Shown here piece by piece: positions 1 through 64,000 of a stretch of 64,000 nt of DNA. Both the position numbers and the translations under genes were made by a program. The stretch lies in assembly GCF_031755915.1 (NCBI RefSeq), contig NC_083387.1, positions 19,179,001-19,243,000 on the forward strand, in the 5' to 3' direction. Origin of the DNA: Ziziphus jujuba. Lineage: Eukaryota > Streptophyta > Magnoliopsida > Rosales > Rhamnaceae. Each line of letters starts with the position of its first letter. The first letter of the stretch is position 1. Under the pieces are notes generated by a model, which saw only the letters and a list, made by a program, of their open reading frames with translations, was not told the origin of the DNA and made no database searches.

Positions 1-460
1 AATGCTGCATGAATTAAAGTTGATCAATCCAACGTGAAAGCAATCCAAGAGTGGCTAAAACCTACATCTATTACCCAAGTGAAGAGATTTCATGGCTTGG
101 CTAGTTTCTACTAAAGATTTGTCAAGTATTTTAGCACCATCGCAGCACCTTTGACCAAAGTTGTAAAGAAGAATGTTAGATTCAAATCGGGAGAAACACA
201 AGATAAATCTTTTAATTTGTTAAAAAAAAATTAACTAATGCACATTTACTAGTTTTGACTAATTTTTCTAAAACTCTTGAAATTAAATGTGATGCTTCGG
301 GTGTAGGTATTGGAGTTATTTTAATGCAAGAAGGAAGACCCATAGCATACTTTAGTGAGAAGCTAAATGGACCGGCAATGAAGTACCCCACGCATGACAA
401 AGAGATGTATGCATTGGTGAGGACTTTAGAGACATGGCAGCATTACTCATTGCCAAAAAA
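1..460 (+). pseudogene. RT/RNase H fragment of CRM-like element 1
   Basis: Translation gives the end of the RT domain (VDQSNVKAIQEW, then a broken FHGLASFY segment) and the start of RNase H ([18 protein letters not shown], then [18 protein letters not shown]). In Ty3/gypsy elements RNase H removes the RNA template during cDNA synthesis, and the Asp of CDASG is a catalytic residue. At least two stops and a frameshift near 230 break the frame. The frame from 255 runs through LETWQHY and is then fused abruptly to sequence from the end of integrase. Confidence 0.8.
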
Positions 461-537
461 GATGTTGCTGATTTATCTCCTTTTACTGCAGTTGATGATT
501 TGTATTTGAGGGCAAATCCTTTTCAAAAGGAGGGGAA

Positions 538-1669
538 TTATAAGAATCTGAACATGCCCGTGCAACCTACAACCCGTTGGGGTGCAGATCCTATACAGTT
601 GAAGACCGAGCCAATCACTAGGGCTCAAGCCAAGTGATGTAAGGACAAACTCACTGGTTTTATATAAGGAGTTATCAATTCTCAGGAGGGCTTATCAATC
701 CCTGAAGATTCAAAGTCTGTTTTAAGCATCCAAGTGGTGGAGGCCGATATGGACCAAGGTTGCTATTTTAGTGCATTTGTTGACTCCGGGCAGTAAGGTG
801 TGGGTTCAACACTTCTTGAACTCAAATAATATCACTAAGAGGTCATAGAAACAAGTCAAGGTAGAAGAAAAAGCATCCAAGAAGGCCATTTGCGTATGGA
901 AGGAATTTTTGGCCGAAATTGTTGTATTTGCCGCTGGCTTTGCTATATTTTGTTGATTTGGCATTTTCTCTCTGTTCCAATTAAAGGCAATGCATGGGAA
1001 TCATTATTAATCATACTTGGCATTCTACATGGCATATGGGAGCTGATTTGGAGCTTTACAAGCTGGAAATTGGTCAAAGATAGCTTAGTTGTCAAACTAG
1101 TCAACTAGTTTCCTAATTTGAGTTTAACTTTTGTTTTAGGAAACTATCTTTTATTTTGGTTTTTATTTTTTTATTTGCTGGAAAAATCAACTTAGGAAAG
1201 TTATAATTTTATTATTTTGATTGTAAATTAATTAATTCCTAATTCAAAATAAAGGAATTAATTAATACAAATTAATTTAGGAAAGGAGGGAGAAAATCGG
1301 CCAAGCTTGGTTTCCTAATCTCTTTGGCCGGTTTTGACTATTCTTTTAGGGTTTTATTTTGTTCTTTAAAAGCCTATTTAGAGGCTTATTTTCAATGAGA
1401 AATCAGCCTACATATTATTCAGAAATTTATTTGTGAGATAGAATTCTCTGAGTTCTCTTTGAACACCTAAAACACCATTAGAGAGTGAATGTTTTAGTTT
1501 GACTTATCAATAGGATATCAATAACCTATTGAGGCATGTTCATCATATACCAAGGTTTCTAGTCACAGGTTCATTAGGGGTTGAGGTGACCATAAGAATT
1601 TGAACTTAATTTTTCGATACGGGCTAATATAATACGGGTTTAGGAGCAAGTCGACCTAGATTCGTATCA
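538..1669 (+). repeat. 3' LTR of CRM-like element 1
   Basis: A purine-rich tract (AAAAGGAGGGGAA) precedes position 538, and the LTR ends TTCGTATCA at 1669. The body aligns by eye with the LTRs at 8362-9488 and 22635-23743. Like them it starts inside coding sequence (QPTTRWGADPI, then EPITRAQAK) that would extend the integrase C-terminus. The start is placed by comparison with the other two copies and may be off by a few bases, because the expected TG is not preserved. Confidence 0.7.
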
Positions 1670-2639
1670 AATTTTCTAGATTTTCAATAGCAAATTCATT
1701 ATGACTTCCTTAGGAGCGATCACTTTGGGTGTCAGGAAAGAACCCAAGGAGTAGTCCTATCAAATGGTATTTTAGAAATACTAGTATTACTAAACTGATG
1801 AAGTAAGGGAGAAAGAGAAAGCCATTTAGCTTTTAAAGAGTCATCTATAAATGTCATAGAGTGGGTGGGCAATGCATAAGGAATACATCTTAAACAAAGT
1901 GAAATGCCGTGAAAGAAAAAAAAAGTTGCTTGTGTGATCATTGAACTTTGTATGCATTGTAGGAATTGAATATCCTGAGAATGCATATTGTTGAAAGCGA
2001 AGTTCTAATTTGTGAAAAGTATATGGACAAAGCCAAGGATAACAAACCCAAAGATTCAAAGCTTTGTATAATTTGTCTTGGATTGGAGGAGAGCTTCAGA
2101 AGGCAATTTAGAAGAAAGAATCAAGGAAGGAAAATGGTTTATTAGATAAGTAAAAGCCTAGAATGCATGAGGCCAAAAGGATAAAAACATCGACACTTAA
2201 TGCATCAGACATAACCTATTTTCGATAATGTGTCAATGTCACTTAGCATATGAAACTTGTTGGGTTATATACAGTGGAGAGGCAAGATGTTCGATTCCAT
2301 ATGATGCCGAAAGTTTTTTAAGTCCTTGATACTCATCCCTCCATCAGTGTAAAAAGTTACAATAGGGGTAGAAAAATATTTTTCAATAGTATTTTTGAAT
2401 TTTTGAAAAATATTGAATATGTCAAATTTGTGATGCATAGGCTAAAGACAATTGTACTTAGTAAAATAATCTACGAAAATTATATAATAAGAAAAACCAC
2501 CAATTGATTGAATCGAGAAGCCGTTAAACATCTGAGTAAATAAAGTTTAATGGCTTCCTACTCTGAAAGTTGACACACCAAAAGGAATTTTATAGCTCTC
2601 GGAATATAAACATCAATCACAAAAAGACTCAACATAGGA
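1670..2639 (-). pseudogene. Ty1/copia integrase fragment
   Basis: The minus strand carries broken integrase sequence of a Ty1/copia element. Recognisable in order are a YYIIFVDYFTKYNCL-like segment (family pattern YxVxFxDDxSRxxW), FYTDGGM (family SDxGGE), the INRLP-like region near 2075-2120, and CYPWLCPYTFHKLELR followed by FSGYS (family CxPxxRPY...FLGYS). It has no LTRs of its own and is cut at both ends. It sits exactly between the end of CRM-like LTR 1 and the truncated 5' LTR of element 2. Either it invaded that LTR or it was joined there by deletion. Confidence 0.7.
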
Positions 2640-2821
2640 ATGAGTGTTTTAGTTTAACTTATCAATAGGCATTCTATCACCTATTGTGGCATCTTCATTA
2701 TATACCAAAGTTTCTAATCACAAATTGGTTAGAGGTTAAGGAGACCATTAGAACTTGAATATAATTAGATCTGGGCTAATATAATACACGTTTAAAAGCA
2801 AGCTGTCCAAGGTTCGTATCA
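2640..2821 (+). repeat. Truncated 5' LTR of CRM-like element 2
   Basis: Only the last 180 or so bases of the LTR remain, from the GAGTGTTTTAGTTTAACTT region to GGTTCGTATCA. The same segment ends the LTRs at 1669, 9488 and 23743. The missing upstream part is replaced by the minus-strand copia integrase fragment. Confidence 0.8.
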
Positions 2822-2822
2822 T

Positions 2823-2837
2823 TTGGTATCAAGGATG
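2823..2837 (+). other. Primer binding site (initiator Met tRNA type), CRM-like element 2
   Basis: TTGGTATCAAGGATG follows the LTR end almost directly. TGGTATCA matches the start of the usual plant primer site complementary to the 3' end of initiator Met tRNA (TGGTATCAGAGC). The second half has diverged. Confidence 0.65.
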
Positions 2838-3781
2838 AATTTTGTTTAGGTTTGATCTATCTTTATTTGCTTTATTTGTTTTTTGTGTTATTCTACAGTT
2901 TTAGCAGTAGATTAAGGTTACTTCTATCATCATACACGCTGTGTATTTTCTTTTTTAAAAAAAAATTCTTTCCTAGCTAAATTAGGATTTCCTTGTTTTA
3001 TCGTATTCTTGTTTCCTAGTTTGTTGGTTGTTTTTTATCATTCTTCTTGTTAATTTTGGTTTTTTTTTAATTTTTCTTTGTTGTTTAAGTCTTAAATATG
3101 TGCATTCATATATTCAAAAAAACAAAAAAAGAAAAATCGGTTTATTGAATTTGGTATTGAAATTTGTTGCTGAAATTTTCTTGGAGCTGCTATTTTGTTG
3201 ATTATTTATTCAATAGTTGGAGTTGCTGGAGAATTATTTTTATTGCTGGATATTCAAATTTTGGGTGCTTAAATTATTTGGATTAAAATTATTTAAAGGA
3301 ATTGATACAAAATTAGAATTACAAGAACAACAACCAATACTACTCTTTAATTTTATTCAAATTGAATCTTGTTTGAGTTTGAATTTCTTTCTCTAAAATT
3401 TCATTCTTGGATTATTAATTTCTTACCATCTAGTCCAGTTCTTATTAATTCCAAAAGTTTCTTGTTGATTTGCCTTATCTTGCCTAGAAAAGCCGAAAAC
3501 TATGTTTTGTTAATTCATTCGGTATTACTTTTTTTTCGCTACTGTTTGATTGATAAGTTTAATTAAAACATATTTGTGATCTAATTGCTGTTTTGTGGGT
3601 GTTTTAATTAGAACTTTGAGATAATTCATTGAGTGAAAAAAGGCAAGAGTGTGTGAGCTTAAAAGAGGGTAAAAGCCGAAACTAATGTGAAAACACGAAT
3701 GTCGAGACCTTGATTGAGTGAAACACATGAGGGGGTGATTTTTGGTCAGAATATATTTTATTTTGCATTATTCATACTAAC

Positions 3782-5112
3782 ATGGCAGATTCAAGGGTGA
3801 GAAGAGGAGATCCACCTTTAAGAATTAATGAAGAAGAGTCCGCGTAGAATTCCATCGTGGTTCCAAGCTACGGGGAGTGGTGAGCAAACGAATATGAGGG
3901 CTATATTGGAGCAATTGCAGTGGATGAATGCCAAATTTGATAACATAGATCAAAAGATGGATAGGATAGAAACATCACAAGGAGGCCCAAATATAAAGTT
4001 AGATGCTCATGGAGGTCGAGGGCGACCAATAGAAGAATTCGGGGGAAGTAACTTTGGAGATGACTTGGATGAGGGGTTTGATGAAATTTTTGAACCTCAA
4101 GGAAGGCCCATACGTGGGAGACCAGCAAGGAATGAAGCTGGTGATCTAGGGAATATCAAGGTAAACATTCCACCTTTCATGGGAAAAAGTTATCCGGAGG
4201 CATATTTAGAATGGGAGGAGAGAATGGAGATGATTTTTTATTGTCATAATTATTCAAAGGCCAAGAAGGTCAAGTTGGCAACAATGGAATTTGGTCATTA
4301 TGTACTCCAATGGTGGACCAATGAGCAAAACACCCGAAGGAGAGTTGGTGATGACTTGATCACTACATGGCGATAAATGAAAGGAGCCATGAGAAAGCAA
4401 TTCGTACCATCACACTATCATAAGTTGCTGCATCAAAGGCTTCAATCTTTATCTCAAGGAAGTAGGTCCCTGGAGGATTATTACAAGGAGATGGAGATGT
4501 TTATGATAAGGTTAAGCATGAATGGGATAGAGAAGCAACCATGGCAAGATTCCTTGGTGTTTTGTTTCGTGAGATAGCCAATCAACTAGAATTGCAACAA
4601 TATGTGGAATTTAAAGAGATGTTGCATATGGCTATTAAACTAGAGCATCAATTCAAGAGAAGGGGTGTAGGCTCACAGTTTAGGGGTGTTTCCAATAGTG
4701 GAAGATCAAATCCAAGTGCTTGGAGAAGCAATCCCATCTATGATTCAAAGCCAAAACCGAAAATTGGAGAAGAAAGTTCCAATTGGCCAAAAAGGAAGTC
4801 CAAACCCGAATCTATCCAAGCACCAAAGAATGAGGTAAAATCTGATCCTAAACCTTAAAGATCAAGAGAAATTATTTGTTTTAAGTGCTAGGGATGAGGA
4901 CACATCGCTAGCCAATGCCCGAATAGAAGGATCATGGTGCTGAAGGGTAATGGTGAGCTAGAATCAAAAAGTGAGGAAATTGGTGATGAAACCGAACAAG
5001 AGAAGGAGGAAGAGTTTGAAGGTGAGGCCGAAACTTTGAATGCTTCCCATGCAGAATTAAGCTTGGTTTCTAAGAGAGTGCTGGCTTCATACAAAGATGA
5101 GGATGAAATTTA
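3782..5112 (+). pseudogene. gag of CRM-like element 2
   Basis: An ATG at 3782 opens MADSRVRRGDPP but hits a stop after about 20 codons. The main frame continues from 3828 through a charged N-terminal region and the retrotransposon gag core (KVNIPPFMGKSYPEAYLEW, then HYHKLLHQRLQSLSQGSR and LEDYYKEMEMFMIRL). A CCHC knuckle lies near 4880-4920 (CFKC, a stop, GWGHIASQC). Gag would form the particle and bind the RNA. A TAA at 4374, a frameshift near 4541 and a TAG within the zinc knuckle (probably from CAG) break it. Confidence 0.85.
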
Positions 5113-5480
5113 AAGAGAGAACATCTTCCACACCCGATGTGAAATCCAAGGTAAAATTTGTAGTATGATTATTAATAGTGGAAGTTGTACCAATGTAATT
5201 AGTAATCTTATGGTAGTTAAACTAGGTTTTGTGTGATGTTGTGTCTATGCATGTGGACATATTTTACTTAGTAGGCCTTGGCAATTTGATAGAGATGCTA
5301 TTCATTATGGTAGAGAGAATAGTATTGTTTTTAGATTTAAAGGCAAAAAGGTCAAGTTGAAGGCATTAACTCCCAAAGAGGTGTACAAAGATCAAATACA
5401 AATACAATAGAGGAAGGTGGCCGAACAACTCAAGGAAAGAGCTAGCATGGCCCCCACGGCGACAACACCCATCCAAGGAG
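5113..5480 (+). pseudogene. Aspartic protease region of CRM-like element 2
   Basis: The frame after gag shows RCEIQGKICSMIINSGSCTN followed by VISN. This aligns with the plant Ty3 protease pattern in which the catalytic motif is D-(S/T/G)-G. Here the catalytic Asp codon reads AAT (Asn), consistent with a G to A change, so the enzyme would be inactive even without the TGA that follows near 5236. Downstream, a PWQFDRDAIHYGR-like segment marks the protease-RT linker. The stretch 5481-5760 is A-rich linker with no good frame. Confidence 0.75.
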
Positions 5481-5760
5481 TCCAAGCCATGCTAGACTGA
5501 CCAGGTAAGTGCTCTAAGACTCAAATTGAGTGGAAAAATCACGGAAAAGCCAAAAGTGAGGTGAGAAGGGGAGAGAAACCCGAGAGTGTGAGAGAAGTGA
5601 GAAAAGCCAAGAGTGAGAGCCAAACTGAAGGGAAGAAAGAAAAAAAAAAGAAAATAGAGGAAAAATATAAAAAAAAATTATTTGAGTTTTGGAGATGTTA
5701 ATAAAGCTATCTTGAGTAAGAAACCATTGCTAGTCATGATTTATAAAGATAATTATTTTA

Positions 5761-7075
5761 ATGATCAAGCTAACTTTGAAGAACTTGAATTGCCAAGTTC
5801 AATTCTTTCTCTTGCAAGATTTTGGAGATGTCTTTCCGGATGAAATTCCAAATGGATTACCACCTATTAAAGGGATTGAACATCAAATTGACTTTGTTCC
5901 AGGGGCTACCATACTAAATAGACCTACATATAGAAGTAATCCCGAAGGAATAAAGGATTACAAAAGTAGGTAAGTGAGTTACTTGATAAAGGTTACATTC
6001 GTAAAAGTATGAGTCCATGTGCTATTGTGGATTGCAGGGCTATAAATAATATCACCATTAAATATAGACATCCAATTCCTAGATTAGATTATATGCTTGA
6101 TGGTGCTTGCATGTTCACTAAAATTGATCTTAGGAGTGGATACCATCAAATAAGGATGAAAGAAGGTGATGAATAGAAAACGGCATTTAAGACTAAATAT
6201 GGGCTGTATGAATGGTTAGTCATGTCTTTTGGTTTAACTAATGCACCTAGTACTTTCATGAGGCTTATGAATCATGTTATGTGTCCATTTATTGGTAAAT
6301 TTGTAGTTGTATATTTTGATGATATTTTAGTATATAGCCGAAACTTAGATGAGCATGTAGAACATCTTAGGCAAGTTTTAAATACTCTTAGGAAAAAAAG
6401 GTTATTTACTAACATGAAAAAGTGTGACTTTGCAAAGATGAGCTAGTTTTCCTTGGATTTGTAGTAAGTGCTGCAGGAATTAAAGTTGATCAATCTAAAG
6501 TTCAAGCAATCAAGGAATGGCCGACGCCAACTTCTATCACACAAGTTAGAAGCTTTCTTGGCTTGGTAAGTTTTTATCAAAGATTTGTCAAGGACTTTAG
6601 TACCATCGCAGCACCTTTGAATGAAGTTGTAAGCAAGAATGTTGGCTTTAAATGGGGGGAAGTACAAGAAAAATCTTTTAATTTATTGAAAGAAAAATTA
6701 TGTAAGTCACCTTTATTAGTTTTGCCAAATTTTTCTAACACTTTTGAAATTGAATGTGATGCTTCGGGTGTAGGTATTGGAGCTGTATTAATGCAAGAAG
6801 GTAGGCCCATAGCCTACTTTAGTGAGAAATTAAATGGAGCTGCACTAAACTACTCGACATATGACAAGGAGATGTATGCTTTGGTGAGGGCTTTGGAAAT
6901 GTTGCAGCATTATCTCATGCCAAAAGAATTTGTGATTCATACGGATCATGAATCTTTGAAGCGCATAAAAGGCCAAGGAAAGCTCAACTGAAGGCATGCC
7001 AAGTGGATTAAATTCCATATGTGATCCACTACAAGAAATGTAAGGAAAATGTAGTTGCTGATGCATTATCCCCAA
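5761..7075 (+). pseudogene. Reverse transcriptase and RNase H of CRM-like element 2
   Basis: RT starts with FGDVFPDEIPNGLPPI and continues through [41 protein letters not shown] and the catalytic [11 protein letters not shown] (6308-6340). RNase H follows with [18 protein letters not shown] and the [13 protein letters not shown] region. Together they would copy element RNA into cDNA. About 16 codons between SPCA and VDCRAINN are missing, removing the conserved PKKDG segment. [11 protein letters not shown] lacks a further few residues. Stops at about 5971, 6176 and 6444 interrupt the frame. Confidence 0.85.
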
Positions 7076-8662
7076 GGTATGTTCTCTTTTCTGCCTTAGA
7101 TGCTAGATTGCTTGGTTTTGAACAATTAAAGGAACTTTATGAGCATGATAGTGACTTTGGAGAAATATTTAGAACCTGTTTGAAACATGGATTTAATAAA
7201 TTTTACATATTTGAGGGGTATTTATTTAGGGAAAACAAACTTTGTGTGCCTAATTGTAGCATTCGAGAGTTACTAGTTTGGTAAAGTCATGGGGGTGGTT
7301 TAATGGGTCATTTTGGTATTTTTAAAACTTTATTTTTACTGAAAGAACATTTTTATTGGCCTAACATGAAGAGAGATGTTGAGAGAAATATGTGAAAGGT
7401 GCTTGAAATGCCGAAAGACCAAGTCCATGTTGAAGCCGCACGGATTGTACCATCCTTTGCTGATTCCTTCCTATCCTTGGGTAGATTTGTCGATGGATTT
7501 TATTCTTGGTTTGCCTAGATCAAGGACAGGTAAGGATTCAATATTTGTTATTATGAATAGATTTTTTAAGATGGAACATTTTATTGCATGTAATAAAACT
7601 GATGATGCATCCAATGTTGTTAATTTATTTTTCAAAGAAATTGTGAGATTGCATGAAATGCCAAGGACTATTGTTTCGAATAGGGATGCTAAGTTCTTAA
7701 GTTATTTTTGGAAAAATTTATGGCTAATTTAGGTACTAAGCTTTTATTTTCAACTACTTGTCATCCACAAACTGATGGACAAACAGACATAGTGAATAAG
7801 ACTTTGTCTGCATTGTTGAGATTATTAATTAGTAGAAATTTAAGAACTTGGGAGGAATGTTTGCCGCATGTTGAATTTGCTTATAATAGGTCTTTGCATT
7901 CAGCGACTAAATTTACTCCATTTGAAATTGTTTATGGTTTTAATCCTTTGACTCCATTAGACTAACACCTTTACCTTCAAGTGAGCATGATTATCTAGAT
8001 GGAAAACAAAAAATTGATTTTGTAAAGCAGATTCATTAAAAGACTAAGGCAAATATTGAGAGGAGAACCGAGCAATTTGCAAGAATGCTAATCAAGGCCG
8101 AAAACAAGTTGTCTTTGAACTTGGAGATTGGGTTTGGTTACACTTAAGGAAGGAGAGATTTCCCGAACAGTAGAAGTCAAAATTAATGCCAAGAGGAGAT
8201 GGACCTTTTCAAGTTTTGGAGCGGATAAATGACAATGCTTACAAACTTGATTTGGCAGGTGAGTATAATGTTAGTGCTACATTTAATGTTGCTAATTTGT
8301 CTCCTTTTGCTGCAGGTGATGAATTTGATTTAAGGGTAAATCCTTTTCAAGAGGAGAGGAATGATGCAAATCCTCCCGAACCTGCACAACCGACAACCCA
8401 CTAGGGTGCCGACCCGATACAGATGAAGATTGGGCCGATCACTAGGGCTCAAGTTAAGAAGTTTAAGAACAATATTCCTGCCTTTATCCAGGGAGTAATT
8501 CATACTCAAAAGGGCTTATCCATACCTGAAGATCCAAGAGTTGTTCTGGGCATACAAGTGGTGGAAGTCGATACAGACCCGGGTAGCGGTTTTGGTGTAT
8601 TTATGGAGCCAGGGCAGTATGAAATGGTTCCAATGCTTCATGGATTCAATAAATATGTCTAA
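7076..8662 (+). pseudogene. Integrase of CRM-like element 2, with an extension into the 3' LTR
   Basis: Zinc-binding HHCC remnants ([12 protein letters not shown]) are followed by the core. The first catalytic Asp is kept ([11 protein letters not shown]). The second Asp is Asn (VSNRDAKF where the family has VSDRD). The Glu is Asp (TDGQTDIVN where the family has TDGQTEVVN). Two of three catalytic acids are therefore changed. The C-terminal part ([20 protein letters not shown], then FNVANLSPF) reaches the polypurine tract. The frame resumes inside the LTR at 8423-8662 (IGPITRAQVKKF to GSGFGVFME). Several stops and frameshifts are present. Confidence 0.85.
8349..8361 (+). other. Polypurine tract, CRM-like element 2
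   Basis: The purine run AAGAGGAGAGGAA ends exactly where the 3' LTR begins with TGATGC. This is where plus-strand DNA synthesis would be primed. It overlaps the integrase reading frame. Confidence 0.75.
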
Positions 8663-9488
8663 GAGCTCATGAAATCAAGTCAAGGTAGTTTCATAGGCAT
8701 ACAAAAAGGGGGTTTGTGCATGGCATGAAGGTTGGCCGGTTTTTGCTATATTTTATGATGGCTTTGCTGTATTTTGCTAAGTTGGTTTTTCTCTTTCTTC
8801 CAAGCAAGGAAAATGTATGAGAATCCATAATAAGCTTATTTTTCATCCTATAAAGCATATTGAAGCTAATTTGGAGCTCAAATTGGTCAAAGATTGGTCA
8901 AAGTCAACTTAGTCAAAAAGCTATTTTAGTTTCCTAATTTGATTCTACTTTTTGTTTTAGGAAATTACCATCACTGTTTGGGTTTTATTTATTTATTTGC
9001 TGGAAAAATAAGTTTGGGAAAGTTATTATTTTATTATTTTAATTGTAAATTAATTAATTTTTATTCAAAATAAAGGAATTAATTAATCCAAATTAGTTTA
9101 GGAAAGGATGCAAATTTTGACCACCTTTAGAAACAAAAAGCATGGCCGGTTTTAGCTTAGTTTCTTTTTAGGGTTTTATTTGTGACTTTGTAGCCTATTT
9201 AAAGGCTTATTTTTCAATAAGAAGATAGCTTGAATTTTATACAGAAATTTATTTGTGAGATTGAATTCTCTTTTTTTTTTTTAAACACCTAAAACACCAT
9301 TCGAGAATGCGTGTTTTAGTTTGACTTATCAATAGGCCTTCCATCACCTATTGTGGCATCTTCATTATATACCGAGGTTTCTAATCACAGGTTGGTTAAG
9401 GGTCAAGGTGACCATTAGAACTTAAATATAATTAGATTCGGGCTAATATAATACGGGTTTAGGAGCAGATCATCCTAGGTTCGTATCA
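8362..9488 (+). repeat. 3' LTR of CRM-like element 2
   Basis: This 1,127-bp LTR starts TGATGCAAATCC and ends GGTTCGTATCA. It aligns along its length with the LTRs at 538-1669 and 22635-23743. Its first 300 bp are coding for the integrase extension. The remainder is AT-rich non-coding sequence, with GAGTGTTTTAGTTTGACTT near its end shared by all copies. The following bases are TTAGT, with no 5' partner to compare. Confidence 0.85.
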
Positions 9489-10250
9489 TTAGTGAACCTT
9501 TTATTATTTGAAAAACTTGAGGTGATGATGTCAACATGTTGATGTCATTATATTGATGTAAGCAAACTATTTTTACTTTTGGATTCTTTGTTTTTTGTTA
9601 TTTTGTTATTTATTTATCCATTTTACTTTCTTTTCATTTATTTATTAAAAAAGTTTCATTCCTTAATTTACTTTTGGTTTTAAAAAAAAAAAATACCTAT
9701 GGTCAAAATTAAAAACCTTTGGCTTTCCGAAAAAGGCTTTGTTCCTAGTTGGTATAATAGTATAGGATTTTAGGTACTCATCTATTGTGAAACTTATTTT
9801 GTCTATATTATGGGTACCAATATAACATGTGTTGACATAGTAAATAGAACTTTAGGTTCTTACCTACCGTAAAACCTAATTTTATCCAATTTATGAGTGT
9901 TAATATAATATTGGCACCTAATTCATGAAATTAGCAATATGTCAATTCTTTCTCACTAGTTAATCAGGATCTATACGGGTAATTAGGCTACCATGTCGGT
10001 GGTTTTAAATACTTTGTAGGATACTTGGAATGATGGTGCAAGTTGATTGAATGTCATGAATCGCAGGTTTCGAGTTGCTCTATTGGTGATTTAGTTCAAT
10101 ATATTAGATTGTGGTGATTTGGTTGAATGTCTTTGGCCCATTTATGGGTATTTTTAATGCTACAAAAACCCTAACAATATTTATGTTCAATATTCTATTG
10201 AGGGGCTGAAATATAGTAATTGCATTATCTTATATTTTAAATGCTTTGCC
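9489..10250 (+). other. Non-coding stretch upstream of the copia gag
   Basis: AT-rich sequence without a supportable frame. It should contain the leader, and perhaps the 5' LTR, of the copia element that follows. However, I could not align it to the sequence after the copia polypurine tract at 15734, so no LTR is claimed. Confidence 0.4.
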
Positions 10251-10313
10251 GTGTTTGCTATTTTTATAGCTAGTAGCATCCTGAATATTCTATCAATGAC
10301 TACCATGATAAAA

Positions 10314-12030
10314 TTGGATGAGACAAATTACCGAAAGTGGAAGAAAACTCTAGCTATGAATCTGAATTTTATGAAATTGGATATAGCTTTGGAGATGGAT
10401 CCACCGAAGATGCCAACAGATGAGAGTAATACTATGACAAAAAAATTTTGAGAATTGGAAACATTCTAACAAGTGTTGTACGATGGTGACGGAGAGCTAT
10501 ATGGATAAATCTGTTGAAATGTGGTGATCTTGCCACAATGTGCAAGGTAGTTCGGTTACACTTGCACTCTTTGTTTTGCAACATCAAAGACCAAACATTG
10601 TTTATGTTTATGCATTTTATTTTATCTTGTAATGTTCAAGAACAATATCCTTTTTGTAATGCCCTAAGCTCATTATCTAGCTTAAGGCCTTTTTTGTCTA
10701 GTTGCTGGAATTGTATTTCCAGCAACATAAGTCCACTTCCTTGGATTCCGTTTGAAGTGGGTTTGGTATTTGGACCTGAATTTTGGATATGATAAACTAG
10801 ATATGCAGAGGAAGCAGCATCAAAAAGAATGGCCCAATTTGGAGCTGGGAAGGCTGACTTAAGCCCAAAACAATCTGACCCTTGTGCAGTGTTGTTGCCC
10901 AGAAAACTGGGCAAAACTGCCTCGGGTTTGATTACTTTTGAATGGGTAAATGGACTTTTTTTTATCTAGTTTTTGGGTAGAACATATTTTAATATTCAAA
11001 AAGGCTTCCCTCCAATTTTCAAGTCAAATGGAGCTGATTTTCAAATTCAAATGCCTTAAACAAGCTGAACTGCCCATTAAAGAAGGTTTCTTGCATGCCC
11101 AGCACATTAATTAGAGTTAGTTGAGGTAGTTTGGCTTGGTTGGTTACTTTTAATGCTTTTGTATTTATTGATCAATATGTAATCATGCCTTATTGTCTTT
11201 TTGATGTATTTAAAAGTATGAAAATTGTAATGAAAAACGTTGAGAAAGAAAATATTCAAAAACAGATTTTGAAAAACAACATTTTTGGCTCTCTTTCTCT
11301 CATCTACTACATTTTGGTTTCTTCTTCTTCCCAAAAGCTAACAACCTTCTCAAGAACCCTAAACCTCCATTAAAACCAGAAACAAAACCTAAACAAACCC
11401 AAAAAAAAAAAAAACAAAATCAAGAACCAACAACCAACAACAATCATTCTTGACTAACACCTTGAATGATTGTGCTCTAGGGTACAACAACATAAACCTA
11501 CACCAAATTCCATCAAAATCCATATATACTAGTATTTCAAAGGTAGACATGCAAAGAAGCTTCTTAAGGAAATAGGAAAGAAATTTATTAAGTTTGATAT
11601 GAATAAGTATCATTACATGGATCTTCTTAATAAAAGGAAGCACATTATGTTACTTTTTTCTTATTACAACAAGCTTAAGGACCTTAAGATGGATATTAGA
11701 GAGGATTTTTTTACTTATTCTATAATGATGAGCCTTCCATCCCAATTTGATAGTATCAGGTCAAGTCTAAATATCAAGAAGGAAGAATGCAACTTGGAGG
11801 AGTTGACTACCATTCCTGTTAAAGAAAAAGATATCAAGTTAAACAAATCAAGGTCTGTAGTTATGGTATCGCATCAAGTGGACAAGTCTAAGAAGTTTTT
11901 CTAGAAGAAGGGACAGGGGTTTAAGCCCAACAAAAAGAAATTTTCTGGTGTAAAGTCTAAAGGACATAAGGATGGTACTTATCCTTTAGGAGAGAAGTAA
12001 GAATTCAGTGGAAAGTGAAACTACTGTGAC
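10314..12030 (+). pseudogene. Copia gag (split by an insertion)
   Basis: The first part reads IKLDETNYRKWKKTLAMNL, then LDIALEMDPPKMPTDES, matching the N-terminal half of plant copia gag. After the insert (10512-11515) it resumes with GKKFIKFDMNKYHYMDLLNK, then FSYYNKLKDLKMDIREDFFT, SLPSQFDSIRSSLNI and the EECNLEELTT helix region. A degenerate CCHC knuckle (NYCDKIIHKKG) lies near 12015-12050. The product would assemble the particle. It is broken by a TGA at about 10449 and others. Confidence 0.8.
10512..11515 (+). mobile_element. Solo LTR of the 1-kb family, copy S1
   Basis: This 1,004-bp unit begins TGTTGAAATGTGG and ends ATTCCATCA, with perfect AAATC direct repeats at 10507-10511 and 11516-11520. 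TG...CA ends and a 5-bp target duplication are the signature of an LTR retrotransposon. The absence of an internal region makes it a solo LTR. An inverted repeat (GTTGCTGGAA ... TTCCAGCAAC, near 10700-10730) is also present in copy S2. It carries no credible gene. A minus-strand copy of identical length lies at 24027-25030. Confidence 0.85.
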
Positions 12031-13750
12031 AAAATTATACACAAAAAAGGCAGACAGTTGGAAACTAAAAGGAAACCAAGAAAAGAAAGGTAATCCTTTA
12101 ATGATTGAGATCAATATTATTGATATGTCTATGGATACTTGGTGGTTGGATACTGGAAGAACAATTCATGTACTAATTTATTGTAAGGCATGATAAATCA
12201 AAGGGGGCCAATCAGTTTTGAGTAGCATATTTATATGGGAGATAGCTCAAGAGTGAAGGTGGATATCATCGAAACAGTCAAGTTGAAGCTTGACACAGGT
12301 TATGTTTTCAGAGTTGCAAGATGTAATTTATGTACCCTCGACAAGAAGGAAACTGTTACCTATTTCTCTTTTGGATGGTCAGAGTTATAGTTTTTCGTTT
12401 AGCAATAACAAAGTTAAACTGTATAAGGACAATAAATTTGTTAATTTTGAAACTGTATGTGGCATTTTATATAAACTTGATTTATTTTTAATGGTCTCAA
12501 TTCTTTTATTAATTCTATTGCTACTTTTATTGTTGCTTCCAAGCACCCAATAGTTAATGATAACTCATTGGTATTGTGGCATAAGCATTTGGGACATGTT
12601 TCTAGGCACAAAATGGAAAGGTTAGTGAAGGATGCAATACTTCCTAACCTTTAGTTAATGATAATTCTTCTATATTATGGCATAAGCATTTGGAACATAT
12701 TTCTAGGCACAAAATGGGAATATTAGTGAAGGATACTATACTTCCTAACCTTAACTTTTATGACCTATCAACTTATGTTCAATGTGTGAAAGGAAAACTA
12801 ACTTCCAAAGTTAGAAAGGATAATAGTTAATCCACACTAATATGGACCTTTCACACCGACTGCCTTGGGTGGTTATAGATATTTTTTTACCTTCATTGAT
12901 GACTTCCCTCACTATGGATATGTTAAACCTATCTGTAAGGAGTCAGATTCCTTGTTCCCTTTAAAGAGTTCAAGGTAAAGATAGAGCTTAAAACAATAAG
13001 AAGCTAAAGGTTGTAAGATCTAATAGAGGTGGTGAATTTTATGGCATATGTGATGAAACTGGATTGAACCTATGGCCACCCGCAATTTATTTGCATGAGT
13101 ATAGCATTGATACACAGTATACAACATCTGGTACTCCTCAACAGTTTGACATAGCTGAAAGGAGAAATCACACTTTGTTGGACATGGTACAATGCATGTT
13201 GAATGTTGGCAAATTCTAGTTTGCCAGATTACTTATAGGGAGAAGCTTTAAGAACAGCAGCTTATATTCTGAATCAAGTGCCAAGTAAATTTGTTTCTAA
13301 AATCCTTTTTGAGTTGTGGTTAGGAAAAAAGCATAACATGTACCATTTTCAAGTTTAGTGTTGCAAAGCTAAGCTTCGAGTTTATAATTCCCAAATTAAG
13401 AAGTTGGATCATAAAACCATCAGTGGTTATTTTGTTGGCTATTGATAGGATCCAGGGGTTCCAGATTCTTTTGTCCATTTCACACCACTAGAATTGTTAA
13501 GTCAGACAGAGCCATTTATTTTGAAGATGATTTTGGATGTGATGATAACAATGGTCCAAAGGAGCCCCAATTCAAAGAAAAAGGTGTTTTCATTCCCAGT
13601 TCTAATGTTCTTGACAGAGATATTATTAATCCAGTATTGATGAATCAGTAGTTGATCAGGGTGAACTTCTTATTGAAGAGCAAGATGTTCCAACTACTAC
13701 AAATGTTAATGTACCTTTCAAAAGATTATAGAGGACTAGGAGATCTACTA
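12031..13750 (+). pseudogene. Copia protease, pre-integrase and integrase region
   Basis: Protease is marked by TWWLDTGRTIHV (DTG kept) near 12137-12172. The YVPSTRRKLLPISLL segment follows. The GAG-pre-integrase motif LWHKHLGHVSRHKME occurs twice through a tandem duplication (12551-12755). The integrase core is badly frameshifted, but KLTSKVRKDN, YGHPQFICM and QFDIAERRNHTLLDM-like pieces can be read (the last near 13142-13190). The ELWLGKKHNMYHFQ region is the usual integrase C-terminal part. Confidence 0.75.
12551..12755 (+). repeat. About 100-bp tandem duplication in the copia pre-integrase region
   Basis: Two adjacent copies begin TTAGTTAATGATAA and end TTCCTAACCTT. Each encodes a WHKHLGH/WHKHLEH motif. 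The copies differ at roughly a tenth of positions, so the duplication is not recent. Confidence 0.8.
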
Positions 13751-13773
13751 TTCCTAATGACTATGAGATTTAT

Positions 13774-14570
13774 TTGCAAGAGTATAAGTTTAACATAAGT
13801 AATGACTTAGATCCAGTCACTTATGAAGAGGCCGTAAGCAGTTCGTACTTGAATTATTGGTTGGATGCAATGGAAGATGAAATGAAATGCATGGCATTGA
13901 ATAATGTATGGGACTTGGTTGAGTTACTAAAGGGTAGAAAACCAATTCGGTGCAAATGGATGCTTAACAATAAAAGAGGCTCCAATGATGAAGTGGAGAG
14001 ATATAAGGCTACACTTGTTGCTAAAAAGTTTAGCTAGAAGGGAGGAATTGATTACATAGAGATATTCTCTCCTCTATCCTTAAAAGATTCTTTTAGAATA
14101 ATTACGGTGATTGTGGCTCATTATGATATAAAGTTGCATCAAATTGATATCAAAACTGCTTTTTTAAATGGTGATTTGTATGAGAATATGTGTATCATTC
14201 AACTAGTTGGCTTTAGGCAATTGGAGAATGATAATTTAATTTGCAAGCTTAAAATGTCTATTTACGGTCTTAAAAAGGCTTCAAGGCATTGGTATCTCAA
14301 GCTTGATGAAGTTGTCATCAAAAATGGCTTTAAGGAGAATGTTGTCGATAGGTACATATATATATATATATATATGAAAGTAGGTGGCAGTAGTTCCATA
14401 TTCCTCGTATTGGATGCTGATGACATACTCTTGTCTACCAATGACACTAACCTATTGTTTGAGACAAAGTAGATGTTATGCAACCATTTTGATATGAACA
14501 ATTTTGGTGAGGCTTCTTTTATTTTAAGCATCAAGATTGTTCGAGATAGGACTAATTATATGTTGTAGTT
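13774..14570 (+). pseudogene. Copia reverse transcriptase
   Basis: The frame starts with DLDPVTYEEAVSSSYLNYW and continues through MEDEMKCMALNNVWDLVEL, KWMLNNKRGSN, HQIDIKTAFLNGDLYE and LKMSIYGLKKASRHWYLKLD. The catalytic box reads LDADDILLS where the family has LYVDDILL. A stop at about 14035 (KKFS then TAG) and another at 14470 break it. An inserted run of TA dinucleotides at 14352-14376 adds YIYIYIY to the protein but keeps the frame. Confidence 0.85.
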
Positions 14571-14699
14571 GTCTTAGAAAACCTATAAAAATAGGATCCT
14601 TGAAAAGTTTGATATGCACACTTATTCACCTGAAAGTGTACCAACCATAAAGGATGAAACTCTTTCTAAGAACTAGTATCCTAAGAATGATAGACAAAT

Positions 14700-15207
14700 G
14701 ATGGCAATGAAAAATATTTGTTATTCTTCAGCAGAAGGTAGTTGTACGTATGCTTAAGTTTGTATATGGCCTGATATTTAAAGTGGGTGTGCTTGATAAA
14801 TTTATGAGCAATCCTAGTCTTACTCATTACCAAGCAATTGAGAAGGTATTTTGGTATCTTAAAGGTGATAAATATCATATGTTGACATATTGACGCACCA
14901 ACTCTCTTGATGTATTTGGTTATAGTGATGTAGTTTTATTTGTGATTTGGGAGTAGTTGACTCCATTAAGAGGTCTATCATGGTGTATTGTGATAATACT
15001 ACAGCAATATTTTTCTCCAATAATTTAAAGGGTACTTTTGGTTCGAGGTACATCGAAGTATTTTATAGTGAAGCAAAAAGTTGAATAAGGCCTCTTTAAT
15101 GTCGTTCACACGCCGACTTACAACATGGTAGTAGATCCACTAAGCAAGGCTCTACCGGCAGGCATATTTAAGGAGCATGTATCTCATATGGGATTGTTGG
15201 GTAGTTA
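14700..15207 (+). pseudogene. Copia RNase H
   Basis: Near the end of pol the translation shows TSKYFIVKQKVEGLFNVVHTP-like sequence interrupted by a stop, then TYNMVVDPLSKALPAGIFKE and HVSHMGLLGS. This matches the C-terminus of plant copia RNase H (HIxTxxMxADPLTKGLP...F...HVxxMGL). It lies directly upstream of the non-coding 3' region. Confidence 0.75.
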
Positions 15208-15721
15208 AGACAATTGTAGGTCAATGGGAGTTCATTACTCTGCAATAATATCCATGTTAAGTATTGTTTATTTTCTTTGAATATTGTATTGTAACATTGA
15301 TGTATACGGATCATTATTTATTTATGAGATATTTATTACACATATTGTTGCTTTTTATATTCATGGGCCTGTTTGAGACTTTTAGTCTATGTTATGTGTA
15401 TGTTGATCCATAGGTGCCATAGTGAGTCTCTACTATCTGGTTTGGGTATATTGTTGTATTTTGTCAATACACAATGTGCTTGGATGAAATGGTATTGCGT
15501 ATTGGTGATTTGATTGCATGTGATAAGATAAATCTCTACTACCTAGATTAAGCTTATGGCATGCAAAGTGCTCAATATTTTGGGAGATTTACTAAGATAA
15601 TCTCTACTACTTAGTCTAATATATTTTTGTGCTGATATATATTTAGATAAAATTGTGTTTTGTTTTTGGATATTACGTAATGAATTTTAGATGATACATA
15701 TGTGATGATGATTATACAATT

Positions 15722-15733
15722 TAATTGGGAGAA
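15722..15733 (+). other. Polypurine-like tract of the copia element
   Basis: TTGGGAGAA stands immediately before TGTTAAATATATA. This resembles the plant copia arrangement in which a GGGAGA-type tract precedes a TGTTA-starting LTR. Confidence 0.5.
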
Positions 15734-16499
15734 TGTTAAATATATATAAATATTATAATCATTAAGAATTGATACAAATATATACTATTGCAGTGATGAT
15801 GCAAAAGGCAATAAAGATAATACACAGAAATAAAAATATTACAACTAACCTATATATAGACTCGAGAATTTTACACATAACTTGTGCGAAAAGTAACTAC
15901 TTTTACATTTCTTTCGTAATAACTTAAAATATATTATTTTTCAAAAAAATTAAAAAATAAAATAAAAGCCATTCAAAATAAAAATACTTTTTTTTCATTT
16001 GAAAAAAAAAAACTTGATGCCATAGAGCAAAATTTTCAAAATTACAAGCATGTGTTTAAATGTAGTAGAGAAGATATATTATTTACAATTATTTTATTAC
16101 TCTAATAAACATAATTATTTGCTATCAAAAAATAATAAGATAATTATTTGGTTAAAAAATTTATTACATATTTAAGATAAATATGGATTTTAAGATTTTA
16201 TCTACATTATGTACTTACATATTTTTTCATTAAAAGAAAAACACTACTGAACAATCTGCAAAATTAATTTCTATTTACGGTACATGTAGCATCGAAATTC
16301 TATGTCTCATTCTATTTAGGGTTTTCTTTCCCTCAGCTTGTTCTCTTTGCACCGCTCATCTACTCCTTGGCTCTTCCTCATTGGTGTTGCAAGTTAAAAA
16401 TAGAAGATGTCTCCTCCACACCACTCTTTCTTTATGTCCTCTTCTAAGTGATAGGAATGCTAAAATGTTTTGATTTTCAAAGGGTTAGGTTCATGTTAG
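15734..16499 (+). repeat. Probable 3' LTR or flank of the copia element
   Basis: AT-rich sequence starting TGTTAAAT right after the tract. TAGGGTTTTC and pyrimidine-rich sequence lie near 16315-16340. No matching upstream copy was recognised, so the LTR identity and its end are inferred only. It holds no coding frame. Confidence 0.35.
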
Positions 16500-17689
16500 T
16501 AAGAACATCCATTTTTTATTTTTTTTAAATTTCTTTGTTGTGTTCTTCTTTCACTCCAATGAAGTGCATGCTCCACTCCACTAAGTGCAAAAAGTGTAAT
16601 TTTTCGCATGAGGCATATGCTTTTTTGCAAAGGGATGACACTTTTCTTGTACCATGCCTTAAGATCGGCACCTTAAGGCATTATTGACCACTTCGCCATA
16701 AAGCGTGCCCGAAGCTATACCCTAGAAATGCTTCTTAAAATAATTATTTTAAGCTTATTTGGAACCATAATTCTCCATAAACCTTTCACGAACTCATAGC
16801 ATGATCATCACTAGAGCTTCCCAAATTTGCACCACAAACAAACCCAAAAGCCCACCTGCTACCCAAATTTAACAATATAAATGCCATTGTCATTAAAGCT
16901 CCAAACAAGTAAATCATCATGATCAAATCCAGCAAATTGAATATTCAAATTGCTATAGCTCCATCTAATGCAAAGCAAAAATAAACTATCATTCTAAACT
17001 CCACTATGAAATATTAAATTAGTCACACAAAGATCAAAATTAACAATGGGAGAAAAAATTAATTTTCGTGCATTACTTCATGATAAACCCAAATGCGTTT
17101 ACCATTGCCCACTTGCCAAATACAATCTTTTTTCTATATGTCATGACCAAAATGACATTATTCCAAAGTTGAGAAATTTTTGCTCCTTTAACTGAATTCA
17201 AAAAAGGACAATGTGATGGTGTTTAGCCTTCAACAATTTACTTGCTAAACTACTTCAATTTTTAATTAAATGCCAACATTGTTTACCAAGTAAAGCAAAA
17301 ATAAACCTTTTATAGATCCAAATCCTATACCAACTTAAGCTTTAGCCTACGTTTAAAAGTCCAATTTCTCCAATGAACTTCTCTTGAATTAGAAGAATGG
17401 CTCCACCAAAACCATGCCTTCAAGCTATGAATACTACGAACAAGAGTCTCTAGCAAATGAAAACAACCCACAGTATTAGTTGGAATAGCTTAAATAATAG
17501 CTTTTAGTAAAACCTCTTTACTGGCCGTAGAGTGTAATTTTGATTTAATCCTAACAATTTTACAACAACTTATTCCCTCAAAACTTGGAAAAGTTTTGGT
17601 TTATTTTTTCCTATCAAGACAAATAAGCTCAAGAATTTATTATGTCCCTCCACTGCTTGAATATCAAAAAAATTACCAACCATCTCCCA
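16500..17689 (-). pseudogene. 3' half of an L1-like LINE ORF2
   Basis: Minus-strand translation gives the last part of a plant LINE reverse transcriptase. The segments are FFDIQAVEGHNKFLSLFVLI, then GKNKPKLFQVLRE; HSTASKEVLLKAII, a stop, AIPTNTVGCFHLLET; and QVGNGKRIWVYHE. The zinc-binding RT end follows with GLWRIMVPNKLKI and LCKKAYASCEKLHFLH. The protein would nick target DNA and prime cDNA there. Frames change repeatedly. The right edge is sharp: at 17690 the Tekay-like LTR L3 begins. The missing first half resumes at 43808. The left edge and any poly(A) tail are uncertain. Confidence 0.8.
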
Positions 17690-19264
17690 TGTAATATCCC
17701 ATCCCAAAAAATGCACAAAATTTTGAAACTGTTGTTGAGTTTGACTAACTGGACTGTTTGTAGGTCCTAGGTTTGATTTTTTACATTGTCAATGTTTTAG
17801 TTTGACCGATAAACCATTACATAGAGCATGTGGAAATGAATTTATAAACTAGCGACATGCCAAATTTCGAGTTACAATTGAAAAGTATTATTCTGAGAAG
17901 TTTCAAGTATCAGTTTTATATTAGTGTCCAAACAACTTCCAAATTTTTGTCTGTTAATGACACCTAGCCTTATATATACAGGGGAACCATGCCTTCATTA
18001 AAACAATAGTAAAAATACCCAAAAAGGTCCCCAAAATACCTGCAAACCCATGTGACATGTCAACCGACCCGCTATCCATTTCCTTCACAAACCAGGTCAC
18101 CATCGATTGACTTCCTTTTGCCTACTACTACAAGCATCTGACCATCGACAAAACCCACCTCCAGGCGACCAAGATGGCAAGTTTTCTAACCAAATGGCTA
18201 GCCGATTCACCAAGATCGACAGTTTGAAGCAGGTGGAGGCTATTTGCCATTTTCCAAGAGGTTAGCCATTTTTCAGCTGTTCTTGCTTAACCCATTTGTC
18301 AAAGTCATCATGGTTTGAGAGATCCATCAACATCAAATTTGATCGAGCTTTTTGATGAGTTTTTCAACCATTGACAATATTTTTGGACCAAGGTGAGCTT
18401 AGATTCTTGTTACCTGTTCCTCAAGCTTTCCATTAATATAAAAGTTATAAATTTTGGACATCATTTGATAATTTTTTTATTTTTATATTAATTAGTTAAA
18501 TATGGGTTAAATTGAACTATATTTGGATAAATATTTAACAAATTGGACAAAGTTGAAGTTGGATTTATGTAATTAAATATTAATAACCCATTGAAAAATT
18601 CAATTTCATAAAATTGACCTTCGAGAAAAAACTCCAATTTTTAGTATAAGGTCTTAAGGGTTCGAGGTATAATTGAACCACTTAATGCCCAATTTATGTA
18701 ATTGTATGGACGTACTATGATAGCTCATCTCAAAATACACCAGAATTTCTCGCGCATTGACCAAGTTGATTAGAGTTTACCGAAGTTGACCAAGTGGATC
18801 TTGTGGTTGACTTTTTGCTGTGAATAAAATTGTAACACCCCGTCCCGAAGTACACCGGAATTTTCTCAAATTTGATCGAGGTTGACCATTGACCGTTGAC
18901 TTTGACTGTTGACCAAAGGGGTCAAAAGTTGACTTTTTGACTCGGATGAAATTTTAGGTTGACTAAGGTACCGTTACGAAGTACACATTGGCACGAGTTC
19001 GTAGACTAGTAGCATGTCGAAAACGGAGCTACAGTTTGAAAGTTATGGGCAAAACAAGTCGAGATTCAAATTGTCCAAAAGGTGCCGGGAGTTGACTTTT
19101 ATGGTTGTAGAATTTTGCTTTGAATTTTGTATGGTTGTAGAGTGCTCGTCGATACAAGTTCATAGACTAGCGGCACACTTAAATTGGACATCTGGTTAAA
19201 AAGTTATGGACATGTGAAGTTTTCCGACTACCGTAATATTTTAATATTTTTGAATCAATAAACA

Positions 19265-19790
19265 GTGAAATGTCACGTGTCGACGTCTGAGAGGTCCACG
19301 TGGGTGAACAGTGTCACCCACGGTGGCTTTTATTTTGGCAAAACAATGGGGGAAGGAGAGAGAAGGAGAGAGAGGAGAGAGAGAGCTAGAGAGAGAAACA
19401 ACCGGCCACCACCGGTTGGCCACCGTCCGGCCACCGGAGGGCCACACGCGCCGGCCAGGCAGGAGCGCCTCTCCATTTCCAACCGGCCACCCAAATTTCA
19501 TGGCCAACCGGCTGGTAACGCGTCGGGATCGGAGTGTTTTCCAGCAACGGCGATTTTTCCCCTCCACCACCGGCCACCGCCGTTTGACCCATTTCCGGCC
19601 ATTTTCAAGCCACCCCTCACCACCTCCTCATTTCCGGCCAGCCGACCAAATTTCACGGCCACGGGACCTCCGACGCGCCGGGATCGGAGTATTTTCCGGC
19701 GAGGGGCCGAAAATCTTCAAACCTAGATCTCTTCGCCGTCCAGCCTCCATTTACCTCACCGCTGGTTCCGTTGAAACCCTCTCCCCTTGA
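19265..19790 (+). other. GC-rich leader with sense reading frames inside LTR L1
   Basis: A GC-rich block holds overlapping open frames of 153 codons (19265-19726) and 159 codons (19311-19790), rich in Arg and Pro. The first frame has NSVTHGG, then KFHGQPAG and a PLHHRPP segment. The LTRs of the complete element carry NSVTQG, KFHGERPP and PLHRRPP in the same order and sense. This may be real coding or only shared GC-rich nucleotide sequence. No domain is recognised and no function is proposed. Confidence 0.3.
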
Positions 19791-20213
19791 TCTACAAAAC
19801 CCCCAAAAATCTCGGCCATCAGCCACCGGACGCGCCGCCGCCGGTGCTGTTAGCGGTGACTGCGGCGGCTCGCCGGAAATCACTATTTCAGCGAGTACCC
19901 AGTTGCACCGCCGGTCCCTCTCCACTAATTCCGACCCCCTGAATCCAAATCCGGGGTCCTTTTCCTCCAATTCACGACGGTTTGAGAGGATCGAAGAGTT
20001 GAATCCGGAAAGCTTTCCAGCAAGATTCCGGCCACCACCGGTCCGATCTTCGGGAAGTAAGACCGGATTTGTAATCCTCGTCGCTCAAGCTTCGATTCGG
20101 TATATTACTCGTCAATTTCGGTTAACATTTGTGTTTAACCCCCCCGGGTACCGGATATTATTTATCCGAATAAAATATTAATTTATTTGAGTTGTGTAAT
20201 ATTGTTATTTTAG

Positions 20214-20274
20214 GAGCACGGATGCGTCGTGGAATTAATCCCATGGAGGATCTTGGTTTAATGGCGTGCTCCAG
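20214..20274 (+). promoter_or_regulatory. Possible leader exon/stem-loop in LTR L1
   Basis: A short segment lies between an acceptor-like TTATTTTAG (ending 20213) and a strong donor-like CAGGTGAGT (cut after 20274). Its ends are complementary: GAGCACG at 20214-20220 and CGTGCTC at 20265-20271. In the complete element the same place reads GTGCACGT and ACGTGCAC, so pairing is kept although the bases differ. This suggests a folded leader RNA, splicing signals, or both. RNA data are lacking. Confidence 0.4.
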
Positions 20275-21189
20275 GTGAGTGACCCACCTTCAAATTAAAT
20301 TTGTGAATATTTTGTGTGAATTGAATATTTGAAATTGATATTTTATGTGCCAAATATTTAGTGGTTTTATTTATGAAAATTTGATGCCCAATTGAGTGAA
20401 TCAAAATATTTATATTAAGAAAAAAAGTATTTTGATTCAAAGAATTTTATGAAATTGAATTGAAATTATTAATTATTAAATTAATTTGTTGGAATATTTC
20501 ATAATTGAATATTTCCAAAATATGTTTATGTGTTCGATATCATGACAATTTCTATCTAGAATGGTATTGCTAATTCATAATGTTTTTAATATACGTTTTG
20601 GTGCCAAAAGAATATATTTGGAAATTTAAAGAAATTGTGGTTGATTTATTGTAATTATTGCTATGGTTATTAGTTTTAAAAATTGTTTTGGGGTATAACA
20701 TAATATATATGTGTTCGAATAATTTGGCTTATATACCATTTGATTGAATGTTTGGATTATGCATATAAAAATATTTGCCTTATTAAATATGAGTTGTCAT
20801 TTTACGTAAGGTTCGACAATGTATTAAATAGTTTTATATTCTAATGGGTTCATAAGTGAACTTAGAGTAGTTAAATATTTTGGTATTTAAATTGAGATTT
20901 TAAATCATTTTGGAAACTATTTGGTTTGAGAAACCAAATTGAAACTCATATAATTTTAAGCATGATCAAATATTTTATATTTTTATGTGCTTAAAATTGG
21001 TTTATGGTGAATATATTTTACTGTAGTAGTTCTAGTTTTTGTATGAATGATATTTTGAGATTTTGAAATATTTGAACAAGCGGTTGAACTTGACAATTAA
21101 ATTATGATTATGATATAGTAGGATACTGTATCGGTTATTTTAATCGATGTACCATATAGTACCAGAGTTTGGTTCAGTATTATATTACA

Positions 21190-21445
21190 GCGTGCTGGGT
21201 TTACCACGGTGCTTTGAGGTTGGTTTCATCCAACGGTTATCTATTATTACCACGGACTATGAGGTCGGGTTCATCCGACGGTTTTAGTATTATTACCACG
21301 GTGCCGTGAGGTTGGTATCATCCAACGGTTTATTATTGCCACGAACTGTGAGGTTGGGTGCATCCCGACGGTTTATTTATTATTATTCCCACGATACCAT
21401 TCATATATTGAGGGTCATGAGGTGCGTGTATCCCACGGTTTACAG
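21190..21445 (+). repeat. Minisatellite inside LTR L1
   Basis: About five imperfect units of 45-60 bp share TTACCACGG ... GTGAGGTTGGGTTCATCC and GACGGTT. Related but different tandem blocks occupy the matching place in other LTRs of the family, at about 42790-42940, 52420-52560 and 28225-28395. Confidence 0.7.
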
Positions 21446-22634
21446 ATTGGTACGTCGAATGGTACATTGTATATGTTGTATTTAACGTTGTTTTTACTAA
21501 TTATTTCAATTGGAAAACTCAATACAAATTTTATGGAATTTTATTATGTTTTTGATTCCTTATTTATATTAGTGTTTTAACAGTGCATTTCATCTTGATT
21601 TTTTTTTTCTATTTATATTGGTTTGGTGATTTTTAAAAGATCTTACTATTTTTTACCACTTATCTTAAATGGAGGTTTTAAATTAACTAAATTTTTTCCT
21701 TTACTTAATTCTTCAAGAAATTGATTTATTTCATTATAAATTCTGAATGCTTGAATTATTACATTTTATTTGATATTTAGTTGAATAATTGACTCCTTGG
21801 TTTTCGGGGAATATGAATAACGGGTTTTGTGAAAATATTTTAAAAGGGGAACTTTTCCAACCGAGAGAATCATAAGGGTTTTGAGAGAAATTATTATTTC
21901 CAATTAATTATTATTTATCTACGTAGTTATCACGGTATTATAATTGTCCAGTAGATAGGGTCACTCACTGAGATGATTAGCATCTCATATTTTTAAATTT
22001 CGTTTCCCTAGGTCCAGGTTGGGAGACGTTGATTGTCCGGGGCGAGCCCGACATCTCAGTTCATTGCCAAAAGTCCAAGAAGCATTTCTTCTCTTTTTCC
22101 TCTCCATATTGTATTGCTTCTTTATCTGACATTGTATTAATTCCACATTTATTTGTATAATGCTCTGTATACTGTATCGGACATTTATGTATTCATTATG
22201 CACTGAGTTACTGTTATTCATTTAGAGTGCTGTAAATTTGTGGAATCAATTGTAGTAATGTGGGAGGAATAAGGGGAAGATTTTAGAAGTGTGTTTTCAA
22301 TGCAGGAAATTTTTGGTTAGTCCTAGCCTTAAGGGAGGTGCTGCCGGATTTTTCGTTGGAAGGGTCGGTGGTATTTCCCTGGGATCAGGGCTTGTCTAGG
22401 GTTCCGGTGAGGAATTTTGGATGGGTCCTGACAAAAATTTTGTGTTGACTAAGGCATCACGGCAAAATACATGTTGACCCAAATTCATAGACTACTAGCA
22501 CACCGAAATGGAATATGGTTCAAAAGTTATGAACGAAACAAGTTATAGTTCGGACTGATCAAGTGATATCAAGTTTGACTTTTTATTTTTATGGATTCTA
22601 GTTTTGATTTGTATATAATTGTAACATGCTCGTT

Positions 22635-23743
22635 TGATGCGAATCCGTCCGTGCCTGCACAACCGACAACCCACTAAGTTGCTGACCCGATATGGATGAA
22701 GACCAAGCTAATCACTAGGGCTCAAGTTAAGAGGTTTAGGGACAACATTTCTGCCTTTATTCAGGGGGTAATTCATTCTCAAGACCACTTGTCTATACCC
22801 GAAGATCCGAGACATGTTTTGGACATACAAGTGGTGGAAGCCGATACGGACCCAGGTAGCGGTTTTGGTGCATTTATGGAATCAGGGCAGCAAGAAATGG
22901 TTTCAACTCTTTATGGATTCATTAAATATCATAATAGGTCATGGAAAAAAGTTAAGGCAGAAGTAAAACCAACTTGTACGAACAGCTTCAAAATTTGGCC
23001 GAAAATTGCTGTATTGCTTGCTGGCTTTACTGTATTTTGCTGAGTTGGCTTTTTCTCTTTCCTCCAAGCAAGGGCAACTCATGGGACTCCATAATAATCC
23101 TATTTGGCATCCTAAAAAGCATATAGAAGCTGATTTGGAGCTCAAATTGGTCAAAATTTTATCAAAGTCAACTTCGTCAAAAAGCTAGTATTTTAGTTTC
23201 CTTATTTGATCTACTTTTTGTTTTAGTAAATTACCATTACTTTTTTTTTATTTGCTGGACAAATAAGTTTAGGAAAGTTATTATTTTATTATTTTCATTG
23301 TAAATTAATTAATTTCTAATTTAAAATAAGAAAATTAATTAATCCAAATTAGATTAGGAAAGGGTGTAAAATTAGGCAATTTCCTAATTAGATTCTATGT
23401 TGGCCGAAATTTTCTAATCCTTTTAGGGTTTTATTTTATTCCTTCAAATTCTATTTAAAGGCTTATTTTCAATTAGAAATCAAGCTTGAATTTTATATAG
23501 AAAATTATTTATGAGATTGAACTCTCTTTGTTCTTTTGAGCACCTAAAACACCATCAGTGAATGAGTGTTTTAGTTTGACTTATCAATAGGCCTTCCATT
23601 ACCTATTGTGGTGTCTTCATTATATACCAAGGTTTCTAATCACAGGTTGGTTAGGGGTCAAGGTAACCATTAGAACTTAAACATAATTAGATCCGAGCTA
23701 ATACAATACAGGTTTAGGTGCAGGTCATCCTAGATTCGTATCA
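22635..23743 (+). mobile_element. CRM-like solo LTR nested in L2
   Basis: This 1,109-bp unit starts TGATGCGAATCC and ends GATTCGTATCA, matching the LTR at 8362-9488 end to end. It is flanked by TCGTT (22630-22634) and TCATT (23744-23748), a duplication with one CpG-type transition. It encodes the integrase extension only (LITRAQVKRFRDNISAFIQG, then SIPEDPRHVLDIQVVEADTD at 22696-23043). That is expected of an LTR that overlaps pol. It is therefore a solo LTR, not a truncated gene. Confidence 0.85.
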
Positions 23744-24026
23744 TCATTGATATGAATTCATAAACTAGTGGCACACTTAATTTGAACTTATGTTTGAAAA
23801 TTCATGGACCTATAAAATTTAATTAATTTTTTTCCGAGATTGGCTTTATCAAGTATAATTTAACACATATGAAAAACGTATGCACAGTGCCCCCATCAAC
23901 ATGCACCACATGTCATGGCATCACGAGAGGCATTTATTGACCCATGTGGAGGAAAGGAAGAAGAGAGAAAAAGTAGAGAGAAAGGAGTGAGAGAGAGCAA
24001 AAAAAATGACCATCCCTAGTTCGCCA

Positions 24027-25030
24027 TGATGGAATTTGGTGTAGATTTATGTTGTTGTACCCTAGAGCACAATCATTCAAGGTGTTAGTCAAGAATGATT
24101 GTTGTTGGTTCTTGGTTCTTGATTTTGTTTTTTTGGGTTCGTTAAGGTTTTGTTTCTGGTTTTAATGGAGGTTTAGGGTTCTTGAGAAGGTTGTTAGCTT
24201 TTGGGAAGAAGAAGAAAACAAATGTAGTAATAGAGAGAGAGAGAGAGAGAGAGAGCCAAAAATGTTGTTTTTCAAAATTTTTTGAATATTGCTTCCTCAA
24301 CATTTTCATTACAATTTTCATACCTTTAAATACATCAAAAAGACAATAAGACATGCTACCATATTGAGCAATAAATACAAAAGCATTAAAAGTAACCAAC
24401 CAAGCCAAACTACCTCAACTAACTCTAATCAATGTGCTAGGCATGCAAGAAACCTTCTTTAATAGGCAGTTCAGCTTGTCTAAGGCATTTGAATTTGAAA
24501 ACCAGCTCCATTTGACTTGAAAATTGGAGGGAAGCCTTTTTGAATATTAAAATATGTTCTAGCCAAAAATCAGATAACAAAAAGTCCATTTACCCATTCA
24601 AAAATAATCAAACCCAAGGCAATTTTGTCCAGATTTCTGGGTAACAAAACTGCACAAGGGTCAGATTGTTTAGGGCTTAACTCAGCCTTCCCAGCTCCAA
24701 ATTGGGCCATTCTTTTTGCTGCTTCTTCCTCTGCTATTTCTAGTTTATTATATCCAATATTCAGATCCAAATCCCAAACCTTCTTCAAACGGCATCCAAG
24801 GAAGTGGACTTATGTTGCTGGAAATACAATTCCAGCAACTAGACAAAAAGGCCCTAAGCTTTAGTTAATTGAGCTTAGGGCATTACAAAAAGGATATTGT
24901 TCTTAAACATTACAAGATAAAATAAAATGCATAAACATAAATAATGTTTGGTCTTTGATGTTGCAAAATAAAGAGTGCAACTGTAACCGAACTACCTTGC
25001 ACATTGTGGCAAGATCACCACATTTCAACA
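24027..25030 (-). mobile_element. Solo LTR of the 1-kb family, copy S2
   Basis: This unit is exactly 1,004 bp and is a reverse-complement relative of 10512-11515. On the + strand it starts TGATGGAATTTGG and ends CATTTCAACA. Perfect CGCCA repeats flank it (24022-24026 and 25031-25035). A GA microsatellite (24234-24255) is expanded compared with copy S1. It lies in the GC-rich leader of L2, whose sequence continues on both sides. Confidence 0.9.
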
Positions 25031-25920
25031 CGCCATTCTCTAGCGACCAGCGTTGTGCCCTCGGACCTATCGACTGGCCAATTTTCACCACGAACAAGCC
25101 CGTGGTGTGCCAAGATCGGAGTGATATATGGTGGTGGTGACATTTGCTTTGCCAGTGAATTTCTCTCTCTCCGGCCACCCCTTTATCTCATTGCCACCAC
25201 CATTGAAACACCCACCAAAGTTAACGACTGATAGCCATTGGACGTGCTGGCACCAGAGTAATTATTCGATGATAGCGGTGGCTTACTTGTTGTCTTGGTT
25301 CTGGTGAGTTTCCAACCAAACCACCACCTTTTTCCACCTAATTTGACCATCCTGAGTTCAACCTGAGGTCCAATTTGCCCAATTCTAACTAAATCATGAG
25401 ATTCAAGGACATTAAGTAGCCCAGGTCTTCCCGGCCACCGCCGATCAAATCTCCAATAGATAAAACTCGATCCACAATCCTTGTGTTGTAAGCTTTAATT
25501 TGGTGTATATATATATATATTGCCAAATTTAGTTAAAGTTAAGATAACATTTTAAATTGATAAACTATGTGTAAAATACACGATTAAAATATTGTCATAA
25601 TGGGTGTTGTGTTCTGTTGATATTTTAGGCACCAATGTGAATTAAGGAACTGACCCTGTGGGGGATCCTGAGTTATCCGCATTTCAAGATGAGTGGTCTA
25701 CTTTCCAAATGTATTTTCTGGATATTTAAATTTGTGTTATGTAATTATTTAAATTTCTATAAATTTGTGGAATGTTTTTAAATTAAAGAAAATATTTATT
25801 AATTGTGTTATGAAAAATATTATTGTTTTTATACTTAATTTTGTATAAATATATATTATGGGTTTGAAGAAAATATTCATAATAAAATACTTCCACACAA
25901 AAATATATGTGTGTACTTAC

Positions 25921-26040
<120 letters not shown>

Positions 26041-28169
26041 GGTGTCTCTATGTGTGTATTTGTGTTTATTGTGGAAAGAAATGTTTTTATAAAATTTTGT
26101 GTATTCAAAATTAAAGAAATTTTATGGGTTTAGAAAAATGTATTAAAACTTGGTATTAATTTGTAAAAATTTGTTGTATGTTATATTGCCAATTTTTATT
26201 GTTTTAGATGCACTATACAGTACCGGTGTTTTATACTATATATTGTTGATTAGCATGCAGATATTATTTAGTTATCCTTTAGAAGCTAAAAGCAAGAGAG
26301 TTGACAGGTATTTTGTATAGTGAGCATCAGCCACCCCCTCCTCCTTTAACCACAAAATGGTAGGTTATTAACATCGATGCCTTAGGATGTTAAGGTATCT
26401 TATTACAGGTGTCTTTCTTATCCCCCTGTTAGAGTGGTGTTTGGGACATCAAGTACCGCCTGACACCATTTGTTAATAGTGTGGTGCATCAAGTTAATTC
26501 CTGGTACGTGTTTTAACAGAAAAATGTTTTAAAAATATATTTTTGTTTTACTTTAATTATTTATTGAAATTATGTTTTTAAATTATTAAAATTGCTATTT
26601 TATAAGCTATTAAAAATTGTTGAATTTAATTTTATCGTATTATATTATTTATTTTATTTTGATTTAATTTATTGAATGTCTATTTGTCTCATGTGAATTT
26701 TAATTGTAGTTTGTCTTAAATTAATATTTGTTTATAAAATTATTTCTAATGTCATTTTAATTTAATTTTATTTATATTTTTATTTACTACTTTAATTTTC
26801 GGGGAGTGTAAAGATTATGGGTTTTGTGAAAATAATTTTAAAAAGCGGACCTTTCAAACTTAATGAAATTGTGAGAGTTTTAAGAGAAAACCTTTATTTC
26901 TAAAAAAAATTTAATATATTAAATTATAAATTTCTAATTTATTTATGTATTTTTTTCATTAATTGTCATTATTTTTATAATAATATATTTTAGGACTTAG
27001 TTTGGTACCACTCACTGGGAATATTAGCATCTCATTTTTTTTTTTTTCAAATTTGTTTCCCTAGGCCTAAATGTTTAGTAGATATTGACCATCCAGTGTG
27101 AACTTGATGTTTTTTCATCTATTACTGTGTCTGGAGAAGAATATTCTTCCTTTTTTCTCCTCGTAATATTTCTATTATTCCTGTTGTACTTGTTTTAATT
27201 ATGTTCTCAAATTCAATCTTAGTATATGCTCTGAATACTACTGCTGTTGGATTATAAATTATTAATTTTTATGCATGTTTCCTTTGTTATTTATTTTTGG
27301 AGTGCTGCCCCTTATGGAATAGATTTTGTAATGAAGTGGGAGGAATAAAGTAATATATTATTGAAATGTATTTTTTGTGTAGGGATTTCTGGGTCAAATC
27401 CTACCTTTAAGAAGATGCTGTCGAATTTTCTATAGAAATATCTAGTGGGGTTTCTTCTAATTGAGGCTAGCATAGGGTTTTGATAGCGAATCATGTGAGA
27501 GTCCTAACATGTATAAATTATTTTTAAGACATTTTGTACACATAAATGTCTTTGGTTTAGTTGTTGAAGCTTAAGGATTACTTTATTATAGTACAGACTC
27601 TCGTACTGCATCTGGAGTGAGCTTTAAAAATACTTGAAAGTAGTTATATTTTTTTAATAGTCTTGGGCATGCTATTATAATATATATGTGGTTTGGATAT
27701 TTTATATATATATGGTTTGATCTAACTTTTATTTTATGCATATACGAATATTGGTTTTCACATATATATGTTATCATGTCATGTGACTTTTAATAAGATT
27801 TTTTATTAGGACCCATCCAAGATTCCTTATCGGAACTCTAGACAAGCCTTGACTGTGGAAACTCTACCGGACTTTCCACCAAAAAATCTGATAGTATCTC
27901 CCCTAAAAGTGGGACATGCCCCAAAATTTCTTGCACAAAAAACTCAATTTAACAAAGCACGATCTTGTTCCTTCCACTTTACTACAATAGATTTCCACAG
28001 TAGGAACCACTTCAATAACAAAAGCATAAGAATACAAACACAGAAAATAATTTAATAAACAGTAAATGCCTTTATAACTCATGTCTCCCACACCACCCGT
28101 TTAGTACAGTCTTACATTTCTAAACAACTTCACGAGCACACCAAACATATAAATATAGATAGAAAGATA

Positions 28170-28850
28170 ATAAAACAAGCAATAATGACAACAACAACAA
28201 TAATAATAATAATAGTATAACCTCTTAAGAAAATCGGATAACCTACCTAAAAGCTACGTTACCTACTCGAAGGCTATCATACTTGTCCTATGGCTACTGT
28301 ACCTGTCCGAAAACAACACAATATATGCCTTAAAGCTACCATAATTACCATAAGGCTACCATACTTGTTCGAAAGCTATCATACTTGCCACAAAAATGAT
28401 AATCATACAATTGACAACAACAACAACAACAACAACAATAATAACAATAATAGTAATGATAATAATAACAATAACGAATAATAATAGTAACAATGATAAA
28501 TAATAAATCATAGTAATAATAATACCAATTAATAATAATAATAATAAATAATAACAACAACAATAGTAGTAGTAGTAGTAGTGGTAGTAGTAGTAATAAT
28601 ATTAATGAATACAATAACAATTTACAATAGTAACAATAACAATAATAAATGATAATAATAATAACTACTAATTATAATATAATAAATAATAATACCAAAT
28701 AATAATGATAATAATAATAAAAAACAAATAATAATAACAATAATAATAACACCAAATAATAATGATAATAATAATAAAAAACCAAATAATAATAACAATA
28801 ATAATAATAATAATAATAATAATAGAAAATCATAATCATAAATAAATAAA
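28170..28850 (+). repeat. AAC/AAT microsatellite field in L4
   Basis: Long runs of AAC, AAT and TAG triplets occur with interruptions, including a near-duplicated AATAATAATAACACC block around 28700-28800. Earlier, at 28225-28395, a minisatellite of CTACC...AAGGCTATC units corresponds to the variable block of other family LTRs. Nothing here is coding. Confidence 0.8.
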
Positions 28851-29825
28851 ATATACTACATAACCCACAAATACACTACATAACACGCAAACTTGTAGTT
28901 GAGATACACTCGATGTACCATATAGTACTCTAATGCACGGTTTTATGATATCAACCACCAATTTGGCCAAAAGTGGTTGCCTATAATGGTCATCGACCTC
29001 GTTGGTCTTGTAGGCAGCAGAAATAGGAGATTAGGTTGTTTACGAGCCAAATCAGATCATTGCCTCCCTATGGTGTGGTACACACTAACATACATATATA
29101 TATACATATACATCGAAACAACACCTGATGCACAATATGATACACCAGTGCTGCTAAGTGATTGCTTGGCGCTCTAAACACCACTTTACGAATAGGGGAG
29201 GGAAAAAGAACTTTACATGGCCCCATTAGCATCCTAATGGTTCCGATGCTAAATAACATGCCATCTTATGGCCAAGGAAGGGTGGCTAATACTCACTAGG
29301 CAAAATACCTACTAACCCTCTCACCTTTAACTCCCATAGGAATGGCTAAATCAGTCGTCCTTTGGCCGAGCGGATGATAGTTAATGTTATCACCTCAAAA
29401 TACTTATCTATCCTCTCTCACCACAGCTCATAAAAGACGACCATATATATATATAACCTGCATGCTGATTTATAGACATAATAGTATAGAGCACCAGTAC
29501 TGTATGGTGCATTTACAAACTAAGTAGTCACATAAAATAAATGTGTAAAATATATATACATATAGTTACCAAAAAAAGCCACTCCTCATAATTGTACTTT
29601 TATAAATAAATAAATATATAAATAAATACATAAGTAAATAAGAGTAAATGAATGAATTAACTGCATAATTAAGTGAGCAAATTGATAAACAAAACCTTAT
29701 TTTATTCTTAGTGCAACATAAGCATCTAATCCTTTGTTGAAATTTTATAAAAATACTTAGTGGGCGACAATTGGTTAACTGACTCCTTTAAATCCAGCTT
29801 TTAATAATAACAAATTAAATGAAAA

Positions 29826-29831
29826 ATATAC

Positions 29832-29868
<37 letters not shown>

Positions 29869-30125
29869 CATACAATCATTTAACAAATACACTTTATATA
29901 TATATATATATAACAAATATATAAAAGTATATAACAAATATATATATAATAGATATACATAAAAGTATATATGTATATATATATATAGATATAACAAGGT
30001 ATATATAAATATCTATATAACAAGGTATATAACAAATATATTCATAAGAGTATAGAATAAATATACTTATATTTATATTTATATATATATATATATATAT
30101 ATAAATTTAATTACACTCACATACT

Positions 30126-30156
<31 letters not shown>

Positions 30157-30157
30157 G

Positions 30158-30197
<40 letters not shown>

Positions 30198-30247
30198 AAT
30201 ATACAATTCCTTAACAAATGTATTATATATATATATATATACTCACC
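29826..30247 (+). repeat. AT and CA dinucleotide repeats in L4 at the insertion site
   Basis: TA runs (for example 29837-29862 and 30080-30102) and a CA run (30128-30188) precede the complete element. Matching TA/CA-rich sequence continues after it at 41069-41245, showing that the element inserted into a microsatellite-rich part of L4. Confidence 0.85.
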
Positions 30248-30251
30248 TACA

Positions 30252-33200
30252 TGTCAGGACCCGTCCAAAGTTCCCCACCGGAACCCTAGACAAGCCCTGA
30301 TCGCAGGGAAACCCTACCGGACCCTTCTGTGGAAGATCCGGCAGAACCGATCCGGCAGAACCTCCCCTAAGGGATGGACTTACCACAAAATTTCCTGCAC
30401 GGAAAACACACTTCTATAATTGTTCCCTTATTCCTCCCACAGTACTACGAACTGGTTCCACAAATTGCAGCACTCCAAAATAAAAATACAGTAATCCAGT
30501 GCAATACAAATACATAAGTGTCCCATACAGTATACAGAGCTTTATGAAGTACTACAAAATACAGAATACAGCAAAAGTGAAAGAAATATTACAACTGCAG
30601 TAAAAGAAGAACAAGGTACTGCACGAACAAATACAGCGAGGAAGATCGAGTCCGCTCCGAGTGAACACCGACAACCTGGTACCTAGAGGAACGGAATTTA
30701 AGAGTGTGAGATGCTAATCATCTCAGTGAGCGACCCTACTACTCTACACTATCATACCACGGTAATAGGTATATAAATAATAATTATTTGGAAATAATAA
30801 TGTCTCTCAAAACCCTTACAATTCTCTCAGTTGGAAAGGTTCCCCTTTTAAAACATTTTCACAAAACCCTTTATTCATATTTCCCGAAAACCAAGACATC
30901 AATTAAATACCAGAACAGTAATATTATATTTTTAATTCCAATACAGTTTCCAAACATTTTATTTTTAAAACACAGTTCTGAAAATCATTTGATGCACCCA
31001 CTATATACCAGTGGCGCCAACAGTACCCAGCGTCCCAAGGTACCGCCAGACAGGAGGTTATAGAAAGAAACCGGCATACGGTCGCGTGGCGTCCCACTGC
31101 GCCGCTGCTAACCTGGTGTCCCGGCCAAAGGGGGGTGGCCGCCCTCTCCGATGGCATCCACAGGACACCCTCATAATATCAACCGCGCGCTACTCACACC
31201 CACCTGCGCGCTAATCACAACCGTGTGCACACTAACCATATCACATATACCATATCACATAATCAGAACACCAGTACGTGCACGGTGCATCTAAAAATTA
31301 TAAAATCCATAAATTTAAATCATAAAACAAATTTCACATTTTTCATAAGCATAGCGGGCATAATCCATCCGCTCGAACCGGGAAATTCTCCACAATTTCC
31401 TTATAATCCATACCATAAATTCCATTATTTTCAAATCCACCAACTCCCAAATCCATCAATTCAAATATCCACATTTTTTTTTCCAAGCATAAATAATTTC
31501 TCGAAATATCATAATCAAATCCCATAATATTTTATGGGCATATTTCATAAAAATTGAAATCACCAACATAACCAAATATTTTCCTTGAAATATTTGAAAA
31601 TCAAATCGTGCCCAATTTACCATTAAAACCACACCAATTTCAAAATCCTCAAAACCATAAAATAATTCCACACGGCATAAATTTGTAGAATTCGCATTTT
31701 CTTAAATCCAATAAATTCATAAATAATTCTACAATAAATCCAATAAATATTTGGCACATAGAAATTAAATTCCAAATATTTAATTCACACATAATATATT
31801 CATCAATTAAATTCCCCAAAATTAATTTGAAGGTGGGTCACTCACCTTGTGCACGTATCTCAATCACGATCCTCTGCAGGATCGACTCCGCTACTTGCAC
31901 GTGCACCTAAAACATCCACAGTACCAAAACCACAAATATTAATATTTTATTCGGGTAATCCCCAAATGGGTACCCGGGGAGCGAACACCAAACGATAACT
32001 AAAATTTACGAATTATATACCGAATCGAAGCTCGAGTGATGCTAATCACAGATCCGGTCTTAATTTCCGATGATCGTACCCGACGGGGTCGGAATTTTAT
32101 CGGGAAGCTTTTCGGGTTTCGGCTCCGCAATTCTCCCAAACCGTCGCGAATTGGTGGAAACGGAAGTCGGATTTGGGTTCAGGAGGTCGAACACTGCGGA
32201 CTGGAGCTGGCCGGAATTTTCGGGGTACTCGCCGGAACAGTAATTTCCGACGGTGGCCGTTTGCTGTGAAATTTTGCAGATTTGTAGATCGTGAGGAGAG
32301 CAATCCAACGGGACCGACGGTGAGCAAAACGGAGGTCGGACGGCGGAGAAATCACCGTTTGAAGATTTTCGACCCCTCGCCGGAAAACGCTCCGATCCCG
32401 GCGCGTCGGTGGTCCGATGGTCGTGATTTTTGGTGGGTAGGCCGGACTTGAGGAGAGGATCAAGGCTGTCAGGCGCGTGTGGCCGGAAAATGGCCGGAAC
32501 AGTGCCGATTCGCGGTGGCCGGCGGTGGAGGGGAAAAATCGCCGCCAAACTTCGGACGTCCGATCCGGGCGCGTCCGGCGGCCGTTCGCCGTGAAATTTG
32601 GAGGTTTTGCCGGAAATGAGGTGGGCAATCTGGCTGGCCGGCGCGTGTACAGTAACTAGGCCGGAAAAACGTGAAAATGACCGGCGGCCGGCGGGTCCTC
32701 TTTCTCTCTTTCTCTCTCCTCTCTCTCTTTCTCTCTCTTCTCTCTCTTTCTCTCTCTTCCCCGAGAGTTTTTCAAAATTAAAACCCTGCGTGACACTGTT
32801 CATGCCACGTGGACCACTCAGAAGCTGACACGTGGCATTTCACTGTTCACGACCCAAAAACATTAAAATAATACGGTATCCGGTAAACTTCAAACGTCCA
32901 TAACTTTTTAACCGGATGTCCGATTTAAGCGTGCCGCTAGTCTATGAACTCGTATCGACGAGTACTTTACAACCATACAAGAGTCAACTCACAATTACAT
33001 CACAAGAAAAAGTCAACTCCCGGCACCTTTTAGACAGTTTACACTTCAACTTGTTTTGCCCATAACTTTCAAACCGTAGCTCCGTTTTCGACGTGCTACT
33101 AGTCTACGAACTCAGGGCGTCATGCACTTCGCCACGGTACCCTGGTCAACTCGAAATTCCCACCGAGTCAAAAAGTCAACTTTGACCCCTTCGGTCAACG

Positions 33201-33262
33201 GTCAACGGTCAACCTCGGTCAACGTGCACGGATTCCGGTGCGATTCGGGACGGGGTGTTACA
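30252..33262 (-). repeat. 3' LTR of the Tekay-like element
   Basis: On the + strand it reads TGTCAGGACCCGTCC ... GGGGTGTTACA. It has a 14-bp extra copy of GATCCGGCAGAACC near 30350 and lacks 47 bp that the other LTR has near 39999-40045. The stem-loop arms GTGCACGT/ACGTGCAC are at 31849-31856 and 31899-31906. A second conserved hairpin, TGAGATG-CTAAT-CATCTCA, is at 30707-30725. Confidence 0.93.
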
Positions 33263-33280
33263 GCCTTCCCCCCTTACAAA
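33263..33280 (-). other. Polypurine tract of the Tekay-like element
   Basis: On the minus strand GTAAGGGGGGAAGGC stands directly before the LTR start TGTAACACC. It is the expected plus-strand primer site, and it begins a few tens of bases after the polyprotein stop. Confidence 0.85.
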
Positions 33281-33306
33281 AATTTCGTCCTCGAAATTTC
33301 CGCACG

Positions 33307-36300
33307 TCACTGGAACAGATACGGGTACTGCTCACGCATCTGTGCTTCGGGTTCCCACGTTGCTTCCTCGACCAAGTGGTTCCGCCATAAGACCTTAACT
33401 AGAGGAATAGTCTTGTTGCGTAGCGTGCGTTCCTCGCGATCCAAAATCTGTACTGGCTGCTCCACATACGAAAGATCTTCCCTTATCTCTATATCCGGAC
33501 TCTCGAGTACGTGCGAAGGGTCTGCAATATACTTCCGTAGCATCGACACATGAAACACGTTGTGTACTCGAGCTAGCTCTTCCGGTAACGCCAACCTATA
33601 CGCCACTGGGCCAATCCTCTCCGTAACCTTGTAAGGCCCAATATAACGAGGACCCAACTTACCTCGTCGTCCAAAACGTACTACTCCTTTCCATGGAGAT
33701 AGTTTTAGGAATACCCAATCTCCTACCTCGAATTCCAAATCCTTTCTACGCACATCGGCGTAACTCTTCTGTCTATCTTGGGCAACCTTCAATCGATCCC
33801 TAACGATCTTCACCTTGTCCAAGGTCATCCTTAAATACTCAGATCCGACCGCATTAGTTGTTGCAAGGAGCCTCTCTTCTCCTACCTCACTCCAACACAA
33901 AGGTGTCCGACACTGCCTCCCATATAAAGCTTCATACGGGGACATTCCAGTACTCGCTTGATAACTGTTGTTGTAGACAAACTCTATCAGTGGCAGTTGT
34001 TCATCCCAGCTACCGCTAAATTGCATAATGCAAGACCTTAGCATGTCTTCTAATGTCTGGATTGTGCTCTCTGCTTGTCCATCAGATTGTGGGTGAAAAG
34101 CGGTGCTGTAGTTAAGTCTTGCTCCTAGTGCATCAGCCAACTTCCGCCATAGTCGTGAAGTAAAGCGCGGATCTCGATCGGAGACGATGGCTAACGGTAC
34201 TCCATGAAGACTTACAATGCGTTGCACGAATAACTGGGCTAACTTCTCGGGCGAAAAACGTTCTCGTACCGGTAGGAAGTGTGCCGACTTGGTGAGACGA
34301 TCAATGATTACCCAAATGCCGTCGTACCTTCTAGGTGTGGAAGGAAGCTTGAATACGAAGTCCATGTTGAGTTCTTCCCACTTCCACACGGGAATCGGTA
34401 AAGGTTGGAGTAGTCCCGAAGGCTTCTGTCTTTCTGCTTTCACTTGTTGACAAATCAAACACTTTGATACAAAGTCTGCCACTTCTCTCTTCATACCAAT
34501 CCACCAATAATACTTAACAAGCGTCCGATACATCTTGGTACTCCCAGGATGCATCGCATACATCGAGCTATGCGCCTCCTCCAAAATCTCCTTCTTGAGT
34601 CCTGGGATATCCGGAACGCAAAGTCGTCCTTTATACACGAGGGCTCCATCCCTCCTTATGGAAAATTCCGGATCAAGACCTTCTTGTACCTTGCCCTTAA
34701 TTGTCCTCAACTTAGGATCTTCCATTTGGGTCTCTACTATACGATCCACCAACACCGGTCGTACCTGGAAGCTAGCCATGAGAACTCCTGAAGGATGCAT
34801 ATGCATTAACACCCCCATCTTCTTCAACTCCACCATGAGAGGTAGTTGGATGACTTGGATGTGAGCAAGGGATCCAGTAGCCTTCCTACTCAAAGCATCT
34901 GCCACTACATTCGCCTTACCCGGGTGATAGTCAATCACACAGTCGTAATCCTTTAACAACTCCATCCATCGCCTTTGCCTCATATTTAACTCCTTCTGAG
35001 TGAAAATATACTTGAGGCTCTTGTGGTCGGTATAGATTTGGCACGTGGCCCCATACAAGTAGTGCCTCCACTTCTTTAGAGCAAAGACTACCGCCGCCAA
35101 TTCTAAGTCGTGCGTAGGGTAATTCTGTTCGTGCTGCTTCAATTGCCGAGATGCATACGCTACCACCCTTTGATTCTGCATTAGCACGCAACCCAACCCT
35201 TGATGGGATGCATCACAATAAACCTCAAAACCTTCATTCCCATCAGGTAAAGTTAAAACAGGTGCGGATGTCAACTTTTGCTTCAACTCCTGAAAACTCT
35301 GTTCACACCTGTCCGTACAACTAAATTCAACATTCTTTCGGGTCAATCTATGAAGCGGCCCGGCAATCCTTGAAAACCCTTCAATAAAACGACGGTAGTA
35401 ACCCGCTAATCCAAGAAAACTTCGTACCTCCCTCACAGTGGTAGGGCGCTCCCAACTCAACACTGCCTTTACCTTATCAGGGTCCACATAGATACCTTCT
35501 GCCGACACGATATGTCCGAGAAAACCCACTTGATTCAACCAGAATTCACACTTGTCGAATTTAGCATATAGCTGATGCTGCCTTAGAGTTTGGAGCACTC
35601 TCTTCAAATGCCTCACGTGCTCTTCTTGGCTCCTTGAATAGATCAGAATGTCATCGATAAATACAATGACAAAATGATCCAAGTACGGACGAAACACCCT
35701 ATTCATCAAGTCCATGAAAGCTGCTGGGGCATTGGTGAGTCCGAACGACATCACTAGGAATTCATAATGTCCGTACCTCGTCCTAAAGGCAGTCTTAGGA
35801 ATGTCCGACTCTCGGATCCTTAACTGATGGTATCCCGACCTCAAGTCGATCTTGGAGAACACCTTGGCACCTTGGAGTTGGTCGAATAGATCATCTATCC
35901 TTGGCAACGGATAGCGATTAGGAATGGTGACCTTATTAAGTTGTTGGTAGTCTATACACAGCCTTAGACTACCATCCTTTTTCTTTACAAACAAAACTGG
36001 GGCTCCCCACGGCGATATACTTGGTCTAATAAACCCCTTATCTACCAAATCTTGCAACTGGACCTTTAGCTCCCTTAACTCCGCTGGAGCCATCCGATAC
36101 GGTGGTAGAGAAATAGGCACGGTGCCTGGAATCAATTCAATGGGAAAGTCAACTTCCCTTTCCGGAGGCAATCCTGGTAACTCCTCAGGAAACACGTCCG
36201 GGAAATCCCTCACAACGGGCATGTCTTCCAACCTGACCCCACTTACTCGGGTATCTATCACATGAGCCAAATACCCCTGGCAACCTTTATTCAGTAGCTT

Positions 36301-37752
36301 CTTGGCGGTAAGGGTAGATATCAACCTCGGTAAGGGCCTTCCAACTCCTCCACGGAATACTACTTCTGGCAACCCTGGCCTCCTGAATGTAACTTCCTTG
36401 CTGAAACAGTCTACAGATGCATGGTTCCTTGCCAACCAATCCATGCCCAAAATTACATCAAGTCCGGACAGATCCAACAGGATCAAGTCCGCCTCCATCA
36501 CTTGATCTTCGATGCAGAAGAAACATTCCTTGATTAACTGGCTAGGCCACAAGGATTCTCCTGCAGGAGTGGCTATCTCTACTAGACATTCTAAAGGAGT
36601 AGGGGTCATACCGACCCGAGTGACGAATTCCTTGGAGATGAATGAATGTGTTGCTCCCGGGTCTATAAGTACTAATGCATCATTACCAAATATATTCAAC
36701 GTACCTGCCACGACGTCCGGTGTAGCTAGGGCCTCCTGCTGCGTCATCGCAAACACTCGACCCTGCCCTGTCTGCTGGGGCCTCCGTCCTCTACCCCTGC
36801 TCGGTCCAACAGGCTGTGGGACTGATCCCGATGAACCTCCTACTGCATAACTCCCTCGGGAACTCTGACCCCGCGACCCACTGGCCTGATGTGATGGTGG
36901 GCTCGCCCCTAACACTCCCGCCTCTCCATAAGGGCAATTTCTCTTAATATGTCCCGCCTGCCCACACTGAAAGCACACACCCTCAAACTGGCAAATCCCA
37001 TGGTGTGCTCTATTGCAACGTCTGCAGAATGGCTTGGGGCTAAACCCAGAGTGCTGATATGAGCTCGTGCCGCCGCTGATGGAATGGCGCGCTGGTTGGG
37101 GCATACGATAGCCGCCTCTCCTCTGAAATCTGCCTCGAGGGCTGAACCCACCACTGTCTGAGCCTGAACTATGACTCTTCTTAGATGCCCCCTGTCGAGG
37201 TACCCCGCTATACGAACCTTCGAACGGTCTGCGCCTCGAGGGTCTGTGTATCTCCGCCTGTCTCTCTAGCTCGAGCGCTGCATCCCTGGCGGACTGATAG
37301 GTGGGGTGTACTGACCCAGAAAGGGTGTAGCCGATGCTCTCGTTCAACCCGTCTATGAACCTCACCTTCTTCGCGTGATCGTCGGGAATCAAGTGCATGC
37401 AGAACTCTGACAGCTCCCGGAACCTCCTCTCGTACTCTGTCACCGTCATGTTTCCCTGGCGCAGTCCCTCGAACTCTCTCCTTCTCGCCTCACGGTAGGC
37501 AGGAGGACAGAACTCAGTAGAGAAGGCAATCTTGAACTGGTCCCACGTATGCCTTCTGCGGGTCTTCTCCATTTGCCACCACTTCCGGGCGTCTCCCTCT
37601 AACATGAACCCAGAAATCCTCACCATATCCTCATCGGGGCACTGCATCCCCTCTTCCAAGATTTTCTCCATGCTGGATAGCCACTTCAAGGCTGCAGCTG
37701 GGCCTTGGCTTCCATCGAACTCCACGGCTCCTAAACGTCGAGCCTGATCCAC
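33307..37752 (-). CDS. Gag-pol-chromodomain polyprotein of the Tekay-like element
   Basis: One open frame of 1,481 codons. Approximate positions counted from 37752: gag core 20-160 ([17 protein letters not shown]); CCHC knuckle 258-272 ([14 protein letters not shown]); protease near 362 ([15 protein letters not shown] in place of DSG/DTG); RT with FIDDIL near 697; RNase H (YCDASHQG) near 844; integrase zinc finger near 1069 and acids D (NMDFV, 1130), D (VSDRD, 1189) and E (GQAES, 1225); chromodomain 1425-1481 ([19 protein letters not shown]). The natural start is probably the ATG at 37879-37881 (MSRRDTRRTRERS). In that case a TGA at 37822-37824, codon 20, interrupts this copy. All catalytic motifs appear intact. 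Confidence 0.93.
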
Positions 37753-38009
37753 GTATCGGTTACTAGAGCTTGAACCTCCTAAGGCTCTAGTTAGCTGAGA
37801 GACCAGATCTCTAAGGCTTGATCAACTCCCGGAACTCTCAGCCGAGCGTTCCCGAGTTCTACGTGTGTCCCGCCGACTCATCGTAGTCGATTACTGAAGA
37901 AACAAACAAGAGTTTAGAAACAGGGACACTTAAGCACGATTACAAAAGGAAGGAATTTACGGATGGGCTGTACAGCAATGCACAGTCCCTTAGGATTACA
38001 AGAACCTAT

Positions 38010-38021
38010 GCTCTGATACCA
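38010..38021 (-). other. Primer binding site (initiator Met tRNA), Tekay-like element
   Basis: On the minus strand TGGTATCAGAGC follows the 5' LTR after two bases. This is an exact 12-base match to the classical plant initiator-Met-tRNA primer site. Confidence 0.92.
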
Positions 38022-38023
38022 AC

Positions 38024-41000
38024 TGTTAGGACCCGTCCAAAGTTCCCCACCGGAACCCTAGACAAGCCCTGATCCCAGGGAAACCCTACCGGACCCTTCT
38101 GTGGAAGATCCGGCAGAACCTCCCCTAAGGGATGGACTTACCACAAAATTTCCTGCACGGAAAACACACTTCTATAATTGTTCCCTTATTCCTCCCACAG
38201 TACTACGAACTGGTTCCACAAATTGCAGCACTCCAAAATAAAAATACAGTAATCCAGTGCAATACAAATACATAAGTGTCCCATACAGTATACAGAGCTT
38301 TATGAAGTACTACAAAATACAGAATACAGCAAAAGTGAAAGAAATATTACAACTGCAGTAAAAGAAGAACAAGGTACTGCACGAACAAATACAGCGAGGA
38401 AGATCGAGTCCGCTCCGAGTGAACACCGACAACCTGGTACCTAGAGGAACGGAATTTAAGAGTGTGAGATGCTAATCATCTCAGTGAGCGACCCTACTAC
38501 TCTACACTATCATACCACGGTAATAGGTATATAAATAATAATTATTTGGAAATAATAATGTCTCTCAAAACCCTTACAATTCTCTCAGTTGGAAAGGTTC
38601 CCCTTTTAAAACATTTTCACAAAACCCTTTATTCATATTTCCCGAAAACCAAGACATCAATTAAATACCAGAACAGTAATATTATATTTTTAATTCCAAT
38701 ACAGTTTCCAAACATTTTATTTTTAAAACACAGTTCTGAAAATCATTTGATGCACCCACTATATACCAGTGGCGCCAACAGTACCCAGCGTCCCAAGGTA
38801 CCGCCAGACAGGAGGTTATAGAAAGAAACCGGCATACGGTCGCGTGGCGTCCCACTGCGCCGCTGCTAACCTGGTGTCCCGGCCAAAGGGGGGTGGCCGC
38901 CCTCTCCGATGGCATCCACAGGACACCCTCATAATATCAACCGCGCGCTACTCACACCCACCTGCGCGCTAATCACAACCGTGTGCACACTAACCATATC
39001 ACATATACCATATCACATAATCAGAACACCAGTACGTGCACGGTGCATCTAAAAATTATAAAATCCATAAATTTAAATCATAAAACAAATTTCACATTTT
39101 TCATAAGCATAGCGGGCATAATCCATCCGCTCGAACCGGGAAATTCTCCACAATTTCCTTATAATCCATACCATAAATTCCATTATTTTCAAATCCACCA
39201 ACTCCCAAATCCATCAATTCAAATATCCACATTTTTTTTTTCCAAGCATAAATAATTTCTCGAAATATCATAATCAAATCCCATAATATTTTATGGGCAT
39301 ATTTCATAAAAATTGAAATCACCAACATAACCAAATATTTTCCTTGAAATATTTGAAAATCAAATCGTGCCCAATTTACCATTAAAACCACACCAATTTC
39401 AAAATCCTCAAAACCATAAAATAATTCCACACGGCATAAATTTGTAGAATTCGCATTTTCTTAAATCCAATAAATTCATAAATAATTCTACAATAAATCC
39501 AATAAATATTTGGCACATAGAAATTAAATTCCAAATATTTAATTCACACATAATATATTCATCAATTAAATTCCCCAAAATTAATTTGAAGGTGGGTCAC
39601 TCACCTTGTGCACGTATCTCAATCACGATCCTCCGCAGGATCGACTCCGCTACTTGCACGTGCACCTAAAACATCCACAGTACCAAAACCACAAATATTA
39701 ATATTTTATTCGGGTAATCCCCAAATGGGTACCCGGGGAGCGAACACCAAACGATAACTAAAATTTACGAATTATATACCGAATCGAAGCTCGAGTGATG
39801 CTAATCACAGATCCGGTCTTAATTTCCGATGATCGTACCCGACGGGGTCGGAATTTTATCGGGAAGCTTTTCGGGTTTCGGCTCCGCAATTCTCCCAAAC
39901 CGTCGCGAATTGGTGGAAACGGAAGTCGGATTTGGGTTCAGGAGGTCGAACACTGCGGACTGGAGCTGGCCGGAATTTTTGGGGTACTCGCCGGAACAGT
40001 ACTTTCCGGCGGGCCGCCACGTCACCGGCAACCGTTGCCGGAACAGTAATTTCCGACGGTGGCCGTTTGCTGTGAAATTTTGCAGATTTGTAGATCGTGA
40101 GGAGAGCAATCCAACGGGACCGACGGTGAGCAAAACGGAGGTCGGACGGCGGAGAAATCACCGTTTGAAGATTTTCGACCCCTCGCCGGAAAACGCTCCG
40201 ATCCCGGCGCGTCGGTGGTCCGATGGTCGTGATTTTTGGTGGGTAGGCCGGACTTGAGGAGAGGATCAAGGCTGTCAGGCGCGTGTGGCCGGAAAATGGC
40301 CGGAACAGTGCCGATTCGCGGTGGCCGGCGGTGGAGGGGAAAAATCGCCGCCAAACTTCGGACGTCCGATCCGGGCGCGTCCGGCGGCCGTTCGCCGTGA
40401 AATTTGGAGGTTTTGCCGGAAATGAGGTGGGCAATCTGGCTGGCCGGCGCGTGTACAGTAACTAGGCCGGAAAAACGTGAAAATGACCGGCGGCCGGCGG
40501 GTCCTCTTTCTCTCTTTCTCTCTCCTCTCTCTCTTTCTCTCTCTTCTCTCTCTTTCTCTCTCTTCCCCGAGAGTTTTTCAAAATTAAAACCCTGCGTGAC
40601 ACTGTTCATGCCACGTGGACCACTCAGAAGCTGACACGTGGCATTTCACTGTTCACGACCCAAAAACATTAAAATAATACGGTATCCGGTAAACTTCAAA
40701 CGTCCATAACTTTTTAACCGGATGTCCGATTTAAGCGTGCCGCTAGTCTATGAACTCGTATCGACGAGTACTTTACAACCATACAAGAGTCAACTCACAA
40801 TTACATCACAAGAAAAAGTCAACTCCCGGCACCTTTTAGACAGTTTACACTTCAACTTGTTTTGCCCATAACTTTCAAACCGTAGCTCCGTTTTCGACGT
40901 GCTACTAGTCTACGAACTCAGGGCGTCATGCACTTCGCCACGGTACCCTGGTCAACTCGAAATTCCCACCGAGTCAAAAAGTCAACTTTGACCCCTTCGG

Positions 41001-41068
41001 TCAACGGTCAACGGTCAACCTCGGTCAACGTGCATGGATTCCGGTGCGATTCGGGACGGGGTGTTACA
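38024..41068 (-). repeat. 5' LTR of the Tekay-like element
   Basis: On the + strand it reads TGTTAGGACCCGTCC ... GGGGTGTTACA, 3,045 bp. It is nearly identical to the 3' LTR. The extra 47 bp lies between two copies of CCGGAACAGTA near 39990-40045. The stem-loop arms are at 39608-39615 and 39658-39665. As the upstream LTR it should hold the promoter for element RNA, though no TATA box was assigned. Confidence 0.93.
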
Positions 41069-41212
41069 TACATGTATATTTATATGTATATATACACACA
41101 CAAAATCTCTCAACAAATATATATATATATATATATCCATATACTCACAATATATGTATACACTTACACCGATATATACGCATAATATATTTATTTACAA
41201 ACATACATACAT

Positions 41213-41243
<31 letters not shown>

Positions 41244-43807
41244 AACATATATATTTACAATTTGACAAAATTTTCACATTAAACACAAAAATTTACTCAA
41301 AAATGAAAAGTTTCCAAATATACCACCATAATTCACAAATAAAGTACCAATGGAAAGCTATGAGGATGAGGAACACATAACTAAACTCCATTTAGTTCAA
41401 CATCGTTGATGGTGGTCGGAATTTCCATCGGAAGCCGCTGCCAAACTCAACCTCTTTGTACGCCAGAAACGAGCTCAAATTGAGCTAAATGGAGGTCACC
41501 ATTAGCTTTGGGAGGTCATAATTAGGGAGAAAGTATAGAAACTTGACTGGAAATGGCTAGAATCTGGTGATTGGACGGTAAGGTCATTGTCAGCTTCCAT
41601 AGCCATTTTCCAACTATGCTTGACCGTACTGGTGAACAGGAACCGCAACGAGGTCACCAGCATGATGAGTAGTCTGTTGATGGTGGCGGTGAGAAGTGGG
41701 TCTACCAAAATCATGATGATTTCCCCATGAAGGTTGCTGCCATGCAAGGTGGGGAGAAGACTGAGCCCCTCTTTGTTAGGCCGGAGAAGAAGAAGAGGGA
41801 AAAGAAAAGATAAATAAAAAAAATAAAAGAATAAAAAGAAGAAAAGAAGAAAAACAAAAAAGAAAAGGACATGTGGCCAAGTCCAATTGCAACACATGCC
41901 ACGTGTTAAACGGTGACATGTGGCACCAGTTAAATTTATTTTTAAACACTACCTTTTTCACTATTATATAAAAACTACCTCAAAAAACTAGTAAAAGTAA
42001 AACAATTATAAACTTTGCAGACCCATATCTTTCAAATTAAGCATACTACTTGTTTACGGATTCATATCGACAAGCATTATCACATGGTACATAAATCAAA
42101 ATCAAAATCTCCAAAACTAAAAAATCAACCTCAGGATCACCGATTAGTCTGGACCGCCTATTGTTATAATCATAACTTTCTAGTCTTAGCTCCAATTTTG
42201 GCGTACCACTGTACTTTGCCACAATGCCTCAGGCAAAGAGAAATTCCTCTTGAAGTAGAAAGTCAACCATGGGATCCACTTGGTCAATCTTGATCAATCT
42301 TGGTCAAACTAATAAAAAATTCAAATTCGAAGTGTTTTCTCAAGTCATGGTGTTACATTTTTAATGGTTTCAAATTCTAATGAATTCATAATGAACTTGT
42401 GAATATTGGTATTAAAATATTTTGGTAATTAAATCGATATTTTAGCTCTTTCGAAAAATAATTGATTTTGAAAAAAGGGATTAAAAATTATATATTTTTA
42501 AGCATATTTAAATGTTTTATATTTTTTTATTGCTTAAAAATAGTTTATGGTGATATATATTTCACTATCGTATTTACATTTTGGTATGAAATGATGATTT
42601 AAAATTTTTGAAATATTTAAATAAATGGTTGGATTTGAATATTAAATTATACATTATGGTATAGTATTGTTTGGAAAAGTATATTCTTACGAAGATTGTT
42701 TTATGAGTATTGTACTATTATATTTAATTGGTATACCATATAACAATAGAGCTTCTGTTCAGTATTATATTATTGCGTGCAGTTTGCTTAGATTTTTGTG
42801 GCATGCTAAAAGTCATGAGGTGGGTTCATCATACAGGTTTGTACACTAAAGGTCGTGAAATGGGTTTATCCCACAGGTTTGTATTACTACCTTTAAGACA
42901 CTAAGAGTTATGAGATGGATTCATCCCACAGGTTCCATTTATATTATTGCCCGATGGTGTTCCAAGGCGCTGTACACCACTTGACAACGCAAGGTGTATC
43001 TCATGGTACATTGTTTATGTTTCTAAGTGTATTGTTGGTTTTTTGCTAATTATGGTTTTGATGCATTTTCATAATTATTTTGTGAAATTATGTTTATATT
43101 ATTTTATCCTCAATATTTATATTATGATTGAGCCTGTTTACAATATTTTGAATGGACATTAATTTGTAATATTTAAGCATCAATTTTATGATATTGATTT
43201 GGGTACAAGTTTGGATTTGTGAAATGATTTTTAAATGAGAAAACTTTCAAATGAGTAGAACAAAAAGTCTTAACAGAAAGATATACACAAATAAAATATT
43301 ATTTTTTTATCATACCATGTCATTCACTAAGATATATTTATCCCATATTTTATTTGTTTTTTGAAATTCGTTTCTTTAAATTCAGACAGTTAGATGACAG
43401 TTTACCTCATGCATTGCTTATTGTTCCATCTTTTTCACAGCAGCAATTTTTATCTTTTCCTATTCATCTTTATTTTCCTAGACTTATTCACATCAGTTGC
43501 AATACAAGATTTTATACATACTCTTAAAATGCTATCACCTAAATTGTAGACAAAGTAATAACCCTATTATGTATATGTAGAAATGGCATGTAGTATAATA
43601 GGCTATAACTATTGATGACAGTTGTGGATTGCATACTATTGTGGCTCTATCTTTATATATTGAGGTATTGTTTGATAATAGCATGTGTTTATTTATCCGT
43701 AGTTTAAGTGAGGTTTCATTGGGTATTCTCTAGGGATTGCCCAATGGAATTTTCCTAGGCAAGACCGCCCGAAAATCTTAGAAGAGTTCCCTGGACGAGT
43801 CTTGTCA

Positions 43808-46800
43808 TCCCGTACCTGAGGGGGAGTATTTGAACTAATACAAGTTATTGTTTTTTGCAATTTAGTTTCTCACCTGAAGCTTTTTCTTAAGAGCTCAAAA
43901 CCAGCTTAATGTTGCCTACATTCTTCAAATGTTGCCTTCCAAAAAAAAATATTATTATCTGCAAAAAATAAATGAGAAACTCATAGACTTCTATTGGAAA
44001 CTTGAATGTCGCTAATATGCCCCACCATTCTAGCTTTCTCTAATAAAGAAGATAAACCCTCAGCACATATAAAAAATAAATATAGGGAGAAATGATCACC
44101 TTGTCAAAGACCTCGCTTAGGTTTGAAGTCATAATGAATCTTTCAATTCATTACAATAATATATGTACTGAAGAAATGCATCTCAAAATGAAAGTAGTCC
44201 ACTTCTCATCAAAACCTATCTTCTAGATCATGGCTTTCTTAGAACCCCATTCGAGACTATCATAGGCTTTATTCATGTCCAATTTTAAAGCTAGCAAATT
44301 ACTCTCCCACTTTTTTGACAATCCAGCATATGCATAACCTCTAAAGCCACCATAACATTATACATGATTCGCCTAGCGAGCACTCTAATCCTCTAAGATG
44401 ACCAAAGGAAATAATCTTGTAGAAGATATTACAAAGGTTAATAAGACGAAATTCAGTAACTAGATATGGATTTTTTAACCTTTGGAAATAAAGCAATTAA
44501 AATGTGATTCAAATTACTCAAACCACCATCATCATTGAAAATTTCTGAAAAGGCATCGGTAACAAGACCACCAATGATTACCAATATTTTTGAAAAATAG
44601 TGTAGTACCATCACAACCCAGAGCTTTTGAAGGATTCATCTGAAACAAACTTGTACGAACTTTTTCTGCAGTAAAAGGTCGACACAATCTAGATTTCATT
44701 TCACCATTAACACGACCCTGAACCCTACAGAAAATATCCTTATTACTAACTGAACCATCAGACTTAAATAAATTAAAAAAATAATCTATAAAAATCTGAG
44801 GAATAAAATCTTCTCTTGATTCCCAATCCCCTCTTGAGTTAGTAATCCCCGGGATCTAATTCCCTCTCCTTCGCGCAGAAGTATGATTGTAAAGATTTTT
44901 TGTATTTCTATCACCATACTAGAGACAATTAATCTGTGACCTTTGATGCCACATATATTCCTCTGCTCTAACAAATGATTCAAATCCATTTCAGTATTCG
45001 TTTAAAGCTGCAAATTAATCTGATTTGGAGGCTGATTTTCAAAAGTATCTAACACATGATATTCTCCTTTATTTTCTGCTAAATAGTTATTGTTGATGTT
45101 TTACCTTCTCGAGCAAACTAAGAAATACACTTTTCCAGCTCGTTAAGAACCCTTTCCAAACTTGAACCCGATGAAACAATATCCCATATCACATGAACCA
45201 TCTTTTCATGTCCCTCTACATTCATCCATATAGCTTCAAGGTGAACCCGCCGCCGCCTAGATCGAGCATAAGTAAGTTTATCCGGAACATCGAGAAAGAA
45301 CAATAAACCCTAATGATATTTGAAATGGAATTAACCAAATGCTTAATCTTGGCAAACAGAAATAATAACTGCAACAGAAACCTTTATCAAGATGAACATT
45401 ATTCTCATCCTCCCTACGATTATTCCTAGTATAGCGATTGCCTAAAAAAGAAATAGCTTTTAAAGAACAACAATCAATATATCTCCAGATCTACCAATTC
45501 GATTATTGCATCTAACTTTACCTCCCAATTTTTTCATGTTGAGATAACACCCCATTAAAGTCGCCAAGTACACATCAACCCATCTAATTAATTTTAGCAA
45601 GTCTTAATAATTCCCATGAATGTTCGTGCTGAGATGTACCAGGATTATCATAGAAGCCACTAAAATGAAACACGCCATTTAAAGGGTGTTTTATAACTGC
45701 ATCAACGTGACCAGTAAAAGAAGAACAAATAGAGACATCCACACTATCTTTCCAAAATAAAACCAACCCCCACTGAAACCAATCTGATTAACTCCGTAAC
45801 AACTCCCCATTCTTATACGAACTCGAATTCTTTTATGTTGATGAACAAGCAGCCTAGTCTCCATAAAAATATTACATCATGATCTTCTTCTTTGAGCATA
45901 TTTAATAACGCTCTTAGTGTTCATGGGTTACCAATCCCACAAACATTCCAGCTCAAGATTTTCATTGCTCATGGTAGGGTTAAACAGCAGTCCCCACCAC
46001 GTTACCTTGAAGAGTATCCAATTCCTAACCTTGTAAACATTTACTACTAGATCCAAAGCATCACAAACAGAACATTTGCCTTTCCTTTGTTGTATTGCTG
46101 TTATTGCGATTTGCATGCACTCTTCTAGCAATCCTCTTCCATAACCTAAGCTGAAAATTAACTACTTTACCCTTTTGAACTTGTTCCACAGTATCCTCTA
46201 TCCTCAAAATAGGAGGTTTACATGCAGTAATTCTTCCTACATCCTTAACTTATGTAGAAGATCTTTTACCTGCTATCTAAAAACTTTCCTAACCTACCTT
46301 ATCACTGGATTTCTCTTGAAACCGCACCTCATCCATTCAATCTGAACCGGAATCTCATGATGATAATATACATCTAAATTCATAATATCCCGTTGTCCAT
46401 TCTCCAAATCTCCTTGACCATCAGTTATCACTGGACTTCTGAACTTTCCAAATTACAGGTAAAGATGTCATCCCTAGGAACTTGGTTTTCAACCTTTTTT
46501 GTTATGACTCTTTTGTTCCCTGAACCTGTACCTGTAGCCCGTTTGTGAGAACTTGAGTAGAATTAGTAATATAAACACCAGCTTGCATCCATGATCCATA
46601 ATGGAAATCCTAATTATCCCTTTCAAAATCACAATCTTTTTGAATGTGACCAAGTCTCCTACAAAGAAAATAAAAGTCAGGTACAGGTTCATAAGAAAAC
46701 TCAACCCAGTATTCCTCTTCTTCCAATTTAATTTTCAAACCCCTTCAAAGAGGTATAGAAACATCAATGAATACCCGCATATACTTACCAACACAGAGCT

Positions 46801-47420
46801 GTCCTCGTCATTAATCAATTGAAACCAGATAACCTAACTTCTTGCCAATTAAGGTTCCAACTTAACTAATTATTCCAAACAGCAGCAAATTGGAGATTCG
46901 AACCTAAACTAGAACTTTCTATAAGAAAACTTTATCCGGTGAAGTCTAATTGTCAACATCTTCGAATAAGACAATGGCTTTATCAAAGTACCATGGTGAG
47001 CCCGCCACGACCTTTTGTTTATCTAAGAAAAGTTGAAAATTGAAACAAAAATATATCATCCTGAATTTCAATGAAACCAACTGGACAGGATGTTTTCCAC
47101 AAAGAATTCATGGTATCAATAAAAGCAATCTTATTGTATTTGTTTTCTGTATAAACTTGGACGAACAAACAATTTCGAAAGTCGTTCTCCATCAATCCTC
47201 GATGAGTTGAATTAATAATTAAAGTGTCGCACTCTTCCTCTATTAACGTAATCGTCAACAGGGTCTCGATTTCCTCCATACGAAAAAAATCATTGAACAA
47301 ACCCGCCCTCCACGTTGAGAAATGGGAAGACAAAAACCTCGTGAAAAAAGACGAGGAGAAAAATCCTAACAGGGCTCTAAAAGCGCGCAGGGACTTTGAA
47401 TTGTTATAGACTATATGCAT
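43808..47420 (-). pseudogene. 5' half of the L1-like LINE (ORF1, endonuclease, RT N-half)
   Basis: Minus strand. ORF1 (about 47280 down to 46500) opens MEEIETLLTITLIEEECDTL and has a DUF4283-like region, then a damaged zinc knuckle (FYFLCRRLGHIQKDC). The endonuclease begins near 45980 (KILSWNVCGIGNP) and includes WKDSVDVSICSSFTGHVDA and HFSGFYDNPGTSQ. RT follows with WHQRSQINCL, then YGDRNTKNLYNH; SKALGCDGTTLFF; ALEVMHMLDCQKSGR; and the active-site box FFADNN where FADD is expected, near 43945. It stops at 43808, where LTR L3 ends. Many stops are present. Confidence 0.82.
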
Positions 47421-48479
47421 GAATGAGTAATTTTTTCTTCTTTTTTTTTTTTTTTTTTTTCAATTTTTTAGTGGCAACGTTGTTAAAAAGGGAAGTTTCT
47501 TAGAACAAAAAGAACAAATAATTTTAGAAATTTAGAGCCACACCATTTATTATTGTAATTGTACTTTTAAAAAAATGAAAAATACTTGGTTAGTAAAGTT
47601 TTATTTACTTTATTTTTAAGTTTTGGACATATTTTAGTAGAGTTTGAAGATATGATCTGCAGTGAACATACAGGAAAGATCAACAAATCAAAATATGGTA
47701 TAAATCCTAATTTCTTGTTATATCCATTGCCAGGTCCCTCCTTATTTACCATCCAATAATTCTTTATGGCTCAGTGGACCGTTTGACATGGTGAGCGATT
47801 GGAACTTTTTAATATGTTAATTGATAGTCCTAAAAATATAGTGATAAAAGTGTGCACTATGTTGCAGCAATCAAAACGTCTTTAATTTCCTCAAATCAAC
47901 TACGGTTAGATGTAATTTAATATCTTTAGTTTTGGAATATACTGCACTTTTCAACCCTTAAAATGGTGCGGTTTAAGTCCTGAAGTTTAAACTTCGTTGC
48001 ATCTCGGTTCAATCAAAATTTTTGGCAGAAGGCAGTTAAGGCGGTGTTTAAATTAGATGTCACTAACAATAAAAATCTAAAATTAAAAGGTTTAAATTGC
48101 ATAAATTCAAATTGTAGGACCTAAACTACAGCAAATTGTATTTTATTATAGAATTATTAACCATTATTAGTCAAAGATTTTAATTAGATCCAAGTATAAC
48201 AAATTGAAACTTGAGGACATTAATTATAATATTTGAATTTCAAGATTTAAAATGTAATATTTTTAACTAAAGGTACTAAAATGCTATTAATCAAATTAAA
48301 TATCAATATGCTTTCAGTTTACAAATTCGAAGGCCTAACATAAGCGCTGAAGGATATTAAAACCTGTGCCATTGATTGGTGACAGAAATATGACAGAAAT
48401 AATTTTCTTACGATTTATTAATTTAAAAAATTAGAGTTTTTTTTACAATAATACTAAAGTAACCAAATTGTTCACCAAA
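47421..48479. other. Non-coding AT-rich stretch between LINE and L5
   Basis: It begins with a T-run (47439-47460) next to the LINE 5' end. The rest is AT-rich and contains phrases such as GTAGGACCTAAACTAC that look repeat-derived. I see no gene and no clear element boundary. Confidence 0.5.
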
Positions 48480-48722
48480 TGTCCAGGAAAACACTCTGAA
48501 TTTAAATTTTGATAAAGTTTAACTAGAATTGACCGAGTTGACCAAGTGGATTTCATAGATGACTTTTTTTATAAGAGAATTTCACTTTGACCGAGGCACT
48601 ATAACAAAGTACGTGTCATCCCAAGCTCGTAAACTAGCAGTTCGCCAAAAGCAGAGCTAAGATTAGAAAGTATTAGAACAAGGTACAATTTAGACTGATT
48701 AAGCGAAGCTAAGGTTGACTTT

Positions 48723-49744
48723 TGTAGGGGTGAGAAGGTTATGACCAAGAGCAAGCTAGCTTGAAGTGTTAGCAACAAGCAAGCTTTTGGTGATGCTCTT
48801 GGGAATGGTTGTGTGTGAGTTGTGTTTTTAGGTTTTGATTATGGTGTTTTCTGGTTTTTAGGGTTCCTAAAGTGTTCTAAGGTGTTGAAGAAGAGGAACA
48901 CGTTGGCTTTTGAAAATAAGGCTTCGATGTGTAGCCATTTCATTCATTTTACTATATAAGCTTGAAATTACAACTAGTTCACACATGCCAAGCATGTGAG
49001 CTTACAAAATGAGTAAAATATTTGAAATTTAAAAAGTAAAATGGTCAACACCTAACTTTTCATACACAAAAGAGTCAAAAACCAGCTGCAACATGTCTAT
49101 TCCAAATATAGAAAAAAGTGGCACATGGTTTGAACTAAGTTCCCATTGTTTAACTAGTTTGGGTAAACAACCAAACTAGCTTCACCTACTTAGTTTCCCT
49201 TTGTATCTGCCTATGAAACTTGGTTTGAAGCATCCTTGGTCATCAATAAATATTGTTCCAAGAGCTAGGAATGTTCTGAAACCGGATCATGGGCCAAACA
49301 GCTCCAAAACTGACCCATACTCTGCATACTGGGCCCATCAGATACAGCAATCTGTTTGGAATAGAAAATGGACTTTCCCATGTCATTTGGACCTGAAATT
49401 TGAACCATAGTCTTCTATATATGTCTGTAGACATCCCTCAAAATTTCAGCCCAAAACTCCATTTGCAACCTGAGATATAAGATAAATAGTGGAACTATGT
49501 TGCTGGAAATTATGAATCCAGCACCATAGGCATTTCAAGCATAACATTCCTACTCTTTTGTGCATAATCTTGCCTATAATTTTGCATACATAACTTAGGC
49601 ACAAAACATTATCAAAATATACCTTGCATCAATTAAAAACATACAAAGAAATATAAACTCATAAAAGGAAAGGATTTGATACCAAGGTGTGCATGCTAGC
49701 CGGTGACATGCACCATCAAGTGGCAAAATTGCCACACTTCAACA
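48723..49744 (-). mobile_element. Solo LTR of the 1-kb family, copy S3 (diverged)
   Basis: On the + strand it starts TGTAGGGGTGAG and ends CACTTCAACA, with ACTTT on both sides (48718-48722 and 49745-49749). In its own sense it opens TGTTGAAGTGTGGCAATTTTGCCAC, close to the start of S1 and S2. It shares the TTGCTGGAA inverted-repeat motif (near 49500-49525). The body is strongly diverged, so it represents another subfamily. Confidence 0.82.
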
Positions 49745-50030
49745 ACTTTTAAATTATGGCTTTGACTTCTATACCATCATATAGTGCTCGTTAACACAAA
49801 TTTGTAAACTAGCAGCACGCTTAATTTGGACCTACAGTTGAAAAGTTACAGATTTATAAAATTATATATATTTTTCTAGGACTGACTCTATTGGATAGCC
49901 TTTATCAAAAAGCATGTAAAGGGATTTTTGAAAAATATCCCCATTGAGAACCATGTGTCATCAACCTATAAGTGCCACATGGCACCCTTATTTTCTATTT
50001 CTTTTTCCTCTTTCTCTCTCTAGAGCTCTT

Positions 50031-50039
<9 letters not shown>

Positions 50040-50072
<33 letters not shown>

Positions 50073-50084
50073 CCCCCCCCCCCC
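50040..50084 (+). repeat. CT microsatellite followed by a C run
   Basis: Alternating TC passes into about 15 consecutive C. It sits where L1 and the Tekay-like LTRs have their GA/CT-rich leader start. Confidence 0.9.
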
Positions 50085-50639
50085 AAGGTTGGCAAAAATT
50101 GATCCATTTTCGACCACCCCACAATGACACATGCTAATCGCCGACATAGCCAAGTCACCGATTGTCTTGGCTGTCAAATTTTGCAAGGCCAGCTGGCAAT
50201 GAACCCAATCTGATGTCTAAAGTCGACGGTGGTAGTTTCTCTCTAGCGATTGCACCATTTTTCAAAAGATGAATGCCACTCTATACCCCTTACTCCCTCT
50301 ATTTTTGACCCCATGATTCCAAATATACCTCCATTTTTCTAAATTTCAAGTTGTTTGAAAGATACAATATTTTGAAATTTAGCCAAAACTTTTCGGCCAC
50401 CGACAGCAAGTTTGGGTTGTTTAAACTAGGTATCTCTGATCCTTGTCTTACAAATTTTCATTTGGTATATAGTTTGTTAATTATGGTTGACTATCTAAAA
50501 TTTTACCATTTTTGACAAATTTTTAAATTGTTGTAAACGTTAGATTGTGCTGAAGCTCCTCCTAAGAAAATTATTGCATATAGGTTCATGATGGTTAGTA
50601 AGGATTAATGGAATGCTCAATTTCATAAAATTGAGTGTA

Positions 50640-51075
50640 ATTAAAAGACACAAGTACGCACAATTACAGCTCTAATCAGTTCTGATCATTCTAGAGGTGT
50701 ATTTGGTACTGCTTCCTTGATTACAGCAACAATAACGTCACCAATATAAGCATATTGTCTACACCCTTGATCATGAAATATTAATTGCTTATTGAACCCT
50801 GTAAATGTGAATTGTGTGAAAGTAGGATACTACAAATTTGGGAGTCCTAATTCGATTAAATAGAATGACAGTTTCTCATTCTGAATTTGTAAAATCATAA
50901 TTTTGATCAAATCACATATCGCAATATACTAAGTCTACTATTTCTTTAAGAGGCTTATCTAAAAGATCCACAATATAACTAGGAAAATGTTTCAAATACC
51001 ACACATGGGTTACTAGGCGGATTCCATTATCAAGAAGTGTATCCACGGCTTTTTGTACCAATTTCTCCTAATACA
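50640..51075 (-). pseudogene. Plastid DNA insert: rpl14 and rearranged rpoC1 fragments
   Basis: Minus strand, 51075 to about 50930: [14 protein letters not shown] is joined in frame to [20 protein letters not shown], then [13 protein letters not shown]. Both match plastid RNA polymerase beta' (rpoC1), but in the normal protein the second segment lies well before the first. Then, at about 50760-50640, [18 protein letters not shown] continues PNTPLE, a stop, SELIRAVIVRTC. This matches plastid ribosomal protein L14 with one CGA-to-TGA change. The sequence between and on either side (50530-51250) was not identified and may be plastid-derived too. It lies inside L5. Confidence 0.8.
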
Positions 51076-51288
51076 TTATTAATTCCCCTAGTGTAGATCT
51101 ACTTTATATATCCATATTCTATATTCTATTAAACTCTTATTTTGTAGATATCGCACAACTCCTTATTTACGTATGGGCTTTAAATTTTTTAATCATATTT
51201 ACTGTGATGTTCATGAATGGTTTAGAATATTACAAAAATTTTAATCTTTGGATCGTTGGGGATGGGGTTACTTTACTGGTTTGTACAA

Positions 51289-51325
<37 letters not shown>

Positions 51326-53288
51326 TATGTAAATGTATAGGATTTTGCAAGATTACTTGTTTGCCTATTTTTATTTATTTATTTATTTAAATATTAATTT
51401 ATAAGTAGAGAAAAACTAATTCTGGTAATAATTATTTTTTGTTTTAAAAGGATAATTCTTTATTAATGGTTTGTAAATGGAAATGAAAAAAAAATCAATA
51501 TCTTTATATATCTATATATAAATATATTTGTATATATGTATATTTGTGTTTATAATTAAATATATGTTTATGATTTTGGTAAAATTATTTATTTATTCAT
51601 TTATTTATTAATTTAAATGTTGATTTAATTTTATTTTTTTTAAAGAATCGAAAGTTTCAAAAATTATTAATATTAAGATGATTCCAATGTGGTCTACTTT
51701 CTTAAAATATTATATTTGGGTCCTCCAAATTTATTTATCATTGGTTATTGATTTTTGGATAATAATTAAATAGTTAGAATTACATTTGATGTTATGGAGA
51801 TTGTAAGATTATTCATTAATTATGTTTAAATCTTATTATTTTTCTTATTTTTTATTTTTATTTTTATTTGTTTATTATATAATTATTTATTTATTTATTT
51901 ATTTGTTTATTTATTTATTTATTTACTTATCCAATCATTATTTAAAACATTAAATTACAGTTTTTAAAATGTAATTATGAGGAGTTTCCATTTTCATAAT
52001 TGTATATTTTTATTTGACTAGTTAGTTTCTAGATGCACTATGCAGTACTGGTGTTTTGTATTGTTATGTTTATGGATTAGCATGCAGGTTACATTTATTC
52101 ATCCTTTTGTGTACAATGGTGAGTGAGAATAGATAGGTATTTTACTTGATAGCATCAGCCCATCTCCCTATGGCTGAAAGACAGCAAATTTAACCATTCC
52201 TATAAACACTAAGGTTGGTGAGGGTAGGCAAGTATTTCTACTGTGACGATATTAGACACTCCCTTTAGCTGTTGGATGGAAAATTATTTAGCACGGGTAC
52301 CATTGGAACCCTAATAAGTCGCAAGCAATTTCTCTTCTCCCATCTCTCAAGTGGTGTTTAAGATGTCAAGCATCACTTAGCAATACTAGTATATCGTATG
52401 TCATATAGTACATCAGGTACATTAGCCTTTAGGCAGGTATTGCAGCCTTCAGGCATAAGTGCTAGCCTTCGGGTAGATATTTCAGCCTTTGAACAGGTAT
52501 TGTAGCCTTCGAGCTAGTATATTAGGCGTCGAATAGGTGCATTAGCCTATGGACAAGTTATCCAAATTTTTCAAGAGACTGTGTACATATTTATATTTAT
52601 GAAGGAAATGTATATAAATATTTATATTGGTACTGGTTAGTGGTGATGTTATCCAAGTTAGCATTAAGACCTCAATTGTTCAATCTAAAATTTCATTTCC
52701 ATATGTGCATTTTAAATGTAATTTAGTTTAATAAATTTATCTTACAATTTATTGGTTATTAGCTATACGATTTGTATCTGTATATTTCCAATATGTAAAA
52801 TGGTAGACTATATGATTTAGGGTTTGAGACCTAGGTTATTTTTACCTCTCATTATTATTATTATTATTACCTTTCTATCTGCACTTATGTATTGGGTATA
52901 GTCACGAAATGATATAAAAGTGTGAGATTGTAGTAAGTGGGAGGTGTGGGCGGCCATGAATTAGTATGTATTTCCAGTGCTGAGTAAAAATTTAGGAAGA
53001 ATCGGGACCATCCGAAAGAGATCCCAACACGTATAAAAGTATTTACTATTTAATAATTATTCATATGCTATTGTTGCCGAAGTCCTGCAAATTTATGAAA
53101 ACTTGTAGTAAGGTGCAGAAAAAAAGGCAAACATATATTATTGGAATGAATTTTCTATACAGGGATTCTTTTGAAGAATCTAGTTTACAAGGGAGATGCT
53201 ACCAGATTTTATGTAGGATTTTTGGTGGGGTTTCTCTTAGTTGAGACCATCCTAGGATTCCGATAGTAACCCTGGGAGGGTACTGACA

Positions 53289-53459
53289 AATAATATTTAA
53301 CTAATTTACTTTTTTATTCATAAGTCAATTTAAAGATTTAATTATCCATATTTAGGTTATATGAATATGTCAACCAATAATATATCATATTACTATGCCA
53401 CATCACTTGTTAAATGTTTTTGGTAAATACTTTGATATCTATTGTAATATATATATCGA
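53289..53459. repeat. Half copy of a MITE-like repeat
   Basis: ATATGAATATGTCAACCAAT, then GCCACATCACTTG and TTTTTGGTAAATA, repeat the right half of the MITE-like unit at 53460-53676. The left half is missing. Confidence 0.5.
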
Positions 53460-53676
53460 TAATGCTAGAGGCACCAAAAAGTTTATCAAATAATTTGGTA
53501 AAATGATTTAGTATTATTTTACTAGTTTGGATATTTAATTACACTTATCCCTTAAAATGATTCACTCATCCATATCTTAGTTATATATATTTGTCAACCA
53601 ATAGAACAATGGCACATCATCTTTGCCACATTATTTGGTAAACTATTTAGTGAATTTTTTGGTATTTATAGCATTA
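53460..53676. mobile_element. MITE-like element A
   Basis: A 217-bp AT-rich unit begins TAATGCTAGAGGCACCAAAAAG and ends TTTTTTGGTATTTATAGCATTA. The ends are imperfect inverted repeats of roughly 40-50 bp. No coding capacity and no clear target duplication, so the superfamily is undetermined. Confidence 0.55.
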
Positions 53677-54189
53677 CTAAAATAAATTTAGAAAAAATAA
53701 TGCTAGGGGCATCAGGTGTTCTACCAACTTGTTTATCAAATGATGATATGCCATTATCTTATGGGTTATTTGCAGCAATGCCCACTAAAATTGCAAAAAA
53801 TCTGCAAATTACACCATGTACTTAATATTCACCATATATACTCCTAAACTTACAAATATTTGGTAGCAATAGTTCGTCACTCTATCTTTGCTTGTTTTTA
53901 TTTGTTAAAATGACACTTGAGGTGTACATATTACATTTTCCTTTATTATTTCAAGCGTACAGTAGGAAAAACACACATGCATCTTATTCTTTCTCCTCCC
54001 AAAAGAACAATCTGGCTTCCTCCGGTGGACATTGACCCCTTTTTGACTGATAACCATCTTATTCATAAATAATTCCATTATAAAAAAGGAAAGAGAAACT
54101 ATATTTCCTCTTTCATTAGCATCCATTGAAACTTTTCTTCAATCTTAAAACATTGTAATTAAAAATTCCCAAAAATAGAGCAGTAGGGA

Positions 54190-54298
54190 TTTTTTTTTTT
54201 TTTTTTCCCCTAGGCATCCTTGCCCCTCTGTAGATTTGAACCCAATGTAGAAAGCGTAGGTGGTGGTGCTTGTACCAACTGAACTACCACAATCATCT
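54190..54298 (-). mobile_element. tRNA-derived SINE
   Basis: In minus sense: GTGGTAGTTCAGTTGGTAC (box A-like), then GGGTTCAAATCT (box B-like), GAGGGGCAAGG and a terminal A-tail of about 16 (T-run at 54190-54206 on the + strand). Flanking copies ATAGAGCAGTAGGGA (54175-54189) and ATAGAGCAATAGGAT (54299-54313) look like a 15-bp target duplication. It is about 109 bp long and would be copied by LINE enzymes. Confidence 0.8.
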
Positions 54299-54573
54299 AT
54301 AGAGCAATAGGATTTGAAGGATTATTAGGGATCTCACTGTTCACATATTGTTTTATTTTTAATTTAATTATATATATGTATATATATATATATATATATT
54401 ATTTTTTTTTGGTTTTTGGGTATTAGATAATGAATTGGTGGAGGGTATTGGAGTCCATACAGGCTTTGGTTGCCCACAGCCTCCTTTTCTTTTTTACGCT
54501 TTTACTAGTTCTCAAACTAAATAATGTCATTGCCTACTCTAAGTGGCATGTCTTTTAATGTCTCATTTATTTA

Positions 54574-54840
54574 TTTTCTAATTTGGATTTGAAAAAGCAT
54601 TCAATATGCTTGGGATGTGTGTTTGGGTTATAAGGCTTAAAATGGTGTAAGAAGAGGAATTTTGAAAAAGCATTCAAAATTATTATTTGACTTCTCATCT
54701 TGTGTATGTTTTTTATTTCTCATCTGGTGTTTGAGTATGTTCTAATTTGGATTTGAAAAAGCATTCAATATGGTTGGATGCATGTTGTAGGTTCCAAGGC
54801 TGTAAAGGGTGTAAAAAGAAAAATTTTTGGAAGTTAGGAT
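54574..54840 (+). repeat. Direct repeat pair inside the MULE
   Basis: TTCTAATTTGGATTTGAAAA, followed by AGCATTCAATATG, occurs at about 54574 and again about 165 bp later. Similar GGTGTAAGAAGAGG/GGTGTAAAAAGAAA sequence follows each copy. This is an imperfect tandem duplication. Confidence 0.7.
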
Positions 54841-55039
54841 GTTACTACATCTCAAAACTTTTCTCTATTTTTTGTCGATATTCATAGCAGAAGGAAATTG
54901 GATTCCCATAAACCAATTTAGAATAAATAGAAATTAAGGGTGAAACTAGCTACTTAAATTGCTCTACACTTAGGTTCCTGGATTTTGTTTTCTGCTTGCA
55001 GTCTAATCTGTTAAATGGGCATTGTTTCTTCTTTTCTTT

Positions 55040-55060
55040 TCTTTTTTTTTTTCTTTTTTT

Positions 55061-55091
<31 letters not shown>

Positions 55092-55094
55092 GGG
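55040..55094 (+). repeat. T run followed by a 24-base poly-G run
   Basis: A pyrimidine stretch ending in 17 T's turns into 24 consecutive G (55071-55094), inside the MULE. Confidence 0.9.
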
Positions 55095-55372
55095 TATATT
55101 TCAAAGGGGAAAAAAAAAATAGAGAGAAGAAGATTAATGGGAGTGATGAAAGATGATAAAGAATACTAGAAATGAATTAAATTTAGAATGTAAAAATAAA
55201 AAACATAAAATAAAATAGTTGACGTCCATATTCTTATTTCCAATTTATCCATGGGATTTTTTTATTTTTATTTTTTTTCATAAATGACTTTTAAATAGGG
55301 GAAGCTAGATTGTCTTTTGGAAGGAGGAAGAAGATACCCATGTGTTTTGCCCATTATAACCTTCAATTATAA

Positions 55373-55409
<37 letters not shown>

Positions 55410-55620
55410 ACATGTGCATCTCACATGCCATTTAATAGAGAAAAACGAAAAAGTGAGGCACTGTTGTTGCCAAACATCTGTAAGTTTAGGGGGTATATGT
55501 GGTGAAGGTCGTACAGGGTGAAATTTGCAGATTTTTTTAAAAGTTCAAGAGTATTGGTGTAAAAAATCCTAATTTTATTGGTCCATATAGCAACTTTCGC
55601 TTATTATCTCTTCAAATTTC

Positions 55621-55621
<1 letters not shown>

Positions 55622-55656
<35 letters not shown>
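55622..55656 (+). repeat. 35-base poly-C run
   Basis: Thirty-five consecutive C lie between the MULE and the copia element, within MITE-like element C. Confidence 0.92.
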
Positions 55657-55679
55657 TTTTGTGATATTCCATTAAAAAG

Positions 55680-55947
55680 TGAGAAGATATAAGAGATAAA
55701 TTAGAATATGTAAGTTTTTCATATATTTTTGTTGGTTTACACCATTGGTATATATAAGACAAAATCATTGACTAAATCCTAGATATAAGGAAATAATCAA
55801 GGCATTTACATATATTCAATAAATTGATTTTTGTTGTACAAGGAAAGCTTGAATTAAGGGATTCAATTACTATGGTTAGTTGATTTAGATTGATGAGCTC
55901 AGGTGATTGTGGCAATATTTTGGGAATCTTCATATTTGTCTTTAACA
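55680..55947 (-). repeat. 3' LTR of the copia element
   Basis: On the + strand it begins TGAGAAGATATAAGAG and ends TTGTCTTTAACA. It aligns along its length with 59019-59288. The polypurine-like TGTAGGGGCA (minus sense) adjoins it at 55948-55957. Confidence 0.85.
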
Positions 55948-55949
55948 TG

Positions 55950-57640
55950 CCCCTACAAGATAGAGGTTCCTTTGGAAACATCTATCTTGGAACGAAGAAG
56001 GAAAAGCCGTTGACGAGATAATAGTTTAGCGAGAGCATCTACAAGTTGATCTGGAGTAGAAATGTGAGCCATACGGAGCTGATCACTTGTCACCTTATCA
56101 CGCACGAAGTGAAAATCTACTGCAATATGCTTCATAGGAAAGTAAAAAACCGGGTTGGCGCTATGCCAATATTATCATAATGAACCAATGAAGTGTCTTG
56201 AATAGAATACCAAGCTCATGAAGAAGAAATTGCGCCCAAGCAATTTCAACAGCAGTGAAGGCCACAGCCCTGTATTCAACTTCAGTAGAAGATCGAGCAA
56301 CTGATCGTTGCTTACGAGAACTCCAAGAAATGGGATTGTTGCCTAGATAGCAGCCGTGAAAGTGCAATCATCTTGATTACCAACCCAGTCTACATCAGAG
56401 AATGCACGCAAGAGAGAAGATCTACATTTGAGAAAAAGACCATGATAGATAGCATGTTTCAAGTATCGAAGAAGTCTCTTAACAGCAGACCAATGACCCT
56501 GAGTGTGTTTGTGCATGAATTGTGAGAGTTTATTGACAGCAAAAGACATGTCTGGGCGAGTGATGAATAATATTGAAGAGCACAAACCACTTATCGATAT
56601 GGAGTTGCACCTGTTGGAGGAGTACCATCATAGAAAATAAGGGAGGTAGATGTGGAGAAAGGTGTGGTTACATCTTTAGCCCCTGACATATTGTGGCGTT
56701 CCAAAAGGTCTTTGATGTACTTATATTAGGATAAAAACATGCTGGTTGAAGTAGGTACAACTTCAACACCCAAAAAATAATGAAGAGATTCAAGATCCGT
56801 AACTGAAAATTTGCTAGGAGGCTAGCAATGAAGTGACATATCAATAACTTATTGTTGCCAGTGATGATAAGATCATCAACATATACAAGAAAGTATGCAA
56901 TGATTGGTTCTTTGTATACAAAGAGTGAAGGATCAGATCTACAAGCATGAAAGCCAAAATCGACTTAGTTCTTGATACCAAGCACGAGGTGCCTGTTTTA
57001 GACCATATAAGGCTTTGCGCAACCGACAAACATGATTGGGATGATTAGTATCAATAAATCCAGGTGGTTGACAGATGAATACCTCTTCATAGATGCTGCC
57101 ATAAAGGAATGTATTATTGACATCCATTTGTCGAATAGGCCAACCATGAGAAAAAGCAATGCAAAGGACTACTCAAATGGTGGTTGGCTTTACCATAGGA
57201 CTAAATGTATCATGATAATCAATTCCAGGATGTTGATGAAATCCTTTGGCAATAAGGCAGGCTTTGTACCATTGAATATGGCCATCAGGTTGTCCCTTGA
57301 TGTGAAAAACCCATTTACAGCCAATAAGCTTTTGGTGAGGTTTGGGCGGAACTAGCTCCCATGTTCCAAGTTGAACTAACGCATCAAATTCAACAGATAT
57401 GGTATTGCGCCATCCAGAGTGTTTAAGGGCTTTGGTTATTGAGGTGGGTTCAAAGGGTTTAGATAGAGGATGTTTGGTGGTATTATTACAATTTTGGGTT
57501 TGAAAATATTGTTCTGTGAGCGAGTCACCATGGAATGGGTTTGAAGAGGAGGTGGAGAAGGAGGGTTTGATGGAATAGTTGAAGATGGGTTCGATAAATC
57601 TTTTGTGCCAATCCTGAATAGTGGTTATGATGCAGGCCAT
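55950..57640 (-). pseudogene. Copia RT and RNase H
   Basis: Minus strand. RT reads ALKHSGWRNTISVEFDALVQ, then [60 protein letters not shown] and [20 protein letters not shown]. The catalytic YVDD region is frameshifted near 56870-56890. RNase H has [36 protein letters not shown] and HFVRDKVTSDQLRMAHIST. The terminal segment DALAKLLSR corresponds to the family's ADxLTK. Stops separate the pieces. Confidence 0.85.
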
Positions 57641-57839
57641 TGCATGATACGAAGTACCACTTTTGGATAAAGATTTTGGTCACTCACATACGCCACCTCT
57701 ATTCATTCCTTGAATGAGAGGTGGTCCCATGCAAAGACCCCTTACCTGAAATAAGAAGAAAAGAATTCAATGGATGTTTTATTGGACTGACAAAATTTAG
57801 AAATAGAAAGTAAATTATTTTGCATAGAAGGAACACAAA

Positions 57840-58929
57840 GAACATTAGTTAAAGAGAAAGGTTTTGGAGAAGACGAGGTAGGAAGCGTAGTAGGTCTAGT
57901 CTGTGTGATGGCGAGGCCTGTACCATACCAAGGACAATGTCATGGGGTCCAGCATACTCATTTTGCAATGTCAGATTATTAAGATCTGCAGTGACATGGT
58001 GGGAGGCAGCTAAGTCAACCAACCAATTGGATGATGTGGAAGGATTGTGAGTCGTGTAATTTGCGGTAGGAACTGGATGAAGATGAGGAAGAGCTTGAAG
58101 CACCATTTAACAGTGTGTCCACGTCTTTCACGATATTGACATACCACAGGATGTTGATCATTTGATTTTGATTTAGAAGATGGAGACTAGGCGTGAGAAC
58201 CAGTTTTGTGTATTGAAGGAGAGTGAGGCTAGTTGTGAGAGTGCCAAGTAGGTTCTTTAAGACCAGATTTAGATGATCGAGTATAGTTGCAGTGACAGGA
58301 TCAATGGGTGAATCAGCAGCCTGGAGAAATTCCTCATGATCGACCAATTGATTGTGGAGTTCTTCAAAAGAAATGGCACATTCACAATTTCGAATGGCAG
58401 CAACAATTCATTTCCAAGACCTTTCAAGGCATAAACAATGAAACCTTCCTCATCTAGTGATGCATTAATAAGAGCAAGTTGGTCTGCTAACTTTTGGAAG
58501 TCTGAAAATAGTCAGTGACAAATCTATTGCCACGAGTTAATGTAGTGATTTTGTCCTTGATATATAGGACATGGGTCCGAGACCGATTAGCATAAATGGT
58601 GGCTAATTTGGACCATGCTTCCTATGAGTTTTTTGTGGAGAGAGTGAGGCAAGAATGGCATGGTATATGAACTAATCTTGACGCATCTAATGAGAATAGG
58701 CCTATGCATCAGTAATGGGAGAACATGGACGAGAACCATCAATATATCCAAGAAAATCATGACCAAAAAATATGGCATGGATTTGAGCACACCATGAGGG
58801 ATAACTGATAGGAGTCAATTGCAATGCGAGTTGAGAAGCATTAAAGAAAATCAAAGGAGGTAGTGATTGGGATTGGGTAGTATAGGCTACAGGTGTGGCA
58901 AAACTTGTTATGGCTGGGATGTCTGCCAT
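57840..58929 (-). pseudogene. Copia gag and protease
   Basis: The gag start ATG is at 58929 (MADIPAITSFATPVAY), with FNASQLALQLTPISYPSWCA and HAIFFGHDFLGYIDGS. The zinc knuckle near 58110 reads CQYRERRGHTVKWC, so the second Cys is Arg. The protease reads WLVDLAASHHVTADL where the family has WLVDSGASHHVT, so the catalytic DSG is DLA. The GAG-pre-integrase start (CVPSMQNNLLSISKF) follows near 57830. Integrase should come next but is missing before RT at 57640. Confidence 0.82.
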
Positions 58930-59004
58930 GGATGAGAAATACGAATATATATATATATATGGAAGAGAAAAAAAAAATTATATATATATTCATTAGAGCT
59001 TAGG

Positions 59005-59018
59005 AGGCTCAGATACCA
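59005..59018 (-). other. Primer binding site of the copia element
   Basis: In minus sense TGGTATCTGAGCC directly follows the 5' LTR. It is one base different from the initiator-Met site TGGTATCAGAGCC. Confidence 0.8.
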
Positions 59019-59288
59019 AAAGAAAGATATAAGAAATATAGTAGAATATGTAAGTTTTTCATATATTTCTGTTGGTTTATAACATTGATATACATAATAC
59101 AAAATCATTGACTAAATCCCAGATATAAGGAAATTAATCAAGACATTTACTTATATACAATAAACTGATTTTTATTGTACGAGGAAAGCATGAATTAAAG
59201 GATTCAATTATTATTGTCAGTTGACTGCAATCGATAAGCTGAGGTGATCATGGTAATATTTTGGGAATCTTCATATTTATCCTCAACA
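59019..59288 (-). repeat. 5' LTR of the copia element
   Basis: It ends (+ strand) TTTATCCTCAACA before the AAAAG duplication. The other end lacks the expected TG and reads AAAGAAAGATATAAG, a few changes from the partner LTR. Confidence 0.85.
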
Positions 59289-59413
59289 AAAAGTCCACTT
59301 ATTCAAATTTTATGTTATTTTTATTTTTTAACCAATAAGATAATGGCAAATCATATTATCACATTATTTGATAAACAAGTGGGTGAAATAGTGCATGACA
59401 TCATGTGGCATTA

Positions 59414-62400
59414 TCCAAGTTGCTTTTGGTTCGGAGACAAAAAGAACTTTGGTTAGTCTTTGAGAATCAATTTTGGAGGCACCCAAAAGCAATCTCAAAT
59501 GATGTCCAACTTAATAAAACAAAAATATAACTTCTAATTACATATATTATCAAAGTTTTCGTGTAGTTTTATTGGTAATTTACGACTAAACATTTTTAAC
59601 ATTTTCAGCCACAAAGGCAGCTCAATAGTGTAGCTGCAAAAAGAGCATCTTAACCCAAGATAGTGTTTTAAACCCAAATTAATTGCTCAATAATTAGATT
59701 AGTTGGGTTTCAGATAGAATATGATTTTAGATGCTTTGAATGAATGACCCTTGTGGCTGTTAGAACTAGAAACATTGACTTTTAACAGCAAAACAAACAG
59801 GAACATATTGATCCTAATACATCAATCTTTTTGTAGTTAACACTCTAAAAACACCTAGCTAAACTAAAAAAAAATTTTCCAGATGGGGGCCCATTTTACT
59901 CCCTAAACTATAGTGTTTGTAAAAAAAATTTTCCAGATGGGGGCCCATTTTACTCCCTAAACTATAGTGTTTGTTGCATGTAAGTACTTCCTTAGTTTTT
60001 TTGTCAAGTCCCCTGTGCCGATGGGAAGGGAGCTTTGTGATAAGTTTACTTCTTTAAACTTGTAGGGAAGGGATCAAAACGCAACCTCAATATAGTTTGA
60101 GGACTGAGGAGTAACGCTGTAATATCCCATAATTATAAGCTTAAAAATATGTTTTGCTATAATTTTTTTTGGTTCAAATTATAAAAAAAAAATAATAATA
60201 AAAAAAAATAAAAATAAAAAAAAGGATTGTTTACAAATTATAAAAAGTTGAAAAGGCTTTTTGGCATTGTTGCACCCCTTAACTATATATTATTTGAGAC
60301 TTGATTCCTGAATTTTTTATTTTATTTTTTTCTTTTTGGCAAATCAGTCCCTGAACTGGAGCCAAAGTTGCAAGTTAGTTGTTTGACCGTTTTCTATCCA
60401 ATTTTTAACAGTTTTAGCACATTGCCTTGAACGTGAGCTAATCACCAAGAATAGAAATGGTCATTTTTTAGGGTTCAAATTGCAATTTTGATAATTTAGG
60501 GAACATACAATTTTAAAAAATAAATCTCAAAAAAAAAAAAAAAAGTTCTCTTCTCAACATAATAAAATAGTTGACCAAAAATTATTTTCTTTTGGTAAAA
60601 AAATATTTTTAACAGATAAATAAATTTAAAAATGTAAATAAATATGTTAGGAACGTTATACAAACATATTTTGTAAAAATTAATTTAAAATTTTAAAATT
60701 TCTAATAATTTTCTAGAAAACATATTCAAGAAATGATTTACTAAAACTTATTACTTGTAAATGATTATAAATAATAAATGAAGAAACCGAAATATATATA
60801 TATATATATATAATATTTCAAAATCAAACTGGTTTTCGTGGAAGTTCTCTAAAATTTTTATTTCAATCTATAAACTCTACCATATAAATAGTTTTTCTTC
60901 TGAAATGGAAGACAAAAATAAATAACCAAAAACTATGTTACTTTTTTTAAAAATTATATATTTTTCTAACAAATTAAAAAATTAAAAATGTAAATAAATA
61001 TTTTTTACATATATATTTTCCAAAATTAATTTAAAAAATCTATACAGTTTTCTAGAAAACATTTGTAAGAAATAATTTACTAAAAACTAATAAAATATTT
61101 TTTAAAACTGTTATAAGTAATAAATGAAGATATTTATTTTAATTAGTCCAGATATTTAATATTATTTTGATATATATAATAAATCATCACTACTATTAAA
61201 TTGTATTTTACCGTCAGTTTAGATTTTTTTTTTTTTTGGGGGGTATTTAACTTTGCTTTTGATTTTGTATACACTATAAAAAATATATAATTTCCTCAAT
61301 TATTTATTTCTAATATGATTCCAAATATGTTTTATCAATATTTATTTATTATGGGTATCTCTAATTTTTTTGATTTATTTCTTGGTATTCCTTACATGTT
61401 GATAATTATGTTCGTATTTCTAATTTATTTATCTAATTTTAATTTTTTGATAAATCATAAAAATTTATTTGTCAATAAAAAATGAATTTAAAGAATATTA
61501 ACATTTGAAAAAAAGACTAATATAATTGAAGCTGCTTACAATAAACTTTTTTTATTCGTTAAAAATGAAATCTATTAATTTTTTCAATATTACAGTATAG
61601 TCAATTACAAGTGTATAAAAATATAATTTTATTAATAGTTTATATATACGTATCTAGTTAATTGCCAAATTTAATATATTTAATAATATAGAATCACACA
61701 ATAAAACATAAAAGATGAAGAAAAAAAAGAAAAAAAAAAGGAAGCAAAATTACAAATTATGTAATAAAATATGAAAATGGTAAAGTAAAATAGAATTAAA
61801 TAAGAAAACTATTTTTATAATAATTATATTTGATAAAATAGTAATAAAGATAAAGGGTGTATATGCCTTTTTATTATTATTAATTTTTTGGGCATGGTTG
61901 GATATGATAATAACTCTAGTAGTTATTATAAATCATTTTTGAATTATAAAGTTATTTATGTCATTTTACCCTCTTACGTAGGAAAGATATTTTTTCTAAA
62001 AACAGGGTCTAAAGACTCTAAGTCTCTAAACGGTATTAATTTTGATTGTGTAGGCAACGACAATCCTGTTATAAATCATTATTTCCTTGCAAATAATTCT
62101 ATAGTTTAAACCTCTCATCACATTATAAAATTAAAAAAAAAAAAACGTAGTTGTACTTTAATATCCCATAATTTGAGAAAGTCGTCCTTTTTTAGCCTTT
62201 GAATTTTAAATAATTGAAATTTAAACCTTCAAATTTTAATTTATTTCATTTTGATCAAATTATTATTATTATTATTATTATTATTTACTAATGGTGGTAA
62301 TGGTTAAAAAGTTCTTAAAATGCAAATATGTAAAATTAGATAGTTTAAATTGTAACAAATTAAAATTAGAAAATCTAAATTTCAATAAATTTGTAAAAAT

Positions 62401-64000
62401 TGTAGTTTAATATTGTTCATATGGGTTGGAGCCATTATCCATTTTTAGCCAGAAGAATCAGATTGGATCAATGCAAGCAATTGAAATTTGAAGGCATAAA
62501 TTCAACATTTAAATTTGAGAGCCGAAAGTGCAATTTCTCATTCGTGTTCATAAGTTTTTAGGATCATCTTAGCATATTTTAAGAACTTATTTGTTTTTTA
62601 TTTTAGAACTTATTCGTTGTTGATTTTGTTCACAAGAATTATTTGTAATTGCATTTTAAATCCAAAGATTAATAAGCATTTTGGTCTTTCAAATAAATTA
62701 TAACATGATATTAAGCTACAAATAAAGTTAAGCTACATGATAAGCATCTTTTTTCTTTTCTTTTTTTTTTTTTTTTTATAGATCCATTTTCTTAATAAAA
62801 TAATAATAAGAAGAACAATAATAATAATAATAAATAATTTAAAAGTAAAGAAAAAACTATATTTTAGCCCTCTCAGTTATCTTACATTTTAATCTCTTTG
62901 GGATAATTCATATATAGCTACTATCGGTATCGGTGATAACTTCCAATCTCAAAAAACCCCTCAGATTGGCCCTAAGCAATTTTTTTTTTTTTTTCTGAAG
63001 TATCAATTTGATATAATAAAACATAAACAACTCATACAACTCTTTCATTCACAAAAATAAATAAATAAATAAAAGATAAACAAAACCAAAAACAAAAAAA
63101 AACAAAAAACTCATATAACTCTTCCTGTAATTTTATTCTATTTTAGTGATAATATATATGATTAACTTTGCCAGATTTATTAGGAAAAGTTGGATGATTA
63201 GACTAAACTTATAAGGAAATAATAATTTAGGAGGTAATTTGATAGGTTCTGTCGCTTGGAAGACAGTGCAAAAAATAGTATTAACTGTAGAGGTATAACG
63301 TAGTTGCCGTTGAAAAAAATAAACTCTCCGTGCTTAGTACGATAAACTCAACAAACAAACAAAAAACCCTACTCCATCCTGCAACGACACAATTCATCAA
63401 CAGGCCATAAATTTCTCCAAGCCCAATCCTGCACTGACTGGACAAAGAAAGCCAATGGATCATCCCAGCTCTTTATCCAACCCACCAAAACAGATGTAGA
63501 ATCAAAAGAATTACAACCATTGATTCTTCGACAACTATATGATGCCCTTTTTTTTTTTTTTTTTTTTTTCATCAAACAATTATATATGTTGATTTTTTAT
63601 TATTACTATTATTTTCTCTTTGTGAATAACAATTATATATGTTGATGATGCTGATAAATATATAAATAATTTACTGATTGAATCTCAGAAATTTTGGACA
63701 GAACATGAGACAGATGATAAACCAGACCTTACAGGCAGTGGATAAAGTTGGAAGATTAGATTTTTTTATTTTTTATTTTTGTGCTTCCAAACAATACAGA
63801 TTTTCAGGTAGTCAAATAGAAAATATACTTTTCCAATCCATATATCGTTGGCAACTAGGCCCATACATTCCTTCAAAATCTGGGAAAGTCCAGAATTGGC
63901 ATATACTACAAAAAAAAAAAAAAAAAAAAAAAAAGAATAATATACTTTACATCATGGCTCATAAACCAGTCCGTGAAGAAAATTGACAGGAAAACTGAGA
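59414..64000. other. AT-rich non-coding end of the window
   Basis: Apart from the 54-bp duplication below, this stretch holds AT-rich sequence with many homopolymer and TA runs. Phrases such as TCAGTCCCTGAACTGGAG (60346-60363) look like worn repeat DNA. I see no supportable gene. The short open frames here (up to 102 codons) lack recognisable domains. Confidence 0.5.
59867..59974 (+). repeat. Perfect 54-bp tandem duplication
   Basis: Two adjacent identical 54-bp units (59867-59920 and 59921-59974) start with eight A's and include CCAGATGGGGGCCCATTTTA. Complete identity suggests recent slippage or an assembly duplication. Confidence 0.92.

Follow-up and report, generated by a model that had tools for sequence, protein, structure and literature searches.

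The window, i.e., the whole 64,000-nucleotide stretch of the Ziziphus jujuba contig NC_083387.1 that was analyzed here, contains two pieces of a LINE separated by 26,118 bp, which consist of the long LTR named L3 and its contents. A sequence-only reading had proposed that a 26-kb nest of LTR elements splits this LINE, and this was confirmed: both LINE pieces were found where they had been placed, and the ends of L3 fall exactly at the two LINE junctions, with TCCCA on the left and TCCCG on the right. Six of the seven LTR elements in the nest are single LTRs. The features are the following, with parts of one element given together.

43808..47420, minus strand: LINE 5' part, with ORF1 (DUF4283, zf-CCHC_4) and the endonuclease and RT of ORF2 to just after the active-site region
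about 16510..17689, minus strand: LINE 3' part, with the rest of the RT and downstream ORF2; a T-rich tract at 16512-16526 was taken by eye as the poly-A side
17690-43807, plus strand: L3, long single LTR splitting the LINE; TG at 17690 and CA at 43807; flanks TCCCA (17685-17689) and TCCCG (43808-43812); own sequence in parts a (17690-18715), b (27510-27803) and c (42358-43807), each of which counts one flank copy
18716-27509, plus strand: La, long single LTR inside L3; flanks CGTAC/TGTAT (two transitions); start decayed to TA
18831-22433, plus strand: Lb, 3603-bp single LTR inside La; flanks AAAAT/AAAAT
22635-23743, plus strand: 1109-bp (1.1-kb) single LTR inside La; flanks TCGTT/TCATT; found by self-comparison
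24027-25030, minus strand: 1004-bp (1.0-kb) single LTR inside La; flanks CGCCA/CGCCA
27804-42357, minus strand: Lc, long single LTR inside L3; own sequence 27804-30251 and 41069-42357; flanks TTTTT/TTTTT, of low complexity (T run); one end decayed to TA
30252-41068, minus strand: two-LTR Ty3/gypsy chromovirus-type element inside Lc (the complete element); 5' LTR 41068-38024 (3045 bp), 3' LTR 33262-30252 (3011 bp)
33310-37821, minus strand: gag-pol frame of the complete element, open for 1504 codons, with gag, zf-CCHC, protease, RT, RNase H, integrase and a sub-threshold chromodomain

Plant L1-type LINEs are defined by an ORF1 with DUF4283 and zf-CCHC_4 and an ORF2 with endonuclease and RT. The right-hand piece has an ORF1 with DUF4283 and a CCHC knuckle, since both zf-CCHC_4 (PF14392; 33.1 bits, cut-off 27) and DUF4283 (PF14111; 31.3 bits, cut-off 27.2) were detected with Pfam in the same one of the two frames scanned. 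After ORF1, endonuclease and RT matches obtained by tblastn of ORF2 homologs run as far as the junction. The left-hand piece corresponds to ORF2 downstream of the break, with linked matches extending to about 16.72-16.73 kb; nearer to the end of this piece, matches were at chance level only. By these tblastn matches and the adjacency at the junction described below, the ORF2 endonuclease and RT belong to a single element across the insert. The ORF1 domains and the ORF2 homologs are those of plant L1-type LINEs, but this LINE is split by 26,118 bp and is decayed, the ORF2 of its right-hand piece showing many stops and frameshifts.

On the decayed ORF2 frames a Pfam scan by itself lacked the necessary power: with stops read as X, its only matches were RVT_1 at E 0.1 and one of chance level at E 0.21. 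The two pieces were therefore mapped on homologs. A protein search with one ORF2 frame of the right-hand piece, stops again read as X, gave 10 proteins, nine of them plant-named and one from a JGI source, and nine of the 10 carry a reverse-transcriptase domain. In a second search, which started from the 1091-aa JGI protein (P0005), a capped set of 7908 candidates was scored and the best 120 of 5275 matches were used. Pooling both lists yielded 129 distinct proteins, which were compared by tblastn with the two LINE pieces separately, keeping matches with E values of 1e-4 or better and discarding plus-strand matches.

All 129 homologs matched the right-hand piece and 121 matched the left-hand piece. 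In every one of these 121, the two deduced break points, one from each piece, lie no more than 5 residues apart (median difference -0.33 residue, range -3.3 to 0.7), and the matches are strictly ordered and non-overlapping in 120; the exception (P0029) counts against the explanation we favor, and since the homologs are mutually related, these counts are not independent trials. The best-scoring homologs differ between the two pieces. The junction itself was analyzed with translated stubs of 119 and 35 residues, whose frames were picked by inspection, against the 129 homologs. Both stubs scored above all 20 shuffles in 73 homologs, and in 70 of these they overlap by one codon, the first left-hand codon and the last complete right-hand codon falling on one and the same residue of the homolog. 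The offsets in the other three (0, 3, and -14) were counted against this explanation; without the score filter, the one-codon overlap occurs in 111 of the 129 homologs. Together with the two leftover right-hand bases, an overlap of one codon amounts to a 5-base duplication with the reading frame kept. The one-codon overlap seen in the stubs is what would be predicted with TCCCA/TCCCG as the target-site duplication of L3.

The two LINE pieces might instead be separate copies, truncated independently, which flank the LTR cluster by coincidence. Both are badly decayed, and a target-site duplication around the whole LINE was not demonstrated, the best match being 7 bp long and equalled in 43 of 200 shuffles. 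But they lie on the same strand, they meet with codon precision on a shared set of homologs, and their overlap is that of the LTR target-site duplication, so that we regard a coincidence of this kind as scarcely credible. The sequence-only reading would have had to be given up if the pieces had mapped apart; their coordinates on the same homologs proved to be adjacent, apart from an overlap corresponding to one 5-bp duplication, with the frame kept. The reading in which both halves are parts of one decayed plant L1-type LINE holds, and it is on the adjacency that their probable membership of the same family rests.

The flanks of L3 are alike at four of five positions, and the lone difference is a transition at a CpG. 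When 400,000 random TG/CA pairs were drawn in the window, exactly four of five flank bases were alike in 2.1% and all five in 0.16%; for the inner insertions this comparison is no clean test because their boundaries were set with the flanks in view. All five flank bases match in Lb, Lc, and the 1.0-kb LTR, and four of five in the 1.1-kb LTR. The flanks are identical or differ only by transitions in six of the seven LTR elements, the exception being the complete element. TG...CA ends, a flank duplication and the lack of an internal region characterize L3, La, Lb, Lc, and the 1.1-kb and 1.0-kb LTRs; three of these six have identical flanks and three have flanks with transition-only differences, and in La and Lc one end has decayed to TA. 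Recombination between the two LTRs of an element should leave just such a pair of ends with matching flanks, and it is most simply the route by which these single LTRs would have arisen. Some of them could conceivably be fragments of truncated elements: the internal regions are missing, and La has no match to about 593-767 of Lb beside the 1.0-kb LTR. Since all six have both ends and flanks that are either identical or different by transitions only, truncation seems a very improbable origin.

The relationship of L3 to the other long LTRs is clearest at its start. The 16 bases with which it begins, TGTAACACCCCGTCCC, occur at four sites with at most three mismatches, two of them on the plus strand (17690 and 18831) and two on the minus strand (starting at 33262 and 41068). 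For the initial 300 bases of L3, the alignments cover Lb 1-249 and La 1-304, and none of 200 shuffles was as good in either case; on the complete element's LTR these bases also beat 200 of 200 shuffles, but off-register, at 162-399. In alignments of whole pieces (20 shuffles each), part a did not rise above the shuffles on Lb (441 vs. 498), and on the complete element's LTR it passed (339 vs. 324) only at a non-collinear place. Part b was narrowly above the shuffles on Lb (316 vs. 289), where parts b and c abut at 1995/1992 across Lc. Two results count against this continuity: part b fails on the complete element's LTR (251 vs. 276), and there it overlaps part c (1523-1834 vs. 1479-3045).

The flanks of La match at three of five positions, which occurs in 10.7% of cases by chance and counts against La, so that its case rests on collinearity. 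On Lb, its four pieces correspond to 1-122, 119-319, 316-592, and 768-3603, each above 20 shuffles, and the breaks between them fall at the three insertions that La contains, namely Lb, the 1.1-kb LTR, and the 1.0-kb LTR. The order of the pieces is likewise collinear on the complete element's LTR. About 175 bases beside the 1.0-kb LTR (about 593-767 on Lb) are unmatched. Lb is 73.4% identical to the complete element's 5' LTR over an alignment of 1612 columns and 77.3% identical over one of 662 columns. At 25926-26029, also inside La, a (TG)n run is followed by a 41-base G homopolymer, a possible weak point of the assembly.

The label "CRM-like", given earlier to one of the 1-kb LTRs, was not confirmed; what the 1.1-kb LTR contains is a 121-aa frame with one chance-level Pfam match (E 0.061). 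By self-comparison, stretches related to this LTR were found at 563-1669 and 8362-9489. They form the related LTR-like ends of two degraded gypsy copies at 1-9490, in which tblastn of the protein P0171 located pol-like coding sequence at about 13-446 and 5809-6997, and Pfam RNase H matches lie at 6428-6988. A partial LTR end at 2630-2822 is followed by the primer-site-like sequence TGGTATCA. The 1.0-kb LTR has an inverted copy at 10512-11515, which is 92% identical and has flanks of its own (AAATC/AAATC); downstream of this copy are a copia-type gag (11533-11901) and an RVT_2 match (14038-14469). On the other side of the nest, a minus-strand frame at 57176-57679 has a copia-type RVT_2 match, and 59867-59974 consists of two perfect tandem copies of 54 bp. 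No host gene was seen among the 10 stop-free stretches scanned with Pfam, out of 35 of at least 110 aa in the window, and an Rfam search gave no matches at gathering scores.

The first 300 bases of Lc align to Lb 1-324 and to positions 1-317 of the complete element's 5' LTR, with none of 200 shuffles as good; on La they beat all 200 shuffles, and the match starts at 51/42. Longer alignments (20 shuffles each) were less uniform. On Lb, part 1 is not above the shuffles (577 vs. 650), whereas part 2, the 3' part, aligns to 1323-3603 (1526 vs. a shuffle maximum of 1361). On the complete element's LTR, part 1 narrowly exceeds the shuffles (473 vs. 432) and part 2 does not (806 vs. 855). On Lb the two parts do not abut but overlap (1-1594 and 1323-3603, sharing 1323-1594), which counts against Lc. 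Lc is identified by its ends and by the continuity of L3 across it, and its case for collinearity is weaker than that of La.

The element inside Lc has gag, protease, RT, RNase H, and integrase in this order between two LTRs, as in Ty3/gypsy chromoviruses, along with a weak chromodomain (PF00385; E 2.2e-4, 21.5 bits), which differs from theirs in falling below the Pfam cut-off of 25.1. The primer-site-like sequence TGGTATCAGAGC, which we take to be of the initiator-Met type, lies two bases after the 5' LTR, and a purine tract precedes the 3' LTR. The two LTRs differ at five of 2997 aligned sites and by gaps of 14, 1, and 47 columns. At substitution rates of 1.3e-8 and 7e-9, the resulting divergence (K2P 0.0017) corresponds to an insertion roughly 0.06-0.12 million years ago. 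Of 120 listed proteins, the one with the highest identity to the gag-pol frame (99%) is from Ziziphus jujuba; a Z. jujuba protein matches the frame from 37881 to 34975 with 99.3% identity over 969 aa. Since the open stretch starts at 37821 and this match at 37881, an in-frame stop lies inside the match, about 20 codons in, i.e., near the start of gag and just upstream of the open frame.

In the chromovirus group the usual target-site duplication is 5 bp long. This element does not show one: its flanks, within 30247-30253 and 41069-41074, read CTACA/TACAT at 5 bp and TACA/TACA at 4 bp, even though the LTRs are nearly identical. The TACA match is extended by the LTR's own TG, and the site lies in AT/CA microsatellites. 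These 4-bp flanks also set the element apart from Ty3/gypsy chromoviruses, and because the 5-bp duplication is lacking we call it chromovirus-type and assign it to no named clade, although its LTRs of about 3 kb lead us to presume that it is Tekay/Del-like.

These flanks bear on another possible explanation, in which L3 did split the LINE but part of the nest, especially Lc and the complete element, was produced by rearrangement (ectopic recombination, inversion or an assembly error). The mismatch between CTACA and TACAT, the microsatellites around the complete element, the T run that serves as the duplication of Lc, and the overlap of the Lc parts on Lb could all be read in this way. TACA/TACA is nevertheless compatible with a 4-bp duplication, and parts b and c of L3, on either side of Lc, abut on Lb; we consider a contribution of rearrangement unlikely.

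The order of the layers shown by the nesting is the LINE, then L3, then La and Lc; Lb, the 1.1-kb LTR and the 1.0-kb LTR followed in La, and the complete element in Lc. The description of the nest as four-level is correct if the LINE is taken as layer one. As regards the insertion order proposed by the sequence-only reading, the part between layers stands, on the boundaries, the collinearity of La and, less strongly, the continuity of L3 across Lc, while the order within a layer is not given by nesting. It is highly probable that the LINE was split by L3 and that successive nested insertions followed, most of which are now single LTRs. A long-LTR retrotransposon would have integrated into ORF2 of a plant L1-type LINE, splitting it, and would subsequently have been reduced to the single LTR L3, probably by recombination between its LTRs. 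L3 would then have taken in two relatives, La in its own orientation and Lc on the opposite strand, each of which is now a single LTR. La would have received a third relative, Lb, as well as two elements with LTRs of about 1 kb, all of which would since have been reduced to single LTRs, whereas Lc would have received the recent chromovirus-type gypsy element, which retains both LTRs.

Nested LTR retrotransposons were reportedly described in maize by SanMiguel and colleagues. Like the nested LTR retrotransposons of plants, the present locus has younger elements inside older ones, an order that can be read from the nesting, and single LTRs; unlike them, its outermost disrupted element is a LINE, and six of its seven LTR elements are single. 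Such nesting is ordinary in plant genomes, and the locus is of an already known kind. In one report, 4126 pairs of nested and original LTR elements from fifteen plant species were compared, and both nested LTR elements and single LTRs appear there as routine in plant genomes (PMC7251063), because of which the biological surprise is small. The jujube centromeres are described as consisting mainly of gypsy LTR elements in another report (PMC12596083). Our literature search found no paper on this locus, which does not prove that there is none.

Below the first layer there are four long-LTR insertions (La, Lc, Lb, and the complete element), and each of them sits inside a relative of the same long-LTR lineage. 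The lineage may perhaps target chromatin that bears the marks of its older copies; nests would then be enlarged by self-insertion and reduced to single LTRs between one round and the next. We put this forward as a tentative and rather doubtful idea, limited by the fact that it concerns four insertions at one locus, and the landing in La of two LTRs for which no membership of the lineage was observed speaks against it. What the locus gives is one relative insertion history in a plant, in which the break in the LINE is placed to the codon, and its related long LTRs, nested in one another, constitute a lead on self-targeting.
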